In this document: positions 1-64,000 of the stretch, piece by piece
Position numbering within the stretch: the stretch's first letter is position 1
Layout of the letters: every line of letters starts with the position of its first letter
From: Halarcobacter mediterraneus
Lineage (GTDB): Bacteria; Campylobacterota; Campylobacteria; Campylobacterales; Arcobacteraceae
NCBI RefSeq assembly: GCF_004116625.1
Contig: NZ_NXIE01000006.1
Location: 62,001-126,000, forward strand
DNA length: 64,000 bases
Direction of reading: 5' to 3'
Notes under the pieces: model-generated
The model's database searches: none
Seen by the model: only the letters and a program-made list of their open reading frames with translations
What the model was told of the DNA's origin: nothing
Translations under genes and position numbers: made by a program

Positions 1-66
1 TATAAGTTTTTATAATAATAATTTTTTTTTAATTCTTAAACTTTTTAACTCTTATGAAAAATTCGT

Positions 67-72
67 TATAAT
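67..72 (+). promoter_or_regulatory. -10 box for the PLP-enzyme pair
   Basis: A perfect TATAAT lies 22 bases before the first start codon, preceded by an AT-rich tract with T-runs and no clear -35 box. That layout is typical of sigma-70 promoters in Campylobacterota. It probably drives the two overlapping PLP-enzyme genes that follow. Confidence 0.55.
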
Positions 73-94
73 CCACCTAAAAAATTGGATATGC

Positions 95-1249
95 ATGAAA
101 AAAATTAAAATAGAAACAGCTCTTAGCCATATAGCTAAGTATGCACCTTTTGAGGATAAAGCAGGTGCTTCACATTTCCCCATTTATAACACAGGAACTT
201 TTGATTTAAAAAAACAAGAGGGAGATAAAATATATGATTATACAAGAAGTGATAATCCAACAAGAGAGATGTTAGAAAATCTTTTTACTGATGTAGAAAA
301 TGCTGCTGGTTGTGTATGTACTCATACAGGAATAGCTTCAGTAGCCTTACTTTTTGAAACTGTTTTAAAAGCAAATTCTCATATTTTAGTGGAAGCTGAT
401 TGTTATGGTGGTACATTTAGATTATTAAAAGTATTCAAAGAAAAGTATAATATTACAGTTCATTTTGCAGACTTTTTAGAAGAAGATAAACTAGAAGATA
501 TTTTAAAAAATAATACAATAGATTTAGTACTTTGTGAGTCTCCTACAAATCCTGGTCTTAAAATTATAGATTTACAGAAGATTGCAACTTTAACACATAA
601 ATATAAAGCCTTATTTGCAGTTGATAATTCACTTGCTACTTTTATATCTCAAAGACCTTTAGACTTAGGAGCTGATTTTTCTTTATTTTCAACTACTAAA
701 TATATTTCAGGTCATGGGGCTGTTGTTGCTGGGGCAATTGCAGCAAAGACAAAAGAATTAGCCCAAGAACTTCACTATTATGCAAACGCACAAGGAAGAA
801 GTCAAAACCCAATGGATGTTTATCTTATTTCTTTAGGAATTCCTACTTTAAAAGTAAGAATGAAAGAACATCAAGAAAGCTCTATAAAAATTGCAAAGTT
901 TTTAGAGAAACAAAGTTACATTACTAAAGTAACTCACCCTGCTTTGGAATCTCACCCTCAATATGAACTTGCAAAAAAACAAATGGAATATATTCCTGGT
1001 GTATTTTGTGCAGATTTCCAAACACTTGAACTTGCGGAAAAGTTTATTGAAAATACAAAAATATTTGGTGAGAAATGCTCTTTTGGAAGCCCTGATTCAA
1101 GAGCTGAAATCCCTGCAAAGATTTCCCATGCTTCTTTCTCAAAAGAAGAATTAAAAGCAATAGGAATTAGTGATGGAACAGTTAGATTTTCTATTGGTTT
1201 AGAAAATTTTGAAGATTTAATAGAAGATATAAAACAAGCAGTAAAATAG
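95..1249 (+). CDS. cystathionine gamma-synthase / Met gamma-lyase family PLP enzyme
   Basis: This is a Cys/Met-metabolism PLP enzyme (fold type I) of 384 residues, the usual length for the family. The substrate and phosphate-binding motif YTRSDNPTRE sits near residues 49-58, the aspartate that contacts the pyridine nitrogen is in AVDNS near 175, and the Schiff-base lysine is K202 in FSTTKYISGHG. It most likely forms cystathionine from an activated homoserine and cysteine, or acts in the reverse or lyase direction; the sequence alone does not settle which. The stop codon abuts the start of a second PLP enzyme, so the two are co-transcribed and probably act in the same sulfur amino acid pathway. 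Confidence 0.85.
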   Translation: MKKIKIETALSHIAKYAPFEDKAGASHFPIYNTGTFDLKKQEGDKIYDYTRSDNPTREMLENLFTDVENAAGCVCTHTGIASVALLFETVLKANSHILVEADCYGGTFRLLKVFKEKYNITVHFADFLEEDKLEDILKNNTIDLVLCESPTNPGLKIIDLQKIATLTHKYKALFAVDNSLATFISQRPLDLGADFSLFSTTKYISGHGAVVAGAIAAKTKELAQELHYYANAQGRSQNPMDVYLISLGIPTLKVRMKEHQESSIKIAKFLEKQSYITKVTHPALESHPQYELAKKQMEYIPGVFCADFQTLELAEKFIENTKIFGEKCSFGSPDSRAEIPAKISHASFSKEELKAIGISDGTVRFSIGLENFEDLIEDIKQAVK

Positions 1250-2743
1250 ATGAAAAATAGTTTTTTTAAAGCCATTCCAAGTGGAGAAACCTTACCTATA
1301 AATAATATCCATGCAGTCTCAGTTTCTATGCCAACACTTAAAGATGTAATAGGTTATGAAGAACAAGATGAAAAGACTTTAAAAGTTATTAAAAGTGGTT
1401 ATCCAAGGTTTATCTTACATCCTTATTTAAAAAAACTTAGTGAATATATAAAAAAGAAATATGATGTTTGTGATGAATATGAAGTTGTTGTTTTAAGTTC
1501 TCAAAAAGCTGCAAAACTTATAAGTGATAAATACTATATTTACAATAAAATAGAAATAGATGAACCTTTTGGAGTGATTCTTGTACAAAATGGAACAAGC
1601 CAACTACAAAAGGTACTTACTTATATCCAACATGTAGGCTGTAATCTTTCTTCAAGATTAGCAGAAGAGTATCTTTACAAAGTTAAAGAAATAGATACTT
1701 TACATAAAGAAGAATTAGAAAAAGAAGAAAAAGCTAAAGATATAGTAATAAATACATTAGCAAATGCCTATAAACAACCCTATGAAAATGTTTGCTTAAC
1801 ACCTTCTGGAATGAATGCAATTTATTCTGTAATTAGAGGTATAAACTCTATTCAAAGTCATAATGGAAGAACTGTCTTAGTTCAATTTGGTTGGTTATAT
1901 CTTGATACAATGAATATAGTAAATCATCATTATCAAAGACAAAAAATTTTTAAAGATATTAAAAGATTAGATTTATTAGAAAATTATTTGAAACAAAAAG
2001 GTCTAAAAGTTGCTGCAATAATAACTGAAATTCCTACAAACCCCCAATTAAAAACTGTAGATATAAAAGCATTGCGTAAACTTTGTGATAAATATAATAT
2101 TCCTCTTATCATAGATACAACTTTTGCAACACCATATAATCTTGATTTAACTTCATATGCTGATATCTTCGTAGAATCATTGACAAAATTTGCTTGTGGA
2201 AATGCTGATGTTCTAATGGGAGCTATAATCTTAAATAAAAAACACAATCTTTCTCATATGAATGAAGAATTCTTTCAACACTGTGAACCAATTTTTATAA
2301 AAGATATCCAAAGATTAGCTGTAGAAATAAAAGATTATAAAAAAAGAGTAAAACAAATAAGTAAAAATACTATAGCTTTAGTAAACTATCTAAAAACCTG
2401 TCCATATATTAAGAACTTATACTACTGTATGGATGAACAAAACAAAGATAACTATTGCCAAACAATAATTGATGATAATAGTTATGTAGGTATAGTTTCT
2501 GTAACTTTTAATAAACCCTTTGAAGAAGTTTATGATAAATTAAATTTTGCAAAAGGTCCGAGTTTAGGAACTGAATTTACACTTCTTATGCCTTATACTT
2601 ATTTAGCTCATTATGATTTAATAAAAAGTGAAAAAGGTCATAAAGAATTAGAAGAAATCGATTTACCTATAAACCTACTTAGAATCTCTGTAGGAATAGA
2701 ACCTATTGAAGAGATTATAAATGAGTTTAAAAGAATTGAATAA
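1250..2743 (+). CDS. long, fungal-type cystathionine gamma-synthase-like PLP enzyme
   Basis: A 497-residue PLP enzyme starting directly after the preceding stop. The C-terminal two thirds carry the Cys/Met enzyme fold, with IIDTTFATP near residues 287-294 and the PLP lysine K313 in ESLTKFACGNAD. An extra N-terminal region of about 150 residues includes HAVSVSMPTLKDVIGYEE and SGYPRF. That arrangement is characteristic of the long cystathionine gamma-synthases of fungi (STR2 type) and unlike short bacterial MetB. It probably works on homoserine-derived substrates beside the upstream short paralogue; the pair may divide synthase and lyase roles, which is inference. Confidence 0.75.
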   Translation: MKNSFFKAIPSGETLPINNIHAVSVSMPTLKDVIGYEEQDEKTLKVIKSGYPRFILHPYLKKLSEYIKKKYDVCDEYEVVVLSSQKAAKLISDKYYIYNKIEIDEPFGVILVQNGTSQLQKVLTYIQHVGCNLSSRLAEEYLYKVKEIDTLHKEELEKEEKAKDIVINTLANAYKQPYENVCLTPSGMNAIYSVIRGINSIQSHNGRTVLVQFGWLYLDTMNIVNHHYQRQKIFKDIKRLDLLENYLKQKGLKVAAIITEIPTNPQLKTVDIKALRKLCDKYNIPLIIDTTFATPYNLDLTSYADIFVESLTKFACGNADVLMGAIILNKKHNLSHMNEEFFQHCEPIFIKDIQRLAVEIKDYKKRVKQISKNTIALVNYLKTCPYIKNLYYCMDEQNKDNYCQTIIDDNSYVGIVSVTFNKPFEEVYDKLNFAKGPSLGTEFTLLMPYTYLAHYDLIKSEKGHKELEEIDLPINLLRISVGIEPIEEIINEFKRIE

Positions 2744-2838
2744 GTTTTAAGCAAAGCAAAAGACCTATTATTAAAAGTGCTTATTAAGAATAGTTTTAAT
2801 ATTATTTATCATTATAGTTTTATACAAGGAAATACGTT

Positions 2839-4665
2839 ATGTTAGATAACTTCTCTATTCTTTTTAAGTTGAAAATAAATAGTTTTCTTATTATTTTAGG
2901 TTTATGTATATCAGCTTTGATTACTTATAATACTTTAAACTCTTTATCCAAAGAATACAGTTACTCTTTAGATATTGCAAAACAAAGTGAAACTTTAAAT
3001 GCAATTTATATAAATGGTCTTTTATATAACTCTTCATCAGGTGTAGTTTTTCAAAACCCAAGTTCAGCAAAGGCTAAAAACACAATGACTACAGCAATAA
3101 ATGCTGTACAAAAAGCTGCAAAAGAGTTTGAGGGTTTAGATAAAAATTTATACTCAAAATTTGAACCAAAAGTAACAAACTTTTTAAATATCGTTAAACC
3201 TTTATATAAAAAAGTAGAAGATGGAAACTTACTAGAAAAAAAAGATATGAGTAGTTCTCTTCAAGCGTGGAGAGATTTAAAATTTACTATTACTGATATT
3301 TTAAAAATCATTCAAGCAAACTCACAAGTAGCACAAAAAAACTTTCATACTATGATTGAAGACTCAATTATAACTATAGTAATTCTTATGTTAGTTATAA
3401 TATTGGTTATTTTAGCTTTTAATGTTCTTCTATCAAGAAGTATTATTTCTCCTTTAGAAAGCTTAGAAAAAGCTATGGCTAACTTAACAAACTCTTCAGA
3501 TATTAATAAAAAAATAGAAATAAAAACAAAAGATGAAACAGCAAAAATTGCAAAAAACTTTAATGAATATATAAATAAAATAGAAAAAGCTCAAAGTGAA
3601 GATACTCTAGTTATAAAAGATGTACAAAATGTAGTAAATGAAATAAAAAGTGGTAAGCTAAATACAAGAGTTAAAACAAAAACTTCAAATAGTTCTATCA
3701 TGGAGTTAGTAACTGCTTTAAATAGTATGCTTGATACTTTACACAATATTATTGACCATGCTTTAAATACTTTAGATAAATATCAACATGAAGATTTTAA
3801 AATGAAAACCTCTATTAACTCACAAGGAGAAATTGCTGCTTTACTTAAAGGAATTGATTCTTTAGGAGATGCTATTTCAAAAATGTTGGTACAAAGTACA
3901 AAAAGAGGTTTAGAGCTTAGAACAAGTTCTGCTACTTTACTAAAAAATGTAGACACCTTAAATATAAGTTCAAGTGAAGCAGCCTCAAATCTAGAAGAAA
4001 CTGCTGCTGCTTTAGAGCAAATCACTTCAAATGTTACAAGTAGTACTCAAAAAATGAATAAAATGTCACAAGTAGCAAACAAAGTTACAAGTGCCACAAA
4101 AGAAGGTCAAGATTTAGCTCATAAAACAGGTGCTTCAATGGATGAAATTGATGAACAAGTTAATCTAATAAATGATGCAATTACAATAATTGACCAAATC
4201 GCTTTTCAAACAAATATTCTTTCACTAAATGCAGCAGTTGAGGCAGCTACAGCAGGAGAAGCAGGTAAAGGTTTTACTGTAGTTGCAGGAGAAGTTAGAA
4301 ATCTAGCAACAAAATCTGCTGAAGCAGCAAAAGAGATAAAAGAGTTAGTAGAACATGCTACAGTTAAAGCAAAAGAAGGAAAAGATATCTCAGATAGTAT
4401 GATAAAAGGGTATTCAAGTTTAAATGAAAACATTGACCAGACTTTAAAGATTATAAAAGAAGTTTCTATTTCAAGTAATGAGCAACAAAAAGGAATAGTT
4501 CAAATAAATGATGCAATAAGTGGACTAGACCAAAAGACTCAAGAAAATGCGCATATTGCTTCTCAAGTACAAGAAATAGCATTTTCAACAGAGAAACTTG
4601 CAGAACAAATTGTAGAAGGTAATAGTACAAAAGAGTTTTTAGGAAAAGATGAATTAAATTTTTAA
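2839..4665 (+). CDS. methyl-accepting chemotaxis protein
   Basis: A chemoreceptor of 608 residues. A first membrane helix lies near residues 10-30, followed by a periplasmic helical sensor of about 140 residues, a second helix near 175-197, a HAMP region (near 200-255, with possible second HAMP-like repeat to about 355) and a long cytoplasmic coiled coil. The hairpin tip reads [20 protein letters not shown], the hallmark CheA/CheW contact region. No CheR-docking pentapeptide is visible at the C-terminus. An AAGGAAA ribosome site precedes the ATG. It signals to the chemotaxis kinase; the ligand cannot be read from sequence. Confidence 0.93.
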
Positions 4666-4675
4666 TTCATCTTTT
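4644..4675. terminator. bidirectional terminator hairpin
   Basis: A perfect inverted repeat (arms 4644-4658 and 4661-4675) with A-tracts and T-tracts on its flanks, so it can stop transcription in both directions. It overlaps the last codons of the chemoreceptor gene and abuts the end of the convergent metal-transporter gene. Confidence 0.8.
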
Positions 4676-6154
4676 TTAAATTAAATTAGCATTTAAATAA
4701 AGGAAAACTCCTAAAATAAACATAAAAATAGGAGCTATTATTTCTAAAGCATAAGTTATTTTATGAGACTTTTCTCCAAGTTTATTAACACTTGTTCCTA
4801 AGAAAGAACTTGCAAAAATAACAACACCCATTCCTAAACTAATAGCAATAGAAGCAAGAAATACTGCAAAATATGTTTTTAAAACAAAAGCATATATAAA
4901 TAAAACTACAGTTCCAGGACAAGGAATCAAGCCTGAAGTTATTACAAAATATAAATCTTGCTTCATAAAATTTGGTTTTAGACTTGTTGTATTTTTAGGT
5001 TTTTGAGTACTCCATACAGAAGTTGCTTCACTCTTTTTTTCTATAGGAGCATGGGAACTGCAACAAGAACTACAAGAGCAACTTTTGTTTCTTAATTTAT
5101 TTGATAGAATATAAACTGCTAAAACCATAATTAAAACGGAAGAAACTTTTGTTAATATTTCAACAGAATCATTTACAAAGTTGTTTAAAATAGATTCTAA
5201 AATAAAAATAGAAACAACAACTAAAATTAAAGCACCTATAATATGTACAAAAGCACTAGCTTGGGAAATAAAAAAAGCTTTTGTATAGGAACTTTTATTT
5301 GCCATAAAATAAGAAAAAGCTAAAGATTTTCCATGACCAGGACCTAAAGCATGAACCATTCCATAAATAAAAGAAACTACTAAAAGCATTAAAAGAGCAA
5401 GATTATCTCCATTTTCAATTTTTACAAGATAATGTTTTACTTTTTTTACAAAATAATTTAAAAGTGATTCATCTTTTATTTTTTCTTCCTTATATAAAGA
5501 CTCTTCTAGTTCACTATCTTCTAACTTTTCTTCCATAACTTTACTTTGTTCTTCTTCTTTTACCTTTGAAGAAACTTGAGCATTTGCCAAAGAAAAACTA
5601 AATAATAAATCTTTTTTAGTACCTATTTTATTTACTTTTACTTCTTCAAGACCAGTTATTTTTGATAACTTATCAAAATGAATTAAAATAAAATAGTTTT
5701 CTTCATCAAAAACACTAAAATATAAAAGATTTTCATTTTTTATATCATAATTTAAATCTATAGTATAAGAAAAATGCAAAATTGAATTTTTTATATATAC
5801 TTCTTTTTTAAATACCTTTACTTTTTCACTCTTTTCTTTATCTATGGTTTTACCATAAGAGAAATGAACTAAGTAATTTCTTGGAATAACATAATCATAA
5901 ATAGCTTGAGCGATAAGATCTAACTCTTCTTTTTCAAAAAAATTATTTGTATTTGTATCATAAACTTCTTTTAAAGTATTTGTAAAATCTTTTGTTAAAA
6001 CCCAAGTTATCTTAGCTGAGTTAATCTTTTTATCATTTGTATCTACTTCAATAAAATATTTTGTTTCAGGAGAATATATGGTACAAATAGCACAGGCAAA
6101 AACACTATTACTTAAAAATAATATTAAAATTAGAGTTCTAGTAAAAAGAGACAA
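4676..6154 (-). CDS. NicO/RcnA-type metal transporter with DUF1007-like periplasmic domain
   Basis: A 492-residue protein with a signal peptide ending near residue 20 (FACAI), then a periplasmic DUF1007-like domain (about 20-200, containing AQAIYDYVIPRNY). A charged linker leads into a NicO/RcnA-type permease from about 255 onward, with the family motif GMVHALGPGHGKSLAFSYF and later SGLIPCPGTVVLF. A Cys/Ser-rich loop (CSCSSCCSSH) follows and could bind metal. The fusion of DUF1007 with NicO is a known architecture for nickel/cobalt or related divalent-metal export. The gene is divergent from a Fur-family regulator, which is a plausible controller. Confidence 0.8.
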   Translation of the reverse strand: MSLFTRTLILILFLSNSVFACAICTIYSPETKYFIEVDTNDKKINSAKITWVLTKDFTNTLKEVYDTNTNNFFEKEELDLIAQAIYDYVIPRNYLVHFSYGKTIDKEKSEKVKVFKKEVYIKNSILHFSYTIDLNYDIKNENLLYFSVFDEENYFILIHFDKLSKITGLEEVKVNKIGTKKDLLFSFSLANAQVSSKVKEEEQSKVMEEKLEDSELEESLYKEEKIKDESLLNYFVKKVKHYLVKIENGDNLALLMLLVVSFIYGMVHALGPGHGKSLAFSYFMANKSSYTKAFFISQASAFVHIIGALILVVVSIFILESILNNFVNDSVEILTKVSSVLIMVLAVYILSNKLRNKSCSCSSCCSSHAPIEKKSEATSVWSTQKPKNTTSLKPNFMKQDLYFVITSGLIPCPGTVVLFIYAFVLKTYFAVFLASIAISLGMGVVIFASSFLGTSVNKLGEKSHKITYALEIIAPIFMFILGVFLYLNANLI

Positions 6155-6225
6155 AGTATATAACCTTTTCTTATATTTAAGATAATCAAAATAGCTTGTA
6201 ATAGTAGTACAGAAAAACTTTTACG

Positions 6226-6236
6226 CAACTTAGTTG
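6226..6236. promoter_or_regulatory. candidate Fur/Zur-family operator
   Basis: The palindrome CAACTTAGTTG lies in the 139-base gap between the divergent NicO transporter and Fur-family regulator genes. Its position suggests autoregulation by the neighbouring regulator. The sequence differs from the GATAAT-type Fur boxes seen near 54.9-63.1 kb in this same window, consistent with a different Fur-family member. Confidence 0.35.
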
Positions 6237-6293
6237 TAAATTTTATACATTAAAATATACTAAATTTAAAACTAATAAGTTATAATTTAAACT

Positions 6294-6668
6294 ATGAATT
6301 TAGAAGCAATAAAAAAGAAGTCAAATATAAAGTTTACAACAGCTAGAAAAGCTATCTTAGAAGTGTTTATAAAACATAATTGTCCTGTTTCTTATGAGGA
6401 CATAAAAGATGAGTTATCAATGGATAAGGCTACTTTTTATAGAAATATTACTATTTTTGAAGATGAAAAACTAATCAGTTCTTTTGAATCTAATGACAGA
6501 AAAAGATATTATGAAGTACAAAAAAATGCTCATTCTCACTTTATCTGTACTGCCTGTTCAAAGATTGAATGTATTCATGAAAAACCTCAATTTAACCTTG
6601 AAGGTCATCAAATAGATAATATTATTATAAAGGGTATCTGCCCAAATTGCTTACATAAAGGAAATTAA
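6294..6668 (+). CDS. Fur-family metalloregulator
   Basis: A 124-residue Fur-family repressor. A winged helix fills about residues 1-80 (TTARKAILEVF, MDKATFYRNITIFEDEKLI). The C-terminal metal and dimerisation domain has the structural-zinc cysteine pairs CTAC and CPNC, plus His residues in HSHFIC. It is shorter than typical Fur (about 150) and resembles Zur/PerR-like short members. It starts an apparent operon with nhaA, PCuAC and Sco genes (3-base gap to nhaA) and faces a metal exporter. The metal sensed (zinc, nickel or copper-linked) is not determinable here. Confidence 0.85.
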   Translation: MNLEAIKKKSNIKFTTARKAILEVFIKHNCPVSYEDIKDELSMDKATFYRNITIFEDEKLISSFESNDRKRYYEVQKNAHSHFICTACSKIECIHEKPQFNLEGHQIDNIIIKGICPNCLHKGN

Positions 6669-6671
6669 CAT

Positions 6672-7958
6672 ATGATTCAACGATTGATTACTTTAGAAAA
6701 GTTTATCAATAAAGAAGCTCTAAGTGGTATTTTATTATTTGTAGCTACAGTTGCGGCTGTAATAGTTGCTAATTCAAGTTTAGGACAAGCCTACTATGAC
6801 TTATGGCACTTACCTCTTGGACTAAATATAGGTGAAACTGAAGTTTCAATGTCTCTTACTTATTGGATTGATGATGGTTTAATGGCATTATTCTTTTTAA
6901 TGGTAGGACTAGAAATAAAAAGAGAAATGCTTATAGGAGAACTATCTTCAGTAAGTAAAGCTTCCTTTCCTATAGTTGCAGCTGTTGGGGGTATGGCTAT
7001 TCCTGCATTAATTTATGTGGCATTAAATCCTGATAATCCTCTAGGTTTTGGTGTTCCAATGGCAACTGATATTGCTTTTGCTCTTGGTATTCTTATGCTT
7101 TTAGGAAATAAAGTAAATCCAGCCTTAAAACTATTTTTAGTTGCTTTAGCAGTAGTTGATGATTTAGGTGCTGTTTTAGTTGTAGCAACTGTGTACACAA
7201 GTGAAATTCAAAGTCAATATTTTATACATGCAGGTATTATCTATGCTTTAATTTGGATATTAAATAAAAGAGGAGTTACAAACCTTTTACCATATTTACT
7301 TTTAGGTATTGCTCTTTGGGTATATATTCATGCTATTGGTATTCATGCAACTATTGCTGGTGTTTTATTAGCATTTGCTATTCCTATTGGTTCAAAAATA
7401 GATGAAAAGAAATTTATAAAAGATACAAAAGGTGCAATTGATGATTTTGAAAGAAATATAGATGATGTACCAATTTTGAATCATCATCAAATTGATTCTT
7501 TAGAAACTATAGGATATGGGTATGATAAAGTACAAAATCCTCTTGTAAGATTAGAACACAATTTACATGGTCTTTCTGCATTTTTTATTATGCCTTTATT
7601 TGCTTTTTCAAATGCGGGAGTTTTAATTGACTTTTCTACTGTACATGCAAACTTAGCAATTGTTTTAGGAGTTGTTTTAGGATTAGTTCTTGGAAAACCT
7701 ATTGGTATTTTAGGATTTACTTATCTTGCACATAAACTAAAAATTGTTAAAAAACCAGATACTATTTCTTGGAGTGAGATTTTAGCTGTTGGATTTATTG
7801 CAGGTATTGGTTTTACAATGTCAATTTTTATTACTCATTTAGCATTTTTAGATGAAGATGTTATATCAGCAGTAAAACTAGGTGTATTTGCAGCTTCTTT
7901 TGTTGCAGCTATAATTGGGGTATTTTTACTTTTAACAGTGAAAAAATTTAACAAATAA
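6672..7958 (+). CDS. nhaA: Na+/H+ antiporter NhaA
   Basis: A 428-residue NhaA antiporter that exchanges sodium for protons across the inner membrane. The essential paired aspartates are seen in VVDDLGAVLVVAT near residues 161-173, and ATDIAFALG and GIGFTMSIFITHLAF are family signatures. About 11 or 12 hydrophobic helices are evident. It is slightly longer than E. coli NhaA (388) because of a charged cytoplasmic loop near residues 250-290. It follows the Fur-family gene by three bases, an unusual partner, so sodium/proton exchange may be expressed together with the metal genes downstream. Confidence 0.95.
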   Translation: MIQRLITLEKFINKEALSGILLFVATVAAVIVANSSLGQAYYDLWHLPLGLNIGETEVSMSLTYWIDDGLMALFFLMVGLEIKREMLIGELSSVSKASFPIVAAVGGMAIPALIYVALNPDNPLGFGVPMATDIAFALGILMLLGNKVNPALKLFLVALAVVDDLGAVLVVATVYTSEIQSQYFIHAGIIYALIWILNKRGVTNLLPYLLLGIALWVYIHAIGIHATIAGVLLAFAIPIGSKIDEKKFIKDTKGAIDDFERNIDDVPILNHHQIDSLETIGYGYDKVQNPLVRLEHNLHGLSAFFIMPLFAFSNAGVLIDFSTVHANLAIVLGVVLGLVLGKPIGILGFTYLAHKLKIVKKPDTISWSEILAVGFIAGIGFTMSIFITHLAFLDEDVISAVKLGVFAASFVAAIIGVFLLLTVKKFNK

Positions 7959-7998
7959 TTAACACTTCAATAATAAAATAAAAGAAAAAAGGTTTATT

Positions 7999-8457
7999 AT
8001 GAAAAAAGTTTTTTTAAGCTTATTTATTGGAACAATGGCACTTTTTGCTTCTAGTATAGAAGTAAAAGACTCTTATGTAAGAGCTACACCTCCAGGTTTA
8101 CCTAATTCTGCTGCATTTATGACATTAGTAAATACTACAGATAAAGATTTAGCTGTAGTAAAAGCAAGTTCTGCTGTTTCAAAAGTTGTAGAACTTCATA
8201 CTCATACAATGAAAGATGGAGTTATGAAAATGTTTCAAATTCCAAAAATTGATGTTCCTGCAAATGGTGAAACAGTTTTAAAACCAGGTGGTTTACATAT
8301 TATGTTAATTGGTTTATACAATCCTTTAAAAGTAGGAGAAAAAGTTGATTTAACTTTAGAATTCTCAAATGGTGAAACAAAAACAATCACAGCTGAGATT
8401 AAAACTGTTATGGGTGGAATGAAACATCATGGTAATCACAAGGGAATGAAACACTAA
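7999..8457 (+). CDS. periplasmic copper chaperone PCuAC
   Basis: A 152-residue periplasmic protein with a signal peptide (about residues 1-19, ending LFASS). The PCu(A)C copper-binding pattern is visible: ELHTHTMKDGVMKM and, about 40 residues later, GGLHIMLIGL. A His/Met-rich tail (MGGMKHHGNHKGMKH) could add copper sites. Members deliver Cu(I) to the CuA centre of cytochrome c oxidase together with Sco proteins, and a Sco gene lies two genes downstream in the same run. Confidence 0.9.
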   Translation: MKKVFLSLFIGTMALFASSIEVKDSYVRATPPGLPNSAAFMTLVNTTDKDLAVVKASSAVSKVVELHTHTMKDGVMKMFQIPKIDVPANGETVLKPGGLHIMLIGLYNPLKVGEKVDLTLEFSNGETKTITAEIKTVMGGMKHHGNHKGMKH

Positions 8458-8459
8458 AA

Positions 8460-8948
8460 ATGAGTGAAAAAAAACAAAATAATATTAAAAGTACAATCCT
8501 TCAATTAGGACTTGTACTTCTAATTGTTTTAGGCTATTTTTTAATAGATTTTAATGGTATTTACCAATCTTTAAAAGGTGAAGTTAAATATATTACACAA
8601 AATGAACAATGTGATTTACATGATAGTTATTGCTCAATAAGAATTCAAGATGGAACAATATTTACTTTAAGTATTGAACCAAAATCGATTCCTTTAATGA
8701 AACCCCTTACTTTTTCAATCAAAAGTAATAAAGATAATTTAGAAAATTTAACTTTAAATATATATTCAACAAATATGTTTATGGGTGAATTTTATTTACC
8801 TATTAAAAATTTAGGTAATGGAAATTATCAAGCAATAGGTACACTTCCAACTTGTCCAGTAGGTGGAATGCATTGGAATGCAGATATAAAAATAGAAAAA
8901 GCCACGGAAAATATTGGTGCAAGATTTCAATTTAAAACGGATATATAA
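8460..8948 (+). CDS. membrane-anchored periplasmic protein in the copper operon
   Basis: A 162-residue protein with one N-terminal membrane anchor (about residues 12-30) and a periplasmic beta-rich domain. The C-terminal part contains TNMFMGEFYLP and TCPVGGMHWNAD; Met, Cys and His residues there could bind copper. The fold pattern recalls FixH/YtkA-like domains, but I do not recognise the family with certainty. It sits two bases after the PCuAC gene and two before the Sco gene, so a role in copper delivery to respiratory oxidases is inferred from context. Confidence 0.7.
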   Translation: MSEKKQNNIKSTILQLGLVLLIVLGYFLIDFNGIYQSLKGEVKYITQNEQCDLHDSYCSIRIQDGTIFTLSIEPKSIPLMKPLTFSIKSNKDNLENLTLNIYSTNMFMGEFYLPIKNLGNGNYQAIGTLPTCPVGGMHWNADIKIEKATENIGARFQFKTDI

Positions 8949-8950
8949 TA

Positions 8951-9523
8951 ATGAAAAACTTTCTTAGACTCGGTATAATTTTTTTAGTTGCAGTTATTTT
9001 AATTTCACTGATAAAACCTTTTATTGAAAATTATCAAGAAAAACAAAAATATGCTTTTACAGTTGATACAATTGATGGTAAGATTTCTAAAGAGGATTTT
9101 AAAGGAAAAGCTTTAGCTGTTTATTTTGGATACACTTATTGTCCTGATGTATGCCCTACTTCATTAAGCTCATTATCTCAAGCTTTAAATAGTTTTACAG
9201 AAGAAGAAACAAAAGACTTTGTTGGTCTTTTTATAAGTGTTGACCCTGATAGAGATACTCTTCAAAACCTTAAAGAATATACTCACTACTTCCACAAAAA
9301 TTTTATTGGAGGGACATCATCTAAAGAAAATATTGATGATATTACTAAAAGATATGAGTCTTATTATAAAAAAATTCCTTTAGAAAACTCTGCAATGGGT
9401 TACTCGGTTTCACATACTTCTTATATTTATTTATTTGATAAAGAAGGTAAGTTTATAGCAAAAGTTGACCACTTCTCTGACCCAAGTAAGATAAAAGAGA
9501 ACTTAGCAGCTATTTTAAAATAA
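8951..9523 (+). CDS. Sco1/SenC/PrrC copper-delivery protein
   Basis: A 190-residue thioredoxin-fold Sco protein with an N-terminal membrane anchor (about residues 5-22). The copper motif CxxxC is present in YTYCPDVCPTS (near residues 67-77) and the distal copper-ligand histidine in SVSHTSYIYLFD (near 155). Sco proteins carry copper or reduce thiols for CuA assembly in cytochrome oxidase, matching the adjacent PCuAC gene. It is the last gene of the operon and is followed by a hairpin. Confidence 0.93.
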   Translation: MKNFLRLGIIFLVAVILISLIKPFIENYQEKQKYAFTVDTIDGKISKEDFKGKALAVYFGYTYCPDVCPTSLSSLSQALNSFTEEETKDFVGLFISVDPDRDTLQNLKEYTHYFHKNFIGGTSSKENIDDITKRYESYYKKIPLENSAMGYSVSHTSYIYLFDKEGKFIAKVDHFSDPSKIKENLAAILK

Positions 9524-9539
9524 TTACTCTTTTTTTAAA

Positions 9540-9583
9540 ACTCTAATAGTTGTGATATAATCACTTTTCAAAACTATTAGAGT
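9540..9583. terminator. nested hairpin after the Sco gene
   Basis: Twelve-base arms ACTCTAATAGTT (9540-9551) and their complement (9572-9583) enclose a smaller GTGA/TCAC hairpin (9552-9555 with 9561-9564). T-tracts flank both sides. It is probably a terminator for the copper operon. The nested form and its place upstream of the next gene leave a regulatory role open. Confidence 0.55.
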
Positions 9584-9645
9584 ACTTACTTTTTTTAAGA
9601 TTACTTTTCTTGACTAAATAGTACAATCATCAAAAAGATTAAATA

Positions 9646-10536
9646 ATGACAGACTCAAATAAAAATATATTTTATATCCTAATGTTCTTTGCCATGATTG
9701 GATGGGGAGGTTCATGGGTAAATGTAAAAGTTTTAAGTAATTATATCAATGAATATGATGTTATGTTTTTTAGATATATTATTACTGCTATTACTATGAT
9801 TCCTATAATAGTAGTTCTTAGAAAATCTTTTAAAATTGATACAAAAAGTTTTCTTATAGTTATTGTAGCTTCTATTATTCTTGTTGTTTATATGAAGTAT
9901 TTTTATTTAGGAACAAAACTTGGAACAGCCAGTTTAGGTGGTGCTTTTGTAACAACGCTTATTCCAATAAACACTTTTTTAATACTTGCTATTTTTGGAA
10001 GTAAAAAGATATTCAAAAAAGATTATTTTGCTTTATTTCTTGGAGCTATAGGTGTTTTAACTATGTTAAATGTTTGGGGAACAGACTCTGATGAAATATT
10101 TGTTATTCATAATTTATATTTTATTTTAGCTTCAATTCTCTGGGCACTTTTAACAATTACTAGTTCAAAAGCTACAAAAATATCCCCAATAGTATTTACC
10201 TTTTATATGTATCTTGTATGTAGTTTCATATCTATATTTTTTATGGATTTTTCTACTATTGCATATGATAAATTTGATTCAATATTTTATATAAACTTAT
10301 TTGCAATTACAATTTTTGCTTCTACTTTTGCTAATACAATTTTCTTTTTAGGAATAGAAAAACTAGGAGCTGCGAATGTAAGTAGTTTTATCTTTTTAGT
10401 ACCTTTTTCTGCAATTACACTTAGTGCAATATTTTTAAAAGAAGAGATTACCTTTTCAATTATTATTGGGACAATTATGACTATCATTGCTGTAAAAATT
10501 TTAAATAATATCAAAATAAAAAAGAAGAAGAAATAG
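9646..10536 (+). CDS. DMT-superfamily (EamA) transporter
   Basis: A 296-residue inner-membrane protein with about ten hydrophobic helices arranged as two EamA repeats (residues about 8-140 and 150-290). Signatures include MIGWGGSWVNVKVL at the start and GAANVSSFIFLVPFSAITLSAIFLKE in the second repeat. Such proteins usually export or import small metabolites such as amino acids; the substrate is not readable. The C-terminus is a lysine tail. It converges on the patatin gene three bases away. Confidence 0.88.
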   Translation: MTDSNKNIFYILMFFAMIGWGGSWVNVKVLSNYINEYDVMFFRYIITAITMIPIIVVLRKSFKIDTKSFLIVIVASIILVVYMKYFYLGTKLGTASLGGAFVTTLIPINTFLILAIFGSKKIFKKDYFALFLGAIGVLTMLNVWGTDSDEIFVIHNLYFILASILWALLTITSSKATKISPIVFTFYMYLVCSFISIFFMDFSTIAYDKFDSIFYINLFAITIFASTFANTIFFLGIEKLGAANVSSFIFLVPFSAITLSAIFLKEEITFSIIIGTIMTIIAVKILNNIKIKKKKK

Positions 10537-10538
10537 TT

Positions 10539-11855
10539 TTATTTCTTCATATCTTCTAAAAGAATTTTAAACTCTTTTGACTCTTTTAATAAATCTTGCC
10601 CAGCTTTTATAATCTCATCAACTCTCTTAGCTGGCAACTCTAAAGAAGTTTGTGTAAGTAAAAACTTTCTTGCTTGTTTCTTAGGAAGTTGATTAAAGTT
10701 TAACTCTATCAAGTAAAATTTTATTTCTTCTAGACAGTCTTTTTTATCTTTACATCTAGCTTCTTTTACTTGTTTTTCCCAAATATCAAAATAAAACTCT
10801 ATTAAATCTAAAGTGTCAGTATTATATCTTTTTAATTGAATTGTACTTACAGCACCCATAGTTGTCTGAATATCAGGAGGTGTTTTACTTAATGCAATAT
10901 TTGGATCTAGGCTATCTGCTGCATTTACTATTAAAAGAACAACTTTTTTACTATTTGGGATACCAAATTTTTCTAAGACTTTCATAATATCATTATCATT
11001 TTCTGTAACTATATGAAGTAAAGAACGAATACCCAAATTATCAGCAATTCCTCCATCAACTAAATGTAAGTATTGATAATGTTTTTTATCATGATACTTT
11101 TCCATTTCAAGATATTGTTCATCATTGTATTTAAGAAAACTATTTAAAAGTTCACTATTTCTTTCTAAGTCACATCCAGAATAATTTTTAAGAGTAATAG
11201 GAGAAAATAGTACTGGTATAGCAGAAGAAGCTGTTACAGCTCTTCCTATAGGATAGGACTCCCAATCTGAACAAATTCGCCTAAAATTTTCAGGACTAAA
11301 AGTAAAAGGGTTTCCAGTAGAAACATCAGTTGCATTTATTATAATCTTAGGGGAATCCTCTCTTAAATCAGCAAAAGTTTTTTTACCAAATACCTCTTCT
11401 TCATAATATTCAGAAACATAATCACTTCTTCCTGCAAACGATAGATAAAACCAATTAAAAGGATTTAAAAAAGTATCAATCAAAGTAGTTTGAATTGGTT
11501 TTTTTAAAAACTTCTCCTCAAAGTCCTCAAATATTTTTTCTCCATAAAGACCATAATAAGCAGAAGTAAAACTCCCACCGGATACAGAAGAGATAACATC
11601 AATCTCATCTAATAAACCTTGATTTCTTAACTCTTTTAATACACCATATGATAAAGAAGCAGCTCTAGTTCCACCACCAGAAAAGGTAAGAATTAAAGAT
11701 AAATCATCTTTATTATTAAGTATTTTATTTACTTTTAGTTTTTCAAAAGCCTCTTTTGTAATTGGTTTATTAAGAATAGGTTCTTTTGTAGCACAAGCAG
11801 TGAAAAATATACCAAATAAACACACACAAAAAATATTAATTAAATTTTTAAACAC
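10539..11855 (-). CDS. patatin-like phospholipase lipoprotein
   Basis: A 438-residue patatin-family hydrolase. The N-terminus is a lipoprotein signal (IFFTACATK, Cys near residue 21), so it is membrane-anchored outside the cytoplasm. The patatin oxyanion loop SGGGTRAAS (near 59-67), nucleophile motif SVSGGSF and catalytic aspartate in LVDGGIADNLG are all present. It starts with GTG one base after the RND pump gene ends, so it is the last gene of the efflux operon. A phospholipase in that position suggests a role in lipid turnover or envelope repair linked to efflux, which is inference. Confidence 0.87.
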   Translation of the reverse strand: MFKNLINIFCVCLFGIFFTACATKEPILNKPITKEAFEKLKVNKILNNKDDLSLILTFSGGGTRAASLSYGVLKELRNQGLLDEIDVISSVSGGSFTSAYYGLYGEKIFEDFEEKFLKKPIQTTLIDTFLNPFNWFYLSFAGRSDYVSEYYEEEVFGKKTFADLREDSPKIIINATDVSTGNPFTFSPENFRRICSDWESYPIGRAVTASSAIPVLFSPITLKNYSGCDLERNSELLNSFLKYNDEQYLEMEKYHDKKHYQYLHLVDGGIADNLGIRSLLHIVTENDNDIMKVLEKFGIPNSKKVVLLIVNAADSLDPNIALSKTPPDIQTTMGAVSTIQLKRYNTDTLDLIEFYFDIWEKQVKEARCKDKKDCLEEIKFYLIELNFNQLPKKQARKFLLTQTSLELPAKRVDEIIKAGQDLLKESKEFKILLEDMKK

Positions 11856-11856
11856 C

Positions 11857-14800
11857 TTAATCCTTTTTTACTTTATAAAATATAGCATATAAACTTGGAA
11901 CAAATAATAAAGTAAATAATGTAGAAACCATTAGACCAAAAATAATTGAGATAGCCATTGGTTCCCACATAATACCTCCACTATACCATAAAGGGACAAG
12001 CCCAAATACAGTTGTCAAAGTTGTTAGAAGTATAGGCCTAAATCTATTTAAACAAGCTTCAATGATTGCTTCATAGTGACTAAAATTATTTTCCTCTTGT
12101 TCTAATTTAATCCTTTCTAAAAGAACAATTGCATTATTAATAACAATTCCACTTAAAGATATTATTCCAAGTAAAGTCATAAATCCAAAATATGAACCTG
12201 TAATAAATAAACCAAGGCTAACTCCAATAATTCCTAAAGGTATTGTTGTTAAAATAATTATTGGTTTTCTTAAAGAGTTAAATTGTGTTACCATTAAAAG
12301 TAAGATTGCCATAAAGGCAAGGGGAAGATTAACTACAATAGAATCATTTGCTTTTCCTGAAGCCTCATATTCTCCTCCAAACTCATAATAATATCCAAGT
12401 TCAAAACTTTTTGCTAACTCTTCCATAAAAGGTGCTATTTCTTCAAATTTTTCTAAAGCATTAAATCCTGTTTGTACATCAGCACCAATAATAATTGTTT
12501 TTAATCTATCTCTTCTTAATATAACTGATTCTTCATAAGCTACCTCAATAGTTGCTATTTGAGATAAAGGTATATTTTTACCACTTGTTTGAGAAAAAAC
12601 ACTTATTGTTCTAAGCCTATTTATATCATCTTTTGTAGTTTCATTTGAACGTAAAATAAGAGGTACTAAAGTGTCTTCTTTTCTAAAAGTTGTTACTTGA
12701 TAACCACTTAAAGAAGTTTGTAAAGATAAAGCCACATCTAAATTACTAATTCCTTCTTGTAAGGCTTTATCTTCATCAATATTTATAAGTAGTTTTTTTG
12801 TTCTTAATCCCCAATCATCAACTATATTTTTAATTCCTTCTATTTTAGAAAGTTCTTGTTTTATTTGTGAACTTATATCAAAAAGTTTTTCTGTATCTTT
12901 TCCACTAATTCTAATTTCAATTGGTTTTTTAACAGGAGGTCCCATAGATAAAGACTTTGTACTAATTTGCATATCAGGAAAATTTTCTTTTACAAAATAT
13001 TCTATTTCTTTTCTTATTTTAGCCATTTGTTCAAACTCTTGTACGTTTATTAAAATTGTACTATATTCGGCACTTGCTAGTTTTTGGTCATAAGATAACC
13101 AAAATCTTGGAGCACTCTCTCCTATAAATGATACGAAATTAACAACTTCTTTTTTGCTATTTTCTGATATGTATTTTTCTTTAATAAACTTTTCTATTTT
13201 ACTTACTTGTTTTGTTGTAGTTTCAATTGCTGTACCTACAGGAAGATTTATTTCAACTGTAAAAGAGCTTTCACTTGATGGTGGGAAAAACATTTTAGGT
13301 ACTAAATCTAATAGTTTTATTGAAGCAATAAAAATTACAAAAGCTATAAAAACAACACTTTTTTTATACTTCAAGGCTAAAACAATTAAAGATTTATAAA
13401 CTTTAAAAAACTTACTTCTTTTTGTTTCTTTAGGTTCTTTTTTCATAAAATATTTACTTAAAACAGGTGTTAATGTAAGAGCTAAAAACCAAGAACATAA
13501 AAGAGTGATAGTTACTACTTTAAAAATAGAGTTTGTATATTCTCCCGTTGAAGATTTTGCTAAAAAAATTGGTAAAAAAGCAGCTGATGTTGTCAAAGCA
13601 GAAGTTAAAAGGGGAACTTTTAACTCCTTTGCACTTTGTAAAGAGGCTTCTACTATTGTTTTACCATTTTGCCGTAAAACCATTATTGATTCACTCATAA
13701 CAATAGCACTATCAACAAGTAAACCCAAAGAAATAATTAATGCTGCTAAGGAAACTTGATCTAACCAAATATCAAAAACTGACATAATAATAAAAGAAGC
13801 CAAAATTGACATAGGAATTAATACAGCAACAATAAAGCCTGTCCTAAGTCCTAAAGTAAAAAGCATAATTAAAATTACCAATGCAATTGCTTGTAAAAGA
13901 TTTGAAACAAAATTATCAATGATTCCTTGTACTATTTTAGGCTCATTAAATAATCTATCAAGCTGGACGCCTAAAGGAAGCTTACTTTGAACCTCTTGCA
14001 TTTTATTTGTAATTTCTTCACCCATTCTTATAATATCTCCATCATCTTTCATGGAAATAGATAAAAGCACAGCTGGTTCTGAGTCTTTTTGCGTAATAAA
14101 AGAACTAGGTGTTTTATAACTCTTTTTTACCCTTGCAATATCTTTTAAATATACTCTTTCTCCTGTTGGTAAAGCAATTATTGTATTTCGTATTTGTTTT
14201 ATATTTTCATAATTTCCAGAAGGCTCTATTGATAATCTATTTGAATCAATTTTGATATTTCCCCCTGACAAAACAATATTTTTATCTTCTAAAATATTTT
14301 TTACATAACTTGCACTAATATTTAAATTTGCTAATTTAGCATTATCATACTCTATATAAACAACTTCTTCTTGCTCCCCTAAAATATCTACTTTAGCGAC
14401 ATCATCTAATCTTAAAAAAATATCTTTTGCATCATCTGCTATATCTTTTAACTCTTCATAAGTTAGTCCATCACTAGTTATAGAGATCATTGTTCCATAA
14501 ACATCTCCAAACTCATCATTTACAATTGGAGTTGTAATTCCTTGGGGTAAAGACCTTGTTCCAACTTCAACTTTTCTTCGTAAATCATCCCAAATAGGTC
14601 TCATTTTTTTATATTTTTCTAAAATATTTACAAAAATAATAGAAACTCCATTTTTTGAAGTTGAACTTATAAAGTCTATCTCAGCCATTTGCTGAATCTC
14701 TTTTTCTAGTTTATCTGTAACTAACTGTTCTACTCTTTTTGCACTAGCTCCAGGGAAGTATGTAACTACAGTAGCTGTTCGAATGATAAAACCAGGATCT

Positions 14801-14916
14801 TTTGCTCTTGGCAAATCCAAAAAAGAAATAATTCCATAAAAAAAGATTAAAAGAGAAAATACTATAGTTACTTTGTCATTTTTTAAAGCAAAACTTGTAA
14901 TATTCATTTTATTCAT
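11857..14916 (-). CDS. RND-family efflux permease (inner membrane)
   Basis: A 1019-residue RND pump with the standard layout: a first helix near residues 15-35, a large periplasmic loop, helices 2-6 near 335-480, a second loop, and helices 8-12 near 845-1015. It belongs with AcrB/HAE-type transporters. The helix-4 motif reads GLLVDSAIVMSES, so the proton-relay pair D407-D408 of AcrB is Asp-Ser (402-403). The helix-10 motif reads GIVINNAIVLLER, with Asn where AcrB has K940. The gene overlaps the adaptor gene by eight bases. Substrate unknown. Confidence 0.92.
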   Translation of the reverse strand: MNKMNITSFALKNDKVTIVFSLLIFFYGIISFLDLPRAKDPGFIIRTATVVTYFPGASAKRVEQLVTDKLEKEIQQMAEIDFISSTSKNGVSIIFVNILEKYKKMRPIWDDLRRKVEVGTRSLPQGITTPIVNDEFGDVYGTMISITSDGLTYEELKDIADDAKDIFLRLDDVAKVDILGEQEEVVYIEYDNAKLANLNISASYVKNILEDKNIVLSGGNIKIDSNRLSIEPSGNYENIKQIRNTIIALPTGERVYLKDIARVKKSYKTPSSFITQKDSEPAVLLSISMKDDGDIIRMGEEITNKMQEVQSKLPLGVQLDRLFNEPKIVQGIIDNFVSNLLQAIALVILIMLFTLGLRTGFIVAVLIPMSILASFIIMSVFDIWLDQVSLAALIISLGLLVDSAIVMSESIMVLRQNGKTIVEASLQSAKELKVPLLTSALTTSAAFLPIFLAKSSTGEYTNSIFKVVTITLLCSWFLALTLTPVLSKYFMKKEPKETKRSKFFKVYKSLIVLALKYKKSVVFIAFVIFIASIKLLDLVPKMFFPPSSESSFTVEINLPVGTAIETTTKQVSKIEKFIKEKYISENSKKEVVNFVSFIGESAPRFWLSYDQKLASAEYSTILINVQEFEQMAKIRKEIEYFVKENFPDMQISTKSLSMGPPVKKPIEIRISGKDTEKLFDISSQIKQELSKIEGIKNIVDDWGLRTKKLLINIDEDKALQEGISNLDVALSLQTSLSGYQVTTFRKEDTLVPLILRSNETTKDDINRLRTISVFSQTSGKNIPLSQIATIEVAYEESVILRRDRLKTIIIGADVQTGFNALEKFEEIAPFMEELAKSFELGYYYEFGGEYEASGKANDSIVVNLPLAFMAILLLMVTQFNSLRKPIIILTTIPLGIIGVSLGLFITGSYFGFMTLLGIISLSGIVINNAIVLLERIKLEQEENNFSHYEAIIEACLNRFRPILLTTLTTVFGLVPLWYSGGIMWEPMAISIIFGLMVSTLFTLLFVPSLYAIFYKVKKD

Positions 14917-16012
14917 CCAGTTTTTTAATATTGCCTATTTTTACAGACATATCTTCAAAAACTTCACTCATTCCAGCTTTTAAAACTAATTCATTTCCTT
15001 TTATACCTGATAAGACTTCATAACCTTCACTTGTAAGTTGCCCTACTTTGATTACATTCTTTCGAACTTTATAAATATCATTTTCTTTTTGTAAAACATA
15101 AACAAAGTAGTCTTTTTTATCATTTAAAACTGAGCTATGAGGAAGTAAAAAAATATTTTTATGAAGATTTTCAAAATTAAAAAAGACTTCAGCAGACATT
15201 CCTACTTTTATTAAAGGTGAGCTCTCTTTTAGTTTTACTATTACTAAATAAGTTTTTTCATTAGATGAAGCTGTTTTTGATATTTCTGAGATAAAACCAT
15301 TAAATTTCTTTGAAGGAAGAGAATCAAAAGAAACTTGAACTTTTTGTTCTTTACTTAATCTATTTATTATAGATTCTGGCATATTTATATAAACTTCATT
15401 TACAATTTTATCACTTAATAAAACAATTGGTGTTCCAGCTGAAACATTTTCACTTTCATTAACATACTTTGAAGAAATAAAACCTGAAATAGGTGCGTAA
15501 AGTTTGGTATACGATAATTGAAGTTTTGCATAATCCAATTGTTTATTAATATTTTTTACCTTTGCTTTTGCTGCATCATATGAAGCTTTTGCATTATCTA
15601 TATCACTCGCACTTGCATTTTGATTTATATAAAGTTTTTTTGTTCTTTCATAAGTACTTTTTGCATATTTTAAACTAGCTTTTGCTTCTTTTAAAGCATA
15701 CTGTATTTGTGAAACTTGAATAAGATATGGTTCTTTATCTAAACTTGCAAGAAGTTGATTTTTCCTTACTTCATCTCCAATATCTAATTTAAATACTTCC
15801 AAGTTTCCTTGAACTTTAAAACTTAATTTCATTTGTTCATTTGCTTTTGCAATAGCATCAAAAACTCTAAACTCATCTAAATCTTTTGCTTTTGGTTTTG
15901 TTGCAAAAACTATTTTTAAATCTTCTTTGTCTTTATTTTCATTCTCTTTGTTAGAACAAGCACTAAATAAAACTATTAGTGCAAAAAATAGTACTGATAA
16001 TTTAATTTTCAT
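14909..16012 (-). CDS. RND periplasmic adaptor (HlyD/AcrA family)
   Basis: A 367-residue membrane-fusion protein with a lipoprotein signal (LIVLFSACSN, lipid-bearing Cys near 19). It has a lipoyl half-motif (VQGNLEVFKLDIGDEVRKNQ), a coiled-coil hairpin (about 100-165), the second lipoyl half (LSYTKLYAPISGFIS) and beta-barrel and membrane-proximal domains. It links the RND pump to the outer-membrane TolC-like protein encoded just upstream, with overlapping reading frames on both sides. Confidence 0.92.
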   Translation of the reverse strand: MKIKLSVLFFALIVLFSACSNKENENKDKEDLKIVFATKPKAKDLDEFRVFDAIAKANEQMKLSFKVQGNLEVFKLDIGDEVRKNQLLASLDKEPYLIQVSQIQYALKEAKASLKYAKSTYERTKKLYINQNASASDIDNAKASYDAAKAKVKNINKQLDYAKLQLSYTKLYAPISGFISSKYVNESENVSAGTPIVLLSDKIVNEVYINMPESIINRLSKEQKVQVSFDSLPSKKFNGFISEISKTASSNEKTYLVIVKLKESSPLIKVGMSAEVFFNFENLHKNIFLLPHSSVLNDKKDYFVYVLQKENDIYKVRKNVIKVGQLTSEGYEVLSGIKGNELVLKAGMSEVFEDMSVKIGNIKKLDE

Positions 16013-17756
16013 TTATAACCTTTAATAATTTTTCTTCTAAACTTCTTTTTTCTTCACTATTTACTAAAACTTGGATATTTCCACTAAAGAAATAAATAGA
16101 ACTTAAATCCTCTAAATAATCTATTTCAGAAATAGTTTTATTGATTTTTGAGATAAAGTATGAATTTTGAGCATCTAAAAGAGTAATAATATTCTCTTTC
16201 CCTACTTTATATCTATCTAAAATTGATTGATAGTTCTTCTTTGAATAGTTTTGAGAGTCTTTTGCATAAAATATTTTTTCATAAGATTTATTTAAAGAAT
16301 CACTATTTTGTTTTATATTTTTTCTAATAAGATTCTTAGCATTTTCATACTCTAATTTTAAATTTATTAACTCAATTTGATTTTTTTGAATCTGTACACT
16401 TTTTTTACCACCTTCATAAAAAGGAAAAGAAAAATTAAGAACAGCTTGATACTCCTTATCATCCCAATACCTTGCATAATCTTTAGCTTCCCCATATCTT
16501 TCAACTATTTTTTTACCTTGAGCTTCTAAAGCAATATTAGGAAGATACCTTGATTTTTCATTCATACTTTTTTCTTGCTCTTTAGCTTCAATAAGTTTAT
16601 TTATTTGGATTAAGTTTGGATGAGTAAGAATAATTTCTTCTAAAAATAGTTTTTGAACCTTTTCATTTTCTACTACTTTTTTAGCATAGGTATTAAGAAG
16701 TTTAAACCTTTTTGCTTCAAAATCATAATCTTTTAATTTATACTCTTTTTGTATTAAACTTATGTTTGCTAGTTCTATTTTTAAAGAGTTTAAATCTTTT
16801 ACTGCATTTGCTAACTGAATATTCACATTTGCAAGTTCACTTTCCCATCTATAAACATCTGTTTTATCTTTAACTCCAACTTCAAATCTTTGTTTTGCAA
16901 AATTTAAATTCTGAGTAATAAAGTTTTGTTTTATTTTTATAATCTCTTTATATTTTTGAGCTTTTAAAACATTTAAATATGTAACAATTGTTTTATAAAT
17001 AATTTCATCATTTTTAGACTTTATATTACTTATATTAGATTTATCTAATAACTTTTTTATTTTTATATTTTCAAGTACTTTATTAGAAAAAACCACTTGT
17101 GATAATTTTGCTCCAATTTCAACTGTTCCTTCAGAATATTGACCATTGCTATATTTAGCCCTATCACTATCTATTTGAATTACATTTGAAAAAACTTCAA
17201 GTTGCGGTTTATATAAAGTTTTTGCTTCATTAATATCCAAGGAGCTTAATATAGTTTCATTATTATTTTTTCTAAACTCAAAATTATTTGAAACTACTTT
17301 TTTATAAATATCATCTAAATCAAAGATTGTATTTATTCTTTTTTCTTTTAAAATAATTTCTTTTATACTATTTTTTATATACTTTGAAGCTGTTTTATTA
17401 TTTTCTTTTAAATACTCAAATATAGCTAAAGCAACTGCTCTTGAAACTCTTTTTTTGTCAATTGCATTTGAAATATGATTAAAAGTAATAAAATAAGACT
17501 CTTTTTGTTCCTTTTCTTTTATATCTTTATTTAAAAGATATACTCCTTTTACTTTTATTTTTTCACAAGAATCAGAACATCTTTGAAGTTTATAGTTTAT
17601 ATTATCATCTATATCAAAAAGTGTTTTTGTATCTGCTTTTATACTATCAAAAAGAAAAAAAGAGTTTTCATCTAAAACTAAATTTATTTTATACTCTTTT
17701 GCCCACATAAATTCAAATAAAAAGACACAAAGAAAAACCACTATTTTATATTTCAT
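16002..17756 (-). CDS. TolC-family outer membrane efflux protein
   Basis: A 584-residue TolC-like protein with a signal peptide (residues 1-19). It is longer than typical TolC (about 450-490) because of a non-TolC region of about 150 residues at the N-terminus, before the first OEP repeat. Two OEP repeats follow (about 165-350 and 370-570) with long helices such as YANAKDLIRK-type coiled segments and RYKVGKENIITLLDAQNSY. It forms the outer-membrane channel of the tripartite pump. The role of the N-terminal extension is unknown. Confidence 0.85.
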   Translation of the reverse strand: MKYKIVVFLCVFLFEFMWAKEYKINLVLDENSFFLFDSIKADTKTLFDIDDNINYKLQRCSDSCEKIKVKGVYLLNKDIKEKEQKESYFITFNHISNAIDKKRVSRAVALAIFEYLKENNKTASKYIKNSIKEIILKEKRINTIFDLDDIYKKVVSNNFEFRKNNNETILSSLDINEAKTLYKPQLEVFSNVIQIDSDRAKYSNGQYSEGTVEIGAKLSQVVFSNKVLENIKIKKLLDKSNISNIKSKNDEIIYKTIVTYLNVLKAQKYKEIIKIKQNFITQNLNFAKQRFEVGVKDKTDVYRWESELANVNIQLANAVKDLNSLKIELANISLIQKEYKLKDYDFEAKRFKLLNTYAKKVVENEKVQKLFLEEIILTHPNLIQINKLIEAKEQEKSMNEKSRYLPNIALEAQGKKIVERYGEAKDYARYWDDKEYQAVLNFSFPFYEGGKKSVQIQKNQIELINLKLEYENAKNLIRKNIKQNSDSLNKSYEKIFYAKDSQNYSKKNYQSILDRYKVGKENIITLLDAQNSYFISKINKTISEIDYLEDLSSIYFFSGNIQVLVNSEEKRSLEEKLLKVINEN

Positions 17757-18388
17757 ATTATACTTCCTAAAAAATTTTCTATATCTTTTATATCGTCATT
17801 TTCAAAACTCTTTTGAGTCAAATATGGCTTAACTAAAAAGTAGATATTCAAAGCAGCCTTTTTTGAATTTTCTATAAAATCTTCACTTAAAAGATTCCAA
17901 TAAGAAGCATTCTGAGTTGCAATAATCCAAGAGTTTGAAACAAAAATATCAAGCTCCAATTCAGACATAGAAGTTATATACCCATACTTTATTTGATGTC
18001 TTACCAGACCTTTTATTGTTTCTAACTCAAAATGCAAATGTTGCTCCATAATCTTTTTAAAAGCAGGAAAATTCATCACAAGAAGATTTAACTCTAAATG
18101 CAAAAACCTATATTTGATGTCTGCTTCTATGCTATCAGCAAGAAACTGCTTTAATAAAAATATCTCATCTTTTTCATAATCAAGCTCTTTTATCTTTTTA
18201 AAAACCACTTCTATATATTCATTAAATATTTCAATTAAAATTGACTCTTTATTTTTAAAGTGATAATAAAGATTTCCTATACTAATTCCTAATTTTTCAG
18301 CAATATGCCTAGTTGAAGTGTTTAGACAGCCTTTTTCATTAAAAAGTTCAAGGGCAATTTCTAATATTCTTTCTTTTGTTGTTCTCAA
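17753..18388 (-). CDS. TetR-family repressor of the efflux operon
   Basis: A 211-residue TetR-type regulator. The N-terminal helix-turn-helix (about residues 5-50) reads ALELFNEKGCLNTSTRHIAE and GISIGNLYYHFKNKESIL. The C-terminal ligand domain is of the kind seen in AcrR-like proteins. Its stop overlaps the TolC gene start by four bases, so it is the first gene of the regulator-pump operon. Two tandem inverted repeats just upstream of its start are the likely self-operator. Confidence 0.92.
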   Translation of the reverse strand: MRTTKERILEIALELFNEKGCLNTSTRHIAEKLGISIGNLYYHFKNKESILIEIFNEYIEVVFKKIKELDYEKDEIFLLKQFLADSIEADIKYRFLHLELNLLVMNFPAFKKIMEQHLHFELETIKGLVRHQIKYGYITSMSELELDIFVSNSWIIATQNASYWNLLSEDFIENSKKAALNIYFLVKPYLTQKSFENDDIKDIENFLGSII

Positions 18389-18405
18389 ATTCTTAGCCTT
18401 TATTA

Positions 18406-18438
18406 GAACATTTGTTCAATTTTAGAACAAGTGTTCTA
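18406..18438. promoter_or_regulatory. tandem TetR operator
   Basis: Two dyads sharing one consensus, GAACATTTGTTC (18406-18417) and TAGAACAAGTGTTCTA (18423-18438), have centres 19 bases apart. They begin 18 bases upstream of the TetR start codon, where they would block the efflux operon promoter. Tandem binding of two dimers is a common TetR-family arrangement. Confidence 0.7.
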
Positions 18439-18520
18439 AATATACTCTTAATATTTTATATTTTTATATGTTTTCATAATAAAAAAAATAATATACTAAT
18501 ATTTACACAAAGGAGTACAT

Positions 18521-19225
18521 ATGAAAATCTTATTATTATTTTCTTTTCTATTAGTATCTTTATTTGCAGTTAACCCAATAATTCTTCCAATGAAAGGGGT
18601 TAAAGTTGAACATACTTATTCAAATGGAAAAAAAGAAACAATAACTATTGAAAGAGAAAGTGCAAAAGAGTGTTTAAATATAGGAATAAATGTAGAAAAC
18701 TTTCAAAATGAAAATTTAGCTTCATCTAAAATTAATGATAAATGTAAAAAAACATTTATTACAGTCAAAGGTATTATTCAACCTTTACAATTGGAAAAAG
18801 GAGTAAAAACTGTGGCTGAGTTAGAAGTACTTGAATTCATTGAAAATAAATTAATTCAAAATCCTAATAAATACATTTTAGTAGATAGTAGAACACAAGA
18901 TTGGTTCAATAAAGGAACAATCCCATCTGCAAAAAGTATTCCCTATGATGAGTTTGAATACGATGAAGATTTTGAAAAAGAGTACTATGAAGCATATAAA
19001 AAGCTAAATGTAAAAGTTACAAACAAAAATGAATATGATTTTTCAAAAGCAAAAACAGCTATGTTTTTTTGTAATGGTTCATGGTGCGCCCAATCTCCAA
19101 GAGCTATTAAACATCTTATAAAAATAGGATACCCAAAAGAAAAAATCCTTTGGTATCGTGGAGGAATAGCTTCTTGGGCAGGAGTTTCTTTATCTTTAAC
19201 AAAAGATATGAAACTTGTAAAATAA
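18521..19225 (+). CDS. secreted rhodanese-like protein
   Basis: A 234-residue protein with a signal peptide (about residues 1-17, LFAVNP). The C-terminal rhodanese domain (about 100-225) includes ILVDSRTQDWFNKGTIPSAK and the active-site loop FFCNGSWCAQSPRA, followed by YRGGIASWAG. The catalytic cysteine is therefore present, and a second Cys in the loop is unusual. It probably handles sulfur or disulfides in the periplasm; its substrate is unknown. An AAAGGAG ribosome site precedes the ATG. Confidence 0.85.
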   Translation: MKILLLFSFLLVSLFAVNPIILPMKGVKVEHTYSNGKKETITIERESAKECLNIGINVENFQNENLASSKINDKCKKTFITVKGIIQPLQLEKGVKTVAELEVLEFIENKLIQNPNKYILVDSRTQDWFNKGTIPSAKSIPYDEFEYDEDFEKEYYEAYKKLNVKVTNKNEYDFSKAKTAMFFCNGSWCAQSPRAIKHLIKIGYPKEKILWYRGGIASWAGVSLSLTKDMKLVK

Positions 19226-19227
19226 GG

Positions 19228-19923
19228 TTATCTTACATAAGAAGCATTATTAAAATCTACGGTTGTTCCATTTACATACTCAGGACAAGAAGTTGCTAAC
19301 CAAAAAATCACCTCAGCAGCTTCTTCAGGTTCAGCAAATCTTCCACAAGGAACAGCTTTTTTAAACTCTTCTTTTCTTTCTTCTGAATTATCCTTTTGCA
19401 TATCTGTCTCCACAGGACTTGGAGCAATACAATTTACTACAATATTATAGCTTCCTAATAACTTTGCAAATATCTTTGTTGCATTTATTAATCCTGCTTT
19501 TGCAATTCCATACCAAATATCAGGATGTCCTATTTGTCCTGCTATTGAAGCTGTGTTTACAATTCTTCCATATGATTTTTTCTTCATTCCTTCACTAAAT
19601 AAAGTCATTAATTCAACTGGCGTATGTAAATCTACATTTAAAATATGTTCCTTTGCTTCTAAAGGATAATTATCATAAGAATATTTTGGTTGCATATATC
19701 CTGCATTGTTTATTAGAATATCTATATCACCTATTTCTTTTGCTAAATCTTTTAAACCTAAAACATTTGATAAATCATACTCAATAGTTTGAACTTTATC
19801 TTTGTAAGGAAATGATGAAAAGTCCCTTGCTACAACTATAATTTCATAATCAAATTCTAAAAACTTTTCAACTACTTTAAGCCCAATTCCTTTATTTCCA
19901 CCTGTTATAAGAACTCTTTTCAC
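19228..19923 (-). CDS. short-chain dehydrogenase/reductase
   Basis: A classical SDR of about 231 residues. It has the NAD(P) motif TGGNKGIG at the very start, NNAGYM, the catalytic Ser in NTASIAG and YGIAKAG carrying the Tyr-Lys pair. I chose the GTG at 19923 because AAGGAG lies six bases before it. An upstream TTG at 19944 would put that ribosome site inside the gene and overlap the preceding gene. The fold and length fit FabG-like 3-oxoacyl reductases, but the substrate is unknown. Confidence 0.85.
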   Translation of the reverse strand: MKRVLITGGNKGIGLKVVEKFLEFDYEIIVVARDFSSFPYKDKVQTIEYDLSNVLGLKDLAKEIGDIDILINNAGYMQPKYSYDNYPLEAKEHILNVDLHTPVELMTLFSEGMKKKSYGRIVNTASIAGQIGHPDIWYGIAKAGLINATKIFAKLLGSYNIVVNCIAPSPVETDMQKDNSEERKEEFKKAVPCGRFAEPEEAAEVIFWLATSCPEYVNGTTVDFNNASYVR

Positions 19924-19936
19924 TATATACTCCTTT

Positions 19937-22054
19937 TTATCCAAAAATTTCTCTAAATGCTTTTGCTATTTCTGCATCTGTTGCAGGTTTTTTTATTTCA
20001 TTTTTTGGAGCTTTATTTAATAAATTATCAAGTAAAGAACCATCAATTTTGTCTTTTAGTTTATCTTTAAGCTTTTCTTTAACTTTATTTTTTATTTTAT
20101 CTTTAACAAAAGAACTTGTATCAACTTTTACTTTTGGATTTGATAAGTTTCCAGTTACTGTAGTATCAAACTCATACTTTTTGATTTTTGTTTGAATCAA
20201 AGCATTTATAGTATTTTTTTCAGTATTTAAAGTACTACTTGGAACAGTAATTTTTGTAAGAGAACTTTCCATATCTACAAAAGTATTGATTATTTGATTG
20301 TCTATATCACTTTTTATTTGTACTTTTTCATAAATCTCTTTTGTAAGATCAAACTTAGCAAAGGTATTAATTATCGTTGAAAACTCATTTTTAATAAACT
20401 GACCTTTTAATAAATCACCTGAAAGAGTACCTTTTTTATTTGCAAGATTATAAGCAACATCAATATTTGATTTTGAAGTGAAAATTTCTGGATAATATAA
20501 CATATGAGTTAAATCTTTTATTTCTACATTATCAATTTTTGCATTAAAATCATCATTTAACAAGTTAAAATTTATATTTCCTCCAAATAACTCACTTTTA
20601 CCATCTACTGCAAGTTTATCTTTTCCTTGAGAAATATTACCATCTACTTGAATATTTCCTCTCATTTTCATTTGGCTTACATCATATAGTTTTTTAAGGT
20701 CTGCTACATTTAATGTATAATCACTATCAAAACTTAAATTCTCAATATCATAAACAGCTTTTTTCATATCAATAGTTGCAAGACTTGTATCTACATCTAC
20801 AAGAGAACTTGCAAGAAAGTTGTTTAATTTTGTATTTATATCAGCTTGAAAAGTTAACTTATCTTTTAATTTTTGATTATAAGTTTTATTTACTACATTA
20901 TTGTTTACAAGTCCATCTTTTAGTTTTGTTATTACAGTACCTTCTAAGTTGCCAATTTGTGCATTTGAGATATTTGCATCAATATTTAATAAACCTTCTG
21001 CTAACAAGGGTTGGTTTACAAAATTTAATAAAGAAGAAATTTGAGCATCTGAAATATTTACTTTTACTGTTTTTGGTTTTGAATTTTCAACTAAAAAATC
21101 ATATGAAGTTTTTGATTTAAAAATATCACTTTTACCATTTATATTTAAATTATTATTCACAAAAGAGATATTACCATTTGTAGAAAAAGAACCATTTAAC
21201 TTTTGATTTAATATAGGCTCTAACTGAGCTAAACTTTTAACAAATAAATTATAATCACTGTTAAGACTTGTCTCTTTTATATTAAAATCTGCTTTTTTAA
21301 TATCTAAGTTTGCAATAGAACTATTAAAATCTACACTACTTGAAGCAACATTTGAAAATAGTTTTGTAACGGTTTGAAAGTTAAAAACAATTGGAGTTGT
21401 TGATTTTTGTTCAATTTTTGGATTTATTGAATTAAGATTTAAAACACCATTTGAAACAGAAGTTTTTATAGCCCCATCTAAAGCATTTACATTGGCATCT
21501 TTAATCACGGCATCAATATTTAAAATACCATTTGCATAAATTGGCTGATTTACTAAAAAAAGTAGTTCTTCAATTTTTGCGTTTTTAATATTTAAAACTG
21601 CACTTTTTGGATTGAAATCAACTAAATTTATATCATAAGCTGTTTCACTTGAAGCAACAGAACTTGAACCTTTTATTTTAGCAAGTTTAGAATCACCTTT
21701 TATATTACCTTTTGTAGAGAAGGAACCATTTAATTTTTGATTTGTAATATTTTGAAGTTTTGATAAATCTTTGATATTTATATTATAATCTACATCAATA
21801 CTTTTTGCAAAAATGTTTAAGTTACCTTGAATATCAATTACCGAATTGTCATCAATAGTTGCTTTAAAAGCAATAGTATTTGTTGTAAGCTTAAAATTAT
21901 TTACTTTTAAATTAACATCTTTTTGACCTTCATTTACCTTACTTTCTATCAAAGAAGCAACAAACGAGTTTCCAATAGCTGTAAATAATACAGTATAAAT
22001 AGAACCAATAATGAGGATAATAAAAATAGTCAAACCAAAAAATAATTTTTTCAT
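19937..22054 (-). CDS. repetitive AsmA-like periplasmic protein
   Basis: A protein of about 705 residues with one N-terminal membrane helix, then a long beta-rich region made of about three diverged repeats of about 190 residues. Each repeat has LNGSFSTKGNI-like, (V/L)NQPxxAxGxLNIDA and LNxxLxxG-type blocks. The C-terminus is a lysine-rich KDKIKNKVKEKLKDKLKDK stretch. The architecture resembles AsmA/TamB-type proteins that span the periplasm and move lipids, though I cannot assign a named member. The ATG at 22054 is preferred because AAAGG lies six bases before it. The SDR gene follows. Confidence 0.65.
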   Translation of the reverse strand: MKKLFFGLTIFIILIIGSIYTVLFTAIGNSFVASLIESKVNEGQKDVNLKVNNFKLTTNTIAFKATIDDNSVIDIQGNLNIFAKSIDVDYNINIKDLSKLQNITNQKLNGSFSTKGNIKGDSKLAKIKGSSSVASSETAYDINLVDFNPKSAVLNIKNAKIEELLFLVNQPIYANGILNIDAVIKDANVNALDGAIKTSVSNGVLNLNSINPKIEQKSTTPIVFNFQTVTKLFSNVASSSVDFNSSIANLDIKKADFNIKETSLNSDYNLFVKSLAQLEPILNQKLNGSFSTNGNISFVNNNLNINGKSDIFKSKTSYDFLVENSKPKTVKVNISDAQISSLLNFVNQPLLAEGLLNIDANISNAQIGNLEGTVITKLKDGLVNNNVVNKTYNQKLKDKLTFQADINTKLNNFLASSLVDVDTSLATIDMKKAVYDIENLSFDSDYTLNVADLKKLYDVSQMKMRGNIQVDGNISQGKDKLAVDGKSELFGGNINFNLLNDDFNAKIDNVEIKDLTHMLYYPEIFTSKSNIDVAYNLANKKGTLSGDLLKGQFIKNEFSTIINTFAKFDLTKEIYEKVQIKSDIDNQIINTFVDMESSLTKITVPSSTLNTEKNTINALIQTKIKKYEFDTTVTGNLSNPKVKVDTSSFVKDKIKNKVKEKLKDKLKDKIDGSLLDNLLNKAPKNEIKKPATDAEIAKAFREIFG

Positions 22055-22182
22055 AGTAAACCTTTGCATTTAATAAGACATTATTATACTGCAAATAAAT
22101 TGAAGTTTTAATTACCTGTTACTTAAAGTAAATTTTTTAAGATTTAATGATTAATCTAATAAAGTTTTAATTTTTTTTAGAA

Positions 22183-22188
22183 TATACT
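22183..22188 (+). promoter_or_regulatory. -10 box of atpE
   Basis: TATACT preceded by a T-rich block (22168-22179). Transcription would begin near 22193-22196, exactly at the base of the leader hairpin. Confidence 0.55.
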
Positions 22189-22192
22189 ATTG

Positions 22193-22237
22193 CCTACAAA
22201 GTGATAAGTAGGGATACGCAAGCCGAACAGACTTTGT
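22193..22237 (+). ncRNA. structured 5' leader of atpE, candidate pseudoknot
   Basis: The stem CCTAC/GTAGG (22193-22197 with 22208-22212) closes a loop whose bases AAAGT (22198-22202) are complementary to ACTTT (22231-22235). This can form an H-type pseudoknot, or an alternative long hairpin using ACAAAGT/ACTTTGT. It sits at the predicted 5' end of the atpE mRNA and has a more GC-rich core than the surrounding DNA. It may stabilise or regulate this highly expressed transcript. I do not recognise a known riboswitch class. Confidence 0.4.
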
Positions 22238-22267
22238 AATTATTAAATTTTATATAAGGATTCTAGA

Positions 22268-22582
22268 ATGAAAAAAATCGTTCTTTTAATGCTAGCTATT
22301 GCTGGTGCTGCTTTCGCTGCTGATGGAGCAGTTGCAAACGAAACTTTAAAAGCTTACTCTGTAGTTGCTGCAGGTATTGGTCTTGGTCTTGCTGCACTTG
22401 GTGGTGCTATCGGTATGGGTAACACTGCTGCTGCAACAATCGCTGGTACTGCTAGAAACCCAGGTTTAGGTGGAAAATTATTAACTACTATGTTCATTGC
22501 ATTAGCGATGATCGAAGCACAAGTTATTTATGCATTAGTTATTGCGATGATCGCATTATATGCAAACCCATTCTTAGGGTAA
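22268..22582 (+). CDS. atpE: ATP synthase F0 subunit c
   Basis: A 104-residue subunit c. It has a signal-like N-terminal helix (residues 1-18, AFAADG) as in other Campylobacterota, then the two-helix hairpin: GLGLAALGGAIGMGNTAAATIAGTARNPG and a second helix with the ion-binding glutamate in ALAMIEAQVIYALV. It forms the proton-driven rotor ring. It stands alone, away from other ATP synthase genes, as is usual in this phylum. Codon use is noticeably more optimised than in the neighbours, consistent with high expression. Confidence 0.95.
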   Translation: MKKIVLLMLAIAGAAFAADGAVANETLKAYSVVAAGIGLGLAALGGAIGMGNTAAATIAGTARNPGLGGKLLTTMFIALAMIEAQVIYALVIAMIALYANPFLG

Positions 22583-22613
22583 TTTATAAAACTACAGATT
22601 TTATAAATACTTT

Positions 22614-22648
22614 AAAAAAGGTTAGAAGTTTTTCTTCTAACCTTTTTT
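22614..22648. terminator. bidirectional terminator after atpE
   Basis: A perfect 15-base inverted repeat (22614-22628 and 22634-22648) with an A-tract on one side and a T-tract on the other and a loop of five T. It lies between convergent genes and can terminate both. Confidence 0.92.
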
Positions 22649-22653
22649 TATGC

Positions 22654-22998
22654 CTATTTTTTTAGAGAAAATACTTTTTTCAACTTTTTTAATCCAAGCT
22701 TTATAGCACTATATTTCATAATCTTTGCTAAACTTTTCCACTGAGTTCTTTCATAACAAGGATTAGGGCATTTTCGACATCTTGGTTTTATTTCATGGGG
22801 ACAATTTTGTAGTCTTTCAAAAGAATATGAAATAAGCTCATGGCAATCTTCACATAAATTAAGTTCAAAAGAGAAAGTTTCATCTTTATATTCTAAATTA
22901 TAAATTTTCTTTTTTTGGTTTTCATGTTTATCTTCACAATAACTTGTAAAAAAAGTTTTTAAAGTTGAAACTTCTTGTTGGAACTTATCTTTTGTCAT
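22654..22998 (-). CDS. nitrous oxide-stimulated promoter family (YgbA-like) protein
   Basis: A 114-residue cytoplasmic protein rich in cysteine: YCEDKH, LCEDCHELISY, NCPHEIKPRCRKCPNPCYERTQW. This Cys pattern and length match the YgbA/PF11756 family, which responds to nitrosative stress in enterobacteria and probably binds a metal or cluster. It overlaps the preceding FmdE-like gene by 14 bases, so the two are co-expressed. Confidence 0.75.
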   Translation of the reverse strand: MTKDKFQQEVSTLKTFFTSYCEDKHENQKKKIYNLEYKDETFSFELNLCEDCHELISYSFERLQNCPHEIKPRCRKCPNPCYERTQWKSLAKIMKYSAIKLGLKKLKKVFSLKK

Positions 22999-23587
22999 TA
23001 TAGTTTATTACCTTATCTATATTTTTAAAAATATTTCTAACTCTCTCTTGCCATAAGTATTTAAACTCTTTTTTTTCATCTTCATTTGCCTCACTTTTCA
23101 TAATCTTTTGCATAAGGTTAGGAATCTTTGGATTAAATTCTACAGAACTAGAATCATAAGAAATATCGATAAACTGTCCATCATCAACTCTTTGAAATCT
23201 AAGGTCAGAAGAAATATCTGAACTAAACTCAAGCAAATCATATCTTTTGAATTTGCCATTAATACCCTTGAAACCATAAGAATCAGTAGCACCCGTAACT
23301 TGAGAAATAACATTAGCAATAACCCCCGTAACACCTTCTACATAGTTATCTTTAAAAAAAACTTTTATTTCTCCTCTTTTTGGTATATCATTTTTATATA
23401 AATATTTTAAAGCCTCTAAAGTCATAATATATGCACCTGCAACAGTAGGACAACTATGCCCAGCTGCTTTTACAATATCTAAATATGTAAACTCTATAAT
23501 TCCATCATCAACTGCACCTAAAAATAAAGATAAGTCATCTTTTAATTTTATACTTTCAATTTCATCAAAAAAACTTGGATAATTCAT
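22985..23587 (-). CDS. FmdE-family protein
   Basis: A 200-residue protein with an FmdE-like domain. The key motif AAGHSCPTVAGAYIMTLEAL near residues 41-60 holds the conserved His and Cys, and VTGATDSYGFKGINGKFK follows. FmdE family members are associated with molybdenum enzymes and bind metal, but the bacterial members have no settled role. It overlaps the YgbA-like gene downstream, a pairing that hints at reactive-nitrogen or Mo-enzyme functions. Confidence 0.7.
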   Translation of the reverse strand: MNYPSFFDEIESIKLKDDLSLFLGAVDDGIIEFTYLDIVKAAGHSCPTVAGAYIMTLEALKYLYKNDIPKRGEIKVFFKDNYVEGVTGVIANVISQVTGATDSYGFKGINGKFKRYDLLEFSSDISSDLRFQRVDDGQFIDISYDSSSVEFNPKIPNLMQKIMKSEANEDEKKEFKYLWQERVRNIFKNIDKVINYNDKR

Positions 23588-23767
23588 ATTTTCTCACTTT
23601 AATTATTTTTTTATAAGTTTATAGAATTTTATAAGATTTAACATTGATAGAAATCAAGAGTGAGTAGTAAGAAAGGAAAGATTAAAAATAAAGATTAAAA
23701 ACACTATGTCAATCTGATAAAGTTATATCAAAGATTGACAAGAGAAGAATAAGTTAGTTTTTGATTT

Positions 23768-24475
23768 TTACTGGACAGATAAGGCAAATTCTCTTTCAAG
23801 ATTTTCTTTATCTACAGCTAATCTTTCTTTTATCATTTTTGAAAAATCATCAGGATAAATCTCAATTTGATTTTGGCTTAAAGATTCAAAAATATTTTTT
23901 ACTACATCCTTTGGTGATGTTTTTGGCATTTCTTGACCTTTTGTCATATTTGTATCTATAGGTCCTGGTAAGACTTCTATCACTGAAATATTTTCTTTAG
24001 TCAATTCTGCTCTTAATGCTTGTGTTAAAGAATGTAAAGCACTTTTTGAAGCACAATATAAAGCCATTATTGGAAGATTGATTAAAGCTAAAACAGAAGT
24101 GATATTTATTATTAATCCATTTTTATTCAACTTTTTAGGCAAAACTTGGCAAGAATTTAATGTCCCTATAAGATTTACATTGAAATCAATTTTTGTTTCA
24201 TCAAAAATTCTTTTTCCACTATTTACACCCGCATTATTTATTAAAATATCAATATTATCAATCTTTAAAGAAAGTTCTTTTATTTGTTCTTCCTTTGTAA
24301 TATCTAAAGAATAAACTTCTATTTTTTCTGATAGTAATTTAATATCTTCAAGACTATTTACATCTCGTGCTGTACAATAAAGTTTTTTTATATTTTTTGT
24401 TAATAGCTCACTAATAAAAGCTTTTGCTAAACCACCATTAGCTCCTGTAATTAGTATTGTTTTATTTTCAAACAT
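23768..24475 (-). CDS. short-chain dehydrogenase/reductase
   Basis: An SDR of about 235 residues with the cofactor motif TGANGGLAKAF, NNAGVN, ITSVLALINLP and YCASKSALHSL. I prefer the ATG at 24475 (MFENKTILITG), preceded by AAGGA at about eight bases. The longer frame would put that site inside the gene. The start overlaps the stop of the MarR gene, so both are one transcript. Substrate unknown. Confidence 0.85.
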   Translation of the reverse strand: MFENKTILITGANGGLAKAFISELLTKNIKKLYCTARDVNSLEDIKLLSEKIEVYSLDITKEEQIKELSLKIDNIDILINNAGVNSGKRIFDETKIDFNVNLIGTLNSCQVLPKKLNKNGLIINITSVLALINLPIMALYCASKSALHSLTQALRAELTKENISVIEVLPGPIDTNMTKGQEMPKTSPKDVVKNIFESLSQNQIEIYPDDFSKMIKERLAVDKENLEREFALSVQ

Positions 24476-24914
24476 TATGTTTTTCCTTATTTTCAATATT
24501 TTTATAAACCTTATTTAATAATAAGGTTAAAAGATTCTGCTCTTCGTCATTAAGACCATTTAATAATAATTGATTATGTTTTTCTGAAATAGGTATTATT
24601 TTCTCAACAATTTCTTCAGCCTTCTTAGTAGGAAAAATATTAATTGTTCTTTTATCAATTTTATTATATTTTCTTGTCAAAAAAGACTTCTTTTCAAGCC
24701 TATCTATACTTCTAGTAATATTAGATTGGTCTTTATATGTAGTATCAGATAACATCTTTTGACTAAGTCCTGGATTTTCAACAACCCTAAAAATAATAGA
24801 CCATTGTTCAGGCGATATATCAAATTCTTTTAATTTATTATTAAAACAACTCTTAGAAGCAATTGCAGTTTTATTTAAAATAAACCCTAAAGATAAATTC
24901 ATATTAAAATACAT
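24468..24914 (-). CDS. MarR-family regulator
   Basis: A MarR-type winged-helix repressor of about 148 residues, with EQWSIIFRVVENPGLSQKMLSDTTYKDQSNITRSIDRLEKKSFLTRK covering the recognition helix and wing. The ATG at 24914 follows AAGGGGCG at a good distance; a longer frame to 24968 lacks a ribosome site. It heads an operon with the SDR gene and probably controls it in response to a small aromatic or lipophilic compound. Confidence 0.88.
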   Translation of the reverse strand: MYFNMNLSLGFILNKTAIASKSCFNNKLKEFDISPEQWSIIFRVVENPGLSQKMLSDTTYKDQSNITRSIDRLEKKSFLTRKYNKIDKRTINIFPTKKAEEIVEKIIPISEKHNQLLLNGLNDEEQNLLTLLLNKVYKNIENKEKHNV

Positions 24915-25049
24915 TTCGCCCCTTCTAAATAAAAATATAATTATATATATTTTGTATTTACTTGTCAAGACAAGTATTTATGATTTATTAAAATTTTGTA
25001 ATGATAGAAATATGATTAAATATTAAGCAAATTTATAAATCTAAAAAGA

Positions 25050-25055
25050 TATAAT
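25050..25055 (+). promoter_or_regulatory. -10 box of the host tRNA-Leu gene
   Basis: TATAAT 17 bases before the first base of the truncated tRNA-Leu. After integration this promoter reads through the 5' tRNA stub and then into the element-borne intact tRNA-Leu, with no visible terminator between them. Confidence 0.6.
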
Positions 25056-25072
25056 TTCAGTCCAAAAATAAT

Positions 25073-25112
25073 GCGACCGTGGTGGAATTGGTAGACACGC
25101 TATCTTGAGGGG
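25073..25112 (+). pseudogene. 5' half of host tRNA-Leu(GAG), attL
   Basis: These 40 bases are the acceptor 5' strand (GCGACCG), D arm and anticodon stem/loop up to CTTGAGGGG, then the sequence becomes unrelated. The missing 3' half lies at 45406-45459, whose CGGTCGC acceptor strand pairs perfectly with GCGACCG. Joined at the core, the two make an 85-base tRNA-Leu with anticodon GAG. The att core is 25104-25112. Confidence 0.9.
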
Positions 25113-25144
25113 ACTTTTGAGATTGTAGTGTTGAATTTAAATAT

Positions 25145-25230
25145 GCGAATGTGGTGGAACGGTAGACACGTTAGCTTGAGGGGCTAATGCCAGTACTGGT
25201 GTGAGGGTTCAAATCCCTCCATTCGCACCA
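25145..25230 (+). tRNA. tRNA-Leu(GAG), complete, element-borne
   Basis: A full 86-base class II tRNA. The acceptor stem is GCGAATG/CATTCGC with encoded ACCA, the anticodon stem-loop is TTAGC-TTGAGGG-GCTAA with anticodon GAG, followed by a long variable arm and a T arm with GGTTCAAATCC. It has the same anticodon as the split host gene but a different acceptor stem, so it is not the reconstituted host copy. It lies just inside the element, 32 bases after the att core. Confidence 0.93.
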
Positions 25231-25378
25231 TTTTATGGTATATATTTAAACTAAACTATTTCTTCTTATATATAAGGAGTTGTAATTACTGCCAGTGATT
25301 TTATATAGAAAACTTCTAACAATTTAAAATAAAATCTAAATTTCCAATTGTCATAATGTATTGATTTCGTTAACTTTA

Positions 25379-25440
25379 TTGCACACTTTACTGCACAGTT
25401 TTAAAAAGTTTCACTAAGTTTGTAATTTTTTACTGCACAC
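25379..25440 (+). repeat. left-end TGCACA repeats, candidate integrase arm sites
   Basis: Three direct copies of a TTGCACA or CTGCACA motif occur at 25379-25386, 25390-25398 and 25431-25440. The same motif recurs twice at the right end (45347-45355 and 45358-45366). Repeats at both ends of an integrated element, close to att, are the usual layout of arm-type sites for tyrosine recombinases. The rest of 25231-25493 holds no gene that I can see. Confidence 0.55.
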
Positions 25441-25493
25441 TCATTTAACTAAAATTTATAACAAACCTTATAAAACGTCAAATTGTCATATAT

Positions 25494-26927
25494 CTATTTT
25501 AAAACTTCTATAGGAGATATAATTACTTCAGTATTAAATAAATTTTCTTTATAACTAAAACTATCAAGGAGATTATCGATATCAATTCTTTCAATATTAA
25601 TTACTAAATCATTGAAATTATTAATGTTTATATTAGACTTTTGAACATAAAGAATTATTTTTTTGATTTTTTGCATATCTTCATTTTTTGCAAAAAACAT
25701 ATCTTTATTAAATAGCAAAGAATATACTAAGACTTGTCTAATATCATCAGATTTTTTTAATACGTTTTCTTTAAACTTATATTTTGCATCAATAATATGA
25801 AAATGATTCTCTTCCTTAATCATAAAATCAGGATATTGATTAATTAATTTTGTTTTACCTTCTTCTAATAAAAAATTACTATTATTAATATTTTTATCTA
25901 TGCTTCCATCTGACTTTACTATTTTTTGTTCACTTTCATTTCCAATATATAATAACTTATCATAATGTGATAATTTCTTTTCTAGAACTTTCTCAAAGAC
26001 TTTTGTTAGGTCAACACTCAAAAACAATTGTACATCTTTCTTTAACTCTGTAAAGAATATTGAGTGTACTAAATTAAAAACTTTTTTATTTTTCTTAATT
26101 TCAATGTTATTTTTATATTTTCTAAAAAACTTATCTAAAGTTTTTTTCGAAATATTATCACTTGAAATATTCTTATGTGTTGATATCTTTATTAATAGAT
26201 TATTGATTTTATTTAATATTTTCAATATTTCTTTATATTCATCTCGTGCATTTTCTTCAAATATATCTAGTCTTTTTTTCTTTAAAAATTTTAAGCTTGA
26301 ATATATAAATTTAATTAGATCTTTTTGAAATGGGGCTTTAATAAATTGATAGTTTTTCAAAGGATTTTCTTCAATTATATTAAGTTCAAATATTTCTTCA
26401 CCAATAATTTTATCACTACATATAATTTGGTTCTTATAGTTTCTTTTATAATTTAACAATGTCCCATATATTTTATTTAATTTTTTTACATAAAATTCTG
26501 CTTCTAATTGTAAAAAACTATTTCCTTTGAAATTTTCAAATAAATCAATAACTTTTTGATTTGATGAATAACTAGAATATAGTTTAAAAAGCTTAATTAA
26601 AAGTTCTTCTATTTTTTTAATTCTTTCTTCTTTATCAGTTATTCCATTAAAATCTATATCTATATCTTTTGGAATAATAAATAAATAGAAATAGTAAACT
26701 TCATCTTTATAGTTAATATCATCAATATATGTAGATATGCTGTCTATATAGTTAGTCTGTCTTTCTAATATATTTCTACTAAATAAATTATTATCTAAAA
26801 TTTTTCGTATTGAAGATGCCGCATTTTGAGGAAATTTCTCTAGTTCATCATAAATATGTTCTATCTTATCTTCAAAATTTTGAAATACTAAATATAATTT
26901 ATTTTCACTAGCATGAGATATAATCAT
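25494..26927 (-). CDS. McrC-like nuclease subunit (LlaJI.R2-like)
   Basis: A 477-residue protein with a helical N-terminal region and a C-terminal PD-(D/E)xK nuclease domain. The catalytic pattern is YPDFMIKEENHFHIIDAKYK near residues 355-375, giving D and D-x-K, followed by a helix with DDIRQVLVYSLLF. This is the McrC layout. In McrBC and LlaJI systems this subunit cuts DNA when driven by the GTP-hydrolysing partner, encoded directly upstream 15 bases away. It is the last gene of the restriction operon. Confidence 0.82.
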   Translation of the reverse strand: MIISHASENKLYLVFQNFEDKIEHIYDELEKFPQNAASSIRKILDNNLFSRNILERQTNYIDSISTYIDDINYKDEVYYFYLFIIPKDIDIDFNGITDKEERIKKIEELLIKLFKLYSSYSSNQKVIDLFENFKGNSFLQLEAEFYVKKLNKIYGTLLNYKRNYKNQIICSDKIIGEEIFELNIIEENPLKNYQFIKAPFQKDLIKFIYSSLKFLKKKRLDIFEENARDEYKEILKILNKINNLLIKISTHKNISSDNISKKTLDKFFRKYKNNIEIKKNKKVFNLVHSIFFTELKKDVQLFLSVDLTKVFEKVLEKKLSHYDKLLYIGNESEQKIVKSDGSIDKNINNSNFLLEEGKTKLINQYPDFMIKEENHFHIIDAKYKFKENVLKKSDDIRQVLVYSLLFNKDMFFAKNEDMQKIKKIILYVQKSNININNFNDLVINIERIDIDNLLDSFSYKENLFNTEVIISPIEVLK

Positions 26928-26942
26928 TTAATTTCTTAATAA

Positions 26943-28691
26943 TTATAGATCATCTTCATAAATATTAAATTTATGAAGAAGTCTAAAGTTTTTCTCACTA
27001 GAATCAATATCTGACAACTCTTTAAGGTTTTCTTTAATCCAAGTGTTATTTTTTACTCTACACATTAAATCCCATCCTAACCTATTGATTTCACTATTTT
27101 TATTATTAAATTTTAAAGAATTTTTAATCATTCCAAAAAAGAATTTTATTGTTTCTTTCTGTTCTCTTAAATTATCAATTATATCTCCATTACTGTTAAC
27201 AATTTTCCATTGTCCAAAGCAATATTTTTCATAGTCAAAAATTTTATTTTCTTCCAAAATATCTTTAAAATGTTGATTTAGTTCTTTACAACAAATAGCA
27301 AAATCATTTCCCTCAATATTCTTATCAAATGTATCTATTGGATCTTTATAAGCTATATTGGCTCTATCTTCCCAATCTGCAAATATATTTAAACTGTATT
27401 CATTAAAATTTGCAGCACCTAATAAATAAAAATTCTTTGGATACACTAACTTCAATGAATTTCCTGAAATTCTATTCGTAATTGGAACAATAGGTATATC
27501 TTTGCAATGTTCATCCATAAAAGTATTCCATTCTTTTATGAAGTCATTTGCACTGTCAAAGTATTCAGTAAAAATCTCATTTCCTTCATCTACTTCTTTT
27601 ACAACTCTTTTTTGTTGAGATTTAAATAAAGGTGTATATTCTGAAAGTAATGATGAAATATCTTGATTGTGAAAGTCATCAAGAAAAACAACGTGATCAA
27701 TTTTTGGATTTACAATAGCAGACATTAGAAATTGAAGAAATTCTCCAAATTTAATTTCTTTTTTTATACTATCAATAGTAATTGCCAAGTCAGTATTTTG
27801 TAATCCTTTATATTCATTTCCAATACCACCTGAAACTGGAACTTTTAAATATTTATAATCAATATGATTTGTTCCAGTTTTGAAAATTTGTTTTTCCTCA
27901 AATTTGTAACTTTTACCAGTATTAGGTTGTCCAATTATAAATTCAATATTATTGATTTTACTATCTACTTTAACTTCTTCTTTTGGATTAATTTTATTTA
28001 AAAATGATTTAAATTTATTTCCATGACCACTTAAATTTTCTTGATTAGATTCTTCCTCTACAGAAGTATTTTCTACTGATTTATCATCTAAAAAATTAAT
28101 GTACATATTTAAAGTTTGTAAAATCTCACCTGAGTAACTGCCTTTTCTATCCCATTCATAATATCTACCTCCAGATGAAAGTTCTGTTCTAATATTATCA
28201 AGAACATTTAGATCGCTAATTTCAAAAATACTAATAGGATTATCTTCATCAATCTTAATAGGCAATATTTCATCTAAGTACTTTATTCTTGTAGAAATTT
28301 TTTTAGTTCCAAGAGTTAAAGACTCAATATACATGCCAAATCGTTCTCTAATATCCTTTTTATCATTTTCAGAAACTTCTTCACCAAAAACCATTTTTAA
28401 TTGTTCTTCACTTATAAGGGCTACTTCATTAGCTTTTTTTGTTTTATAATATAAAGTATAAGGAATATCTATAGTTTTATTCAAGTCTTCTTTCTCATCT
28501 AATTTAATTGACTTGCCATTATTAGTAATTAAAAATTTAAATCTAATATTGAATAACTCATCAGAATTGTCATCAGTATAAACATATAATATATCTTTAT
28601 CTTCTATACTATGATTCTTATATAACTCTTTTTGTAACTCTTCAATTAAAATTTCTTCTTCTTTTCTATTTTTTACTAACCATGTATTCAT
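26943..28691 (-). CDS. McrB-like AAA+ GTPase subunit (LlaJI.R1-like)
   Basis: A 582-residue protein. About 230 N-terminal residues precede an AAA+ domain with Walker A GQPNTGKSY (about 254-262) and Walker B HVVFLDDFHNQDISSLLSEY, closely patterned on McrB. The McrB NTAD-type guanine motif is changed to ANFNEYS (family MNTADRS), so nucleotide preference may differ. It would translocate on DNA and activate the McrC-like nuclease. Its start overlaps the stop of the 204-residue gene as TAATG. Confidence 0.8.
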   Translation of the reverse strand: MNTWLVKNRKEEEILIEELQKELYKNHSIEDKDILYVYTDDNSDELFNIRFKFLITNNGKSIKLDEKEDLNKTIDIPYTLYYKTKKANEVALISEEQLKMVFGEEVSENDKKDIRERFGMYIESLTLGTKKISTRIKYLDEILPIKIDEDNPISIFEISDLNVLDNIRTELSSGGRYYEWDRKGSYSGEILQTLNMYINFLDDKSVENTSVEEESNQENLSGHGNKFKSFLNKINPKEEVKVDSKINNIEFIIGQPNTGKSYKFEEKQIFKTGTNHIDYKYLKVPVSGGIGNEYKGLQNTDLAITIDSIKKEIKFGEFLQFLMSAIVNPKIDHVVFLDDFHNQDISSLLSEYTPLFKSQQKRVVKEVDEGNEIFTEYFDSANDFIKEWNTFMDEHCKDIPIVPITNRISGNSLKLVYPKNFYLLGAANFNEYSLNIFADWEDRANIAYKDPIDTFDKNIEGNDFAICCKELNQHFKDILEENKIFDYEKYCFGQWKIVNSNGDIIDNLREQKETIKFFFGMIKNSLKFNNKNSEINRLGWDLMCRVKNNTWIKENLKELSDIDSSEKNFRLLHKFNIYEDDL

Positions 28692-29305
28692 TATAATATT
28701 TCCTCTAATTCATTAAACTCTTCAACTTTATCAATATGAAACGGAATGCCTAAATATTTTCCACCATTTCCATTATATTCCCAAACAGTAAAATCTTTAA
28801 CTTCATTACTAAACTTTAATTCAGAATCACTTTTATATACATCAAATTTATATAAAAAGTTTTCTGTGTTATTAGTAATACTTTCAGATGTATTTTTATT
28901 TGGATTTTCTATCAATAACCTATATTTATTAATTTCAGTATTGTGTCTTTCAAGTAAATATTTAAAATACCTATCACTTTTTATAAAAAAAGAATAATTA
29001 TTTGAGCCATCAATTAAAATTGTCAAAGTAACGATATCCCCTGGCTGCATATTTGTTCTTATTATATATTTTCCCAAATTTTTTAACCAAAATTCAGGTT
29101 GCTTATGTTGTTGTTTTAAATCTACTTCAAAACTTCCCAAAATATAATCGACTATCTCTATTTTAACAGTATCATAAGAGTGAGTTTTCTTTAAATCATA
29201 AAATTCTTTAAAAATAGGGAATCTATAAACATTGATATATTTGTCTTTCCCAGCATATCCAGTAAGTTGTCTTGTAGCAATTATTTTATATTCATATTTT
29301 TTCAT
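28691..29305 (-). CDS. unknown protein of the restriction operon
   Basis: A 204-residue protein with no family I recognise. The first 115 residues are beta-rich (YEYKIIATRQLTGYAG, then WLKNLGKYIIRTNMQPGDIVTLTILID); this could be a B3-like or other DNA-recognition domain, which is speculation. The C-terminal part ends in IPFHIDKVEEFNELEEIL. It overlaps the McrB-like gene and follows the methyltransferases, so it is probably part of the restriction machinery. LlaJI itself has no separate gene here, which makes it the odd member of the operon. Confidence 0.65.
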   Translation of the reverse strand: MKKYEYKIIATRQLTGYAGKDKYINVYRFPIFKEFYDLKKTHSYDTVKIEIVDYILGSFEVDLKQQHKQPEFWLKNLGKYIIRTNMQPGDIVTLTILIDGSNNYSFFIKSDRYFKYLLERHNTEINKYRLLIENPNKNTSESITNNTENFLYKFDVYKSDSELKFSNEVKDFTVWEYNGNGGKYLGIPFHIDKVEEFNELEEIL

Positions 29306-29308
29306 TAT

Positions 29309-29333
29309 TAAGCACCAAGTTATTTGGTGCTTA
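29309..29333 (-). promoter_or_regulatory. hairpin covering the ribosome site between modification and restriction genes
   Basis: A perfect 10-base stem (29309-29318 with 29324-29333) with a 5-base loop. It ends three bases before the ATG of the first restriction-side gene, so in the mRNA it would occupy the Shine-Dalgarno region. It could be an attenuator or translational brake separating methyltransferase expression from nuclease expression. Confidence 0.55.
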
Positions 29334-29364
29334 TTTTAGCAAAAATTATTATAAAAACAAGTAA

Positions 29365-30852
29365 TTAAATATATTTTTTATAAACTTTTGCAAAAACTTG
29401 TCCCATTAGAGGTGGGACAGCATTACCTATTTGCATATAAGTTTTTAAGTAAGCTCCTAAAAATAAATAGTTATCAGGAAAAGATTGAACTCTTGCAGCT
29501 TCTCTTGGAGTTAAACTTCTTACTTGAGTAGGATGAATATGAGAATGACAATCCATCTTCATATGTGCAGTAATCGTACGTGAAGGTTCATTTTCAATTA
29601 ACTTAAAATATTTATCTTTAAATAAATGGTTTCTATGACTATAAGGCATTATATCTTTTATTGATTCACAAGTTGAGTCTGCACCTTGTTGTAATGTTTT
29701 ATAAATTAGAATATTGTTCTGATTTTGATATCTGGCTTTATGATTAAATGTATAATCAAATTCTTCATCATTATTTATTAATTTTATATAATCATTAGAT
29801 TTATTTTTATATTCATTAATGTCTATCTTTTTACCCGATATTTCACAATCAATTTCTGTTGTATTTTTAACAGTTGGACACTCTAAATTTTTAATATTTT
29901 CAAGAGCATCTTTTAAGACATATTTTGTTTTGTTTTTTATTTCTAATTCAATTTCATTCATTAAAATATCAGGTGTAATATTCTTAGAACTCATATATTC
30001 CTTACTCACACCAACATAAATTAATCTAATTCTTTTTTGAGGTACAGAAAAATCACTTGAATCATATAATTTATATTTTACTTCATAGTCAATCTTTTTA
30101 AAATCTTCTACAACTTCATCAGCAACTTTTAACATACCTCTAACATTTTCCATTAGTATGAACTTAGGTCTTATTTTTTCTACAGCTTTAACATAATATT
30201 TATATAAAACATTTCTTGGGTCATCAATTATTCTTTGCTGATTTGCACTACTAAAAGATTGACAAGGAGGTCCTCCAATTATTACATCTACATCAGACAC
30301 TACATGCTTTTCAATATTATCTACAATTTCTTTTATATCAGCACTCAAAATTTTTTCTGAATTTAAATCTGGGTGATTATACTTATAAGTTTCAATAGCA
30401 CAAGGTTCTATATCATTTGCTAATTCTATTTGATAACCCTCTTTTACAAACCCCCAACTAAAACCACCTGCACCACAAAATAAATCTATTATTTTTGGTT
30501 TATTACTTTCAACTCTTTTATCTTGTAGTTCTTTTCGATATGAGTTATAAAATTTATTTAATATATAATTTGTTTTCTTTTTATTTTTTATATAGAAACT
30601 TAATACTTTTAATAAATCTCCATATTCACTTTTTAAAATCTTTTTCAATAATGGTAAATCATCTTCAATTTTTAATATTCCAATTAAAGCTAATTCTTTT
30701 AAAACACCTTTTTTATCTATTTCTTGTTTATCTAAATCTATTTTATTTTTTTTACAAAACTTTATTATCAGTTGATTTATAATATTCACTTTTTCAATAA
30801 AAAACTTTTTATCATTTGAATCTACTAAATCATTTATATTTCTAAATATCAT
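29365..30852 (-). CDS. C5-cytosine DNA methyltransferase (second of pair)
   Basis: A 495-residue m5C methyltransferase. An N-terminal extension of about 125 helical residues precedes motif I (IDLFCGAGGFSWGF), motif IV GGPPCQSFSS with the catalytic Cys, motif VI MENVRG, motif VIII PQKRIRLIYVG and motif X QIGNAVPP. It methylates cytosine in double-stranded DNA. It starts three bases after the other C5 methyltransferase ends. Two such enzymes with McrB and McrC-like partners match the LlaJI layout, where each methylase modifies one strand of an asymmetric site. Confidence 0.93.
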   Translation of the reverse strand: MIFRNINDLVDSNDKKFFIEKVNIINQLIIKFCKKNKIDLDKQEIDKKGVLKELALIGILKIEDDLPLLKKILKSEYGDLLKVLSFYIKNKKKTNYILNKFYNSYRKELQDKRVESNKPKIIDLFCGAGGFSWGFVKEGYQIELANDIEPCAIETYKYNHPDLNSEKILSADIKEIVDNIEKHVVSDVDVIIGGPPCQSFSSANQQRIIDDPRNVLYKYYVKAVEKIRPKFILMENVRGMLKVADEVVEDFKKIDYEVKYKLYDSSDFSVPQKRIRLIYVGVSKEYMSSKNITPDILMNEIELEIKNKTKYVLKDALENIKNLECPTVKNTTEIDCEISGKKIDINEYKNKSNDYIKLINNDEEFDYTFNHKARYQNQNNILIYKTLQQGADSTCESIKDIMPYSHRNHLFKDKYFKLIENEPSRTITAHMKMDCHSHIHPTQVRSLTPREAARVQSFPDNYLFLGAYLKTYMQIGNAVPPLMGQVFAKVYKKYI

Positions 30853-30855
30853 ATT

Positions 30856-32034
30856 CTAATTTTTCTCACTTAAAAATTTTTTCAATACTTTTGCAATTTG
30901 TTTAGCAAATAAAGGTGGGACAGCATTACCAATCTGTTTATATTGTTGTGTTTTAGAACAAGGGAAAACAAAATTATCTGGGAAAGATTGAAGTCTTGCA
31001 GCTTCTCTTGGTGTTAATGTTCTTTCTTGAGAATGATCTGGGTGAATAAATTGATTACCATCTTTATACAAATGTGCAATAATAGTTTTTGATGGTTTAT
31101 CAAAAAATTGAACAACATAACTATTGTTAAATAATCTTTTTTTAGGATGAATTAAATGCGCTTTATTTTCATATAATTCTTCTAAAGTCCATTTATTTTT
31201 ACTCATATGTTTGTAACGTTCTTTATCTAAACTATTATGGTTTCTTGCCACATGATGATGTAAATAATCATAATTCTCAGGTCTAATTTGTTCCAAATAC
31301 TTTGATACTTTTTTAGGTCTAAATTTCACTAAATCTTTACCCTCTCCTGGTAATAAACTAGGTAAATCAGAAATTGCTTCTTCTACTGTTACTTTCTCTA
31401 TTTTCTTTGAAACTTCATTCAATTCATTATATACATCATTTACATCAATATTTAAATCTCTTCTAACACCAATTAATATAACTCTTTTCCTTTCTTGAGG
31501 AACACCAAAGTCAACTGCATTTAAAAGAATTTTATCTTTGTCCTCTATTATTTTATAATTCTTTTTCATATCTTCATAAATTTTATGAATTATCAATTCA
31601 CCATTTACTTTAGTGGATAATATTCCACTGACATTTTCAAAAACGAAAAATTTTGGTTTATAGTGATTTAATACTTTAATATAATTCTCATATAAATAGT
31701 TTCTTGGGTCTTTTTTCATTCCATGGGGGTCTCTAGCTTTACCTTGCGATGAGAAAGATTGACAAGGAGGTCCACCAATTATTACATCAACATCATTGTC
31801 TTGAACACAATCATCAATTATTTTTAATATATTTTCACTAGTAATATCTGTAGGTTTAACTTTTTCAATTTCATTTTCATTATATTTATAAAATCTCATT
31901 CTCTCTTTTAAAGTATCACAAGCATATTTATCAAACTCTACGTGAGATAGAGCTTTATATCCCTCTTGATAAAATCCTTCAGCAAAACCTCCAGCACCTG
32001 CAAATAAATCTATAAATGTATATTTCTTTTTCAT
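30856..32034 (-). CDS. C5-cytosine DNA methyltransferase (first of pair)
   Basis: An m5C methyltransferase of about 392 residues with motif I FIDLFAGAGGFAEGF right at the N-terminus, motif IV GGPPCQSFSSQGKARDP, motif VI FENVSG, PQERKRVILIGVR and QIGNAVPP. The ATG at 32034 (MKKKYTFIDLF) is preferred over one 17 codons upstream, because family members begin close to motif I. It is the first gene of the restriction-modification operon and probably protects one strand of the recognition site. Confidence 0.93.
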   Translation of the reverse strand: MKKKYTFIDLFAGAGGFAEGFYQEGYKALSHVEFDKYACDTLKERMRFYKYNENEIEKVKPTDITSENILKIIDDCVQDNDVDVIIGGPPCQSFSSQGKARDPHGMKKDPRNYLYENYIKVLNHYKPKFFVFENVSGILSTKVNGELIIHKIYEDMKKNYKIIEDKDKILLNAVDFGVPQERKRVILIGVRRDLNIDVNDVYNELNEVSKKIEKVTVEEAISDLPSLLPGEGKDLVKFRPKKVSKYLEQIRPENYDYLHHHVARNHNSLDKERYKHMSKNKWTLEELYENKAHLIHPKKRLFNNSYVVQFFDKPSKTIIAHLYKDGNQFIHPDHSQERTLTPREAARLQSFPDNFVFPCSKTQQYKQIGNAVPPLFAKQIAKVLKKFLSEKN

Positions 32035-32089
32035 ATAACCAATCAATTTTTTATTGGAATTATATCGCAAAGTTTCTGGAAACACAATT

Positions 32090-33580
32090 TCATTGCAAAT
32101 TGTAATTCTTATTTTTTAAATAATCTTCCTTACTAAAAACACCCTCCTCAAAAGGATAATCCTTAACAGTCTCCTCAATATACTTTTTCATATCATTTTC
32201 AAACTTTTCATTTTTCTTTTTTGAATTGATTTTTATATCTTTTATAAAGTTATCAGGAACATATAAAGTTCTTACATTATAGTATTCACTTTCATTTTTT
32301 ATTATCATTTCACCAACTCCAAATTCTTTTACATTTATCCCCATTTCTTCCAATGGCTCTTTATCAATAACCGAATGAATACCCTCATCACTTTCTGTTT
32401 TATGCAAAATCCTAAAAATAGTATTATTTTTAATTGAGTTAGTTATTCCACTACCAACAGAAGTGAAAATCTGTGTCGCATAAAACAATTTAAACCCACT
32501 ACTTCTTGAAGTTCTAAACAAACTTTCAATAATTTCTTTTATTTTATCTTGTATAAACTTTTCTTCTTTTGTATTTGCTTTATAATCTAATATTTCAGCA
32601 ATTTCATCAAAGAAGACATAAATATAATAATTAGTAAATTTCTTCTTATTATGGGCTTTTAAGAACTTCTGTCTTGCTTTATTCATTATGTCTAATCTAA
32701 CTAATTTTTTATAGAGTTCTTTTCTATTATCTGTATAGGTAAAGATTTTATTAGTTTTAAATCTCTTTTCTAAATTTTCGTAAGGTTGGCTTTCAACTCC
32801 ACCCTTAAAGTCTATAAAATTCAATTCATAAACAGTATCAAAGTTATAAAAAATAGAAAATAATACATGATTTAGGGTATTTGATTTACCACCTCCCGAA
32901 GTTCCAAGTAGTGCAAAAGAGTGAGGGAGAGAAGAAAGACTTATATATTTAGCAACTCTTTTTTCTTTAAATCCACCTTCAAATCCTAAAAATAGATAAC
33001 CTTTTTTCATATAGTCTTTTGGAGATAATCCTTTAATCTCTTCAATACTAGGAGTAGGATTTTTAAATCTAACCATAACCCCTAATTTGTTATATCTCTT
33101 AATCTCACAACTACCCATTTTATTTCTTTGTGTCATATTCTCAAATTGTTTTAAAAACTTGTCATATTCCATTGTTTCCCCTGCAACAACTTCATATATA
33201 TACCCATCTTTTAGTTTTTTCTTTAAATAGTAATTCTCTAATCCAAAGTTTGCTAATTTTCTTTGCTCTATCTTTTTTGAAATAATTGTTTTAATATATA
33301 GAAAAGTAAAAATAAACCCTAAACTAATATGTAAGATATAGGTTTTAACTACTTCTATAAATCCACTAACTTTTGAAATAAAATATATATTTTTAATCTC
33401 ACTAATTATTGAAGAAAATAAGATTTTAAAATTTAGTTCTTGTAAATAATAGATTTTAAAAATAGCAAGGGAAAAAATAAAAGAAGAGATTAAAATAAAT
33501 AAAATAACTCCTACAACATAGGCACCGTTTAAGTTGCCAAATTTATCATAAGAGCCAAATTCATATTTTACTTTTGTCAT
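32090..33580 (-). CDS. FtsK/TraB-like DNA translocase
   Basis: A 496-residue protein with two N-terminal membrane helices (about 21-42 and 80-98), then an FtsK/SpoIIIE motor. Walker A is GTSGGGKS (226-233), Walker B is VFFDEIAEIL, and the later ATQIFTSVGSGITNSIKNN block is typical of FtsK-type pumps. No KOPS-binding gamma domain is seen. This layout matches coupling proteins of Gram-positive conjugation (TcpA) and the TraB pumps of actinomycete elements more than VirD4. It probably moves element DNA between cells or across the membrane. Confidence 0.83.
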   Translation of the reverse strand: MTKVKYEFGSYDKFGNLNGAYVVGVILFILISSFIFSLAIFKIYYLQELNFKILFSSIISEIKNIYFISKVSGFIEVVKTYILHISLGFIFTFLYIKTIISKKIEQRKLANFGLENYYLKKKLKDGYIYEVVAGETMEYDKFLKQFENMTQRNKMGSCEIKRYNKLGVMVRFKNPTPSIEEIKGLSPKDYMKKGYLFLGFEGGFKEKRVAKYISLSSLPHSFALLGTSGGGKSNTLNHVLFSIFYNFDTVYELNFIDFKGGVESQPYENLEKRFKTNKIFTYTDNRKELYKKLVRLDIMNKARQKFLKAHNKKKFTNYYIYVFFDEIAEILDYKANTKEEKFIQDKIKEIIESLFRTSRSSGFKLFYATQIFTSVGSGITNSIKNNTIFRILHKTESDEGIHSVIDKEPLEEMGINVKEFGVGEMIIKNESEYYNVRTLYVPDNFIKDIKINSKKKNEKFENDMKKYIEETVKDYPFEEGVFSKEDYLKNKNYNLQ

Positions 33581-33772
33581 TTAATTTTCTTCTATTAAAA
33601 TTTTTGGTTCTTTTAACATCTCTTCTTTAATCTCTTTATGCTTTTTTATCTCTTCATTTACATTTATAGATACATTATTTGTATTATTAAAAATCATATT
33701 TAAAAGAAGTAAAACAATAACAAGTAATCTATAAGGTATCTTTTCAGTAATTAAAAATTTAAAATAATTCAT
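33581..33772 (-). CDS. small single-helix membrane protein
   Basis: A 63-residue protein with one membrane helix (about 13-29, YRLLVIVLLLLNMIF) and a charged C-terminal tail rich in Lys and Glu. It directly abuts the translocase gene and overlaps the next small gene by 14 bases, so it is probably an accessory of the translocase. Confidence 0.6.
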   Translation of the reverse strand: MNYFKFLITEKIPYRLLVIVLLLLNMIFNNTNNVSINVNEEIKKHKEIKEEMLKEPKILIEEN

Positions 33773-33962
33773 ATTCTTCCTTTAATAATTCAATCTCTTC
33801 AAATTGAAGTTTTATATACTCTTCATTTGTAAAGAGTTCAGTTTTATTTTTATGACAATTTGTCGCAAGTTTTGATTTTTTATTATGAAGTTCTTCTAAT
33901 TTAAAATAAGTAGCCACATCCATATTATTTATTGTTGTATCAATTGAAGTATCTATAATCAT
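33759..33962 (-). CDS. small helical protein of the transfer operon
   Basis: A 67-residue soluble, mostly helical protein of unknown function. It overlaps the 63-residue gene downstream and abuts the 55-residue gene upstream. A GACAATTTGTC palindrome (33854-33864) lies inside it, the same motif found near 40.8 and 41.3 kb. Confidence 0.55.
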   Translation of the reverse strand: MIIDTSIDTTINNMDVATYFKLEELHNKKSKLATNCHKNKTELFTNEEYIKLQFEEIELLKEEYELF

Positions 33963-34130
33963 TTAAAACACCTCTAACAATTTTTTATCAAGTAATAGTA
34001 ATAACTCTTTATAGTTGTTATTTAAAACCTCTAATTGTTGTTTTAATATTAAGTAATCTTCAACACTTTCAATATATTCTAATCTCTCACAGAATATTAA
34101 ATTCAATTCTTGTATGTAATGTTCAATCAT
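33963..34130 (-). CDS. tiny coiled-coil protein, 55 aa
   Basis: A 55-residue frame from MIEHYIQELN to KKLLEVF, with strong heptad character (LILKQQLEVLNNNYKELLLLLDKK). The ATG follows AAAGGGTTTGAA and the stop directly abuts the ATG of the next gene. It fills an otherwise unexplained gap in a tightly packed operon, which is the main support for it being real. Confidence 0.55.
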   Translation of the reverse strand: MIEHYIQELNLIFCERLEYIESVEDYLILKQQLEVLNNNYKELLLLLDKKLLEVF

Positions 34131-34165
34131 TTCAAACCCTTTAAAGCTAAAAGAAAAATTTTCTT

Positions 34166-34726
34166 TTAGGCTTTTGGTTGATTTAATAAAATAGGTTTTT
34201 CAACACTTGAATAGAATGTTCCAAAATCTGTTGTTGCTACATTTACACCTCTAACAACTACTTCTTTCCCTTTAAGATTATCAAGTTCAATTTTTTTAGT
34301 GTTTTTAATCTTGATATTAAATAAATCTGTTCTTGTTCCATTTGAGATAATACTTTGAATTGTTGAGTGAGTAAGTTTTTTATTTGTATTTTTATCTATT
34401 GAAGTGCTTTCAATAATATTATCAACTTTTAAAGTGATTTCTCTATTTATTTTAAAATCTTCATCTATATCAACTTTTTTAATATCACTACCAGCATAAA
34501 AAACTTTAATTCCATTTTTATATTCTTTTGGCTCTTCAACTTTTACAGTTTTACCAATCAAAGCTTTTAAACTATCTTCTTTATATAGTTTATGTATCTT
34601 AACAGTATGTTTTAACAATTTACCATTGTCAAAAGAGATGTTTTGAATTTGAAAAGTTCCCTCTTCTTCATTGATTTCATAACCACTAATTTTTACAAAT
34701 AAATCTACTTTTAAAAAATTTTTCAT
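34166..34726 (-). CDS. OB-fold-like protein, possible ssDNA-binding protein
   Basis: A 186-residue, beta-rich protein made of two similar halves, each with a hydrophobic core and a GK(T/E)V(K/V)V strand: LIGKTVKVEEPKEY in the first half and LKGKEVVVRGVNV in the second. That pattern suggests a double OB fold. Its place at the start of the transfer operon, on an element with a rolling-circle initiator, suggests it coats single-stranded DNA. This is inference; I do not recognise the family. Confidence 0.45.
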   Translation of the reverse strand: MKNFLKVDLFVKISGYEINEEEGTFQIQNISFDNGKLLKHTVKIHKLYKEDSLKALIGKTVKVEEPKEYKNGIKVFYAGSDIKKVDIDEDFKINREITLKVDNIIESTSIDKNTNKKLTHSTIQSIISNGTRTDLFNIKIKNTKKIELDNLKGKEVVVRGVNVATTDFGTFYSSVEKPILLNQPKA

Positions 34727-34856
34727 TGTCTTTTTTCCTTATAATTTTTATATTTTGAAACTTCTTTTTATGTTTCTATTTTTATTATAAGAAGTAATTT
34801 TAATTTTTTTAAAGATGAAGTTAGAAATTTTGAAATTTGTTAAAAAAGAAGATTTT

Positions 34857-34884
34857 AAACCCAAACTAAAAAAAGTTTAGGTTT
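34857..34884 (-). terminator. terminator of the secreted-protein operon
   Basis: Eleven-base arms (34857-34867 and 34874-34884, one G-T pair) with a loop of six A (T on the minus strand), followed on the minus strand by TTAAAATCTTCTTTTTT. It lies five bases past the end of the 296-residue gene. Confidence 0.75.
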
Positions 34885-34888
34885 AGAA

Positions 34889-35779
34889 TTATAGATTTTT
34901 TGTATAAAGTATTTTGATATTTTTATCGTCATAATCTTTATACATATCATAAGTTTTAGCAGTTTTTACTAATAATTCAATTCTAATAAGTTTTATATCA
35001 GTGATAGTTTTAAGTTGCTGATAACTTAGATTAGTTTTTTTACCATTAGAAGAGTTTCCTATTATAGGTTTAGTAGTGTTATAATTTATAAAATCTTTTG
35101 AATAACTTGAATCTCCAGGCACTCCAATTTTACTATCTACAACTTTATAAACAAACCTAAGATAATATCCATTAGGATATTTATATTTTGAGATATGTTC
35201 TTTTGCTTTATCCTTTTTTATTGGGAAATTAAAATATTTATAAATAGCTTTTTTATCACTTTCATCAATAAGATTTAAATATGTTTCATAAAATTCATTA
35301 TCTAATCTATGAAAGTAATATTTATCATTCATAATATATTTACTAACAAAAAAGGGGAAATATTCTTCATTAAAATTATATTTATCCCGTTTAACCTCTT
35401 TTATTAAAAAGAACTCTTTATTTTTAATATTATCTTCTGCTTTTGCCATTTTGTCTAACATAAAGTTTTTATTTTTAGCTAATACTTCATTTGCTTCAAA
35501 TTCATTGTTTATATCTTCCCAAAACTTTTTACTTTGTTTATCAATTAAGAGTTTTTCTTTTCTATCAAGATTATTGTATTTTCCTTGAGCTTCATATAAT
35601 TTAAATTTTGCTTTTGCCATATAAGCTAAAAAGGCTTCACTATTTGTATCAAAGCTTTTACTTTTTTCAAGGTTATAAAGAAAAAAATCTAAACTTTCAT
35701 TAGATGTTGTTTCTAAATTTATTGGACTTGAAAATAGTATATTAAAGCATAAGCCTAAAAGTAAAACTATTTTTTTCAT
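34889..35779 (-). CDS. secreted protein of unknown function
   Basis: A 296-residue protein with a clear signal peptide (residues 1-18, FNILFSSPI). The mature part is helical and rich in Lys, Asp and Tyr (KAEDNIKNKEFFLIKEVKRDKYNF, then YKDYDDKNIKILYTK). No domain is recognised. It is the last gene of a four-gene operon of exported proteins on the element. Confidence 0.6.
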   Translation of the reverse strand: MKKIVLLLGLCFNILFSSPINLETTSNESLDFFLYNLEKSKSFDTNSEAFLAYMAKAKFKLYEAQGKYNNLDRKEKLLIDKQSKKFWEDINNEFEANEVLAKNKNFMLDKMAKAEDNIKNKEFFLIKEVKRDKYNFNEEYFPFFVSKYIMNDKYYFHRLDNEFYETYLNLIDESDKKAIYKYFNFPIKKDKAKEHISKYKYPNGYYLRFVYKVVDSKIGVPGDSSYSKDFINYNTTKPIIGNSSNGKKTNLSYQQLKTITDIKLIRIELLVKTAKTYDMYKDYDDKNIKILYTKNL

Positions 35780-35798
35780 TTATTCTCTCCTTTTAGAA

Positions 35799-36050
35799 CT
35801 ATTCAGACTTTTGAGGAATAGGTTTCTTAGCAAACATAATCCCAACAATTAAAAGAACAACTCCAACAGCTGTAATTACTCCATATTTTATCCATAAAGA
35901 AGTCATTGAAGTTCCAGACATTTGAAGTCCCATCTCTATCATTTTATTTCCTTGTGCTCCTATTAAGTCCAATACATTTATTAAACCAACAAAGCCAACT
36001 AATAAACCTGCTATGATTAAAATTATTCCACCTATTTGTTTTCCAGTCAT
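35799..36050 (-). CDS. small two-helix membrane protein
   Basis: An 83-residue protein from MTGKQIGGIIL, with membrane helices near residues 5-26 and 45-68. The ATG at 36050 overlaps the lipoprotein stop (TAATG); a longer frame begins 27 bases earlier without a ribosome site. Function unknown. A transfer, exclusion or envelope role is possible from its company. Confidence 0.6.
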   Translation of the reverse strand: MTGKQIGGIILIIAGLLVGFVGLINVLDLIGAQGNKMIEMGLQMSGTSMTSLWIKYGVITAVGVVLLIVGIMFAKKPIPQKSE

Positions 36051-36580
36051 TACAATACTCCGTCTATGATTTTCCATTCTTTATTTATTTTTTCAAGTTT
36101 TACAGTATGTTGTTTTGATTTTCCTTGACTATTTGTTTCTTCAAATTTTACTGTTGCTTCATTTCCACTTGAACTAACTTCTGAATTTAAGATTTTCATT
36201 TTTGTGTCTTTTTGTTTTTCCATTACTTCTGTCATTATTTCTTTAAAACAAAAACTTACTGTTTTATTTTGGATTTCACTTGAAAAACTTTGATACCCAT
36301 TACTTGTTCTATCTAAGACTTTTGAATCAATATTTTCTTTATTTAACAAAGGAATTACTTTATCTTTAAACTTTTTATTTGTTCCACAACTAAAAATTAT
36401 ATTTCTTGAAAATTCATCTTTAATATCTGAACTTACTGTTTTTGATACTTGATTAAAATCTGCATTTTTTAAACCACTTATATAATTTTCAACAACATTT
36501 TCTGGACTACTTTCCATACAACCACTTAAAACAAGTGTACTAACAACTCCAACTATTCCTATTTTTATTTTATTTTTCAT
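36050..36580 (-). CDS. lipoprotein with DUF4878-like domain
   Basis: A 176-residue lipoprotein: signal peptide with lipobox LVLSGC (Cys21), then a helix PENVVENYISGLKNADF and a C-terminal beta sheet ending EKINKEWKIIDGVL. That pattern is typical of DUF4878-type (NTF2-like) lipoproteins. It sits in the operon of exported element proteins. Lipoproteins on conjugative elements often act in surface exclusion; that role here is inference. Confidence 0.65.
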   Translation of the reverse strand: MKNKIKIGIVGVVSTLVLSGCMESSPENVVENYISGLKNADFNQVSKTVSSDIKDEFSRNIIFSCGTNKKFKDKVIPLLNKENIDSKVLDRTSNGYQSFSSEIQNKTVSFCFKEIMTEVMEKQKDTKMKILNSEVSSSGNEATVKFEETNSQGKSKQHTVKLEKINKEWKIIDGVL

Positions 36581-36645
36581 ATTTCTCCTTTTTTTATTTG
36601 TTTTAATTTTTTTAAAATTTAAAGTTTTAATTTAACTCCTCCTTT

Positions 36646-37080
36646 TTAATATGATTTATCTATATATTTTCTTTCTTCTCTACATAATTTAAAAACATCA
36701 TTTTTATTATAAAATCCTGCATTTATTTTGATTGGTTTTAATTGATAACAAACCATTCCATTTAAATATTCTTTTTTAGGATTTAACTTATAGATATATT
36801 TGTTATATTTGATTTTTTCTTGATACATTGTTCCAAAGGTAAAGGTATTATTTTTAAGTTCTACACCCATACTTTTTAGATATCCACTTGAAGAACTTAC
36901 TTTTTTATTGTCTAAGAAGTTTATATTTATCTCTTTACCTATTAGATTTAAAAAGCTAATCTTTTTATTTTTATCATAGTGACTAACTATCCAGCTACCT
37001 CTTAACTCTTCAAACTTATCAAATGAAAAAAGATTTGTTGTTAGTAGTAAAATACACATTAGTAAATTTTTTTTATACAT
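36646..37080 (-). CDS. secreted protein of unknown function, 144 aa
   Basis: A 144-residue exported protein with a signal peptide (residues 1-19, TTNLFSF). The mature domain is beta-rich and resembles lipocalin-like stress or META-type small domains by eye (ELRGSWIVSHYDKNKKISFL), with two cysteines near the end. It is the first gene of the operon read away from the XRE repressor and lies directly next to the operator cluster. Confidence 0.55.
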   Translation of the reverse strand: MYKKNLLMCILLLTTNLFSFDKFEELRGSWIVSHYDKNKKISFLNLIGKEININFLDNKKVSSSSGYLKSMGVELKNNTFTFGTMYQEKIKYNKYIYKLNPKKEYLNGMVCYQLKPIKINAGFYNKNDVFKLCREERKYIDKSY

Positions 37081-37092
37081 TGTTTTCCTTTC

Positions 37093-37199
37093 ACTCTGTT
37101 ATAACAGATTAGATTATATTGCATTAAAACTTAAATTTAGTCTGTAATTACAGATTGAAAAGATTTTTTATTTAAATTAATATCACTCTGTAATAAAAG
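37093..37199. promoter_or_regulatory. triple operator of the XRE repressor
   Basis: Two perfect dyads, CTGTTATAACAG (37096-37107) and CTGTAATTACAG (37142-37153), and a third related copy starting CACTCTGTAATAAAAG (37184-37199). All share (C/G)TCTGT(T/A)AT. They fill the 130-base gap between the divergent XRE gene and the exported-protein operon, a phage-like switch arrangement. Confidence 0.7.
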
Positions 37200-37210
37200 A
37201 GGATAAATTT

Positions 37211-37474
37211 ATGGAACAATTTAATGATTTTGAAGACTTTTCAGAAGAGCAAAAAGAACAATTTTTTAAAAATGTTGGTAAGAATGTATCAAGAATAAGA
37301 AAAAAACATAAATTATCCCAGTTAAAACTTAGCCAACTAATAGGACATAAATCAACTTCTTTGGTAAGTGGAGCAGAAATTTATTATAATAAACAACATT
37401 TTTCATTAGAACATTTAGCTTTAATTGCTTTTGTATTAAATGAAGATATAACTGAATTTTTCAAATCTATATAA
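37211..37474 (+). CDS. XRE-family repressor
   Basis: An 87-residue DNA-binding protein with a helix-turn-helix (NVSRIRKKHKLSQLKLSQLIGHKS, about residues 24-50) and a short C-terminal helix. The length is that of a minimal Cro/C-type regulator. It is divergent from the exported-protein operon and its 3' end overlaps the convergent rep gene by eight bases. It probably represses itself and the operon through the dyads directly upstream. Confidence 0.85.
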   Translation: MEQFNDFEDFSEEQKEQFFKNVGKNVSRIRKKHKLSQLKLSQLIGHKSTSLVSGAEIYYNKQHFSLEHLALIAFVLNEDITEFFKSI

Positions 37475-38870
37475 ACTGATACTTATTAAAATATCCCTCT
37501 TCTATCTTTTCAATAGAAAAAGGATTTATTTTTAACTTCTCAAATTCATAATTATATATTGGTATTTGTTCATTATGTTTTTTATTATAAATAAGCCATT
37601 TTTTGAAATATACTTTTTGAATAGCTTTTGAGTTATACTCTTTTATATAATTATCAATATTTTTTAAAATATTTCTTTTGAAAGAATTTATATTTTTTTT
37701 ATTCTTTAGCTTTTCAAACTCTTCTTTTATTGCTTGAAAATTTATTGATATTCTTTTAACTTTCTCTTCTTCAAATCTGAAATAACCTTTTAATATAATT
37801 TTCTCTATTTGGTAATAAATTGGAATATTACCTCTTTTAAAATATTTTATTATCTTTGGTTTATATTGATTTAAAAACTTATAAACTATCTCTATTTTTT
37901 CTTGATTAGTATGTCTAAAATTAGAGCTTGTGAAAAATCTTGTTTTTGAAAAATATCTTTTATATTGATTATAAAAAAGATTCTCAGATTTTGTTGTTTT
38001 TAAAAGATATTTATTTAAATAAGTTGAAGCTTTTGCATTTTTTAATATTTCATATGTTGTCTCTTTTAATTTAAAATTATCTATTGTCATAGAATAAACC
38101 TCTTCTACTATATTTAAAAAGGTTTTATCTATATAAAATAATGAATGAAGATGTCCATCTAAACTCTTATGAGGTTCTAGGATTTTTATAAAATCAATGT
38201 TTATTACTTCTTTATTAGTTATGTTATTGCTTTTACAATATCTTCTAATTTTATATTTTAATGTGTGATAGAAATATCTATGAATTTCATTTAATAGTTT
38301 TAAACCCTTTTCAACATTTTCTTCAAATTTATCCTTTGAATTATAGGTATTTGTTTCAAAACCATTTTTATTATATTTATGAAATTGCTTGTTTGGCAGA
38401 GTAAAGGTTATAAATACTTTTTCTTTTTGTTTATTTACATAATCTAAATACATAACCTTAGCTATCTTTTTATAGCTATATAATTTATCTTTATTTGATA
38501 GAAAATCTCCTTTTTTATACTCTTTAAATTTTAATTCTACTTCATTTATATCGTTTGATTTAACATCATAATAAAAGTCATTAGCATATTTAAACATACC
38601 ATTTTGAAGACTATAATCTTTAACTTTATTAGTTTTAATATTTTTTGATTTTAGATTATTTTTTACAAAGTATTCAAGTAATTTTGAAGATTTTACAATA
38701 TAAGAGTATTCAAGTTTATTTTTTAATTCTTTAATAGTATCAGCATAAGAAAGATTTTTAATACCTAAATTATTTAGATTATATTGTAAGCTATTTAATT
38801 GTTTATCACTTAAATTATATCTTGAAAAATTCAATAAACTAACATCTACTTTTGAAAAATTTACACTCAA
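37467..38870 (-). CDS. HUH rolling-circle replication initiator
   Basis: A 467-residue endonuclease of the HUH type. Motif I is KVFITFTLPN (151-160). Motif II is LDGHLHSLFY with the metal-binding H240-x-H242. Motif III is ASTYLNKYLL with Tyr284 and Tyr288, the two-tyrosine pattern of phage gpA-type initiators. It would nick one strand at an origin and start rolling-circle replication of the excised element, and could double as relaxase. Three strong hairpins lie just upstream of its start. Confidence 0.78.
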   Translation of the reverse strand: MSVNFSKVDVSLLNFSRYNLSDKQLNSLQYNLNNLGIKNLSYADTIKELKNKLEYSYIVKSSKLLEYFVKNNLKSKNIKTNKVKDYSLQNGMFKYANDFYYDVKSNDINEVELKFKEYKKGDFLSNKDKLYSYKKIAKVMYLDYVNKQKEKVFITFTLPNKQFHKYNKNGFETNTYNSKDKFEENVEKGLKLLNEIHRYFYHTLKYKIRRYCKSNNITNKEVINIDFIKILEPHKSLDGHLHSLFYIDKTFLNIVEEVYSMTIDNFKLKETTYEILKNAKASTYLNKYLLKTTKSENLFYNQYKRYFSKTRFFTSSNFRHTNQEKIEIVYKFLNQYKPKIIKYFKRGNIPIYYQIEKIILKGYFRFEEEKVKRISINFQAIKEEFEKLKNKKNINSFKRNILKNIDNYIKEYNSKAIQKVYFKKWLIYNKKHNEQIPIYNYEFEKLKINPFSIEKIEEGYFNKYQFI

Positions 38871-38976
38871 TAATTTAACCTTTTTTTCTAATATACTTAT
38901 ATTATAAGATGTAATTATTGATTTTTTTTAGACTATCTATGAAATTTATAATATTTCTTATATTGCTCACAGTTTA

Positions 38977-39138
38977 TTAAAAGTTAGTCAAGGCAACTTT
39001 TAAGAATTTGAAAATTATATATTTTATATGCTTTCTTGGTAGGAGGTGGGGAAGTGAAAAACTTTTGCTATTTTTCACTTTTCCCCAAAAGGGATTAAAC
39101 TATCTATTTTATATTATAAAAATAGATTGAATAGTTTA
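38977..39138. other. hairpin cluster, candidate rolling-circle origin
   Basis: The 348-base gap upstream of the initiator holds three inverted repeats in a row: 38977-38985 with 38995-39003 (9-base stem), 39048-39061 with 39071-39086 (GGGGAAGTGAAAAA arms, two-base bulge) and a nested dyad 39096-39138. The second has unusually GC-rich ends for this DNA. Such structures are typical of double- or single-strand origins beside rep genes. No nick site could be identified. Confidence 0.5.
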
Positions 39139-39218
39139 AAAATGAAATTTTAGAGTTTATCATTTAAGATTATTAAAAAACTATTACTTTTTAATTTACT
39201 TATTTAAAATTTTGAATA

Positions 39219-40622
39219 TTAAAAATTGAATTTTATCTCACTATCATTATTTTTTATATCTTCCATTTTACCACTTTTATCAATTACAATATCTTTATTA
39301 TTCTCTTTTATTTCATTAGTTTCTTCTTTAATAGAAGTTAAATCTGATGGTTCAATTGGTTTCTTAGGTGGTGTATCTTCTTTACATAAATCTATATTAT
39401 TCTTTTTAGCAAATATTTTCATTCGCTCAACTATATCTTCATTTAATTCTGTTGGCTCCAATATTTTTACATATTCAATAGTATGAAAAATAGTTGATAT
39501 TATATATTCTTTATCATCTTCTGCAAAAATATAGCATTTATTAGGTAATGTATCTAAACCGTACTCTTTTGAAAAGTCTTGCTTTTCTTCTTCTGTAACG
39601 TATAACTTCATATTTGATAATGGTTTAACTTGGAAATATTCAACTATATTTGTATCAATTTCTAATAACACTGTTTTAGATGGTTGATTCTTTTTATATG
39701 ATTCAACAGAAAGCATTGAGTAACTAGGATTAAATAAATATTTTTGATTAGTGGAAGATTCTTCTACTTCATAATTACTATAAGTTTTATCTTTTAATGT
39801 AATTCTTTCAATTTTATCAAAGTCAATTTCATGCTTTAAATCATCTTCATCTACTTCATATCTTAAAACTTTATATTGATTATGTCCCTCTTTCTTATAT
39901 ATAATCTGCATTGGATAAATTGAAAATTCTTCATCCTTATTATATATTTTTATTGTTAAATCATCTAATTCATTTATCGCATCAATAATTGTAGCTTCTA
40001 TAAAATTTAGTTTATTATGATAGATTGAAGGTTTTATTATATATTTAATAACTTCATCAATATTCTCAAAATATTTAGATACAGTAGAATCATAATGTTT
40101 TCCAAGATATCCTAATAAAGAAGGGGTCAGAAATTTCAATACATTGTTATCTATAATCTCATATCTACTATCTTTAAACCAGTTTTTTGAAAACAATGCA
40201 TAATTTGGCTGTTTATGGTTTAATAGTCTCAAGCATTTTAAAAGACGTAAAGCTTCTTTTGAGGTCGAGTCATTCTTATTTTCTTTTATTTTAAAAAACA
40301 GTTTTTCAACTAATTCCTCTTGAGAAACTTCATTATAATATTGATGAATTTTGAATTTAGAAGAATCTACAAATACATTTAAATCATTATTTATACACAT
40401 AGCTTCAAGTATTGCGTTAGCTAAAATATAAGACTTATTAGTCTCCTTTGGTTTGTATTTAAAGCAGGTTTTTTCTAAAGACTCTATATATTCTTCAACT
40501 TTCTGTCTTAATTTTTCTTCTTGAAGTTCAGATAAATTAAATTTATCACTTAATCTTTCAATTTCATCTTCAACTTCATTGAAGTCAATACTTCTTATTT
40601 CTTTTTCTAGTTCTTTTTTCAT
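39219..40622 (-). CDS. WYL-domain-like regulator
   Basis: A 467-residue protein. Residues about 210-310 resemble a WYL domain: IYPMQIIYKKEGHNQYKVLRY followed by FDKIERITLKDKTY. Then comes a WCX-like strand pattern (KTVLLEIDTNIVEYFQVKPL) and a low-complexity acidic tail. The N-terminus is coiled-coil (about 1-55); I see no clear helix-turn-helix. WYL proteins are ligand-sensing regulators common near phage-defence genes. It is divergent from the methyltransferase operon across a 297-base regulatory gap. Confidence 0.5.
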   Translation of the reverse strand: MKKELEKEIRSIDFNEVEDEIERLSDKFNLSELQEEKLRQKVEEYIESLEKTCFKYKPKETNKSYILANAILEAMCINNDLNVFVDSSKFKIHQYYNEVSQEELVEKLFFKIKENKNDSTSKEALRLLKCLRLLNHKQPNYALFSKNWFKDSRYEIIDNNVLKFLTPSLLGYLGKHYDSTVSKYFENIDEVIKYIIKPSIYHNKLNFIEATIIDAINELDDLTIKIYNKDEEFSIYPMQIIYKKEGHNQYKVLRYEVDEDDLKHEIDFDKIERITLKDKTYSNYEVEESSTNQKYLFNPSYSMLSVESYKKNQPSKTVLLEIDTNIVEYFQVKPLSNMKLYVTEEEKQDFSKEYGLDTLPNKCYIFAEDDKEYIISTIFHTIEYVKILEPTELNEDIVERMKIFAKKNNIDLCKEDTPPKKPIEPSDLTSIKEETNEIKENNKDIVIDKSGKMEDIKNNDSEIKFNF

Positions 40623-40801
40623 AATAAATTATACAAACTTAATTCTTAGAGGGAGATTTCCCACACCACTTTGCAAAAATTCCATTATCCATTAAATGAC
40701 TCTTTAAATAAACAATTTAAAAGTCATTGATGTGTTATTTTAAAATCTATTGTTAAAAAGTTTAAATTTTACATTCTCAATGATTTTAATTTCAGTGTAG
40801 A

Positions 40802-40898
40802 CGACAATTTGTCGGAATTTGAATAGGTCAGTCTATTTAAATCACTAGATTAAAATTATGACCTATTCATACCTATTCACTTATTTTTTGTAAGTGAA
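40802..40898. promoter_or_regulatory. divergent control region with dyads
   Basis: The gap between the WYL-like and methyltransferase genes holds CGACAATTTGTCG (40802-40814), an inverted pair GAATAGGTCA/TGACCTATTC (40821-40830 and 40859-40868) with a further ACCTATTC copy at 40871-40878, and a hairpin 40876-40898. These are likely binding sites for the element's own regulators. The GACAAWTTGTC dyad recurs at 41319-41329 and 33854-33864. Confidence 0.5.
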
Positions 40899-40919
40899 AT
40901 ATTCATTAAGGAAAAGGCT

Positions 40920-42146
40920 ATGAATAAAACAATTGAAATATTATTCAATGATTTGGTATTTGAGTTTTCAGACTCAAATGAGAATTATAATGTTGTTTAT
41001 AAACTAATTTCTCAATATCACATAAGTGATTCTATTTGGAAAAACAAAATCACTAAGAGCATAAAAAAAGCTTTAAAACTTGATTGTAAAAAAACTGCTT
41101 TGAGAGAATTAAAAATTCTTTTGAATAAATGTTTAGAAAAGAATTTTGAAACAAAAGCGATTTCTGCATTTCCTTACCCTGGTGGTAAGAATAAAATGAA
41201 GAAAGAACTAAACTATGCCCTTGAGGTTTTAAATGAAGATAAAACTGAAATAGGTGAAAAATTTGAAATATATGCCGATATATTTTTTGGTGCAGGTGGC
41301 TCTTTAATCTCAATGTCTGACAAATTGTCGGAAATTGGAATTAAAAAAGTGATAGTTAATGAATTAAATAAGACGATAATAAATATTCATAAACTAATTA
41401 AAGAGAAACCAAATCAACTAATAGATGCATTTTCTAATTTGATAAAAACTAAAGTTGTTTCCAAATTTGGAAGAATTTTTCTTGAAAAAGAGGAATATGA
41501 AATATTGGCTTCTGAATTGAAAGAAGAAGTTCATAATTTAGAAAAAAATAATGAAAGAGGTGTTGAAACTGCTATTAGATTCATTCTATTACAATGTATT
41601 CAATATTCAAGTAATTACACTCCTAAAGTAACTTTTGAAGTTTCAAACTTTAGTAATAAAATTTATTCTTCAGAAAAAATTGTTGAAGTAATCTCTTCGT
41701 TCTCAAATAGAATAAAAAAAATACATTCTATTTACAATAAGTTCGACATTGAATTCAAATGTGAAGATGCATGGGAAGTATTACAACAATATAAAAAAAA
41801 TAAAAATATCTTATTTAACATTGATATTATTTATGTTGTTGAAGATAACACTCCTATTGAAAACTTTTCTTCTAATTATTTTGAAGAACTACAATCTAAA
41901 GATATTCCATTAGCAAGAACAAATTATGGTGTTAAAAAATTTGACTCTATTAAATACATTAAAGAGTTGAAATATATTAACTGTATTTATAACAATAATG
42001 CACACCCTGCTATTGAATATTATAGGAGAAAATTTGGTTTAGAAAAACTTATTTTCACACGTGTCGAAACTTCTTCTTCGATTGAAAAAGGAGCATATAG
42101 ACATACGGCAAACGAATACATTGTATTTGGTTTAAAAAATAACTAA
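40920..42146 (+). CDS. D12-class adenine methyltransferase-like protein, altered motif IV
   Basis: A 408-residue protein with the Dam/D12 pattern: FPYPGGKNKM (84-93), YADIFFGAGGSLISM (118-132) and INELNKTIINIHKLI-like acceptor (about 146-160). The catalytic motif expected as DPPY reads DIIY (302-305), with both prolines lost. It may be a divergent active enzyme or a methyltransferase fold used for binding. It has an 80-residue N-terminal extension. The downstream gene is also a methyltransferase, suggesting a paired modification or partition module. Confidence 0.6.
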   Translation: MNKTIEILFNDLVFEFSDSNENYNVVYKLISQYHISDSIWKNKITKSIKKALKLDCKKTALRELKILLNKCLEKNFETKAISAFPYPGGKNKMKKELNYALEVLNEDKTEIGEKFEIYADIFFGAGGSLISMSDKLSEIGIKKVIVNELNKTIINIHKLIKEKPNQLIDAFSNLIKTKVVSKFGRIFLEKEEYEILASELKEEVHNLEKNNERGVETAIRFILLQCIQYSSNYTPKVTFEVSNFSNKIYSSEKIVEVISSFSNRIKKIHSIYNKFDIEFKCEDAWEVLQQYKKNKNILFNIDIIYVVEDNTPIENFSSNYFEELQSKDIPLARTNYGVKKFDSIKYIKELKYINCIYNNNAHPAIEYYRRKFGLEKLIFTRVETSSSIEKGAYRHTANEYIVFGLKNN

Positions 42147-42164
42147 TAATTGAAAGGAATTATT

Positions 42165-43856
42165 ATGAATAACATTAAGACAATAAAAATTGAACAAGTA
42201 AAAATTGGTGAGAGAGTAACTTCTTTAGATACAAAAACTGTGGAACTAATAAAAAAATCTATTAATGAAAATGGACAATATAATCCTATTTCATTAAATT
42301 TGATTGATGGTGAATATGTCCTTATTTCTGGTTATCATAGATTGATAGCTCATAAAGAATTAGGTCTTACAGAAATTGAAGCTTCTGTTTATACAGATTT
42401 ATCAAAAGAAAAAGTTGAGATAATTGAACTAGAAGAAAATATTATCAGAAAACATTTTGATCACTTTGAATTAGGAAAACTAATTGAAAAGTATGATAAG
42501 TTATGTTCAAACACTTCAAAAACAAAAAAGGCAAAAGCTAAAAATGAAGAGATTAAAGACAAAACTGGTGTACAACCAAGAGAAATTCAAAGGTCAAGAA
42601 AACTTTGGAATGAGTTATCTAAAAATAAATCTTTAATTGAACATTTAGAAACAAAAACAGAACCTTTAGTTAATGAGGATTTGAAAAAGCTTGCTTCTTT
42701 TTCAAAAGAAAATCAAGAGATAATTATAAATCTAACCAAAGATTTACTTAATAAAAAAACTTTAAAAAATGCAATTCTTAAAGTAGAACATACAATTGAA
42801 GAGAAGATTGAACAGTCAAGGAAACAAAATCTAAGAAAACTTACTTCTAACGTATGTTTTAAGGGTGATTCACTTGAAATCTTAAAGTCAATTCCTAAAA
42901 ATCACTTTTCACATTGTATTACTGACATTCCTTATGGTATTTCAGTAAAAAAAGAAATGGGGAAAAATACAACTTCTTGTAAAAGTGAAGAATGGGATAA
43001 AGATATACCTCCTTTAGAGTTATTTAATGAGATATACAGAACACTAAAGCCTGGTGGTTTTTTTGTAACTACATTTTCTCCAAGAAGCGATTTAATTTTA
43101 AATCTTCATGACAAACTTAAAGAAGTAGGTTTTAATATTAAGTTTAATCAACTTTATTGGGTTCATGATCCAAATCTTCCAAGAAGTTATTGGATGGAAG
43201 ATAAACAAAAAAGTAAAGTTAAAGAAGATGAAGATAATGTTGATAAATCTTCTAACTTTAAAGGTGAAAAGACACCTCATATAGCATCATCAGTTGAGCC
43301 AATTATTATTGTACAAAAACCTTTTGAAGATTTAATTTATGAGCATGCTACAAAAGCTCTTAATGATGACACTTTATCAAAAGGGACAATTAATATAGAG
43401 GAAACTAAGGTTAATAACAAACAAGTTCAACAACTCATTTCTATTGAAGAAATAAATGAGTTTATTGGAAAAAGGTTTTCAATTAAAAATTGGAGCCAAC
43501 AAATATTTGGTAATATGATTTTTACTTCTAAACCTAACGAAGAAAAAAATTATAATTACAAGGGTGAAGAAATTAAATCAAAGAATGTAAATTCTAAAAA
43601 GGCAAATGACCATGCAAGTGTAAAGCCAGTTGCACTATTTGCGTATTTACTAAAACTTTTTAACACAGATAAGGATGGAATAATATTAGAACCTTTTGCT
43701 GGTTCAGGTACAACTCTTATTTCATCAAAACTTCTCAAAATGAATTATTTTGGGATAGAACAAGATGATGGATATTATGAAATCATTAAACAGAGACTTA
43801 TTCAAGATAAATCATATACAAATGATGATTTAAAATCTAACTTTTTTAACAACTAG
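42165..43856 (+). CDS. ParB-DNA methyltransferase fusion
   Basis: A protein of about 563 residues. The N-terminal ParB/Srx-like domain (about 1-100) contains GEYVLISGYHRLIAHKELG and ENIIRKHF. A helical linker leads to an N4/N6 methyltransferase of beta order: CITDIPYGIS (DPPY variant, 254-257) first, then ILEPFAGSGTTLISSKLL near the C-terminus. The ATG at 42165 is chosen because AAAGGA lies just before it. Such fusions occur on phages and plasmids. It may modify element DNA or target sites through the ParB part. Confidence 0.85.
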   Translation: MNNIKTIKIEQVKIGERVTSLDTKTVELIKKSINENGQYNPISLNLIDGEYVLISGYHRLIAHKELGLTEIEASVYTDLSKEKVEIIELEENIIRKHFDHFELGKLIEKYDKLCSNTSKTKKAKAKNEEIKDKTGVQPREIQRSRKLWNELSKNKSLIEHLETKTEPLVNEDLKKLASFSKENQEIIINLTKDLLNKKTLKNAILKVEHTIEEKIEQSRKQNLRKLTSNVCFKGDSLEILKSIPKNHFSHCITDIPYGISVKKEMGKNTTSCKSEEWDKDIPPLELFNEIYRTLKPGGFFVTTFSPRSDLILNLHDKLKEVGFNIKFNQLYWVHDPNLPRSYWMEDKQKSKVKEDEDNVDKSSNFKGEKTPHIASSVEPIIIVQKPFEDLIYEHATKALNDDTLSKGTINIEETKVNNKQVQQLISIEEINEFIGKRFSIKNWSQQIFGNMIFTSKPNEEKNYNYKGEEIKSKNVNSKKANDHASVKPVALFAYLLKLFNTDKDGIILEPFAGSGTTLISSKLLKMNYFGIEQDDGYYEIIKQRLIQDKSYTNDDLKSNFFNN

Positions 43857-43858
43857 TT

Positions 43859-43884
43859 TAGTAGTGGGATATTTCCCACTACTA
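43859..43884 (+). terminator. hairpin after the ParB-methyltransferase gene
   Basis: A perfect 11-base stem (43859-43869 with 43874-43884, TAGTAGTGGGA arms) and a 4-base loop, two bases after the stop. Only a short T-poor tail follows, so termination may be partial. It separates the modification genes from the excisionase and integrase. Confidence 0.55.
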
Positions 43885-43919
43885 CTTATTATCATTCTCT
43901 ATATAAAGGAGATATTACA

Positions 43920-44177
43920 ATGGAAGATAATTTTAAACAATCAGAATATCTAGCTTTAAAATCATTGGTATTAGAACTAAAAGAGATGATTAGTCTTATG
44001 ATACCTCAAAAAGCAAGTGTTAGTTACTTATCTGAAACTACTGGAAAAAGTAGACAATCAATAAGACAATTTCTTATAAATAATTTTGAACCTGAAGTTG
44101 ATTATTGGGTTGATGGTGGTAAAATGTTTGCATCACAAAAGGCAGTAATTACTATTTTGAATAGGAGTTCAAAATGA
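43920..44177 (+). CDS. excisionase-like HTH protein
   Basis: An 85-residue protein with a helix-turn-helix at about residues 33-60 (VSYLSETTGKSRQSIRQFLINN) and a wing-like FASQKAVITIL end, resembling HTH_17/excisionase proteins. Its stop overlaps the integrase start. A recombination directionality factor role is inferred from that coupling. Confidence 0.65.
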   Translation: MEDNFKQSEYLALKSLVLELKEMISLMIPQKASVSYLSETTGKSRQSIRQFLINNFEPEVDYWVDGGKMFASQKAVITILNRSSK

Positions 44178-45343
44178 GTAATATTAGAATAAAAGGTGAT
44201 GGGGTCTTTAAAATTAGAAAAAATGTTATCTATGTTCATGGTTCTATAAATGGCAAATTTCATAGAAAATCTACAGGTAAAAAATTAACTCCTGCAACTA
44301 AACAATGGATGAAAAAAGCAAATCCATTAGATGTGTTATCAAAGTTATTAGATACAGATAGAAATGAAGTCACTACAAATAACTTTGAAAAATTTGGATA
44401 TATGATACTAGAAGTCACAAGTTCGAGAAGACAACAAGCTAGTCAAAATGAACTTGAAGGACTTTTTAAAAATAGAGTTCTACCAAGTTTTAAAGGTTTA
44501 AAAATAGAGGACATAAAGCCTCTTGATATTGTTAATTTACTTGAGAAACAAAAAAAAGAAGTTTGTAACGATAGAGTTAAAAGAATAAAGAATCTTTTAA
44601 ACATAATTTTTGATTATGCCTATGATAATGAGTTAATCGAAAGAAATCCAGTACAAACTAGAAGTGTCAAAGCTGTTGATTTATCTTATAATCCTAAAAA
44701 AACTGAGGCATACTCTACTGAAGAAATAAGAGTTATACTAAAAAATGCAAAAGGTTGGTTCAAAATATTTTTAGAACTATCTTTCAAGTTAGGATTAAGA
44801 ACGGGGGAATGTATGGCTTTAAAATGGAATGATATAAATTTTGAAACTGAAAAATTATCACTTCAAAGAAGTATTACAAGAGGTGTTATTACAGAACAGA
44901 ATGAAAATTCAACAAGTAATAAAAACCATTTTAGAACTATTCAACTATTGCCAGATTTAGTAAAGTTATTAAAAATTTACTATGAAGTTAGACCGTCAAA
45001 TGAATGGCTATTTATCAATAAAGATGGTAGATATTACAGAGAATCAAAAACTATAGTTGATTATCATTTAAAACCGTTACTAAAAAGCATAGGAGTGAAA
45101 TATAAAACTCTATATGCAACAAGAAGGTCATATGCATCTGTAATGAGTTTTGGAGGTGAAAACCTTGAAGATATCCAAAAAATTATGGGACATTCAAAAG
45201 GTTCAAGGATAACAGAAAAACATTATATCGACCCTAGAATACTAAAACTAGAACACGATAAATTAAATGCACAAAAACAACAAGAAATATTTAATATGAT
45301 GGTTGAAGTTGAGGATAAAGTTTCTCAATCAAAACCAGCATAG
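44174..45343 (+). CDS. tyrosine integrase
   Basis: A 389-residue phage-type integrase. An N-terminal arm-binding region (1-60) is followed by a SAM-like core-binding domain (about 65-165) and a catalytic domain: Arg in LGLRTGECMALKW, YATRRSYAS (the HxxR box with Tyr for His, a known variant), GHSKGS and the nucleophile in KHYIDP. It ends 62 bases before the right att core, the usual place for an integrase. It would recombine the CTTGAGGGG core in tRNA-Leu(GAG). Confidence 0.93.
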   Translation: MSNIRIKGDGVFKIRKNVIYVHGSINGKFHRKSTGKKLTPATKQWMKKANPLDVLSKLLDTDRNEVTTNNFEKFGYMILEVTSSRRQQASQNELEGLFKNRVLPSFKGLKIEDIKPLDIVNLLEKQKKEVCNDRVKRIKNLLNIIFDYAYDNELIERNPVQTRSVKAVDLSYNPKKTEAYSTEEIRVILKNAKGWFKIFLELSFKLGLRTGECMALKWNDINFETEKLSLQRSITRGVITEQNENSTSNKNHFRTIQLLPDLVKLLKIYYEVRPSNEWLFINKDGRYYRESKTIVDYHLKPLLKSIGVKYKTLYATRRSYASVMSFGGENLEDIQKIMGHSKGSRITEKHYIDPRILKLEHDKLNAQKQQEIFNMMVEVEDKVSQSKPA

Positions 45344-45346
45344 TCT

Positions 45347-45366
45347 ACTGCACACATATTGCACAG
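45347..45366 (+). repeat. right-end TGCACA repeats, candidate integrase arm sites
   Basis: Two copies, ACTGCACAC (45347-45355) and ATTGCACAG (45358-45366), match the three copies at the left end. They sit between the integrase stop and attR. Confidence 0.5.
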
Positions 45367-45405
45367 TAGTTGGTTGAGTTCCTATTTTAAGGGAAATACC
45401 TCCAC

Positions 45406-45459
45406 CTTGAGGGGGTAGTGCTTTCGGGTGTATGGGTTCAAATCCCATCGGTCGCACCA
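45406..45459 (+). pseudogene. 3' half of host tRNA-Leu(GAG), attR
   Basis: The att core (45406-45414) is followed by the 3' anticodon strand, variable arm, T arm (GGGTTCAAATCCC) and acceptor strand CGGTCGC with encoded ACCA. The 5' partner is at 25073-25112. The upstream 60 bases do not supply a D arm or acceptor strand, so this half cannot form a tRNA by itself. Confidence 0.9.
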
Positions 45460-45582
45460 TAATTTTATATTTCTTTATTTTAATCTTAATTCTCATCATT
45501 TAATTATTAATAAAACACCCTATTTGCTTATAAGTAAAAATAAGATATTCTAGTATTATATTATCTAAGTCTGGGGAGAATT

Positions 45583-48500
45583 ATGAAATATAGTAATATT
45601 TTTATAAAGTATATTTTTGTCTTTATTTTATTTGTCTCTTCACTATTTGCCACAAAGCTTGAAAATATGAGTCTTAGACTCCAATGGAAACATCAATTTG
45701 AGTTTGCAGGTTTTTATGCTGCAAAAGAGCTTGGATATTATAAAGAAGCTGGTATAAATCTTGATATTTTAGAGTATGATTCAAATATTGATATCTTTGA
45801 AGAAATAGTTAACAACAAAGTAGACTTTGCTATTTGGGGTAGTGGTGTTATTGAAAAAGCTATGAATGGCGAATCTATAGTCTTACTTGCAAACTATTTT
45901 AAAAGATCTCCCCTTGCAATAATTACAAATCCAGACATCAGATTTCCCTCAGAACTAAAAGGCAAAAGTCTGATGATTGCAAAAAAAGACCATGAAAGTG
46001 CAAACTATCATCAAATGTTTAAATTCTTTGATATGAACATGAATGATATGAAGTTAATACCTTCTAGTTTTAATATTCAAGATTTTATTGATAAAAAAAT
46101 AGATGCTTACTCTTCATTTTTAACAAATGAAATTTATCTTCTTCAAGAAAAAGGTATCCAATATAATATTTTAGACCCAAGTAATTATGGGGTTGAACTT
46201 TATGATGTAAATCTTTTCACTTCAAAAAAAGTTTTAAAAGAAAATCCTGAACTAGTAAAAAAATTTATTGAAGCTACAAATAAAGGTTGGGATTATGCTT
46301 TAAAAAATAAAGAAGAATTAGTAAATCTAATCTTAGAAAAATATAATACTCAAAATAAAACAAAAAATCATCTTCTATATGAAGCAAAAGAAACAACTCG
46401 AATGATGCTTCCAAAAACTTATCCTATAGGAAGTATTGATTTAAAAAAAGTTGAAAGAATTGGTTCTGTATTTGTGGAAATGGGGATGAGTGAACCTTTT
46501 CATAACTATAAATCTATTGTGTATATTGAAAATAAACCACAAATAAATCTTACAAAACAAGAACTAAACTATATTAAAAACAATAAGTCTATTCCTATTT
46601 CTGTTATGAAAGATTTTTATCCTTTCTCTGCAAAGTTAGATGGGAAATACCTTGGTTTTGTTAATGACTTAATTGATTTACTAAGTAAAAAAACAGGTTT
46701 AAAATTTGAGAAAAAAACAGGAGAATGGGTAGAAAACCTTAATAAATTTAGGAATAAAGAATCTTTTGTAATAGCTGATATTTCATATAAAAAAGAAAGG
46801 GAACCTTTTACTTTATTTACTGAACCTTATTATCAAATTCCTACTTTGATTTTTGTAAGAAATGATTTTAAAAACTACAAAGGAATAGAGAGTTTAAAAG
46901 GTAAAAAAATAGGAATTCAAAAAGATATTTTTTATGCAAAAGAGATGTCAGAACTTGAAGAAGTGGAACTTTTTATAAATGAAAGTATAGAAGAGATGGC
47001 AAAAGCTTTAAGTTATGGTCAAATTGATGCAGCAATTATGAATCTACTTACAATGAATCACTACATTATAAAAAATAGTTTAATTAATATAAAAGCCATA
47101 GATGAATTAACACTTCCTACTGTAAATAAGGAGGATTTACGATTTGGAGTAAATCCTGATAAACCTATACTTTTCAGTATTATTCAAAAAGGCTTAGCTT
47201 CAATTTCCCATAAAGAATGGAATAAAATTACACATAACTGGATTGGTATTCAACAAATATATCAAAACTCTAATATGTCTTTATTAGAAGAAAAAACTGT
47301 AAAAGAACCCTCAATAACTAAGCAAAAAGAGTTAACTAATAAAGAATTAATAAACCTTACAAAAAAAGAAGAAAATTATCTAAAAAACAAAACATTGAAA
47401 ATGTGTGTTGCTCCAAACTGGATGCCCTTTGGAGCTCTTGATGAAAATAATAATTTTGAAGGTTTTGGAGCTGATATTAATAAGATAATTGCAAAAAAAC
47501 TTAATAAAGAGATAATTATTACAAATAGTAAAAGTTGGCAAGAATCTTTAGAAAAAGCAAAAAATAAAGAGTGTGATATTTTATCTCTAGTAAAAAATAC
47601 AAAAGATAGAAGAAAGTATTTAAAATTTACGCAAGAATTAATTTTTTTACCTTATGTTGTCGTATCAAAAAAAGAAAACTTATTTATAGATGATTTCAAT
47701 GAAATAAAAAATAAAAAATTTGCTATTGTAAAAGGCTATTCAGCAGAAAATGATTTAAAACAATTATATCCAGAAGCTAAAATATTAATAGTAAAAAGTG
47801 CTAAAGAAGCCTTAGAGAAAGTTCAAAAAGGGGAAGTATTTGGATATATAGATGCAACTGCTGCCATAGGATACGCTATGGAAAAATATGGTTTTTATGA
47901 TTTAAAAATTATTTCAAAGCTTCCTATAGGATATAATCTTTCTTTTGGTGTAAATAAAGATGATACTGTTTTATTTAATATTTTTAAAAAAGTTGTAACT
48001 GATATAGATAAAAAGAAAGTTGCTCAAATATATAAAAAATGGGTAGCATTAAAACAAGAAAAAGTTGTAGACTACTCTTTGATTTGGAAGATTATTGGTA
48101 TTACACTATTTATTATCCTTATTATTAGTTACTGGAATACAAAACTTATTTTTGCAAAAAAAGAGATAGAAAAAAGTAATAAACTTCTGGAGAAAGCAAA
48201 ACTAGATATTGAAAAAAAGAATAAAGAACTTGAACAATTAGCAACAACAGATAAACTAACAGGAATTTATAATAGAGCTAAGCTTGATGAACTTTTGCAA
48301 AATGAAATAAATAGAAGTGAAAGATTCAATCATAATTTTGGTCTATGTATTTTAGATATAGATTTTTTCAAAAAAGTAAATGATACTTTTGGACATCAAG
48401 TTGGAGATAAGGTCTTAATAGAGTTTTCTAATATTTTAAAAAATCATACAAGAAAAACAGATATTATAGGCAGATGGGGAGGAGAAGAATTTATACTTAT

Positions 48501-48717
48501 AATTCCAGAAGCTAAACAAGAAGGGATAAGCAAATTAATTGAACACTTAAAAAGTATAATAGAAAATACTCACTTTTGTAAAGTAGGTAAAAAAACTGCA
48601 AGTTTTGGTTTAACTTTTTATATAAAAAATGATACAAGTGAGTCTATGTTAAAACGTGCTGATGACGCTTTATATCAAGCTAAGAATAAAGGAAGAAATA
48701 GAATAGTTCAAATATAA
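45583..48717 (+). CDS. diguanylate cyclase with three periplasmic binding-protein domains
   Basis: A 1044-residue sensor. A signal peptide is followed by an NMT1/THI5-like domain (about 28-300, LRLQWKHQFEFAGFYAAKELGYY), two SBP_bac_3-like domains (about 330-550 and 590-815), a membrane helix (about 830-848), a coiled coil and a C-terminal GGDEF domain. The active site is RWGGEEF, with an RKTD inhibitory site five residues upstream. It should sense periplasmic ligands, perhaps pyrimidine- or amino-acid-like, and make cyclic-di-GMP. Confidence 0.92.
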   Translation: MKYSNIFIKYIFVFILFVSSLFATKLENMSLRLQWKHQFEFAGFYAAKELGYYKEAGINLDILEYDSNIDIFEEIVNNKVDFAIWGSGVIEKAMNGESIVLLANYFKRSPLAIITNPDIRFPSELKGKSLMIAKKDHESANYHQMFKFFDMNMNDMKLIPSSFNIQDFIDKKIDAYSSFLTNEIYLLQEKGIQYNILDPSNYGVELYDVNLFTSKKVLKENPELVKKFIEATNKGWDYALKNKEELVNLILEKYNTQNKTKNHLLYEAKETTRMMLPKTYPIGSIDLKKVERIGSVFVEMGMSEPFHNYKSIVYIENKPQINLTKQELNYIKNNKSIPISVMKDFYPFSAKLDGKYLGFVNDLIDLLSKKTGLKFEKKTGEWVENLNKFRNKESFVIADISYKKEREPFTLFTEPYYQIPTLIFVRNDFKNYKGIESLKGKKIGIQKDIFYAKEMSELEEVELFINESIEEMAKALSYGQIDAAIMNLLTMNHYIIKNSLINIKAIDELTLPTVNKEDLRFGVNPDKPILFSIIQKGLASISHKEWNKITHNWIGIQQIYQNSNMSLLEEKTVKEPSITKQKELTNKELINLTKKEENYLKNKTLKMCVAPNWMPFGALDENNNFEGFGADINKIIAKKLNKEIIITNSKSWQESLEKAKNKECDILSLVKNTKDRRKYLKFTQELIFLPYVVVSKKENLFIDDFNEIKNKKFAIVKGYSAENDLKQLYPEAKILIVKSAKEALEKVQKGEVFGYIDATAAIGYAMEKYGFYDLKIISKLPIGYNLSFGVNKDDTVLFNIFKKVVTDIDKKKVAQIYKKWVALKQEKVVDYSLIWKIIGITLFIILIISYWNTKLIFAKKEIEKSNKLLEKAKLDIEKKNKELEQLATTDKLTGIYNRAKLDELLQNEINRSERFNHNFGLCILDIDFFKKVNDTFGHQVGDKVLIEFSNILKNHTRKTDIIGRWGGEEFILIIPEAKQEGISKLIEHLKSIIENTHFCKVGKKTASFGLTFYIKNDTSESMLKRADDALYQAKNKGRNRIVQI

Positions 48718-48719
48718 GA

Positions 48720-49880
48720 TTATTCATGAATAACAATTCTATCTCTACCATCTTGTTTTGCTTGATATAAAGCATCATCAGCTAGTCTAAAAGCTTCTTT
48801 AAAACTTTTTGATTTATGAGGTTCCAAATTAATACCCATGGATACGGTAACTTTTATTTTTTTATTTTTTAAAACATTAAAAGTATTATTTCTTACTTTA
48901 TTAAATATTCTATTTATTGCACTTAAGTTATTATCTTCATCTGTATATTGTTTTTTAGATAAAATTATAAACTCTTCCCCACCATATCTTATAATAATAT
49001 CATCTTTTAATCGTATAGATTCTAACATTATTGACCCAACTTCTTTTAAAATTAAATCTCCAACTTGATGTCCAAAAGTATCATTGATTTTTTTAAAATA
49101 ATCAATATCCAAAACAGCTAAAGTATAGTCTTCTAGATTAATTTTATTTTCATTTCTTTGTAGATAATTACGATTATATACATTTGTTAATGAATCAACA
49201 TAAGCTATTTTATTAATTGAATAATATTTAATTGTTTGTATTATTAAAATAAGAATGAAAAAGATAATCCCTATATTTATGGCAATAATTATATCTTTAA
49301 CTAAAATAATAACCTCATTAATATCTTTAGCTTTATCTATAGAAAAGTCTAAAACAAGTAATAATTCTACTTCATTATTATTTAAAATTGGTTCAATAAA
49401 AGTAACAGATAATTGATGAAGTAATGGTTGCTTAATCAAAACTGTTTTTTTACTAATGTAAACATCATCCCATTTTGAACTTTCCACATCAAACTTCTGA
49501 TTTATAAATGCTTTTTCACCTTTTTTTGCACCATCTGCTAAAAATCTATATATGCCTTTTTCATCTTTATAAAGTAAATATACATATTTGATATTATTAG
49601 TTATTAAAAGAGAGATTTCATCTTCAATATCTTTTTGTAAAGAAGTTGATTTTTTTATTTTATTAATATAATTAGAAGAGTCATTTAGTTTACTAGCAAT
49701 TGATTTTGATGTATTTTTAACTATCTGAATAATATCTACTGTAGCAATTTCAAAAACTTTTTTTTCAAAATTATTCTCAAATTTATTAACTGAAGAAAGA
49801 ATAAAAAAAAGTAATATTGAGATAAATGAAAAAATAAATATTAAAAAAAATCTATTAGAGAAAATACTTTTAAACATCAC
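48720..49880 (-). CDS. membrane diguanylate cyclase
   Basis: A 386-residue protein with two membrane helices (about 10-30 and 190-215), a periplasmic sensor between them that looks like a small CACHE/LapD-type domain, and a GGDEF domain (about 225-386) with RYGGEEF. The inhibitory RxxD site is not at the normal spacing (LKDD precedes IIIRY), so product inhibition may be lost. Its start overlaps the stop of the 156-residue gene, forming an operon with the TonB-dependent receptor. Confidence 0.88.
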   Translation of the reverse strand: MMFKSIFSNRFFLIFIFSFISILLFFILSSVNKFENNFEKKVFEIATVDIIQIVKNTSKSIASKLNDSSNYINKIKKSTSLQKDIEDEISLLITNNIKYVYLLYKDEKGIYRFLADGAKKGEKAFINQKFDVESSKWDDVYISKKTVLIKQPLLHQLSVTFIEPILNNNEVELLLVLDFSIDKAKDINEVIILVKDIIIAINIGIIFFILILIIQTIKYYSINKIAYVDSLTNVYNRNYLQRNENKINLEDYTLAVLDIDYFKKINDTFGHQVGDLILKEVGSIMLESIRLKDDIIIRYGGEEFIILSKKQYTDEDNNLSAINRIFNKVRNNTFNVLKNKKIKVTVSMGINLEPHKSKSFKEAFRLADDALYQAKQDGRDRIVIHE

Positions 49881-50350
49881 TATAAGTCCTCAATATATCG
49901 TTCATATTCTCTAGGTAAATAAATATTTTTTTGAGATAACCTACTTTTTACTAAAACTATATTAGGTCTACTTTTACTCCAAAAAAAAGCACCTAGAAAG
50001 GTTTTGTCAGATAGTAGCTTTTTATAATTATTTGTCAAGATATAAGAATTTTTACCTTTTTTCTGACATTTATGCGATTTTGAATACTTAACAAATACAA
50101 AGTTTGCTTCAGAACAAAGCTTTGTAACTTTGACAAAAGAAGAGTAAACTTTATAATCTAAAGATTTCATCCCTGGTATATATAATATTACTGGTTTGTT
50201 AACTAAAATATCTTTTGCTATCTTTACAACAATTTTTGCCTCTAATTCTGTTTCTTTTTGATATTTATCTAAAAGATAAGTATAATTATCTGCTTTTATG
50301 AAACAAACCATAAAGCTTATTATCAATAAATACCTAATCAAAACAGCCAC
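49880..50350 (-). CDS. exported protein between receptor and diguanylate cyclase
   Basis: A 156-residue protein with a signal peptide (about 1-20, MVCFIKAD). It has an alpha/beta pattern with VILYIPGMKSLDYKVY, GAFFWSKSRPNIVLVKSRL and IYLPREYERYIED. I do not recognise the family. It overlaps both neighbours. The order outer-membrane receptor, periplasmic protein, cyclase recalls YfiBNR-type signalling, in which YfiR sits between, but sequence similarity to YfiR is not evident. Confidence 0.6.
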   Translation of the reverse strand: MAVLIRYLLIISFMVCFIKADNYTYLLDKYQKETELEAKIVVKIAKDILVNKPVILYIPGMKSLDYKVYSSFVKVTKLCSEANFVFVKYSKSHKCQKKGKNSYILTNNYKKLLSDKTFLGAFFWSKSRPNIVLVKSRLSQKNIYLPREYERYIEDL

Positions 50351-52251
50351 CTAATACCAAAAATGAATTTTCTATTATAATCATTTATAGAAATATTATC
50401 ACCACCAATTCCATTGTTAAATAAAGAACTTGTAGGTTTATTTAGCAGATTTTGACCTTTTAAATTAATACTTAAATTTTTAGTATAGTTATAAGTAAAA
50501 CCCATATTTAGATTATAACTATTTGCTACATCTAAATCTAAAAACTTATAAGCACTTTTATATATTAAAGAAGTAAAGTAACTGAACCTTTCATATTTAG
50601 TACTATATTTAAGATATCCACCTTCATAAGAGTTTGTAGAATTTCTATTTAAATTATTTTTATAATAGTTTAGTTTTATTTTACTTTTTTTATCAATTTT
50701 GTATTCATATTCTAAAATCACTCCATTTGTTTTAACAGCATCTTCAATATTTATAAATCCAATTGGAGAATTATAAGCAAAATCATCTATTTTAACCCTA
50801 TAATAATCAATATTAAATTTAGAATTGCCAAAGGCTAAAACACTTTCAAAATTAAAATACTTATACTTTTGAGTCTTAAAAGTATTCTCACTTTTTTCTT
50901 TAAAGTCTATATTAAAAAAATTTGGAGCTAAATAACTTCTTGTATAAAAAGTTTTAAAGCCTAAATACTCTGTAGGAAGATATATTCCCCCAAATCTATA
51001 TAAATATTCTACATCATTTTCAAGAGTAGAACCTTTTCTTTCGTATTTACTAATTTTATAGTTAGCAATTAAATGTAAATTTTCTTTTAATTTAAAATCT
51101 TCTTCAATCATAAAAGAATAAATATTTTCTTTATTATAATCTGTATAATCACTAATATTTGATTTTTGATTTAAGAAGTTAATACTTTCTCTATTATTTA
51201 CTTTATATTTTTTAGTTGCAACATTTAACGCAGAATAAATTTTATGCCTATCAAGAAAAAACTTTTTTGAAAGAGAGGCTTCTACTTTTGTAAACTTCAA
51301 GTCTTCATTATAATACTTAGGCATAGTTTCATTTATATTTTTTAAATCAATAATAGGAACTAAAAATAAACCTTCTTTATTAGATTCTTCATATTTGTAA
51401 TTATTAACATCATAAGAAATTGTCGATTTAAACGTTTTATCTTCTGATAAATAATTAGTTAAATGTAGAAAGAAATTCTTTGATTCTAAAAGTCCATCAT
51501 CAGGCATAAAATCTGAGGAATATCCTGTATAAACATCTTTTTGAAGATTTGTATATCCCATATCAAAATTAATATACTCTGAATTTAGATTGAAAAAAAG
51601 ATATTGTGAATTTTTATCATTTTTTAAATTGTTTTTATCAAAACTATTTTTTGGAAAATCATTATTATTAGTTAAATGAAATAGATAAGTCCAACCATTT
51701 TCTAAAATACTAGAGTGTGTAATACTTTGAGAGTTAGAACTCTTATTTGATTGAGAGAGATATAATTCATTACCATTTTCTTTCTTTGCACTTTTTGTAT
51801 AAACTCTTATAAACTGAACACCCGTTGCATTTCCTAAATTAAAAGAACCTTCCCCATAGTAAATTTCAATATGGTCAATTAAAGAAATAGGCATTTCTGA
51901 CCAAGATAAAGAAGGAGATTGATTATAAATAGAACTAACTTCGTGATCATTTATATAAAGTCTAAAAAAACCCGTAACATCAGTTTTTGTTCCTGGTAAT
52001 GAAATTGTATTTAATCCCATTTTATTTATATTCAAATTATTTGCAGGTAATTCTTTTAATACATCACTAAGATTTTCATACTGCATTAATTCTAATTCTT
52101 CTTTTGTATAAACAATTACATAACCCATTTTTTCATCAATTGTTTCAAGAGAATTTTTAGAAGATTTTTCATACTCTTTTAATAAATTACTTAAAGTAGA
52201 TGCATTTAGTACAGAGAAAAAAGAGATAAGTAAAAAAACAAATATTTTCAT
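50338..52251 (-). CDS. TonB-dependent receptor-like outer membrane protein
   Basis: A 637-residue protein with a signal peptide (1-17), a plug domain (about 45-155: MQYENLSDVLKELPANNLNIN, then SLIDHIEIYYGEGSF) and a 22-strand-like barrel ending in the aromatic residue of FGIRWLF. No clear TonB box is seen. It is slightly short for the family. Co-transcription with an exported protein and a diguanylate cyclase suggests a sensing or signalling role as much as uptake; the ligand is unknown. Confidence 0.82.
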   Translation of the reverse strand: MKIFVFLLISFFSVLNASTLSNLLKEYEKSSKNSLETIDEKMGYVIVYTKEELELMQYENLSDVLKELPANNLNINKMGLNTISLPGTKTDVTGFFRLYINDHEVSSIYNQSPSLSWSEMPISLIDHIEIYYGEGSFNLGNATGVQFIRVYTKSAKKENGNELYLSQSNKSSNSQSITHSSILENGWTYLFHLTNNNDFPKNSFDKNNLKNDKNSQYLFFNLNSEYINFDMGYTNLQKDVYTGYSSDFMPDDGLLESKNFFLHLTNYLSEDKTFKSTISYDVNNYKYEESNKEGLFLVPIIDLKNINETMPKYYNEDLKFTKVEASLSKKFFLDRHKIYSALNVATKKYKVNNRESINFLNQKSNISDYTDYNKENIYSFMIEEDFKLKENLHLIANYKISKYERKGSTLENDVEYLYRFGGIYLPTEYLGFKTFYTRSYLAPNFFNIDFKEKSENTFKTQKYKYFNFESVLAFGNSKFNIDYYRVKIDDFAYNSPIGFINIEDAVKTNGVILEYEYKIDKKSKIKLNYYKNNLNRNSTNSYEGGYLKYSTKYERFSYFTSLIYKSAYKFLDLDVANSYNLNMGFTYNYTKNLSINLKGQNLLNKPTSSLFNNGIGGDNISINDYNRKFIFGIRWLF

Positions 52252-52415
52252 AAATTACCTAATTAGTATTTAATTATATAATATTATAGTATCAATCAGT
52301 TGGTAATTAGCTAAAGTGCACTTCATTCTATTTTACAATTAAATCATTTTTTATGAGAATTTCATATATTCTCTGATATTATTTATAACATAATATCATA
52401 TTAAGAGAGTAACAG

Positions 52416-53429
52416 ATGAACATCAAAAGTTTAGATGAAGGAAAATTAAATTTATTTAATCATTATTGGGAAAATTCAGCAGATAATATGTTCTTAGCAA
52501 CACTAGATGAAGATACTGGGGATTTTATAGTTGAAGAAATAAACCCTTCTCAACAAAAAGATTTAGGAATAGAAGAAAATATAAAGCACAAAAAGATAAA
52601 AGACTTAATTGGAGATGAAAAAGCTAAAGATTTAAAAGAAAAATACTTAAAATGTTTAGAAAAAAAATCTCCTATGATGGAAGATGAAACTATTGAAATT
52701 AATGGAGAAAAAAGGTTTTATAATACTATGATTATTCCTGTAAATGATCAAGCAACAGGACAAAAACACATTATTGGTATTTCAAGAGATTTAACAGATG
52801 TAATTAATACAAAAGAAAAACTACAAAAACTAAGTAAAGAAATTGATACTCTAACAAATGAAAAAAACAATAACTTCGAAGAAACTCAAAATAATATAAA
52901 GATGTTAGCATTTAATGACCCTTTAACAGGCATAGGGAATAGAAGATATTTAAATGACCATGCAATTAAAACTATCTCTTTAGCACATAGATATGATAGT
53001 TGCTTAACATTTATGGTTTTAGATATTGATAACTTAAATGAAATAAATAAAAAACATGGACATACTTTTGGAGATACAGTTATAAAAGAAATTGCAGAAC
53101 TACTTAAAGCAAGTATTAGAGAATCTGATATTTTATCAAGGTATTCAGGTGAAGAATTTTTATTATTACTACCAATGACATCATTAGAAGCTGCTCAAAT
53201 ATTAGGAGAAAGACTATTAGATAAAGTTAGAGCTTTAGACTTTAGCACTTATGATAAATTTGAAGTTTCAATTACTGCAAGTATAGGTATCTCTGCATTA
53301 AATGAACCACAAGACAACTTAGATATTTTATTACAAAAAACATATAATGCTTTAGATAAAGCAAAAGAGTATGGTAAGAATCAAATGGTTTCTTACATTA
53401 GTGAAAGTTCTTATAAAATACACACTTGA
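52416..53429 (+). CDS. PAS-GGDEF protein
   Basis: A 337-residue cytoplasmic protein with an N-terminal PAS domain (about 15-130, with EINGEKRFYNTMIIPVND and IIGISRDLTDV), a coiled-coil linker and a GGDEF domain (about 170-337). The active site is RYSGEEF, with the first Gly replaced by Ser, and the RESD inhibitory site is intact. Activity may be altered. It is divergent from the receptor operon and overlaps the broken cyclase gene tail to tail by 19 bases. Confidence 0.87.
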   Translation: MNIKSLDEGKLNLFNHYWENSADNMFLATLDEDTGDFIVEEINPSQQKDLGIEENIKHKKIKDLIGDEKAKDLKEKYLKCLEKKSPMMEDETIEINGEKRFYNTMIIPVNDQATGQKHIIGISRDLTDVINTKEKLQKLSKEIDTLTNEKNNNFEETQNNIKMLAFNDPLTGIGNRRYLNDHAIKTISLAHRYDSCLTFMVLDIDNLNEINKKHGHTFGDTVIKEIAELLKASIRESDILSRYSGEEFLLLLPMTSLEAAQILGERLLDKVRALDFSTYDKFEVSITASIGISALNEPQDNLDILLQKTYNALDKAKEYGKNQMVSYISESSYKIHT

Positions 53430-54844
53430 TTTTTTCCATTGTCCTTAGCTTTATACATAGCTTCATCTGCTCTTGCTATAAGTTTTTCTAAGCTATCAGA
53501 TTCTTCTAATAGTGTAAGTCCAAAACTTGCACTAATCTCTTGACTTACAATTTTTTTTAGTTTTATATCTGCTTGAATTAAAACTCTTAATTTTTCAGTG
53601 ATTTTTCTAGAACTTTCTAAATTAGAATCTACTAAAGTAATAATAAATTCTTCTCCACCCCATCTTGCTAATAAATCTGTTTTTCTTATTTCTGACTTTA
53701 AAATTTCTGCAACTCTTTTTAAAACTTTATCCCCTACTTCATGTCCATATTTATCATTTAAATCTTTAAAATTATCAATATCAATAAAAACAAGAGAAAT
53801 ATCATTTTTTCTTCTTTTATAAATATTCAAATGATAATTTAGCTTTTCTTCAAAATCTCTTCTATTTGATACATTTGTTAAAGTATCATTATTAGATAAA
53901 AACTATAACTTGTTGCTATAGTTTTTAATAATAAAATATATAATAGTAGCAATAATAAAGGTTATTAATAGAGAAACAAAAAGATTAAAATATAATATTT
54001 TTTTTACATCATAAGTAAAATCTTCTAAATTAGCTTTTACAGTTAAATATAAATCTAACTCTGGAATATATTTTGTATTTAAAATATATTGTTCTAATCC
54101 TTTTGAATACTCCAATAAAACAGATTTTTTAGATAAAATCAGATTTTTATATTTTTTTAATTCCACTATTTCATCAATATTTTTTTCTTTTGTTATTTCC
54201 CTTTCTGCTAAAACTATATCTCCTTGACTATTATAAAAAGTCACAATAAAATTATGTTTTTTTCTAAATTTTTTTAATAAATCATCAATATATGAAATCT
54301 TTAAAGCTAAACCAGTAACTCCAATAAGATTTAAATCCTTATCAAGTATCTTATAATTAATAAACATAATTAAACTATTTGATAAATATTTATTAAAATC
54401 TAAATTAATTTCATGTTTTTTTTCAGTAGAAAGAAAATTAAAATACCAGTTGTTCGCTGCATTATCTTTATTTAAAACCTCTAAAAAACCATTTTGAGTA
54501 TAATATTTTTTTGTTTTCTCAGAAACTAAAAAAGCATTAAACATATGGTATTTATTTTTTATATTTTCTAAATATCTAGAAATTTTATTAACATTATGTT
54601 CTTCATTTACTAACCAATCTTGTAAAAAAGTATCATTTGCCATCATTGAAGAAACTAAATAAGGTTGAATTATATGTTTTTGAATATCTGAATAAATATT
54701 ATCTAAAGATAAAGGCAAAGATTGATTTTTTAAATGCTTTTGTGCCGACTCCAAAGAAACATAATAATTAACAGTTGAAATACTCAAAGAAAGTATTACT
54801 AATAATATTGTTATAAAAAAGACAACTTTGTATTTTGATTTCAT
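53411..54844 (-). pseudogene. membrane diguanylate cyclase split by an in-frame amber codon
   Basis: The first part (54844-53903) has a membrane helix, a dCACHE-like periplasmic sensor and a second helix, and ends ...IIKNYSNKL then TAG. Without any frame change the reading continues FLSNNDTLTNVSNRRDFEEKL into a GGDEF domain with RKTD and RWGGEEFI to 53411. The GGDEF part has an internal ATG at 53830 but that would omit the first helix of the domain. A single nonsense change therefore seems to have cut a cyclase of about 477 residues in two. Confidence 0.8.
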
Positions 54845-54908
54845 GTATATCCAAATTTAATATTTTTTGAATATTATCAAAAAACAAATTAATTAAAAAT
54901 CAATTTTT

Positions 54909-54928
54909 ATGATAATAATTATTAATTT
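54909..54928. promoter_or_regulatory. Fur-box-like site
   Basis: TGATAATAATTATTAATTT-type sequence resembling the GATAAT dyad of Fur boxes, in the promoter region of the 188-residue gene that opens the iron region. Confidence 0.5.
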
Positions 54929-54987
54929 AAGTTAAATAAGTTATAATTACATTTTAATTAAAATCAAAAAAATTTTAAAGAATACTT

Positions 54988-55554
54988 ATGATAAAAGAAA
55001 AATCAACTAATAATAAAGAAAGAATCAAAAAAAGTCTTTATTTCTCAGCAGGACTAACTGTAGTAAGCTCTTTTTTTACTGATAAAAACATAGGTAAAAA
55101 AATTAATACAGCTTCAGCACTAAGTACTGTAGGTTTAGCAACTTGGTATTTATTTTTAAATAAAGAATCAACAAAAAAAGAAATAGAAGAATCTACTACT
55201 GATAAATTAGCTATTCATTTACATACTTTTTATATAGAATTTTCTATAAAAGGTATTCTTACAAAAAAAGAGTTTAACGCTTTTGAAGAAAAAATTGAAA
55301 GTTTATTAAAACTTTACTCAATACCTAAAATAAATATTCTTATAGATATTACAGAAAGTGAAGGTATTGAAATCAAATCTTTATGGGATGACTTCTTATT
55401 TTCTATTAGGCATTTCAAGGAAATTAATAAAGTTTCAATTGTAGGAAATAATAAATTTGAAGAATATACTATAAAGGTTACAAATAAAATTATTTCTAAA
55501 GAAATTATGTATTTTGAAACATTTGATGAAGCACATAAGTGGCTATTAAAATAA
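54988..55554 (+). CDS. membrane-associated STAS/SpoIIAA-like protein
   Basis: A 188-residue protein with two parts. Residues 1-65 hold two weak membrane helices (YFSAGLTVVSSFFTD and ASALSTVGLATWYLFL). They resemble the 78-residue protein at 62677-62913, including the sequence between the helices and the W-x-x-F-L end. Residues 75-188 look like a SpoIIAA/STAS-like fold (FYIEFSIKGILTKKEFNAF, ILIDITESEGIEIKSLWDD). A Fur-like box lies upstream. The role is unknown; position suggests iron-related membrane regulation. Confidence 0.65.
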   Translation: MIKEKSTNNKERIKKSLYFSAGLTVVSSFFTDKNIGKKINTASALSTVGLATWYLFLNKESTKKEIEESTTDKLAIHLHTFYIEFSIKGILTKKEFNAFEEKIESLLKLYSIPKINILIDITESEGIEIKSLWDDFLFSIRHFKEINKVSIVGNNKFEEYTIKVTNKIISKEIMYFETFDEAHKWLLK

Positions 55555-55672
55555 CTTTATTTATATTTATATTAAGAACAAATAAAGTTGATTCGTATTA
55601 TCATTTTAATATTAATTGATGATACCAATTATTATGATTAATTCAAAGGTATTATTAAAAAAAGGTTACAAA

Positions 55673-55795
55673 ATGGAAGAATTATTTTTAGTTATACTTA
55701 CTATCTTTGCATTATATTATCTTTATAAAAAAACATTTAAAAATAGTGGTTGTAATTGTGGAAGTGCTGATTGTAGTAGTAAAAAGAAAGATTAA
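55673..55795 (+). CDS. FeoB-associated Cys-rich membrane protein
   Basis: A 40-residue protein: one membrane helix (EELFLVILTIFALYYLYK) followed by a short cytoplasmic tail with three cysteines, SGCNCGSADCSS. This is the hallmark of the FeoB-associated Cys-rich family (PF12669, FeoC-like position). An AAAGG site precedes the ATG. Its TAA overlaps the next ATG (TAATG), coupling it to the ABC genes and then to feoA and feoB. Confidence 0.85.
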   Translation: MEELFLVILTIFALYYLYKKTFKNSGCNCGSADCSSKKKD

Positions 55796-56634
55796 TGATA
55801 AAAAGAGAAGATATTATTCAAATTAAAGACTTATCTCATAGTTATGGAGAAAAAATTATCTATGATAAACTTAATTTAAATATCAAAGAAGGTTCGATTT
55901 ACGGTATTTTAGGTAAAAATGGTGTTGGGAAGTCTACTTTAATTAATATTTTAATGGGATATTTAAAACCCAAAAATGGTGAATGCCTAATTTTTGGAGA
56001 ACCTTCGCATAATCTTTCCACAAAGACAAAAGAGAATATTGCATTATTACATGAAGGCTTTGTTGCTTATGACTATATGACTATTAAAGAATATGAAAAA
56101 TTTTATGCTCCCTTCTATGAAAAGTGGAATAGTTCAGTTTTTTATGATTTAGTCGATTTAATGAAATTAAACTATAATCAAAAACTTTCAACACTATCAT
56201 TTGGTCAAAAATCTCAAGTAGTTTTAGGGGCAATATTTGCTCAAGATGCAAAACTTTTGATTCTTGATGATTATTCAATGGGTCTTGATGCTGGATACAG
56301 AAAACTTTTTATTGATTATTTAAAAGATTATGTAAAAAACACTAATAAAACAATTTTAATTACTTCTCATGTAATGGGTGATTTAGTTGGACTTATAAAT
56401 GATATAGCAATTGTTCAAAGAGGTGGAATAGTACATCAAGACACTATGGATAATTTTATATCAAACTTTAAATGCTATAAACTAAACAATGAAGAAATTG
56501 ATAAAACAAAAATACATAGAATCGAAGAATATAAAGGAAATAAAAAACTTTATACTTTTGAGACAATTGAAAATTTAGAAGAAATTCAAACAGATTTTGA
56601 AGATAAATTTCTTGGTTTTGTAGGAAAATATTAA
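55795..56634 (+). CDS. ABC transporter ATP-binding protein in the feo operon
   Basis: A 279-residue ABC ATPase with Walker A GKNGVGKST, a signature loop LSFGQKSQ (changed from LSGGQ) and Walker B LLILDDYSMGLD, where the usual catalytic Glu is Asp. The switch His is in ITSHV. It resembles ABC-2-type exporter ATPases. It is translationally coupled to the Cys-rich protein upstream and to the permease one base downstream. Substrate unknown. Confidence 0.87.
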   Translation: MIKREDIIQIKDLSHSYGEKIIYDKLNLNIKEGSIYGILGKNGVGKSTLINILMGYLKPKNGECLIFGEPSHNLSTKTKENIALLHEGFVAYDYMTIKEYEKFYAPFYEKWNSSVFYDLVDLMKLNYNQKLSTLSFGQKSQVVLGAIFAQDAKLLILDDYSMGLDAGYRKLFIDYLKDYVKNTNKTILITSHVMGDLVGLINDIAIVQRGGIVHQDTMDNFISNFKCYKLNNEEIDKTKIHRIEEYKGNKKLYTFETIENLEEIQTDFEDKFLGFVGKY

Positions 56635-56635
56635 A

Positions 56636-58246
56636 ATGATAAATTCTATAATAAAAAAAGAATGGCTAAAAATAAAACCTATATTTTTTATTCTAAATGG
56701 AATAGCCTTTACTCTTCTTGGGAACTTTTGGTATAACTTAAATTTCTCATTTAAAACAGTAGAACCTGAATCAATGATGTGGTACAGATTTACAAGTTTA
56801 GAACAAAAACCCTATGAATATCTTTTTTACTTATATTTACTAATAGGTTTATCTATTTCAGTTTTTCAATTCGTTCCTGAAAAAATTAGAAATAGAATAA
56901 AAATAATGTCACATCTACCAATTTCAATGTCAAAATCTTTATTTTTACATTTATTTATTGGTATTTTTTATATCTTTATCTTATCTATAGGATTTAGTCT
57001 AGCCCTTATTTTTATCATATCACAATATTATCCTAATGAAATATTATTGGTTTCTATAAAAGATATAAGCTTCTACTTTTTAGGTTCAATTATTATTTAC
57101 TTAACTATAAGTAGTTCTATTATTGAAAAAAATCTACTTATAAGTAGTTTGAAACTATTTATTGGTATTTTATTTATCTTTATATTCCAAAAAAGTATTT
57201 TCACAAGTATTGACTTAATCTGGATACCAATTGCAATACTTATGTTTTTTATAACATTAGATAGTTTTTATAGTATAAAAGAGCAAAGGCTTACAAACAC
57301 TTTATTTAGGCTCTTAAGCTTTTTATCTATTGTTATAGTGATTTACTTATCATTTGATATGTATAAAAGTAAATATAAACATGATTTTAACAAGTATTAT
57401 ATTTTTTATTCACCTATCGTAAAAGATTTTGTATATCAAAAGAATTTTGGTGACCATCAATTTGAATATGGCATAAAAAACCAAGAAACATTTGATAGAA
57501 CTAAATATGAATCATATTTACCTTTTGTATATTGGAGAAATTTGGATATACAAGGTAAATTACCAATAAAAATAGATAATGAAATATATGATAAGAAAAC
57601 AATAAAAGAATCAAGACTTAGCTTTTCTTATAACCCTACTCTTTTAAAAAGACAAGAAGTTCAAATGTACCCTTTGCTCAATCCACATAGTAAAATTGGT
57701 ATGATAAAATTTCCAGAAGAGATGATTGCCTTAAGAAAAAATGATATAAAAATATATAATTTTGATGAAAGACTAGATAAAAAATTAACTACTCAATTAA
57801 ACAAATTACTTAAAACAAATAATGTATCTTTTCCAATCAAAGATATTTGGGGGAAAAGTACAAATATGAAACCTTTTGACTTAGGTTACTTCTTTTTAGA
57901 CTCAAAAAATAAACTATTTAAATTAAATAGATATGACAATAAAATTCATTTACAAGAAGTAAATTATCCTAACAATATTCAAATAAGTTTTATGAAAATA
58001 AGTGAAAACAAAAAAAGAGAATTAGCAGGTTTTGCAATTGATAGTAAAAATGATTTTTATATTATTGATTATCAAACATTAAAATTTAGAAAAATTGAAC
58101 TTAAAAATTTCAATTATAAAAAAATGAAACTTTTATTTATTTCAAACCCTAAGTATTACCTTGTTAGATATACAGACAATAAAAATTATTATGCTGTTGT
58201 ATTTGATAAAAATTTTAAAAAAATTAAAGAAAATATTTTCCAATAA
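56636..58246 (+). CDS. ABC-2-type permease with C-terminal soluble domain
   Basis: A 536-residue protein. Residues 1-245 hold about seven membrane helices of ABC-2 type (IKKEWLKIKPIFFILNGIAF at the start, the typical cytoplasmic amphipathic opening). Residues 250-536 form a periplasmic domain with repeated short blades (FFLDSKNKLFKLNRYDNK, FAIDSKNDFYIIDYQTLKF), perhaps beta-propeller-like; DUF4857 proteins have a similar layout. It pairs with the ATPase upstream and precedes feoA by nine bases. Confidence 0.7.
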   Translation: MINSIIKKEWLKIKPIFFILNGIAFTLLGNFWYNLNFSFKTVEPESMMWYRFTSLEQKPYEYLFYLYLLIGLSISVFQFVPEKIRNRIKIMSHLPISMSKSLFLHLFIGIFYIFILSIGFSLALIFIISQYYPNEILLVSIKDISFYFLGSIIIYLTISSSIIEKNLLISSLKLFIGILFIFIFQKSIFTSIDLIWIPIAILMFFITLDSFYSIKEQRLTNTLFRLLSFLSIVIVIYLSFDMYKSKYKHDFNKYYIFYSPIVKDFVYQKNFGDHQFEYGIKNQETFDRTKYESYLPFVYWRNLDIQGKLPIKIDNEIYDKKTIKESRLSFSYNPTLLKRQEVQMYPLLNPHSKIGMIKFPEEMIALRKNDIKIYNFDERLDKKLTTQLNKLLKTNNVSFPIKDIWGKSTNMKPFDLGYFFLDSKNKLFKLNRYDNKIHLQEVNYPNNIQISFMKISENKKRELAGFAIDSKNDFYIIDYQTLKFRKIELKNFNYKKMKLLFISNPKYYLVRYTDNKNYYAVVFDKNFKKIKENIFQ

Positions 58247-58255
58247 AGGATAAAA

Positions 58256-58501
58256 ATGAATACTAAAATAACACCAACATTAGACACCCTATCAAAAGGA
58301 CAGAAAGCAAAAATTAAAAAATTAAATGCCTCAGGTAAACTTTTACATAAGCTCCTGGATATGGGATTTGTCAAAAATGTTGAAATAGAAGTAATAAGAG
58401 AAGCTCCACTATATGATCCAATGGAAATTAAAATTCATGAATACTATTTAACACTTAGAAAAAGTGAAGCTAATCTTGTAGAAATAGAGGATAACAAATG
58501 A
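58256..58501 (+). CDS. feoA: ferrous iron transport protein A
   Basis: An 81-residue SH3-like FeoA protein: LDTLSKGQKAKIKKLNASGKL, LLDMGFVKNVEIEVIREAPLYDPMEIKI and a final strand EANLVEI. It is a small cytoplasmic partner that modulates the FeoB G domain. ATGA overlap with feoB shows translational coupling. Confidence 0.93.
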   Translation: MNTKITPTLDTLSKGQKAKIKKLNASGKLLHKLLDMGFVKNVEIEVIREAPLYDPMEIKIHEYYLTLRKSEANLVEIEDNK

Positions 58502-60969
58502 ATAAGATAAAAGTAGCACTTGCTGGACAACCAAATTGTGGTAAGTCTACAATATTTAACCTAGTAAGTGGTATCGAACAGCATATTGCAAATTACCCAG
58601 GTGTTACAGTAGATAAAAAAACAGGTTTTTTCACCTACAAAGAAAATAGAGTTGAAATGGTTGATCTACCAGGAACATACTCTTTTAGTTCTTACTCTTT
58701 GGAAGAAAGAGTTGCTAAAGATTTTATTATAGATGAAAATCCAGATGTAATTGTAAATGTTGTTGATGCGTCAAATATAAAAAGAAATTTATATCTTACC
58801 TTTCAACTTTTAGAAATAGGAATTCCTGTTGTAGTAGTATTAAACATGATGGATGTTGCAAAAAGAAGAGGGATAGAAATTGATTCAAAAAAAATATCTC
58901 AAATGCTAAATTGTCCTGTAGTTGAAGCAAGTGGAGCAAAAGGTATTGGCGGAGAAGATATTATGACAAATATTGTAAATACTTTTTCTAAAAAAAACCA
59001 ATATGAAGAATTCAAAATAAATTATGAAGAATTAGAACCACACATCTCGAATTTAGAAAATAAAATAGAAAATACACATCTTACTCAAAACAAAAGATGG
59101 CTTGCAATTAAAGCATTAGAAGGTGATACTCCAATAATTGAAAGATTAGAAAAAGAGTTTGATGATATTCAAGATTTTGTAAAAAAAGAAGAAAATAACT
59201 TTCATGAAAAATATGATAAAGATACTGTTTCATACTTAGCTTCTTTTAGATATGACTCAGCTGATATTATCTATCATAAAGCGATAAAAGAGAAAAATTT
59301 AGGAAAAGAAACATTAACAGATAAAGCTGATAAAATAGTATTAAATAGATTTTTAGCACTACCAATTTTAATTTTATTGATGTTTTTAGTTTATCAAATA
59401 TCAATTGTATGGGGATATAAACTTACAGATTATACTTGGCCTATACTTGCAGCATTTAAAAATTTTGTAATTGATATACTTCCTGAAACAAATTTTATAG
59501 AAGTTCCATTATTAACAGATTTTGGTATTTGGATGGTAAATAGTGCAAATGCTTTAATGAATTATATTCCAATATTCTTTATTTTATTTGCCCTTATTGC
59601 AATAATGGAAGATGTAGGTTATATGCCAAGAATGGCTTTTATTTTGGATAGAGTATTTAGAAGATTTGGGCTTCATGGGCAATCCACTTTACCACTTGTA
59701 TTAGGTGGTGCTATGGTTGGAGGTTGCGCTGTTCCTGGAGTAATGGCTACAAAAGGAATTGCAGATGAAAGAGCAAGAATGGCCACAATTCTTTCTGTTC
59801 CATATATGAATTGTCTAGCAAAGGTTCCATTCTACACATTATTACTAGGAGCTTTTTTCAAACCAGATATGGCAATAATGATGTTTTTTATCTCTACAGT
59901 AACACTATTTATTGCGATGATTGTTGCAAAATTTATTACAACTACTATTCTAAAAAATAGAGAAACTGCTCCATTTTTAATGGAACTTCCCCCTTATCAT
60001 ATGCCCACATTCAAGGGTGTTATAATTAGAGCAAGTCAAAGAGTTTGGGTTTATATTAAAAAAGTTGTAACTATCGTACTTGCAGTTGCAATAATTCTTT
60101 TTGCTATGCTTCAATTTCCTGGATTGAATGAAGAACAACAAGTAAAATATGATAAACAAGCAGAAAAAAGTATTAATACTTTTGATAAAAAAGCTCAAAA
60201 ATCTAAATATTATTCAGAAGTTGATACAAAAGAAGAAGTATCAGCACTATTAAACTATTATGATGGTTATAGAGGGAAAAGAATGTCTACTACTTCGAAA
60301 GAAGGTGCAGCCTCTGTTGATGAAGAATATATAGCCTTAAATGAATCATTCTTTAAATTTATTAAACCTAAAAGAGATAAAGAGGCAAGAAAAATAAATA
60401 GAGCATTAAGAAAACTTTCGACACAAAGAAAACGTATATTAAGAAATATGAAAAATGAAAAAGTAGAAAATTCTCTTTTAGGAATGGCAGGAAGAGCAAT
60501 TGAACCACTTACTCAATATGCAGGCTTTGATTGGAAAATTAATGTAGCATTCTTAAGTTCATTTGCTGCAAGAGAAAGTGCTGTTGCTACTTTAGGTTCT
60601 ATATATGAAAATAATAAAGCAGATGATATGAGAGCTGAAGAAGCTTTGGCTTTAAATAGTGGATATACACCTCTTCATGCAGCTGCAATAATTATTTTTA
60701 TGATATTAACTCCACCTTGTATTGCAACAATGATAGTTGTAAAGATGCAAACAAATAGTTATAAGTGGATGATATTTGCTATATTTTTTCCTGTATTTTT
60801 AGGAATTATAATATCTTCTATGATATTTACCTTTGGCTCACTTGCTCAACTTACAGGATTAGAAGCTATGACTTATTTTTATTTTACAGTCTTAAGTATA
60901 GCTATTATAATTGGACTATTCCCTAATAAAAATATAAATTGGAAAGGAGGATTAAAATCCAAAGTATAA
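58498..60969 (+). CDS. feoB: ferrous iron transporter FeoB
   Basis: An 823-residue Fe(II) transporter. The N-terminal G domain has GQPNCGKST (G1), DLPGTYSF (G3) and VLNMMD (G4), followed by a helical GDI domain and the membrane part with two gate motifs (GGAMVGGCAVPGVMAT and FAARESAVATLGSIY). It is longer than E. coli FeoB (773) because of a charged insertion of about 100 residues (about 545-660) between membrane helices, rich in Lys and Arg. It is the core transporter of the operon. Confidence 0.95.
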   Translation: MNKIKVALAGQPNCGKSTIFNLVSGIEQHIANYPGVTVDKKTGFFTYKENRVEMVDLPGTYSFSSYSLEERVAKDFIIDENPDVIVNVVDASNIKRNLYLTFQLLEIGIPVVVVLNMMDVAKRRGIEIDSKKISQMLNCPVVEASGAKGIGGEDIMTNIVNTFSKKNQYEEFKINYEELEPHISNLENKIENTHLTQNKRWLAIKALEGDTPIIERLEKEFDDIQDFVKKEENNFHEKYDKDTVSYLASFRYDSADIIYHKAIKEKNLGKETLTDKADKIVLNRFLALPILILLMFLVYQISIVWGYKLTDYTWPILAAFKNFVIDILPETNFIEVPLLTDFGIWMVNSANALMNYIPIFFILFALIAIMEDVGYMPRMAFILDRVFRRFGLHGQSTLPLVLGGAMVGGCAVPGVMATKGIADERARMATILSVPYMNCLAKVPFYTLLLGAFFKPDMAIMMFFISTVTLFIAMIVAKFITTTILKNRETAPFLMELPPYHMPTFKGVIIRASQRVWVYIKKVVTIVLAVAIILFAMLQFPGLNEEQQVKYDKQAEKSINTFDKKAQKSKYYSEVDTKEEVSALLNYYDGYRGKRMSTTSKEGAASVDEEYIALNESFFKFIKPKRDKEARKINRALRKLSTQRKRILRNMKNEKVENSLLGMAGRAIEPLTQYAGFDWKINVAFLSSFAARESAVATLGSIYENNKADDMRAEEALALNSGYTPLHAAAIIIFMILTPPCIATMIVVKMQTNSYKWMIFAIFFPVFLGIIISSMIFTFGSLAQLTGLEAMTYFYFTVLSIAIIIGLFPNKNINWKGGLKSKV

Positions 60970-61017
60970 AAAATAAAAACCACAACTTAAAATTTAATCA
61001 AATAAAAGGAGAAAAAA

Positions 61018-61317
61018 ATGAAAAAGATTTTACTTAGTTTAGCTTTTGTAGCTAGTTCAATGTTTGCACATACTGCAATTATGAGTTGTTTTGATAATGG
61101 TGATGGAACTATTACTTGCGAAGGTGGTTTCAGTGATGGAAGTAGTGCTAGTGGTGTTAAATTTCATATTTTACAAGATGGTAAAGAAGTTTATAATACA
61201 AAAATGAATGAAGACAGTGAAGTAACATTTGAAAAACCATCAGGGGAATATACTGCAGTTTTTGATTCTGGAGAAGGTCATCAAGTACATGTAAAAGGTT
61301 CAGATATAACTGAATAA
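61018..61317 (+). CDS. small periplasmic protein downstream of feoB
   Basis: A 99-residue exported protein with a signal peptide (1-18, SMFAHTA). The mature part is a small beta domain (MSCFDNGDGTITCEGGFSDGSSASGVKFHILQ, then EYTAVFDSGEGHQVHVKG) with two cysteines and two C-terminal histidines. It looks like a single transthyretin-like or carboxypeptidase-regulatory domain. It follows feoB by 48 bases with an AAAGGAG site. It may bind metal in the periplasm. Confidence 0.7.
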   Translation: MKKILLSLAFVASSMFAHTAIMSCFDNGDGTITCEGGFSDGSSASGVKFHILQDGKEVYNTKMNEDSEVTFEKPSGEYTAVFDSGEGHQVHVKGSDITE

Positions 61318-61322
61318 TAAAA

Positions 61323-61352
61323 AATCAACCTTAAGATAACTTAAGGTTGATT
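61323..61352. terminator. terminator of the feo operon
   Basis: A perfect 13-base inverted repeat (61323-61335 and 61340-61352) with a 4-base loop, six bases after the stop of the small periplasmic gene. A run of T and A follows. Confidence 0.8.
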
Positions 61353-61359
61353 ATTATAT

Positions 61360-61378
61360 GATATTAATTATCAATATC
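61360..61378. promoter_or_regulatory. Fur-box-like site before the DUF4198 gene
   Basis: GATATTAATTATCAATATC, an imperfect dyad 14 bases before the start codon, overlapping the ribosome-binding region. It resembles the Fur boxes at 63.0-63.1 kb. Confidence 0.5.
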
Positions 61379-61391
61379 TTAAGGAGAATTT

Positions 61392-62213
61392 ATGAATAAA
61401 ACTATTTTAAGTACAGTAGTTGCAACAGCAGTTTTAGCAACAAGTGCATTTGCTCATTTTCAAATGCTTTATACTCCAAATACAGCATTAACAAAAGGTA
61501 AAACCATAGAATTAAGACATGTGTTTACTCATCCTTTTGCAGATGAACATACAATGGATATGGGAAAACAGCATGACAGTAAAAAACTAGCTGATGTTGA
61601 AGAATTTTATGTAATAAATAAAGGCAAAAAAACTGATTTAAAAAAGAGTTTAAAAGAAATTACTTTTAAAGGCAATCATAATTCAGGTCATGCTTATGCT
61701 TCTAAATACAAAGCAAGAAGAATGGGAGATCATATTTTAGTAATGAAACCAGCTCCATACTTTGAAGCAAATGAAGATGCATATATTCAACAAATCACTA
61801 AAACTATAGTTAATGTAGCAGGAGCACCTACTGATTGGGATGCAGAATTAGGTTTGAAAGCAGAAATTGTACCTTTAACTAAACCTTATTCTATTTGGGA
61901 AGGTGGAAGTTTCACAGGAATTGTAAAATCTAATGGGAAACCTGTACCTTTTGCAGAAATAGAAGTTGAATATTTAAATAGAGATGTTGATTTAAAAAAT
62001 AATAAAATGGGAAAAGCTTATGTTAAAGCACCTCAGGACTCATTTGTTACAATGGGTATAAAAGCTAATAAAGATGGAGAATTTACCTTTTCAATTCCTA
62101 AGGCAGGGTTTTGGGGATTTTGCGCACTTGGTGCAGGTTCAGACAAAGAATATAAAGGTAAAGAACTAAGCCAAGATGCTGTTATTTGGGTAGAAGCAAA
62201 ACCTATGAAATAA
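61392..62213 (+). CDS. periplasmic DUF4198 metal-related protein
   Basis: A 273-residue exported protein with a signal peptide (1-21, TSAFAHFQ). The N-terminal domain is His-rich (RHVFTHPFADEHTMDMGKQHDSKK). A second domain (about 170-270) carries IWEGGSFTGIVKSNGKPVPFAEIEVEYLN. This is the DUF4198 layout, often found with nickel, cobalt or iron uptake systems. A Fur-like box lies just upstream. It probably binds Fe(II) or another divalent metal in the periplasm. Confidence 0.82.
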   Translation: MNKTILSTVVATAVLATSAFAHFQMLYTPNTALTKGKTIELRHVFTHPFADEHTMDMGKQHDSKKLADVEEFYVINKGKKTDLKKSLKEITFKGNHNSGHAYASKYKARRMGDHILVMKPAPYFEANEDAYIQQITKTIVNVAGAPTDWDAELGLKAEIVPLTKPYSIWEGGSFTGIVKSNGKPVPFAEIEVEYLNRDVDLKNNKMGKAYVKAPQDSFVTMGIKANKDGEFTFSIPKAGFWGFCALGAGSDKEYKGKELSQDAVIWVEAKPMK

Positions 62214-62361
62214 TAAGACTATCTTATAAAAAACTTATTCAAAAATATATAGGAGATTCTCTCCTATATATAACTATTTAATTTATAAATTTCAAAAAAA
62301 ATAAAATAAAATATTTAAATTTAAGTATTCACAAAGTTAAGAAACTATAGTATTCTTTTTC

Positions 62362-62380
62362 AATATTGATTATCAACATT
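62362..62380. promoter_or_regulatory. Fur-box-like site before the 84-aa gene
   Basis: AATATTGATTATCAACATT, sharing the GATTATCAA core with the other sites in this region, 20 bases before the TTG start. Confidence 0.5.
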
Positions 62381-62399
62381 ATGCGAAAAGGATTACTAC

Positions 62400-62654
62400 T
62401 TGAAAAATGTAACTGAACCAGAAAGATACTTTATAATTAGCGACTTTGAAGAAGGTTGGGGAATGGAAGAAGTACAATGTGAAGAACAACTTTATGACTA
62501 TTGTGTTGAAGCATTATTTATTCCTGAAGATAAAATAGAAGAATTAAATATGAATGATTCTTATAGTTTAGAAGTTACACTTAACAATATAGAGCTTGAA
62601 GACTTAGGTGAAGACTGGTATGTAAATTTAATGAAAATATCAAAAGATAGTTAA
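62400..62654 (+). CDS. small acidic protein of unknown function
   Basis: An 84-residue acidic cytoplasmic protein from a TTG start preceded by AAAAGGA at a normal distance. It reads MKNVTEPERYFIISDF and ends LGEDWYVNLMKISKDS, with no recognised domain. No better ATG exists near the start. Its placement after a Fur-like box and next to iron genes suggests iron-limited expression. Confidence 0.65.
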   Translation: MKNVTEPERYFIISDFEEGWGMEEVQCEEQLYDYCVEALFIPEDKIEELNMNDSYSLEVTLNNIELEDLGEDWYVNLMKISKDS

Positions 62655-62682
62655 AATAAACTCGCTTACTACGAGTTTATTT
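62654..62682. terminator. bidirectional terminator
   Basis: An 11-base inverted repeat (62654-62664 and 62672-62682) with A- and T-tracts on the two sides, between convergent genes; it overlaps both stop codons. Confidence 0.8.
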
Positions 62683-62913
62683 TTGTTCTTCAGTATTTTC
62701 TTCTATTCTTTTAACTTCTTTAGTTTTATTTTTTTTCGAATCATACAAGAATGTATGCCATAAAGCAAAACCACAAAAAGCAGCTCCTGCAATAACATGA
62801 GCTCTTTTTGCCGTCTTATTTTTCATAAAAAGAGATGTTGCAACAGTTACACCTAAGGTTGCTGTCATTCCTATTTTAGCTGCTTCTCTTTTTAACTCTG
62901 TATCAAATTCCAT
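62677..62913 (-). CDS. small membrane protein paired with the P-type ATPase
   Basis: A 78-residue protein with two membrane helices (GMTATLGVTVATSLFM and AHVIAGAAFCGFALWHTFLY) and a charged tail. It is similar to residues 1-65 of the 188-residue protein at 54988-55554. It lies downstream of a P1B-type ATPase gene and a Fur-box pair. Small membrane partners beside metal P-type ATPases are common, but the function is unknown. Confidence 0.7.
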   Translation of the reverse strand: MEFDTELKREAAKIGMTATLGVTVATSLFMKNKTAKRAHVIAGAAFCGFALWHTFLYDSKKNKTKEVKRIEENTEEQK

Positions 62914-63022
62914 TTTTTATTTTCCTCTTTTTACGTTTTTGAATCTTCTTTGAAGTTTTCTCCAAAGTTTTCATTGTAATTGCTACAGTTAAAACACTTG
63001 CTAATGGTAATAAAAAAGGCAT
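62903..63022 (-). CDS. possible 39-aa membrane peptide
   Basis: A frame MPFLLPLASVLTVAITMK followed by a strongly basic tail (KKIQKRKKRK). Its end overlaps the start of the 78-residue gene by 11 bases, and a CAGGAG-type ribosome site precedes the ATG. The coupling and site support it, but it is very short. Confidence 0.45.
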   Translation of the reverse strand: MPFLLPLASVLTVAITMKTLEKTSKKIQKRKKRKIKNGI

Positions 63023-63032
63023 TATAAACTCC

Positions 63033-63097
63033 TGATAATAATTATCAATAATTATAGCTTGAAAAACTTTAAATATTTCTGATAATTATTATCAATC
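63033..63097. promoter_or_regulatory. pair of Fur boxes
   Basis: Two strong sites: GATAATAATTATCAATAAT from 63034 and TGATAATTATTATCAATC at 63080-63097. Both fit the GATAATnATTATC dyad. They lie between the end of the P-type ATPase gene and the small-protein genes and probably give the latter their own iron-repressed promoter. Confidence 0.65.
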
Positions 63098-63104
63098 TAG
63101 AAAT

Positions 63105-64000
63105 TTAATTTGTTTTTATCCCTTTTATTGAGTTTAATAATAACCCTATGGTAGTACCATTATGTAATACTGCTGTTTGTATTGGAGAAAAGAATCCAAA
63201 AGTAGCACCTGCTAAAATAATAGAATTAATTCCTACTGTAGCATTAAAATTTTTATTAATTAAACTCATAGTGTTATTTGCTATTTCTTTTGCTTCTACA
63301 ACTGCTGCAATATCATCTTTAAGTAAACTTACATCAGCTGTAGCCTTTGCTATATCAGCACCCCTACTCATAGATATTCCAATATGAGAAGAAATTAAAG
63401 CTGGAGCATCATTTATTCCGTCTCCAACAAAAGCAACTTTTTTACCTTCATTCATAAGATCTTTTATAATATTAGCCTTATCTGTTGGTAAAAGTTCTGC
63501 TCTAACCTCATCAATATCAAGTTCTTCTGCAATTAATTCTGCTTTTCTTTTAGTATCCCCTGTTAACATAATTATATGTTTTACACCAAGTTTTCTAAGT
63601 TTTTGAATTGAGTCTTTTGTGTTTTCTCTAATATTATCAGCAAGACCTATTGTTCCTAGTAATTTTCCATCAAAACCAATATATAAAAGAGTTTTCCCAT
63701 CTTCTAAACATTTTTCAATTTTATCTTTATGCTCACTAAAATCAATTTTTTCATCATCTTCTAAGAAATGTCTACTACCAATAATAACAGATTTACCTTC
63801 AACTTCTGTTTTCACTCCATGGGCAACAATGAACTCTACTTCTTCATGGTGCATATGAATAAAACCCTTTTCTTTTGCAGCTTTTACAACAGCTTCTGCT
63901 ACAGGATGAAAATAATGTTCTTCTGCTGAAGCTGTTAAATTTAAAACATCTTCTTCAGACCATTCTTTATCAAAAGAATTTACTGAAATAACTTCTAATT
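63105..64000 (-). CDS. P1B-type metal-transporting ATPase, C-terminal part
   Basis: The frame stays open to the window edge (at least 298 residues), so the gene is partial and the apparent ATG at 63854 is internal. The ATP-binding region has HxxxVEFIVAHGVKTEV and VIIGSRHF. The hinge has MLTGDTKRKAE and VGDGINDAPAL. The last membrane helices end in LLHNGTT-like VLHNGTTIGLLLNS. The HNGTT motif differs from the HEGST of P1B-4 and the MxxSS of P1B-1 pumps, so metal specificity is open. Fur boxes follow it. Confidence 0.9.
   Translation of the reverse strand, partial: LEVISVNSFDKEWSEEDVLNLTASAEEHYFHPVAEAVVKAAKEKGFIHMHHEEVEFIVAHGVKTEVEGKSVIIGSRHFLEDDEKIDFSEHKDKIEKCLEDGKTLLYIGFDGKLLGTIGLADNIRENTKDSIQKLRKLGVKHIIMLTGDTKRKAELIAEELDIDEVRAELLPTDKANIIKDLMNEGKKVAFVGDGINDAPALISSHIGISMSRGADIAKATADVSLLKDDIAAVVEAKEIANNTMSLINKNFNATVGINSIILAGATFGFFSPIQTAVLHNGTTIGLLLNSIKGIKTN

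Follow-up and report, generated by a model that had tools for sequence, protein, structure and literature searches.

The principle of breaking a host tRNA gene while bringing in a copy of the same isotype is already known. In tRNA-dependent lysogeny, described for the mycobacteriophages Fionnbharth, LeBron, Gaia and others (Guerrero-Bustamante & Hatfull 2024, PMC10865867), it was proven by tRNA mutants that form clear plaques, and the authors suggested that it may occur outside the actinobacteriophages. Two S. meliloti prophages lie in the middle of a tRNA-Leu(UAG) gene and carry a functional copy of it (PMC11476347). The Lactobacillus johnsonii prophage Lj965, as cited in PMC10865867, likewise does not rebuild its tRNA and contains the cognate one. 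Here we describe a locus of Halarcobacter mediterraneus, contained in a stretch of 64,000 nucleotides of contig NZ_NXIE01000006.1 that is hereafter called the window. Like tRNA-dependent lysogeny, it involves a tyrosine integrase, an attB in a host tRNA gene, a short core (8-17 bp in the phages) and a tRNA that is not rebuilt, and the element supplies a tRNA of the same isotype and different sequence; the broken host tRNA is the only copy. The initial annotation of this DNA had proposed a tRNA-replacement or addiction strategy; as a principle, this is not new after the 2024 study.

The element is 20.3 kb long, between positions 25104 and 45414 of the window, and interrupts the host tRNA-Leu(GAG) gene at the anticodon loop, where the shared core is the 9-bp CTTGAGGGG (Table 1). 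The split-gene layout proposed in the initial annotation is real. The 5' half is identical or near-identical to that of the intact gene in relatives, and the two halves, when joined in a script at the core, give an 85-nt tRNA-Leu(GAG) with a perfect cloverleaf. The 3' half had been placed at the right coordinates, with the correction that the start at 45406 already counts the shared core; the 32 bases by which the second tRNA was said to lie inside attL are, precisely, the spacer from the core to that tRNA. It was also right that neither element end rebuilds the missing half: ARAGORN found no tRNA at the junctions, CTTGAGGGG is the sole sequence that they have in common, and the opposite, attP-type junction gave no tRNA when joined in silico. 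The one tRNA that ARAGORN reported in the window is the element's own, complete, with the anticodon GAG and downstream of the host TATAAT, as described. About 22% of its positions are unlike those of the host gene, and sequence comparison bears out that the acceptor stem is among the differences.

Table 1. Features of the split tRNA-Leu(GAG) locus and of the element integrated in it (window coordinates).
Feature	Position	Strand	Basis or remark
Host promoter -10 (TATAAT) of the native tRNA-Leu(GAG) gene, now 5' of the element tRNA	25050..25055	+	sequence
attL: 5' half of host tRNA-Leu(GAG), first 40 nt, including core CTTGAGGGG (25104-25112)	25073..25112	+	
Element spacer, 32 nt, core to element tRNA	25113..25144	+	no space for own promoter
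Complete element-borne tRNA-Leu(GAG), CCA encoded	25145..25230	+	ARAGORN, BLAST, pattern searches
Left-arm arm-type integrase sites, TGCACA at 25380, 25392 and 25434	25380..25439	.	repeat counts
Variable cargo	25494..43856	.	Pfam, PHROGs, PADLOC
85-aa ORF overlapping int, candidate excisionase	43920..44177	+	all-against-all comparison of element ORFs; in 9/9 complete elements
Tyrosine integrase, 389 aa	44174..45343	+	Pfam, PHROG, alignment motifs
Right-arm arm-type integrase sites, TGCACA at 45349 and 45360	45349..45365	.	repeat counts
attR: core (45406-45414) and 3' half of host tRNA-Leu(GAG), last 54 nt	45406..45459	+	

The integrase matched PF00589 (6e-18) as well as PF22022 and PF14659 in Pfam, and an integrase family in PHROGs (1e-41), and it keeps the GLRTGE...GH...HY motifs in the alignment. 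The hexamer TGCACA occurs in two or three copies near each end of the element and about 0.05 times per kb internally. Because Pfam and PHROG searches gave no match for the 85-aa ORF, its candidate role as an excisionase is read from its position.

The element tRNA is the only complete GAG gene of this genome. The tRNA search, with 150 of 286 candidates scored, gave at least 40 matches, among them four tRNA-Leu (TAG, TAA, CAA and GAG), of which the single GAG tRNA is the element's. Since this search scored part of the candidates, the genome was also queried in two independent ways. With the joined tRNA as query, BLAST returned no more than its halves, the tRNA of the element and 22 nt of another tRNA-Leu, and the pattern of the 5' arm and anticodon matched just two sites, both at the window locus. 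Neither search found an intact native tRNA-Leu(GAG) in the genome, and on this point the initial annotation stands. Elsewhere in the same genome a cluster of four tRNA genes, Asp-Val-Glu-Lys, occurs twice in tandem (L009, G000:C8:15700-16700). CTT makes up 24% of the leucine codons in ORFs of the host flanks, so loss of the GAG tRNA should be costly; CTC is rare. A strict pattern found a GAG-type gene in 94 of 104 family genomes. The GAG tRNA may be essential in this host or, since a tRNA-Leu(UAG) with modified U34 might partly decode CUU and CUC, important rather than essential.

Relatives retain the site in its unoccupied form. In eight genomes of the same genus the tRNA-Leu(GAG) is uninterrupted and 87-99% identical, with one tRNA at each of these sites and no second one in the 8 kb examined; the empty site that the initial annotation suggested looking for is therefore present, and a tRNA of the 25145-25230 type is not found at these element-free loci. 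Each of the 16 genus genomes showed one complete GAG gene, native or foreign, including those in which the native gene is broken. The genome G406 holds an intact native tRNA-Leu(GAG) on one contig (C14) and a layered element end on another (C72; L153, L162); this end may belong to a free circle, to a concatemer or to a secondary integration. This genome retains the intact host gene alongside the element, so obligate exchange is not universal. Two further observations concern single genomes. G051 (L179, G051:C1) has an intact tRNA-Leu(GAG) that is 95% identical to the window element tRNA and has the host-type acceptor stem GCGACCG/CGGTCGC; it is a possible donor or chimeric replacement. The intact gene of G024 (L175, G024:C8; 7801-7885) is preceded at a distance of 5.7 kb by a second, truncated sequence that resembles tRNA-Leu(GAG) (2122-2194), perhaps one more relic of an element with a tRNA.

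The arrangement recurs across the class. A pattern consisting of the 5' half and, shortly after it, a second GAG tRNA was run on 104 family genomes and 397 class genomes, and together with integrase searches it yielded nine complete elements, in which the integrase, the tRNA and both ends are all present (the window, G078, G023, G027, G077, G373, G290, G396 and the Sulfurimonas contig L059/G459), spread over three family-level groups. The same layout in eight other complete elements, and zero matches of a reversed-pattern control in 397 genomes, exclude chance. The rebuilt host gene is an intact tRNA-Leu(GAG) at all nine loci, and the cores are 7-16 bp long. A left-end tRNA-Leu(GAG), the feature that the initial annotation suggested looking for in related elements, is common to all nine, as are an ORF of 85-90 aa and the tyrosine integrase; the rest is variable cargo. 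The single GAG gene, the empty sites and this recurrent architecture give good comparative support to the earlier proposal that the element compensates for the gene it breaks and that integration swaps one tRNA gene for another. In all nine the acceptor stem of the element tRNA is unlike that of the host gene while its pairing is kept, which may stop the dead 5' half from pairing with the 3' strand of the element tRNA within one transcript. The integrases fall into at least three groups with about 40-50% identity between groups, and arm-type repeats (TGCACA-like or TCTCGG) are found at both element ends and rarely inside. Partial or decayed cases were found in G011, G007, G101, G354, G442, G406, G458 and the nested G414, and a further group with spacers of 11-21 nt in G030, G040 and G041.

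Some matches were set aside. Those of the class-wide TTGAGGGGGTAGTG/TTGAGGGGGTGGTG...CACCA pattern were rejected as full-length tRNAs followed by a second tRNA; a case of this type, G053, has Leu-GAG and Leu-CAA by ARAGORN. An integrase with 32% identity in G009 and G010 (L029, L031) lies near tandem tRNA-Asn genes, and this locus is probably an ordinary tRNA-targeting island of another type.

The element moves between genera and brings its tRNA along. The window element and that of G078, a different genus, are 99.0% identical over 20.39 kb with identical tRNAs (100%), and their left host flanks have no similarity. Matched pairs indicate that the sequence of the element tRNA is independent of that of its host's gene. 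The host genes of G077 and G078 are identical and their element tRNAs 76% alike; in G373 and G290 it is the element tRNAs that are identical, with host genes 84% alike. In Mantel tests the element tRNA correlated weakly with the integrase (p 0.11, a value distorted by the truncated G290 integrase) and weakly with the host tRNA (p 0.07). Among the matches listed from viral contigs, phages and plasmids there was no phage or plasmid form, and the integrases there were distant, at about 31% identity or less.

The position of the element tRNA points to the host promoter as its source of transcription. A perfect TATAAT is present 13-18 nt 5' of the tRNA at all eight empty host-type sites of the genus, and the distance in the window is 17 nt. 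The best -10-like hexamer in the window spacer agrees at 4/6 positions versus 6/6 for the host hexamer. The element-tRNA spacer is 31-44 nt in most other elements and 11 nt in G030, which is too short for any promoter. From the -10 conserved at these sites, the poor window spacer and the 11-nt spacer of G030, we infer, as the best reading for the genus of the window, that the element tRNA would be transcribed from the captured host promoter. The comparison thus supports well the capture claimed in the initial annotation, with transcription itself as the expected consequence. In three hosts outside the genus (G027, G373 and G396) the tRNA follows an atpE-type gene and has no clear TATAAT beside it, and the spacers of G396 and G354 contain a 5/6 -10-like hexamer; capture in these cases could be read-through or partial.

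At one locus an element has targeted the tRNA of another, and decayed elements leave theirs behind. In G414 a decayed host 5' half is followed by a G396-type spacer and then by half of an element tRNA, its 5' part. Next come another spacer, unrelated to the first, and a different element's tRNA in full; the host 3' half lies far downstream. Given this order with two different element tRNAs, a second, different element entered and replaced the tRNA of the first. G078, where an extra element-tRNA half lies between the host half and the full tRNA, is compatible with such an event and was dropped as proof of nested integration, since the extra 71-bp unit could also be slippage between the two cores. 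Decay is seen at L083 (G011), where a left end and tRNA 93% identical to that of the window remain without integrase and with a 3' half that lacks the core, at L085 (G013), with just two 3'-half relics near a foreign tRNA, and in G290, where a stop lies within the integrase. In all three, no GAG gene other than the foreign tRNA was detected. Imprecise deletion or loss of the integrase or att site would make the element indispensable in such cases. In G017 the sole pattern match is a tRNA 98% identical to the element tRNA of G027, and in G092 it is 93% identical to an element tRNA; no element is visible near either. These two and the G051 tRNA could be fixed replacements or donors.

The cargo of the window element comprises two C5-cytosine methylases, an FtsK-like ATPase, an HTH regulator, a ParB/N6-N4 methylase, a second methyltransferase-like protein and unknowns, and many other cargo ORFs have no family match in Pfam, PHROGs or PADLOC. 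Its PHROG matches are to integrase, methyltransferases or ParB-like proteins, FtsK-like proteins and a repressor-like HTH; capsid, tail and terminase are absent from them. The scanned ORFs include no relaxase or type IV secretion genes, the two features of an ICE, and the element is not one; the FtsK/SpoIIIE-like ATPase (PF01580) is the sole transfer-type gene. Among the relatives, G396 has BREX genes, G459 a type IIG enzyme together with a helicase, and G373 PsyrTA-like genes; G011 has, by inspection, type I restriction-like genes, with homologues in G373 and G077. On gene content the elements look like mobile defence islands more than phages, with cargo that appears to be mostly defence genes. 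Two adjacent ORFs at 25494-28691 are placed like McrB/McrC, and the 582-aa protein has a P-loop-like GQPNTGKS; they matched nothing in Pfam, PHROGs or PADLOC, and a McrBC-like assignment was considered and given up for want of family support. They are possibly a divergent restriction pair beside the two C5 methylases. The FtsK/SpoIIIE-like ATPase at 32090-33580 has an apparently hydrophobic N-terminus, and a 467-aa protein at 37467-38870 has an HLHS motif and resembles an HUH replication protein by eye, a likeness without family support; the two are possibly a transfer or replication module.

Our best explanation, to which we assign a probability of about 0.84, is that an integrative element splits the sole host tRNA-Leu(GAG) gene and supplies its own copy behind the host promoter, and that the replacement is the next target. 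The tyrosine integrase would recombine attP into the host's one tRNA-Leu(GAG) gene at the anticodon loop and, because the shared core is short, the target would be destroyed. The element would survive because it carries a complete and different tRNA-Leu(GAG) immediately inside attL. Integration would bring this tRNA under the host promoter, whose TATAAT is at 25050, and a transcript of the host leader, the dead 5' half and the element tRNA would be processed into a working tRNA; in the MFE fold of the leader transcript, a model of unmodified RNA and no proteins, the cloverleaf is not cleanly separate. Excision would restore the host gene and remove the element tRNA from the host promoter, so that one tRNA-Leu(GAG) would be expressed in either state. 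As the element tRNA retains the TTGAGG(G) loop and can be targeted in its turn, successive elements could replace the tRNA again, and upon decay of the integrase or att site the foreign tRNA would remain as the sole gene. The extension of this scheme to the whole class has, in our judgment, somewhat better than even odds. It would be a 'tRNA relay': integrative defence islands that are not phages would each bring an obligatory tRNA-Leu(GAG) without a promoter, which is on only after correct integration behind the host promoter. Each replacement would be the next attachment site, and through stacking and decay foreign versions would displace a core tRNA gene again and again, also in genomes that are now element-free.

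Other explanations bear on different parts of this scheme. The element tRNA could have its own promoter, or be served by read-through from int in the circle, with capture of the host promoter incidental and the tRNA merely complementing. The phage tRNA of Fionnbharth does have its own promoter (PMC10865867), and the 5/6 hexamers of G396 and G354 and the three hosts without a clear -10 are in keeping with this. We nevertheless find it unlikely, because a -35, a -10 and a start would hardly fit, if at all, into spacers of 11-44 nt, with the best candidate of the window at 4/6, and because the nine complete elements, from three integrase groups, all have the tRNA at their promoter-proximal edge, when any position would otherwise do. 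It is scarcely credible that the locus is an ordinary island in which the second tRNA came along by chance or is a native gene in tandem, the loss of GAG decoding being tolerated. The rarity of CTC and the presence of tRNA-Leu(UAG) would suit such an island, but the empty sites have a single tRNA, a same-anticodon tRNA occupies the same place in 9/9 complete elements, and both the conservation of GAG-type genes in the family and the share of CTT codons speak against tolerance. No element of this integrase family was found that splits the tRNA without carrying a GAG tRNA.

A further question is for what the replacement tRNA is selected. The initial annotation had raised addiction, and the arrangement might primarily be an addiction or anti-deletion device, with the tRNA selected since its loss kills segregants. 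Imprecise deletion would indeed take away the sole GAG tRNA, and the decayed elements L083 and L085 persist. The normal route of loss is harmless, however, as precise excision rebuilds the host gene, so that the intact element is not addictive; survival of the integrant is a simpler selection and was shown experimentally for Fionnbharth (PMC10865867). Addiction as the primary function is thus improbable, distinctly more so than a promoter within the element, and the term is only half right, applying once imprecise deletion or loss of the integrase or att site has taken place. Still harder to credit is that the replacement tRNA is kept to escape tRNA-cleaving defences or toxins, with compensation secondary. 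Such evasion was raised as a possibility for phage tRNAs (PMC10865867), and the acceptor stem is unlike that of the host in all nine elements. The anticodon loop, kept because it is the recombination core, is unchanged though, and among the genes identified in the window element there is no tRNA nuclease. Survival of the integrant by an exchange of tRNA genes behind the host promoter is the reading that we retain.

This reading takes tRNA-dependent integration beyond the actinobacterial phages, to elements of another phylum that are not phages and mostly carry defence genes, and shows how a core gene of translation can be replaced time and again by mobile DNA. It provides a concrete route for the foreign replacement of a core tRNA gene, which bears on tRNA evolution, and two testable ideas, that an element gene is switched on by landing behind the promoter of its target and that the replacement gene is the next landing site. 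It also bears on island prediction tools that assume a restored target, and on integration vectors that would select their own correct insertion.

Swapping of gene versions is known from SXT in prfC and from the phages e14 and P21 in icd, where the element supplies the replacement part of the broken gene. Those are protein-coding targets completed in frame, whereas the present elements supply a whole separate tRNA gene. Classical tDNA islands of the Islander type (PMC4383910) likewise have a tyrosine integrase and a tRNA gene as target, but they restore the target from island sequence; the window element does not, only CTTGAGGGG being shared. Tycheposons were considered as a parallel and set aside, as the available part of their description does not mention tRNA replacement. 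The S. meliloti prophages (PMC11476347), known from two strains, and the single prophage Lj965 differ in being phages; the available accounts describe neither promoter capture nor stacking. With no match to capsid, tail or terminase in the window element, we regard it as working like tRNA-dependent lysogeny and do not class it as a member. The present elements are not recognisable phages and belong to another phylum. Their tRNA is fused to attL behind the host promoter, unlike that of Fionnbharth, which lies elsewhere with its own promoter, and it serves itself as attB, with decayed copies leaving a foreign tRNA fixed. Promoter fusion, the tRNA as the next attB, fixed foreign tRNAs and a non-phage carrier are thus the variant features of a known principle.

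Follow-up and report, generated by a model that had tools for sequence, protein, structure and literature searches.

An integrative element from a four-gene family of Campylobacterota, with an FtsK/TcpA-type pump and its own tRNA-Leu(GAG)

Relation to described systems

AICEs of the pSAM2 type combine a tyrosine integrase, a rolling-circle initiator, and a single FtsK/SpoIIIE pump, without a type IV secretion system (T4SS); they are defined in Actinomycetales (PMC3218068). Their pump, TraB, has a C-terminal helix-turn-helix (HTH; PMC5365140) that reads 8-bp clt repeats. Streptococcal mobilizable elements (IMEs) carry a tyrosine integrase and an RCR-type relaxase, and a survey of them lists TcpA in 83 of 118, naming it the partner of an FA-type T4SS and terming it Firmicutes-only (PMC5357655). 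ICEth1 of Thermus thermophilus, a two-membrane host, uses a push system (TdtA, transjugation; PMC5365140). In the tRNA-dependent lysogeny of the actinobacteriophages Fionnbharth and Gaia, a tyrosine integrase acts at a tRNA attB, the tRNA is not rebuilt, and the phage brings a tRNA of the same isotype; one Lactobacillus prophage with tRNA-dependent integration has already been noted in print.

The element described here is ~20 kb long, interrupts a tRNA gene for leucine in an Arcobacter-like bacterium, and lies in a window of 64,000 nucleotides, the whole stretch of DNA analysed. A sequence-only reading had called it AICE-like. This holds for the layout, the lack of a T4SS, and the possible way of working, but not for membership: integrase (PF00589) and FtsK/SpoIIIE (PF01580) domains are present, while its host lies outside the actinomycetes and the pump has no room for the TraB C-terminal HTH. 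Also unlike AICEs, the element has a two-membrane host, an initiator of the P2 gpA/filamentous-phage type, and an extra SSB-like gene, and its target tRNA is not rebuilt.

Two precedents absent from that reading are equally close. The streptococcal TcpA/RCR-relaxase IMEs (classes 1-4 and 7) share a compact integrase, an initiator-type nuclease, a TcpA-like pump, and the lack of a T4SS; our element differs in its initiator family, its Gram-negative-type hosts, and carriers that are not enriched in VirB4, and has a TcpA-like pump outside the Firmicutes. Like the element, ICEth1 is tRNA-integrated in a two-membrane host and has a recombinase, a ring pump (of the FtsK-HerA family in ICEth1), and restriction genes but no T4SS. 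However, TdtA is described as having a NurA-like partner, for which we found no Pfam match among the scanned ORFs, and the ICEth1 circle is apparently non-replicating, whereas our element has an initiator and a pump nearer to TcpA/FtsK. Campylobacterota inoviruses (Rep and Zot) have a distantly related HUH initiator in common with the element, but their initiators form a separate group and they encode Zot where the element has its FtsK/TcpA pump. Table 1 lists the features of the element.

Table 1. Features of the element and its insertion site (window positions)
Feature	Positions	Strand	Basis or remark
Disrupted host tRNA-Leu(GAG), 5′ half	25073..25112	+	Last 9 bases are CTTGAGGGG, left core 25104-25112
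Element-borne complete tRNA-Leu(GAG)	25145..25230	+	ARAGORN; 32 nt past left core
Three-gene set (477, 582, 204 aa)	25494..29305	-	Inspected by eye: Walker-type ATPase, nuclease-like; tentatively McrBC-like
Two 5-methylcytosine DNA methyltransferases	29365..32085	-	Pfam PF00145
Membrane DNA pump, FtsK/TcpA-type	32090..33580	-	Pfam, PDB profile match, fold
Two small ORFs (63, 67 aa), upstream of pump	33581..33962	-	
Conserved small protein in Rep-FtsK interval, SSB-like placement	34166..34726	-	Conserved order Rep-SSB-FtsK
Four envelope-type genes	34889..37080	-	296 aa (signal peptide), 92 aa (two-helix membrane), 176 aa lipoprotein (DUF4878), 144 aa (signal peptide)
Probable operators: three CTGTWATWACAG-like sites, 46-bp spacing	37096..37199	.	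Same motif and spacing in L049
Cro/CI-type HTH, probable repressor	37211..37474	+	Pfam match below cut-off; L045, L047, and L049 have this family too
Rolling-circle initiator, HUH with YxxKY	37467..38870	-	Motif conservation, fold, relatives
467-aa protein, weak WYL match	39219..40622	-	
D12-like methyltransferase and ParB-N/N6-N4 methyltransferase	40920..43856	+	
Small HTH-like protein, probable excision factor	43920..44177	+	No Pfam match
Tyrosine integrase	44174..45343	+	Pfam PF00589, E 6e-18; L177 counterpart 80% identical
Right core CTTGAGGGG (45406-45414) and host tRNA-Leu(GAG) 3′ half, to CCA 45459	45406..45459	+	

Integration at tRNA-Leu(GAG)

The ends proposed in the sequence-only reading coincide with the outermost bases of two 9-bp cores, at 25104 and 45414. 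Joining 25073-25112 to 45415-45459 gives 85 nt that ARAGORN identifies as tRNA-Leu(gag), and this 85-nt gene is uninterrupted in G068, a congeneric genome (99% identical; query 1-40 at 100%). In our genome the native halves are 20.3 kb apart, the split falls in the anticodon loop, and the insertion does not restore the gene. When we searched the genome with the element's own tRNA-Leu(GAG), that copy was the sole near-full match. A repeat search at ≥20 nt is blind to the 9-bp core.

A genome from another genus (G078) carries the entire element at ~99% identity (15,768 bp at 98.8% and 4,635 bp at 99.8%) between non-homologous flanks, indicating that it moved recently between genera. Since the flanks join to a tRNA-Leu(GAG) that is intact in G068, and since the entire element recurs in another genus, the insertion is not a chance arrangement. 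The sequence shows that the element entered tRNA-Leu(GAG) at the 9-bp core, within the anticodon loop, abolished that gene, and brought a tRNA-Leu(GAG) of its own, a replacement that the sequence-only reading had not mentioned. In G078, the element's own tRNA also retains a 71-bp trace of a previous insertion at the same core, which indicates that this tRNA, too, is usable as an integration target.

By its sequence features, the mode of integration matches the tRNA-dependent lysogeny of actinophages, here on a non-phage element: a core of the ~10-bp class lies in a tRNA attB (9 bp, compared with 8-17 bp in Fionnbharth and Gaia), the tRNA is not rebuilt, and the element carries the same isotype. 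Unlike those phages, the element belongs to Campylobacterota, and its core sits in the tRNA-Leu(GAG) anticodon loop. The swap would carry tRNA-dependent integration beyond actinophages and one Lactobacillus prophage, into a different phylum and an element that is not a phage. It would also be a simple addiction mechanism, with the host alive or fit only as long as the element stays.

A conserved set of four genes

By gene content, the element belongs to a family built on an integrase, a rolling-circle initiator, an SSB-like protein, and an FtsK/TcpA-type pump. Rep-SSB-FtsK together with an integrase occurs in 16 elements of Campylobacterota, and when proteins of at least 60 aa were clustered, every other family was found in at most four of the 16. 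The layout is maintained throughout the taxonomic order. Only Int, Rep, SSB, and FtsK are widely shared, and no coat-like gene of at least 60 aa is common to the elements. For this count, L040 was treated as identical to the window's element, and L127 and L132 as the same records as L088 and L090; L042, L056, L089, L093/L181, and L096 were left out as incomplete or differently built. The att-bounded relative L088/L127 comes from Sulfurospirillum cavolei. Repeats of the tDNA 3′ end bound seven of the eight loci with an adjacent tDNA, giving sizes of 5.8-10.2 kb, with weak repeats (12-13 nt; E 0.06 and 0.015) in L045 and L049. The smallest att-bounded elements are ~6 kb.

Scanning genome contigs with one strict pump peptide pattern yielded 12 loci, nine of them in Campylobacterota; the other three (Ghiorsea, Haloactinopolyspora, and Anaerolineae) had no Rep, SSB, or Int matches. 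In IMG/VR, neither the window's pump nor its initiator, nor a profile of the initiator, picked up a relative; a profile of the pump picked up a single distant contig (24% over 159 residues). Matches in PLSDB and INPHARED were all distant, FtsK-like or gpA-like. A literature search, with subscription papers mostly outside its scope, returned no prior description of such an element in Campylobacterota.

The sequence-only reading was borne out in its assignments of a tyrosine integrase, an HUH initiator, and a two-helix FtsK-like pump. The pump matches FtsK_SpoIIIE at 25.4 bits (cut-off 24), and its model begins with two long helices (19-54 and 61-110). Its best PDB profile match is TcpA (2.9e-25), followed by FtsK (5e-21), and the order is the same by fold: TcpA at Z 25.3 (rmsd 2.3, 249 aligned) and FtsK at 23.9 (2.8, 251), compared with ~15-19 for HerA chains. 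The motor is matched to residue ~456 of 496 and only two short helices follow; as modelled, the protein has no space for TraB's C-terminal HTH. The named close relatives come from Sulfurospirillum, Sulfurimonas, and Campylobacterales MAGs, and all named rows of the initiator tree are Campylobacterota. T4SS genes and a Zot-type match of the pump had been set beforehand as findings that would speak against that reading. None of the 20 scanned ORFs matches a T4SS Pfam family at E≤1, and the pump has no match to Zot (PF05707) at the same threshold.

The initiator has no Pfam match of note. Its H-x-H (240, 242) and YxxKY (284-288) motifs are invariant in 12 relatives, and one relative matches P2-type gpA and filamentous-phage initiators. 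A low-confidence model (pLDDT 49) has HUH nucleases as its nearest fold (AAV Rep, Z 7.3), with no Foldseek match below E 0.05. Among Pfam profiles, we found no match at E≤1 of the RepSA, RepAM, or Prim-Pol kinds or to the relaxases PF02486, PF01719, and PF02407; a further IME type, PHA00330, lies outside Pfam.

For the SSB-like protein, the position and the order Rep-SSB-FtsK are conserved. No Pfam or PDB match is convincing, including in profile searches, so the earlier suggestion of a possible SSB stands for its placement, and the function is inferred. Among the accessory genes, the small HTH-like protein is kept ahead of Int in L177 (60%) and L168 (42%), and the three-operator region is common to the window's element and L049. 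The three-gene set near the left end has no significant Pfam or PADLOC match.

Possible routes of transfer

We regard it as an even call that this is a four-gene integrative mobile element that circularizes, is copied by rolling circle, is exported by its pump, crosses the outer membrane by a host or borrowed route, and swaps a tRNA. Int and the small HTH protein would excise the circle, the initiator would nick it and start rolling-circle replication, the SSB-like protein would coat single strands, and the pump would push DNA across the donor's inner membrane. The Cro/CI-type protein may repress the envelope-SSB-pump operon through the three operators. As the outer step is absent from every conserved gene, we propose exit by a host or borrowed route, by analogy with ICEth1 most likely a donor push and a recipient pull. 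The wider claim, of a self-sufficient, T4SS-free, FtsK/TcpA-driven family in Campylobacterota with a four-gene minimum of ~6 kb, push plus recipient uptake, and one branch that replaces an indispensable host tRNA, is tentative and has a less than even prospect of being correct. If the pump alone drives transfer, T4SS-free conjugation would extend beyond actinomycetes and Thermus, and these would be among the smallest self-moving elements known, testable in culturable Sulfurospirillum or Arcobacter relatives.

It is also possible, and in our view unlikely, that the element is an IME whose initiator is a relaxase and whose TcpA-like protein is a coupling protein, with exit through the T4SS of another element. 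The gene set is the same compact one as in the streptococcal IMEs, TcpA is the pump's nearest match in sequence and fold, and the window's own genome (G000) contains VirB4 and a VirB-type cluster outside the element, so hijacking could occur. However, VirB4 is found in only 3 of 12 carriers and in none of the six outside the window's family, no enrichment over the class sample (101 of 397); the FA-type partnership reported for TcpA and the lack of matches to the Pfam relaxase families of streptococcal IMEs also argue against it. A quite improbable alternative is that the pump and the initiator act only on the excised circle within the cell, in its copying and segregation, and that spread occurs by natural transformation or transduction. 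Since the fold scores for TcpA and FtsK are almost level, a segregation role could be accommodated, and distant FtsK-like genes occur on some dsDNA phages and small plasmids. All 13 carriers have ComEC (one match is below cut-off), but so do 10 of 14 control genomes, and ComEC is thus not discriminating. A two-helix membrane pump kept in fixed order with Rep and SSB, despite varied integrases and cargo, would fit DNA export better than the segregation of an element that is integrated.

A filamentous-phage relative or satellite, with the pump in Zot's place and virions from the element or a helper inovirus, is highly improbable. Related initiators do lie within 6 kb of Zot (rows at E≤2.8e-8 only) in 48 of 81 class-wide matches (83 rows, less two that repeated a frame already counted through another piece), and a Zot-Rep prophage is present elsewhere in the same genome. 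Yet none of the 12 initiator matches above 80 bits has Zot within 6 kb, convincing Zot occurs in only 2 of 13 carriers, and neither a Zot match for the pump nor a shared coat-like gene was found. In a tree drawn from 40 of the class-wide initiator regions, FtsK-linked and Zot-linked initiators fall on opposite sides of a supported branch (98/92), except that FtsK-linked L177, which is degenerate, lies outside the FtsK group and four rows classed as "other" lie inside it. T4SS dependence, Zot replacement, and phage packaging all rank below the main reading on the grounds given above.

Lipoprotein or secreted genes are present in seven of the eight att- or core-bounded elements (the window's element, L045, L047, L049, L087, L088, L091, and L095). 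They belong mostly to unrelated families and might form an outer part.

Replacement of a host tRNA-Leu gene

The 2.83-Mb genome that contains the window (G000) carries the element within a tRNA-Leu(GAG) gene. Joining the flanks of the element yielded an 85-nt tRNA-Leu(GAG), and CTTGAGGGG in the anticodon loop was the sole sequence common to both halves. G068, a genome of the same genus, contains an intact counterpart (99% identical), and the DNA adjoining it matches the left flank of the element in G000. The host gene is left unrebuilt by the element. A complete tRNA-Leu(GAG), which differs from the host gene (78% identity) and has no other near-full match in G000, is located in the element 32 nt from the left core; the promoter of the disrupted host tRNA may drive its transcription.

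Features of the insertion in the window
Feature	Position	Remark
Host tRNA-Leu 5′ half	25073-25112	closes left flank
Inserted element	25104-45414	
Host tRNA-Leu 3′ half	ends 45459	opens right flank

The entire element was also present in G078, from another genus of the family (98.8% identity over 15,768 bp and 99.8% over 4,635 bp), where the flanks were unrelated to those in G000 save for the tRNA halves. To judge from this whole copy, the element was transferred lately. At the left end of the G078 copy is an additional 71-bp piece, made up of the spacer and the first half of the tRNA that the element carries, rejoined at CTTGAGGGG. This is most simply read as entry of one copy into the tRNA of another, followed by loss of a part; such an insertion would make the CTTGAGGGG core the crossover site and the element tRNA itself a usable target.

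The 104 family genomes include eight loci at which the 5′ half of a tRNA-Leu precedes, by 11-54 nt, a complete tRNA-Leu(GAG) called by ARAGORN (the window, G078, G077, G064, G012, G015, G101, and G060; in G078 the complete tRNA follows the extra footprint). A ninth, in G025, was interrupted by a contig end. The displaced 3′ half was found past the island in five (the window, G078, G077, G064, and G012, the last a weak match, E 0.004). Replacement of the tRNA is an integration mode used repeatedly in the family. The G012 integrase and small HTH protein are 80% and 60% identical to those of the window element, and the locus additionally holds a pump, an SSB-like gene, and a broken initiator. The G077 integrase is 42% identical. 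Trio-less islands with type I restriction-like genes occupy the same replacement site in G077 (L168) and G064 (L169).

The swap matches the tRNA-dependent lysogeny of actinobacteriophages, for which excerpts of Guerrero-Bustamante and Hatfull (PMC10865867) describe a core of ~10 bp, a tRNA that is not rebuilt, and supply of the same isotype. The same excerpts cite one Lactobacillus prophage and state that spread beyond actinobacteriophages needs study. The trick was already known and the kind of carrier is new.

A family sharing three core genes

We used the pump and initiator as queries against the 104 family genomes and searched an initiator profile against 397 genomes of the class; regions were fetched and scanned locally, and named loci were added by scanning genome contigs. 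Rep (the HUH initiator), the SSB-like gene, and the FtsK-type pump occurred together with a tyrosine integrase in 16 distinct loci (the window, L045, L047, L048, L049, L087, L088, L090, L091, L092, L095, L128, L130, L131, L133, and L177). Clustering recovered every one of the three core families in 15 of the 16 loci; the misses were due to the end of a contig, a gene call that overlapped, and a broken gene, and the pieces were visible in direct scans. The integrase was present in all 16, split over three groups (12, 2, and 2 loci). Beyond the core, a Cro-type HTH was most frequent (4/16), followed by a small lipoprotein (3/16). Judged by gene content, the core genes constitute a family of elements. 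The element reported in the sequence-only reading is real, and the finding is larger than claimed.

Eight loci adjoin a tRNA or tmRNA gene. A far-side repeat of the tDNA 3′ end (exact over 12 to 24 nt, or 96% identical over 46 nt) was found in seven, those of L045 and L049 being short and weak, and none was found in L092. Elements bounded by these repeats span 5.8 to 10.2 kb, and the smallest, L047 and L095, hold few genes other than the core. Three operator-like palindromes, CTGTWATWACAG, 45-46 bp apart before the HTH gene, are common to the window element and L049.

Defence genes may be a usual cargo of trio elements. By eye, a CBASS-like set (nucleotidyltransferase, patatin-like phospholipase, and two more genes) adjoins the trio in L092 (G132, 4821-8688), and further members carry restriction or abortive-infection-like genes. 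At least four tandem, highly alike lipoprotein genes of ~320 aa each lie by the trio element of L048 (14937-18803). A short contig without an integrase (L042, G070:C85, 7441 bp) encodes a window-type Rep (34%) and pump (42-44% identity), separated by four membrane or secreted genes.

Pump, initiator, and exit from the cell

In the PDB, the pump profile had its best match in TcpA of pCW3 (2.9e-25), followed by FtsK (5e-21). Fold comparison of an AlphaFold2 model (pLDDT 75) agreed, with TcpA nearest (Z 25.3, rmsd 2.3, 249 residues), FtsK next (Z 23.9, rmsd 2.8, 251 residues), and HerA and VirB4 types at Z about 15-19. A match of the pump to Zot was sought and not found; a strong match to a phage Zot-type packaging protein was one of the refuting findings named in the sequence-only reading. 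Only ~40 residues follow the motor, leaving no space for an HTH such as that with which TraB, the AICE pump, reads its clt repeats (excerpts of PMC5365140). The AICE-like label suits the way the element may work and fails as classification: the element would function in the manner of an AICE or TcpA-IME and is assigned to neither.

The H-x-H and YxxKY motifs, marks of two-tyrosine HUH initiators, were invariant across 12 sequences, and a relative of the initiator matched those of P2 (gpA) and filamentous phages at 23-30%. Class-wide, a Zot gene lay within 6 kb of 48 of 81 initiator matches, all 48 scoring at most 76.9 bits; all 12 matches above 80 bits were far from any Zot. The tree of 52 initiators placed 16 of the 17 FtsK-linked rows in one group (98/92) together with four others, and all 20 Zot-linked rows on the opposite side of that branch. 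The counts and tree argue that trio elements and Campylobacterota inoviruses are separate lineages with common but distant replication ancestry.

No outer-channel candidate remained among the conserved genes of the 16 trio loci. The main rival explanation for exit is that the element is an IME, using another element's T4SS (cf. excerpts of PMC5357655 and PMC5704250). G000 does contain a VirB-like cluster, on a contig other than that of the window; VirB4 was assigned by Pfam and the remaining genes by eye. VirB4 occurred in 3 of 12 carriers versus 101 of 397 genomes of the class, and a T4SS is no regular companion of trio elements. Neither is a helper filamentous phage, convincing Zot being found in 2 of 13 carriers (G000 and G131). 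ComEC was present in 13 of 13 carriers, yet is common everywhere.

Thermus is a two-membrane host. Its tRNA-borne ICEth1, in which an FtsK-HerA ring pushes DNA and the recipient pulls by competence (excerpts of PMC5365140), offers a push-pull precedent. By analogy, the pump would push element DNA out of the donor and the recipient would draw it in by competence; this is the best present model, with about even odds of being correct.

The VirB-type T4SS cluster of G000 (L183, G000:C2:230000-249999) includes a VirD4-like gene, and the genome also contains a Zot-Rep filamentous prophage (L123, G000:C1:372000-391000). In L181 (G342, 2688-6728), a 1346-aa protein with a UvrD-type helicase-like start (by eye) and an HUH initiator domain is possibly a helicase-initiator fusion; a 566-aa two-helix FtsK-like protein lies 5 kb away. 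In L046 (G009, 970-6171), an FtsK-type motor is fused to many ankyrin-like repeats (by eye) in a 1733-aa protein.
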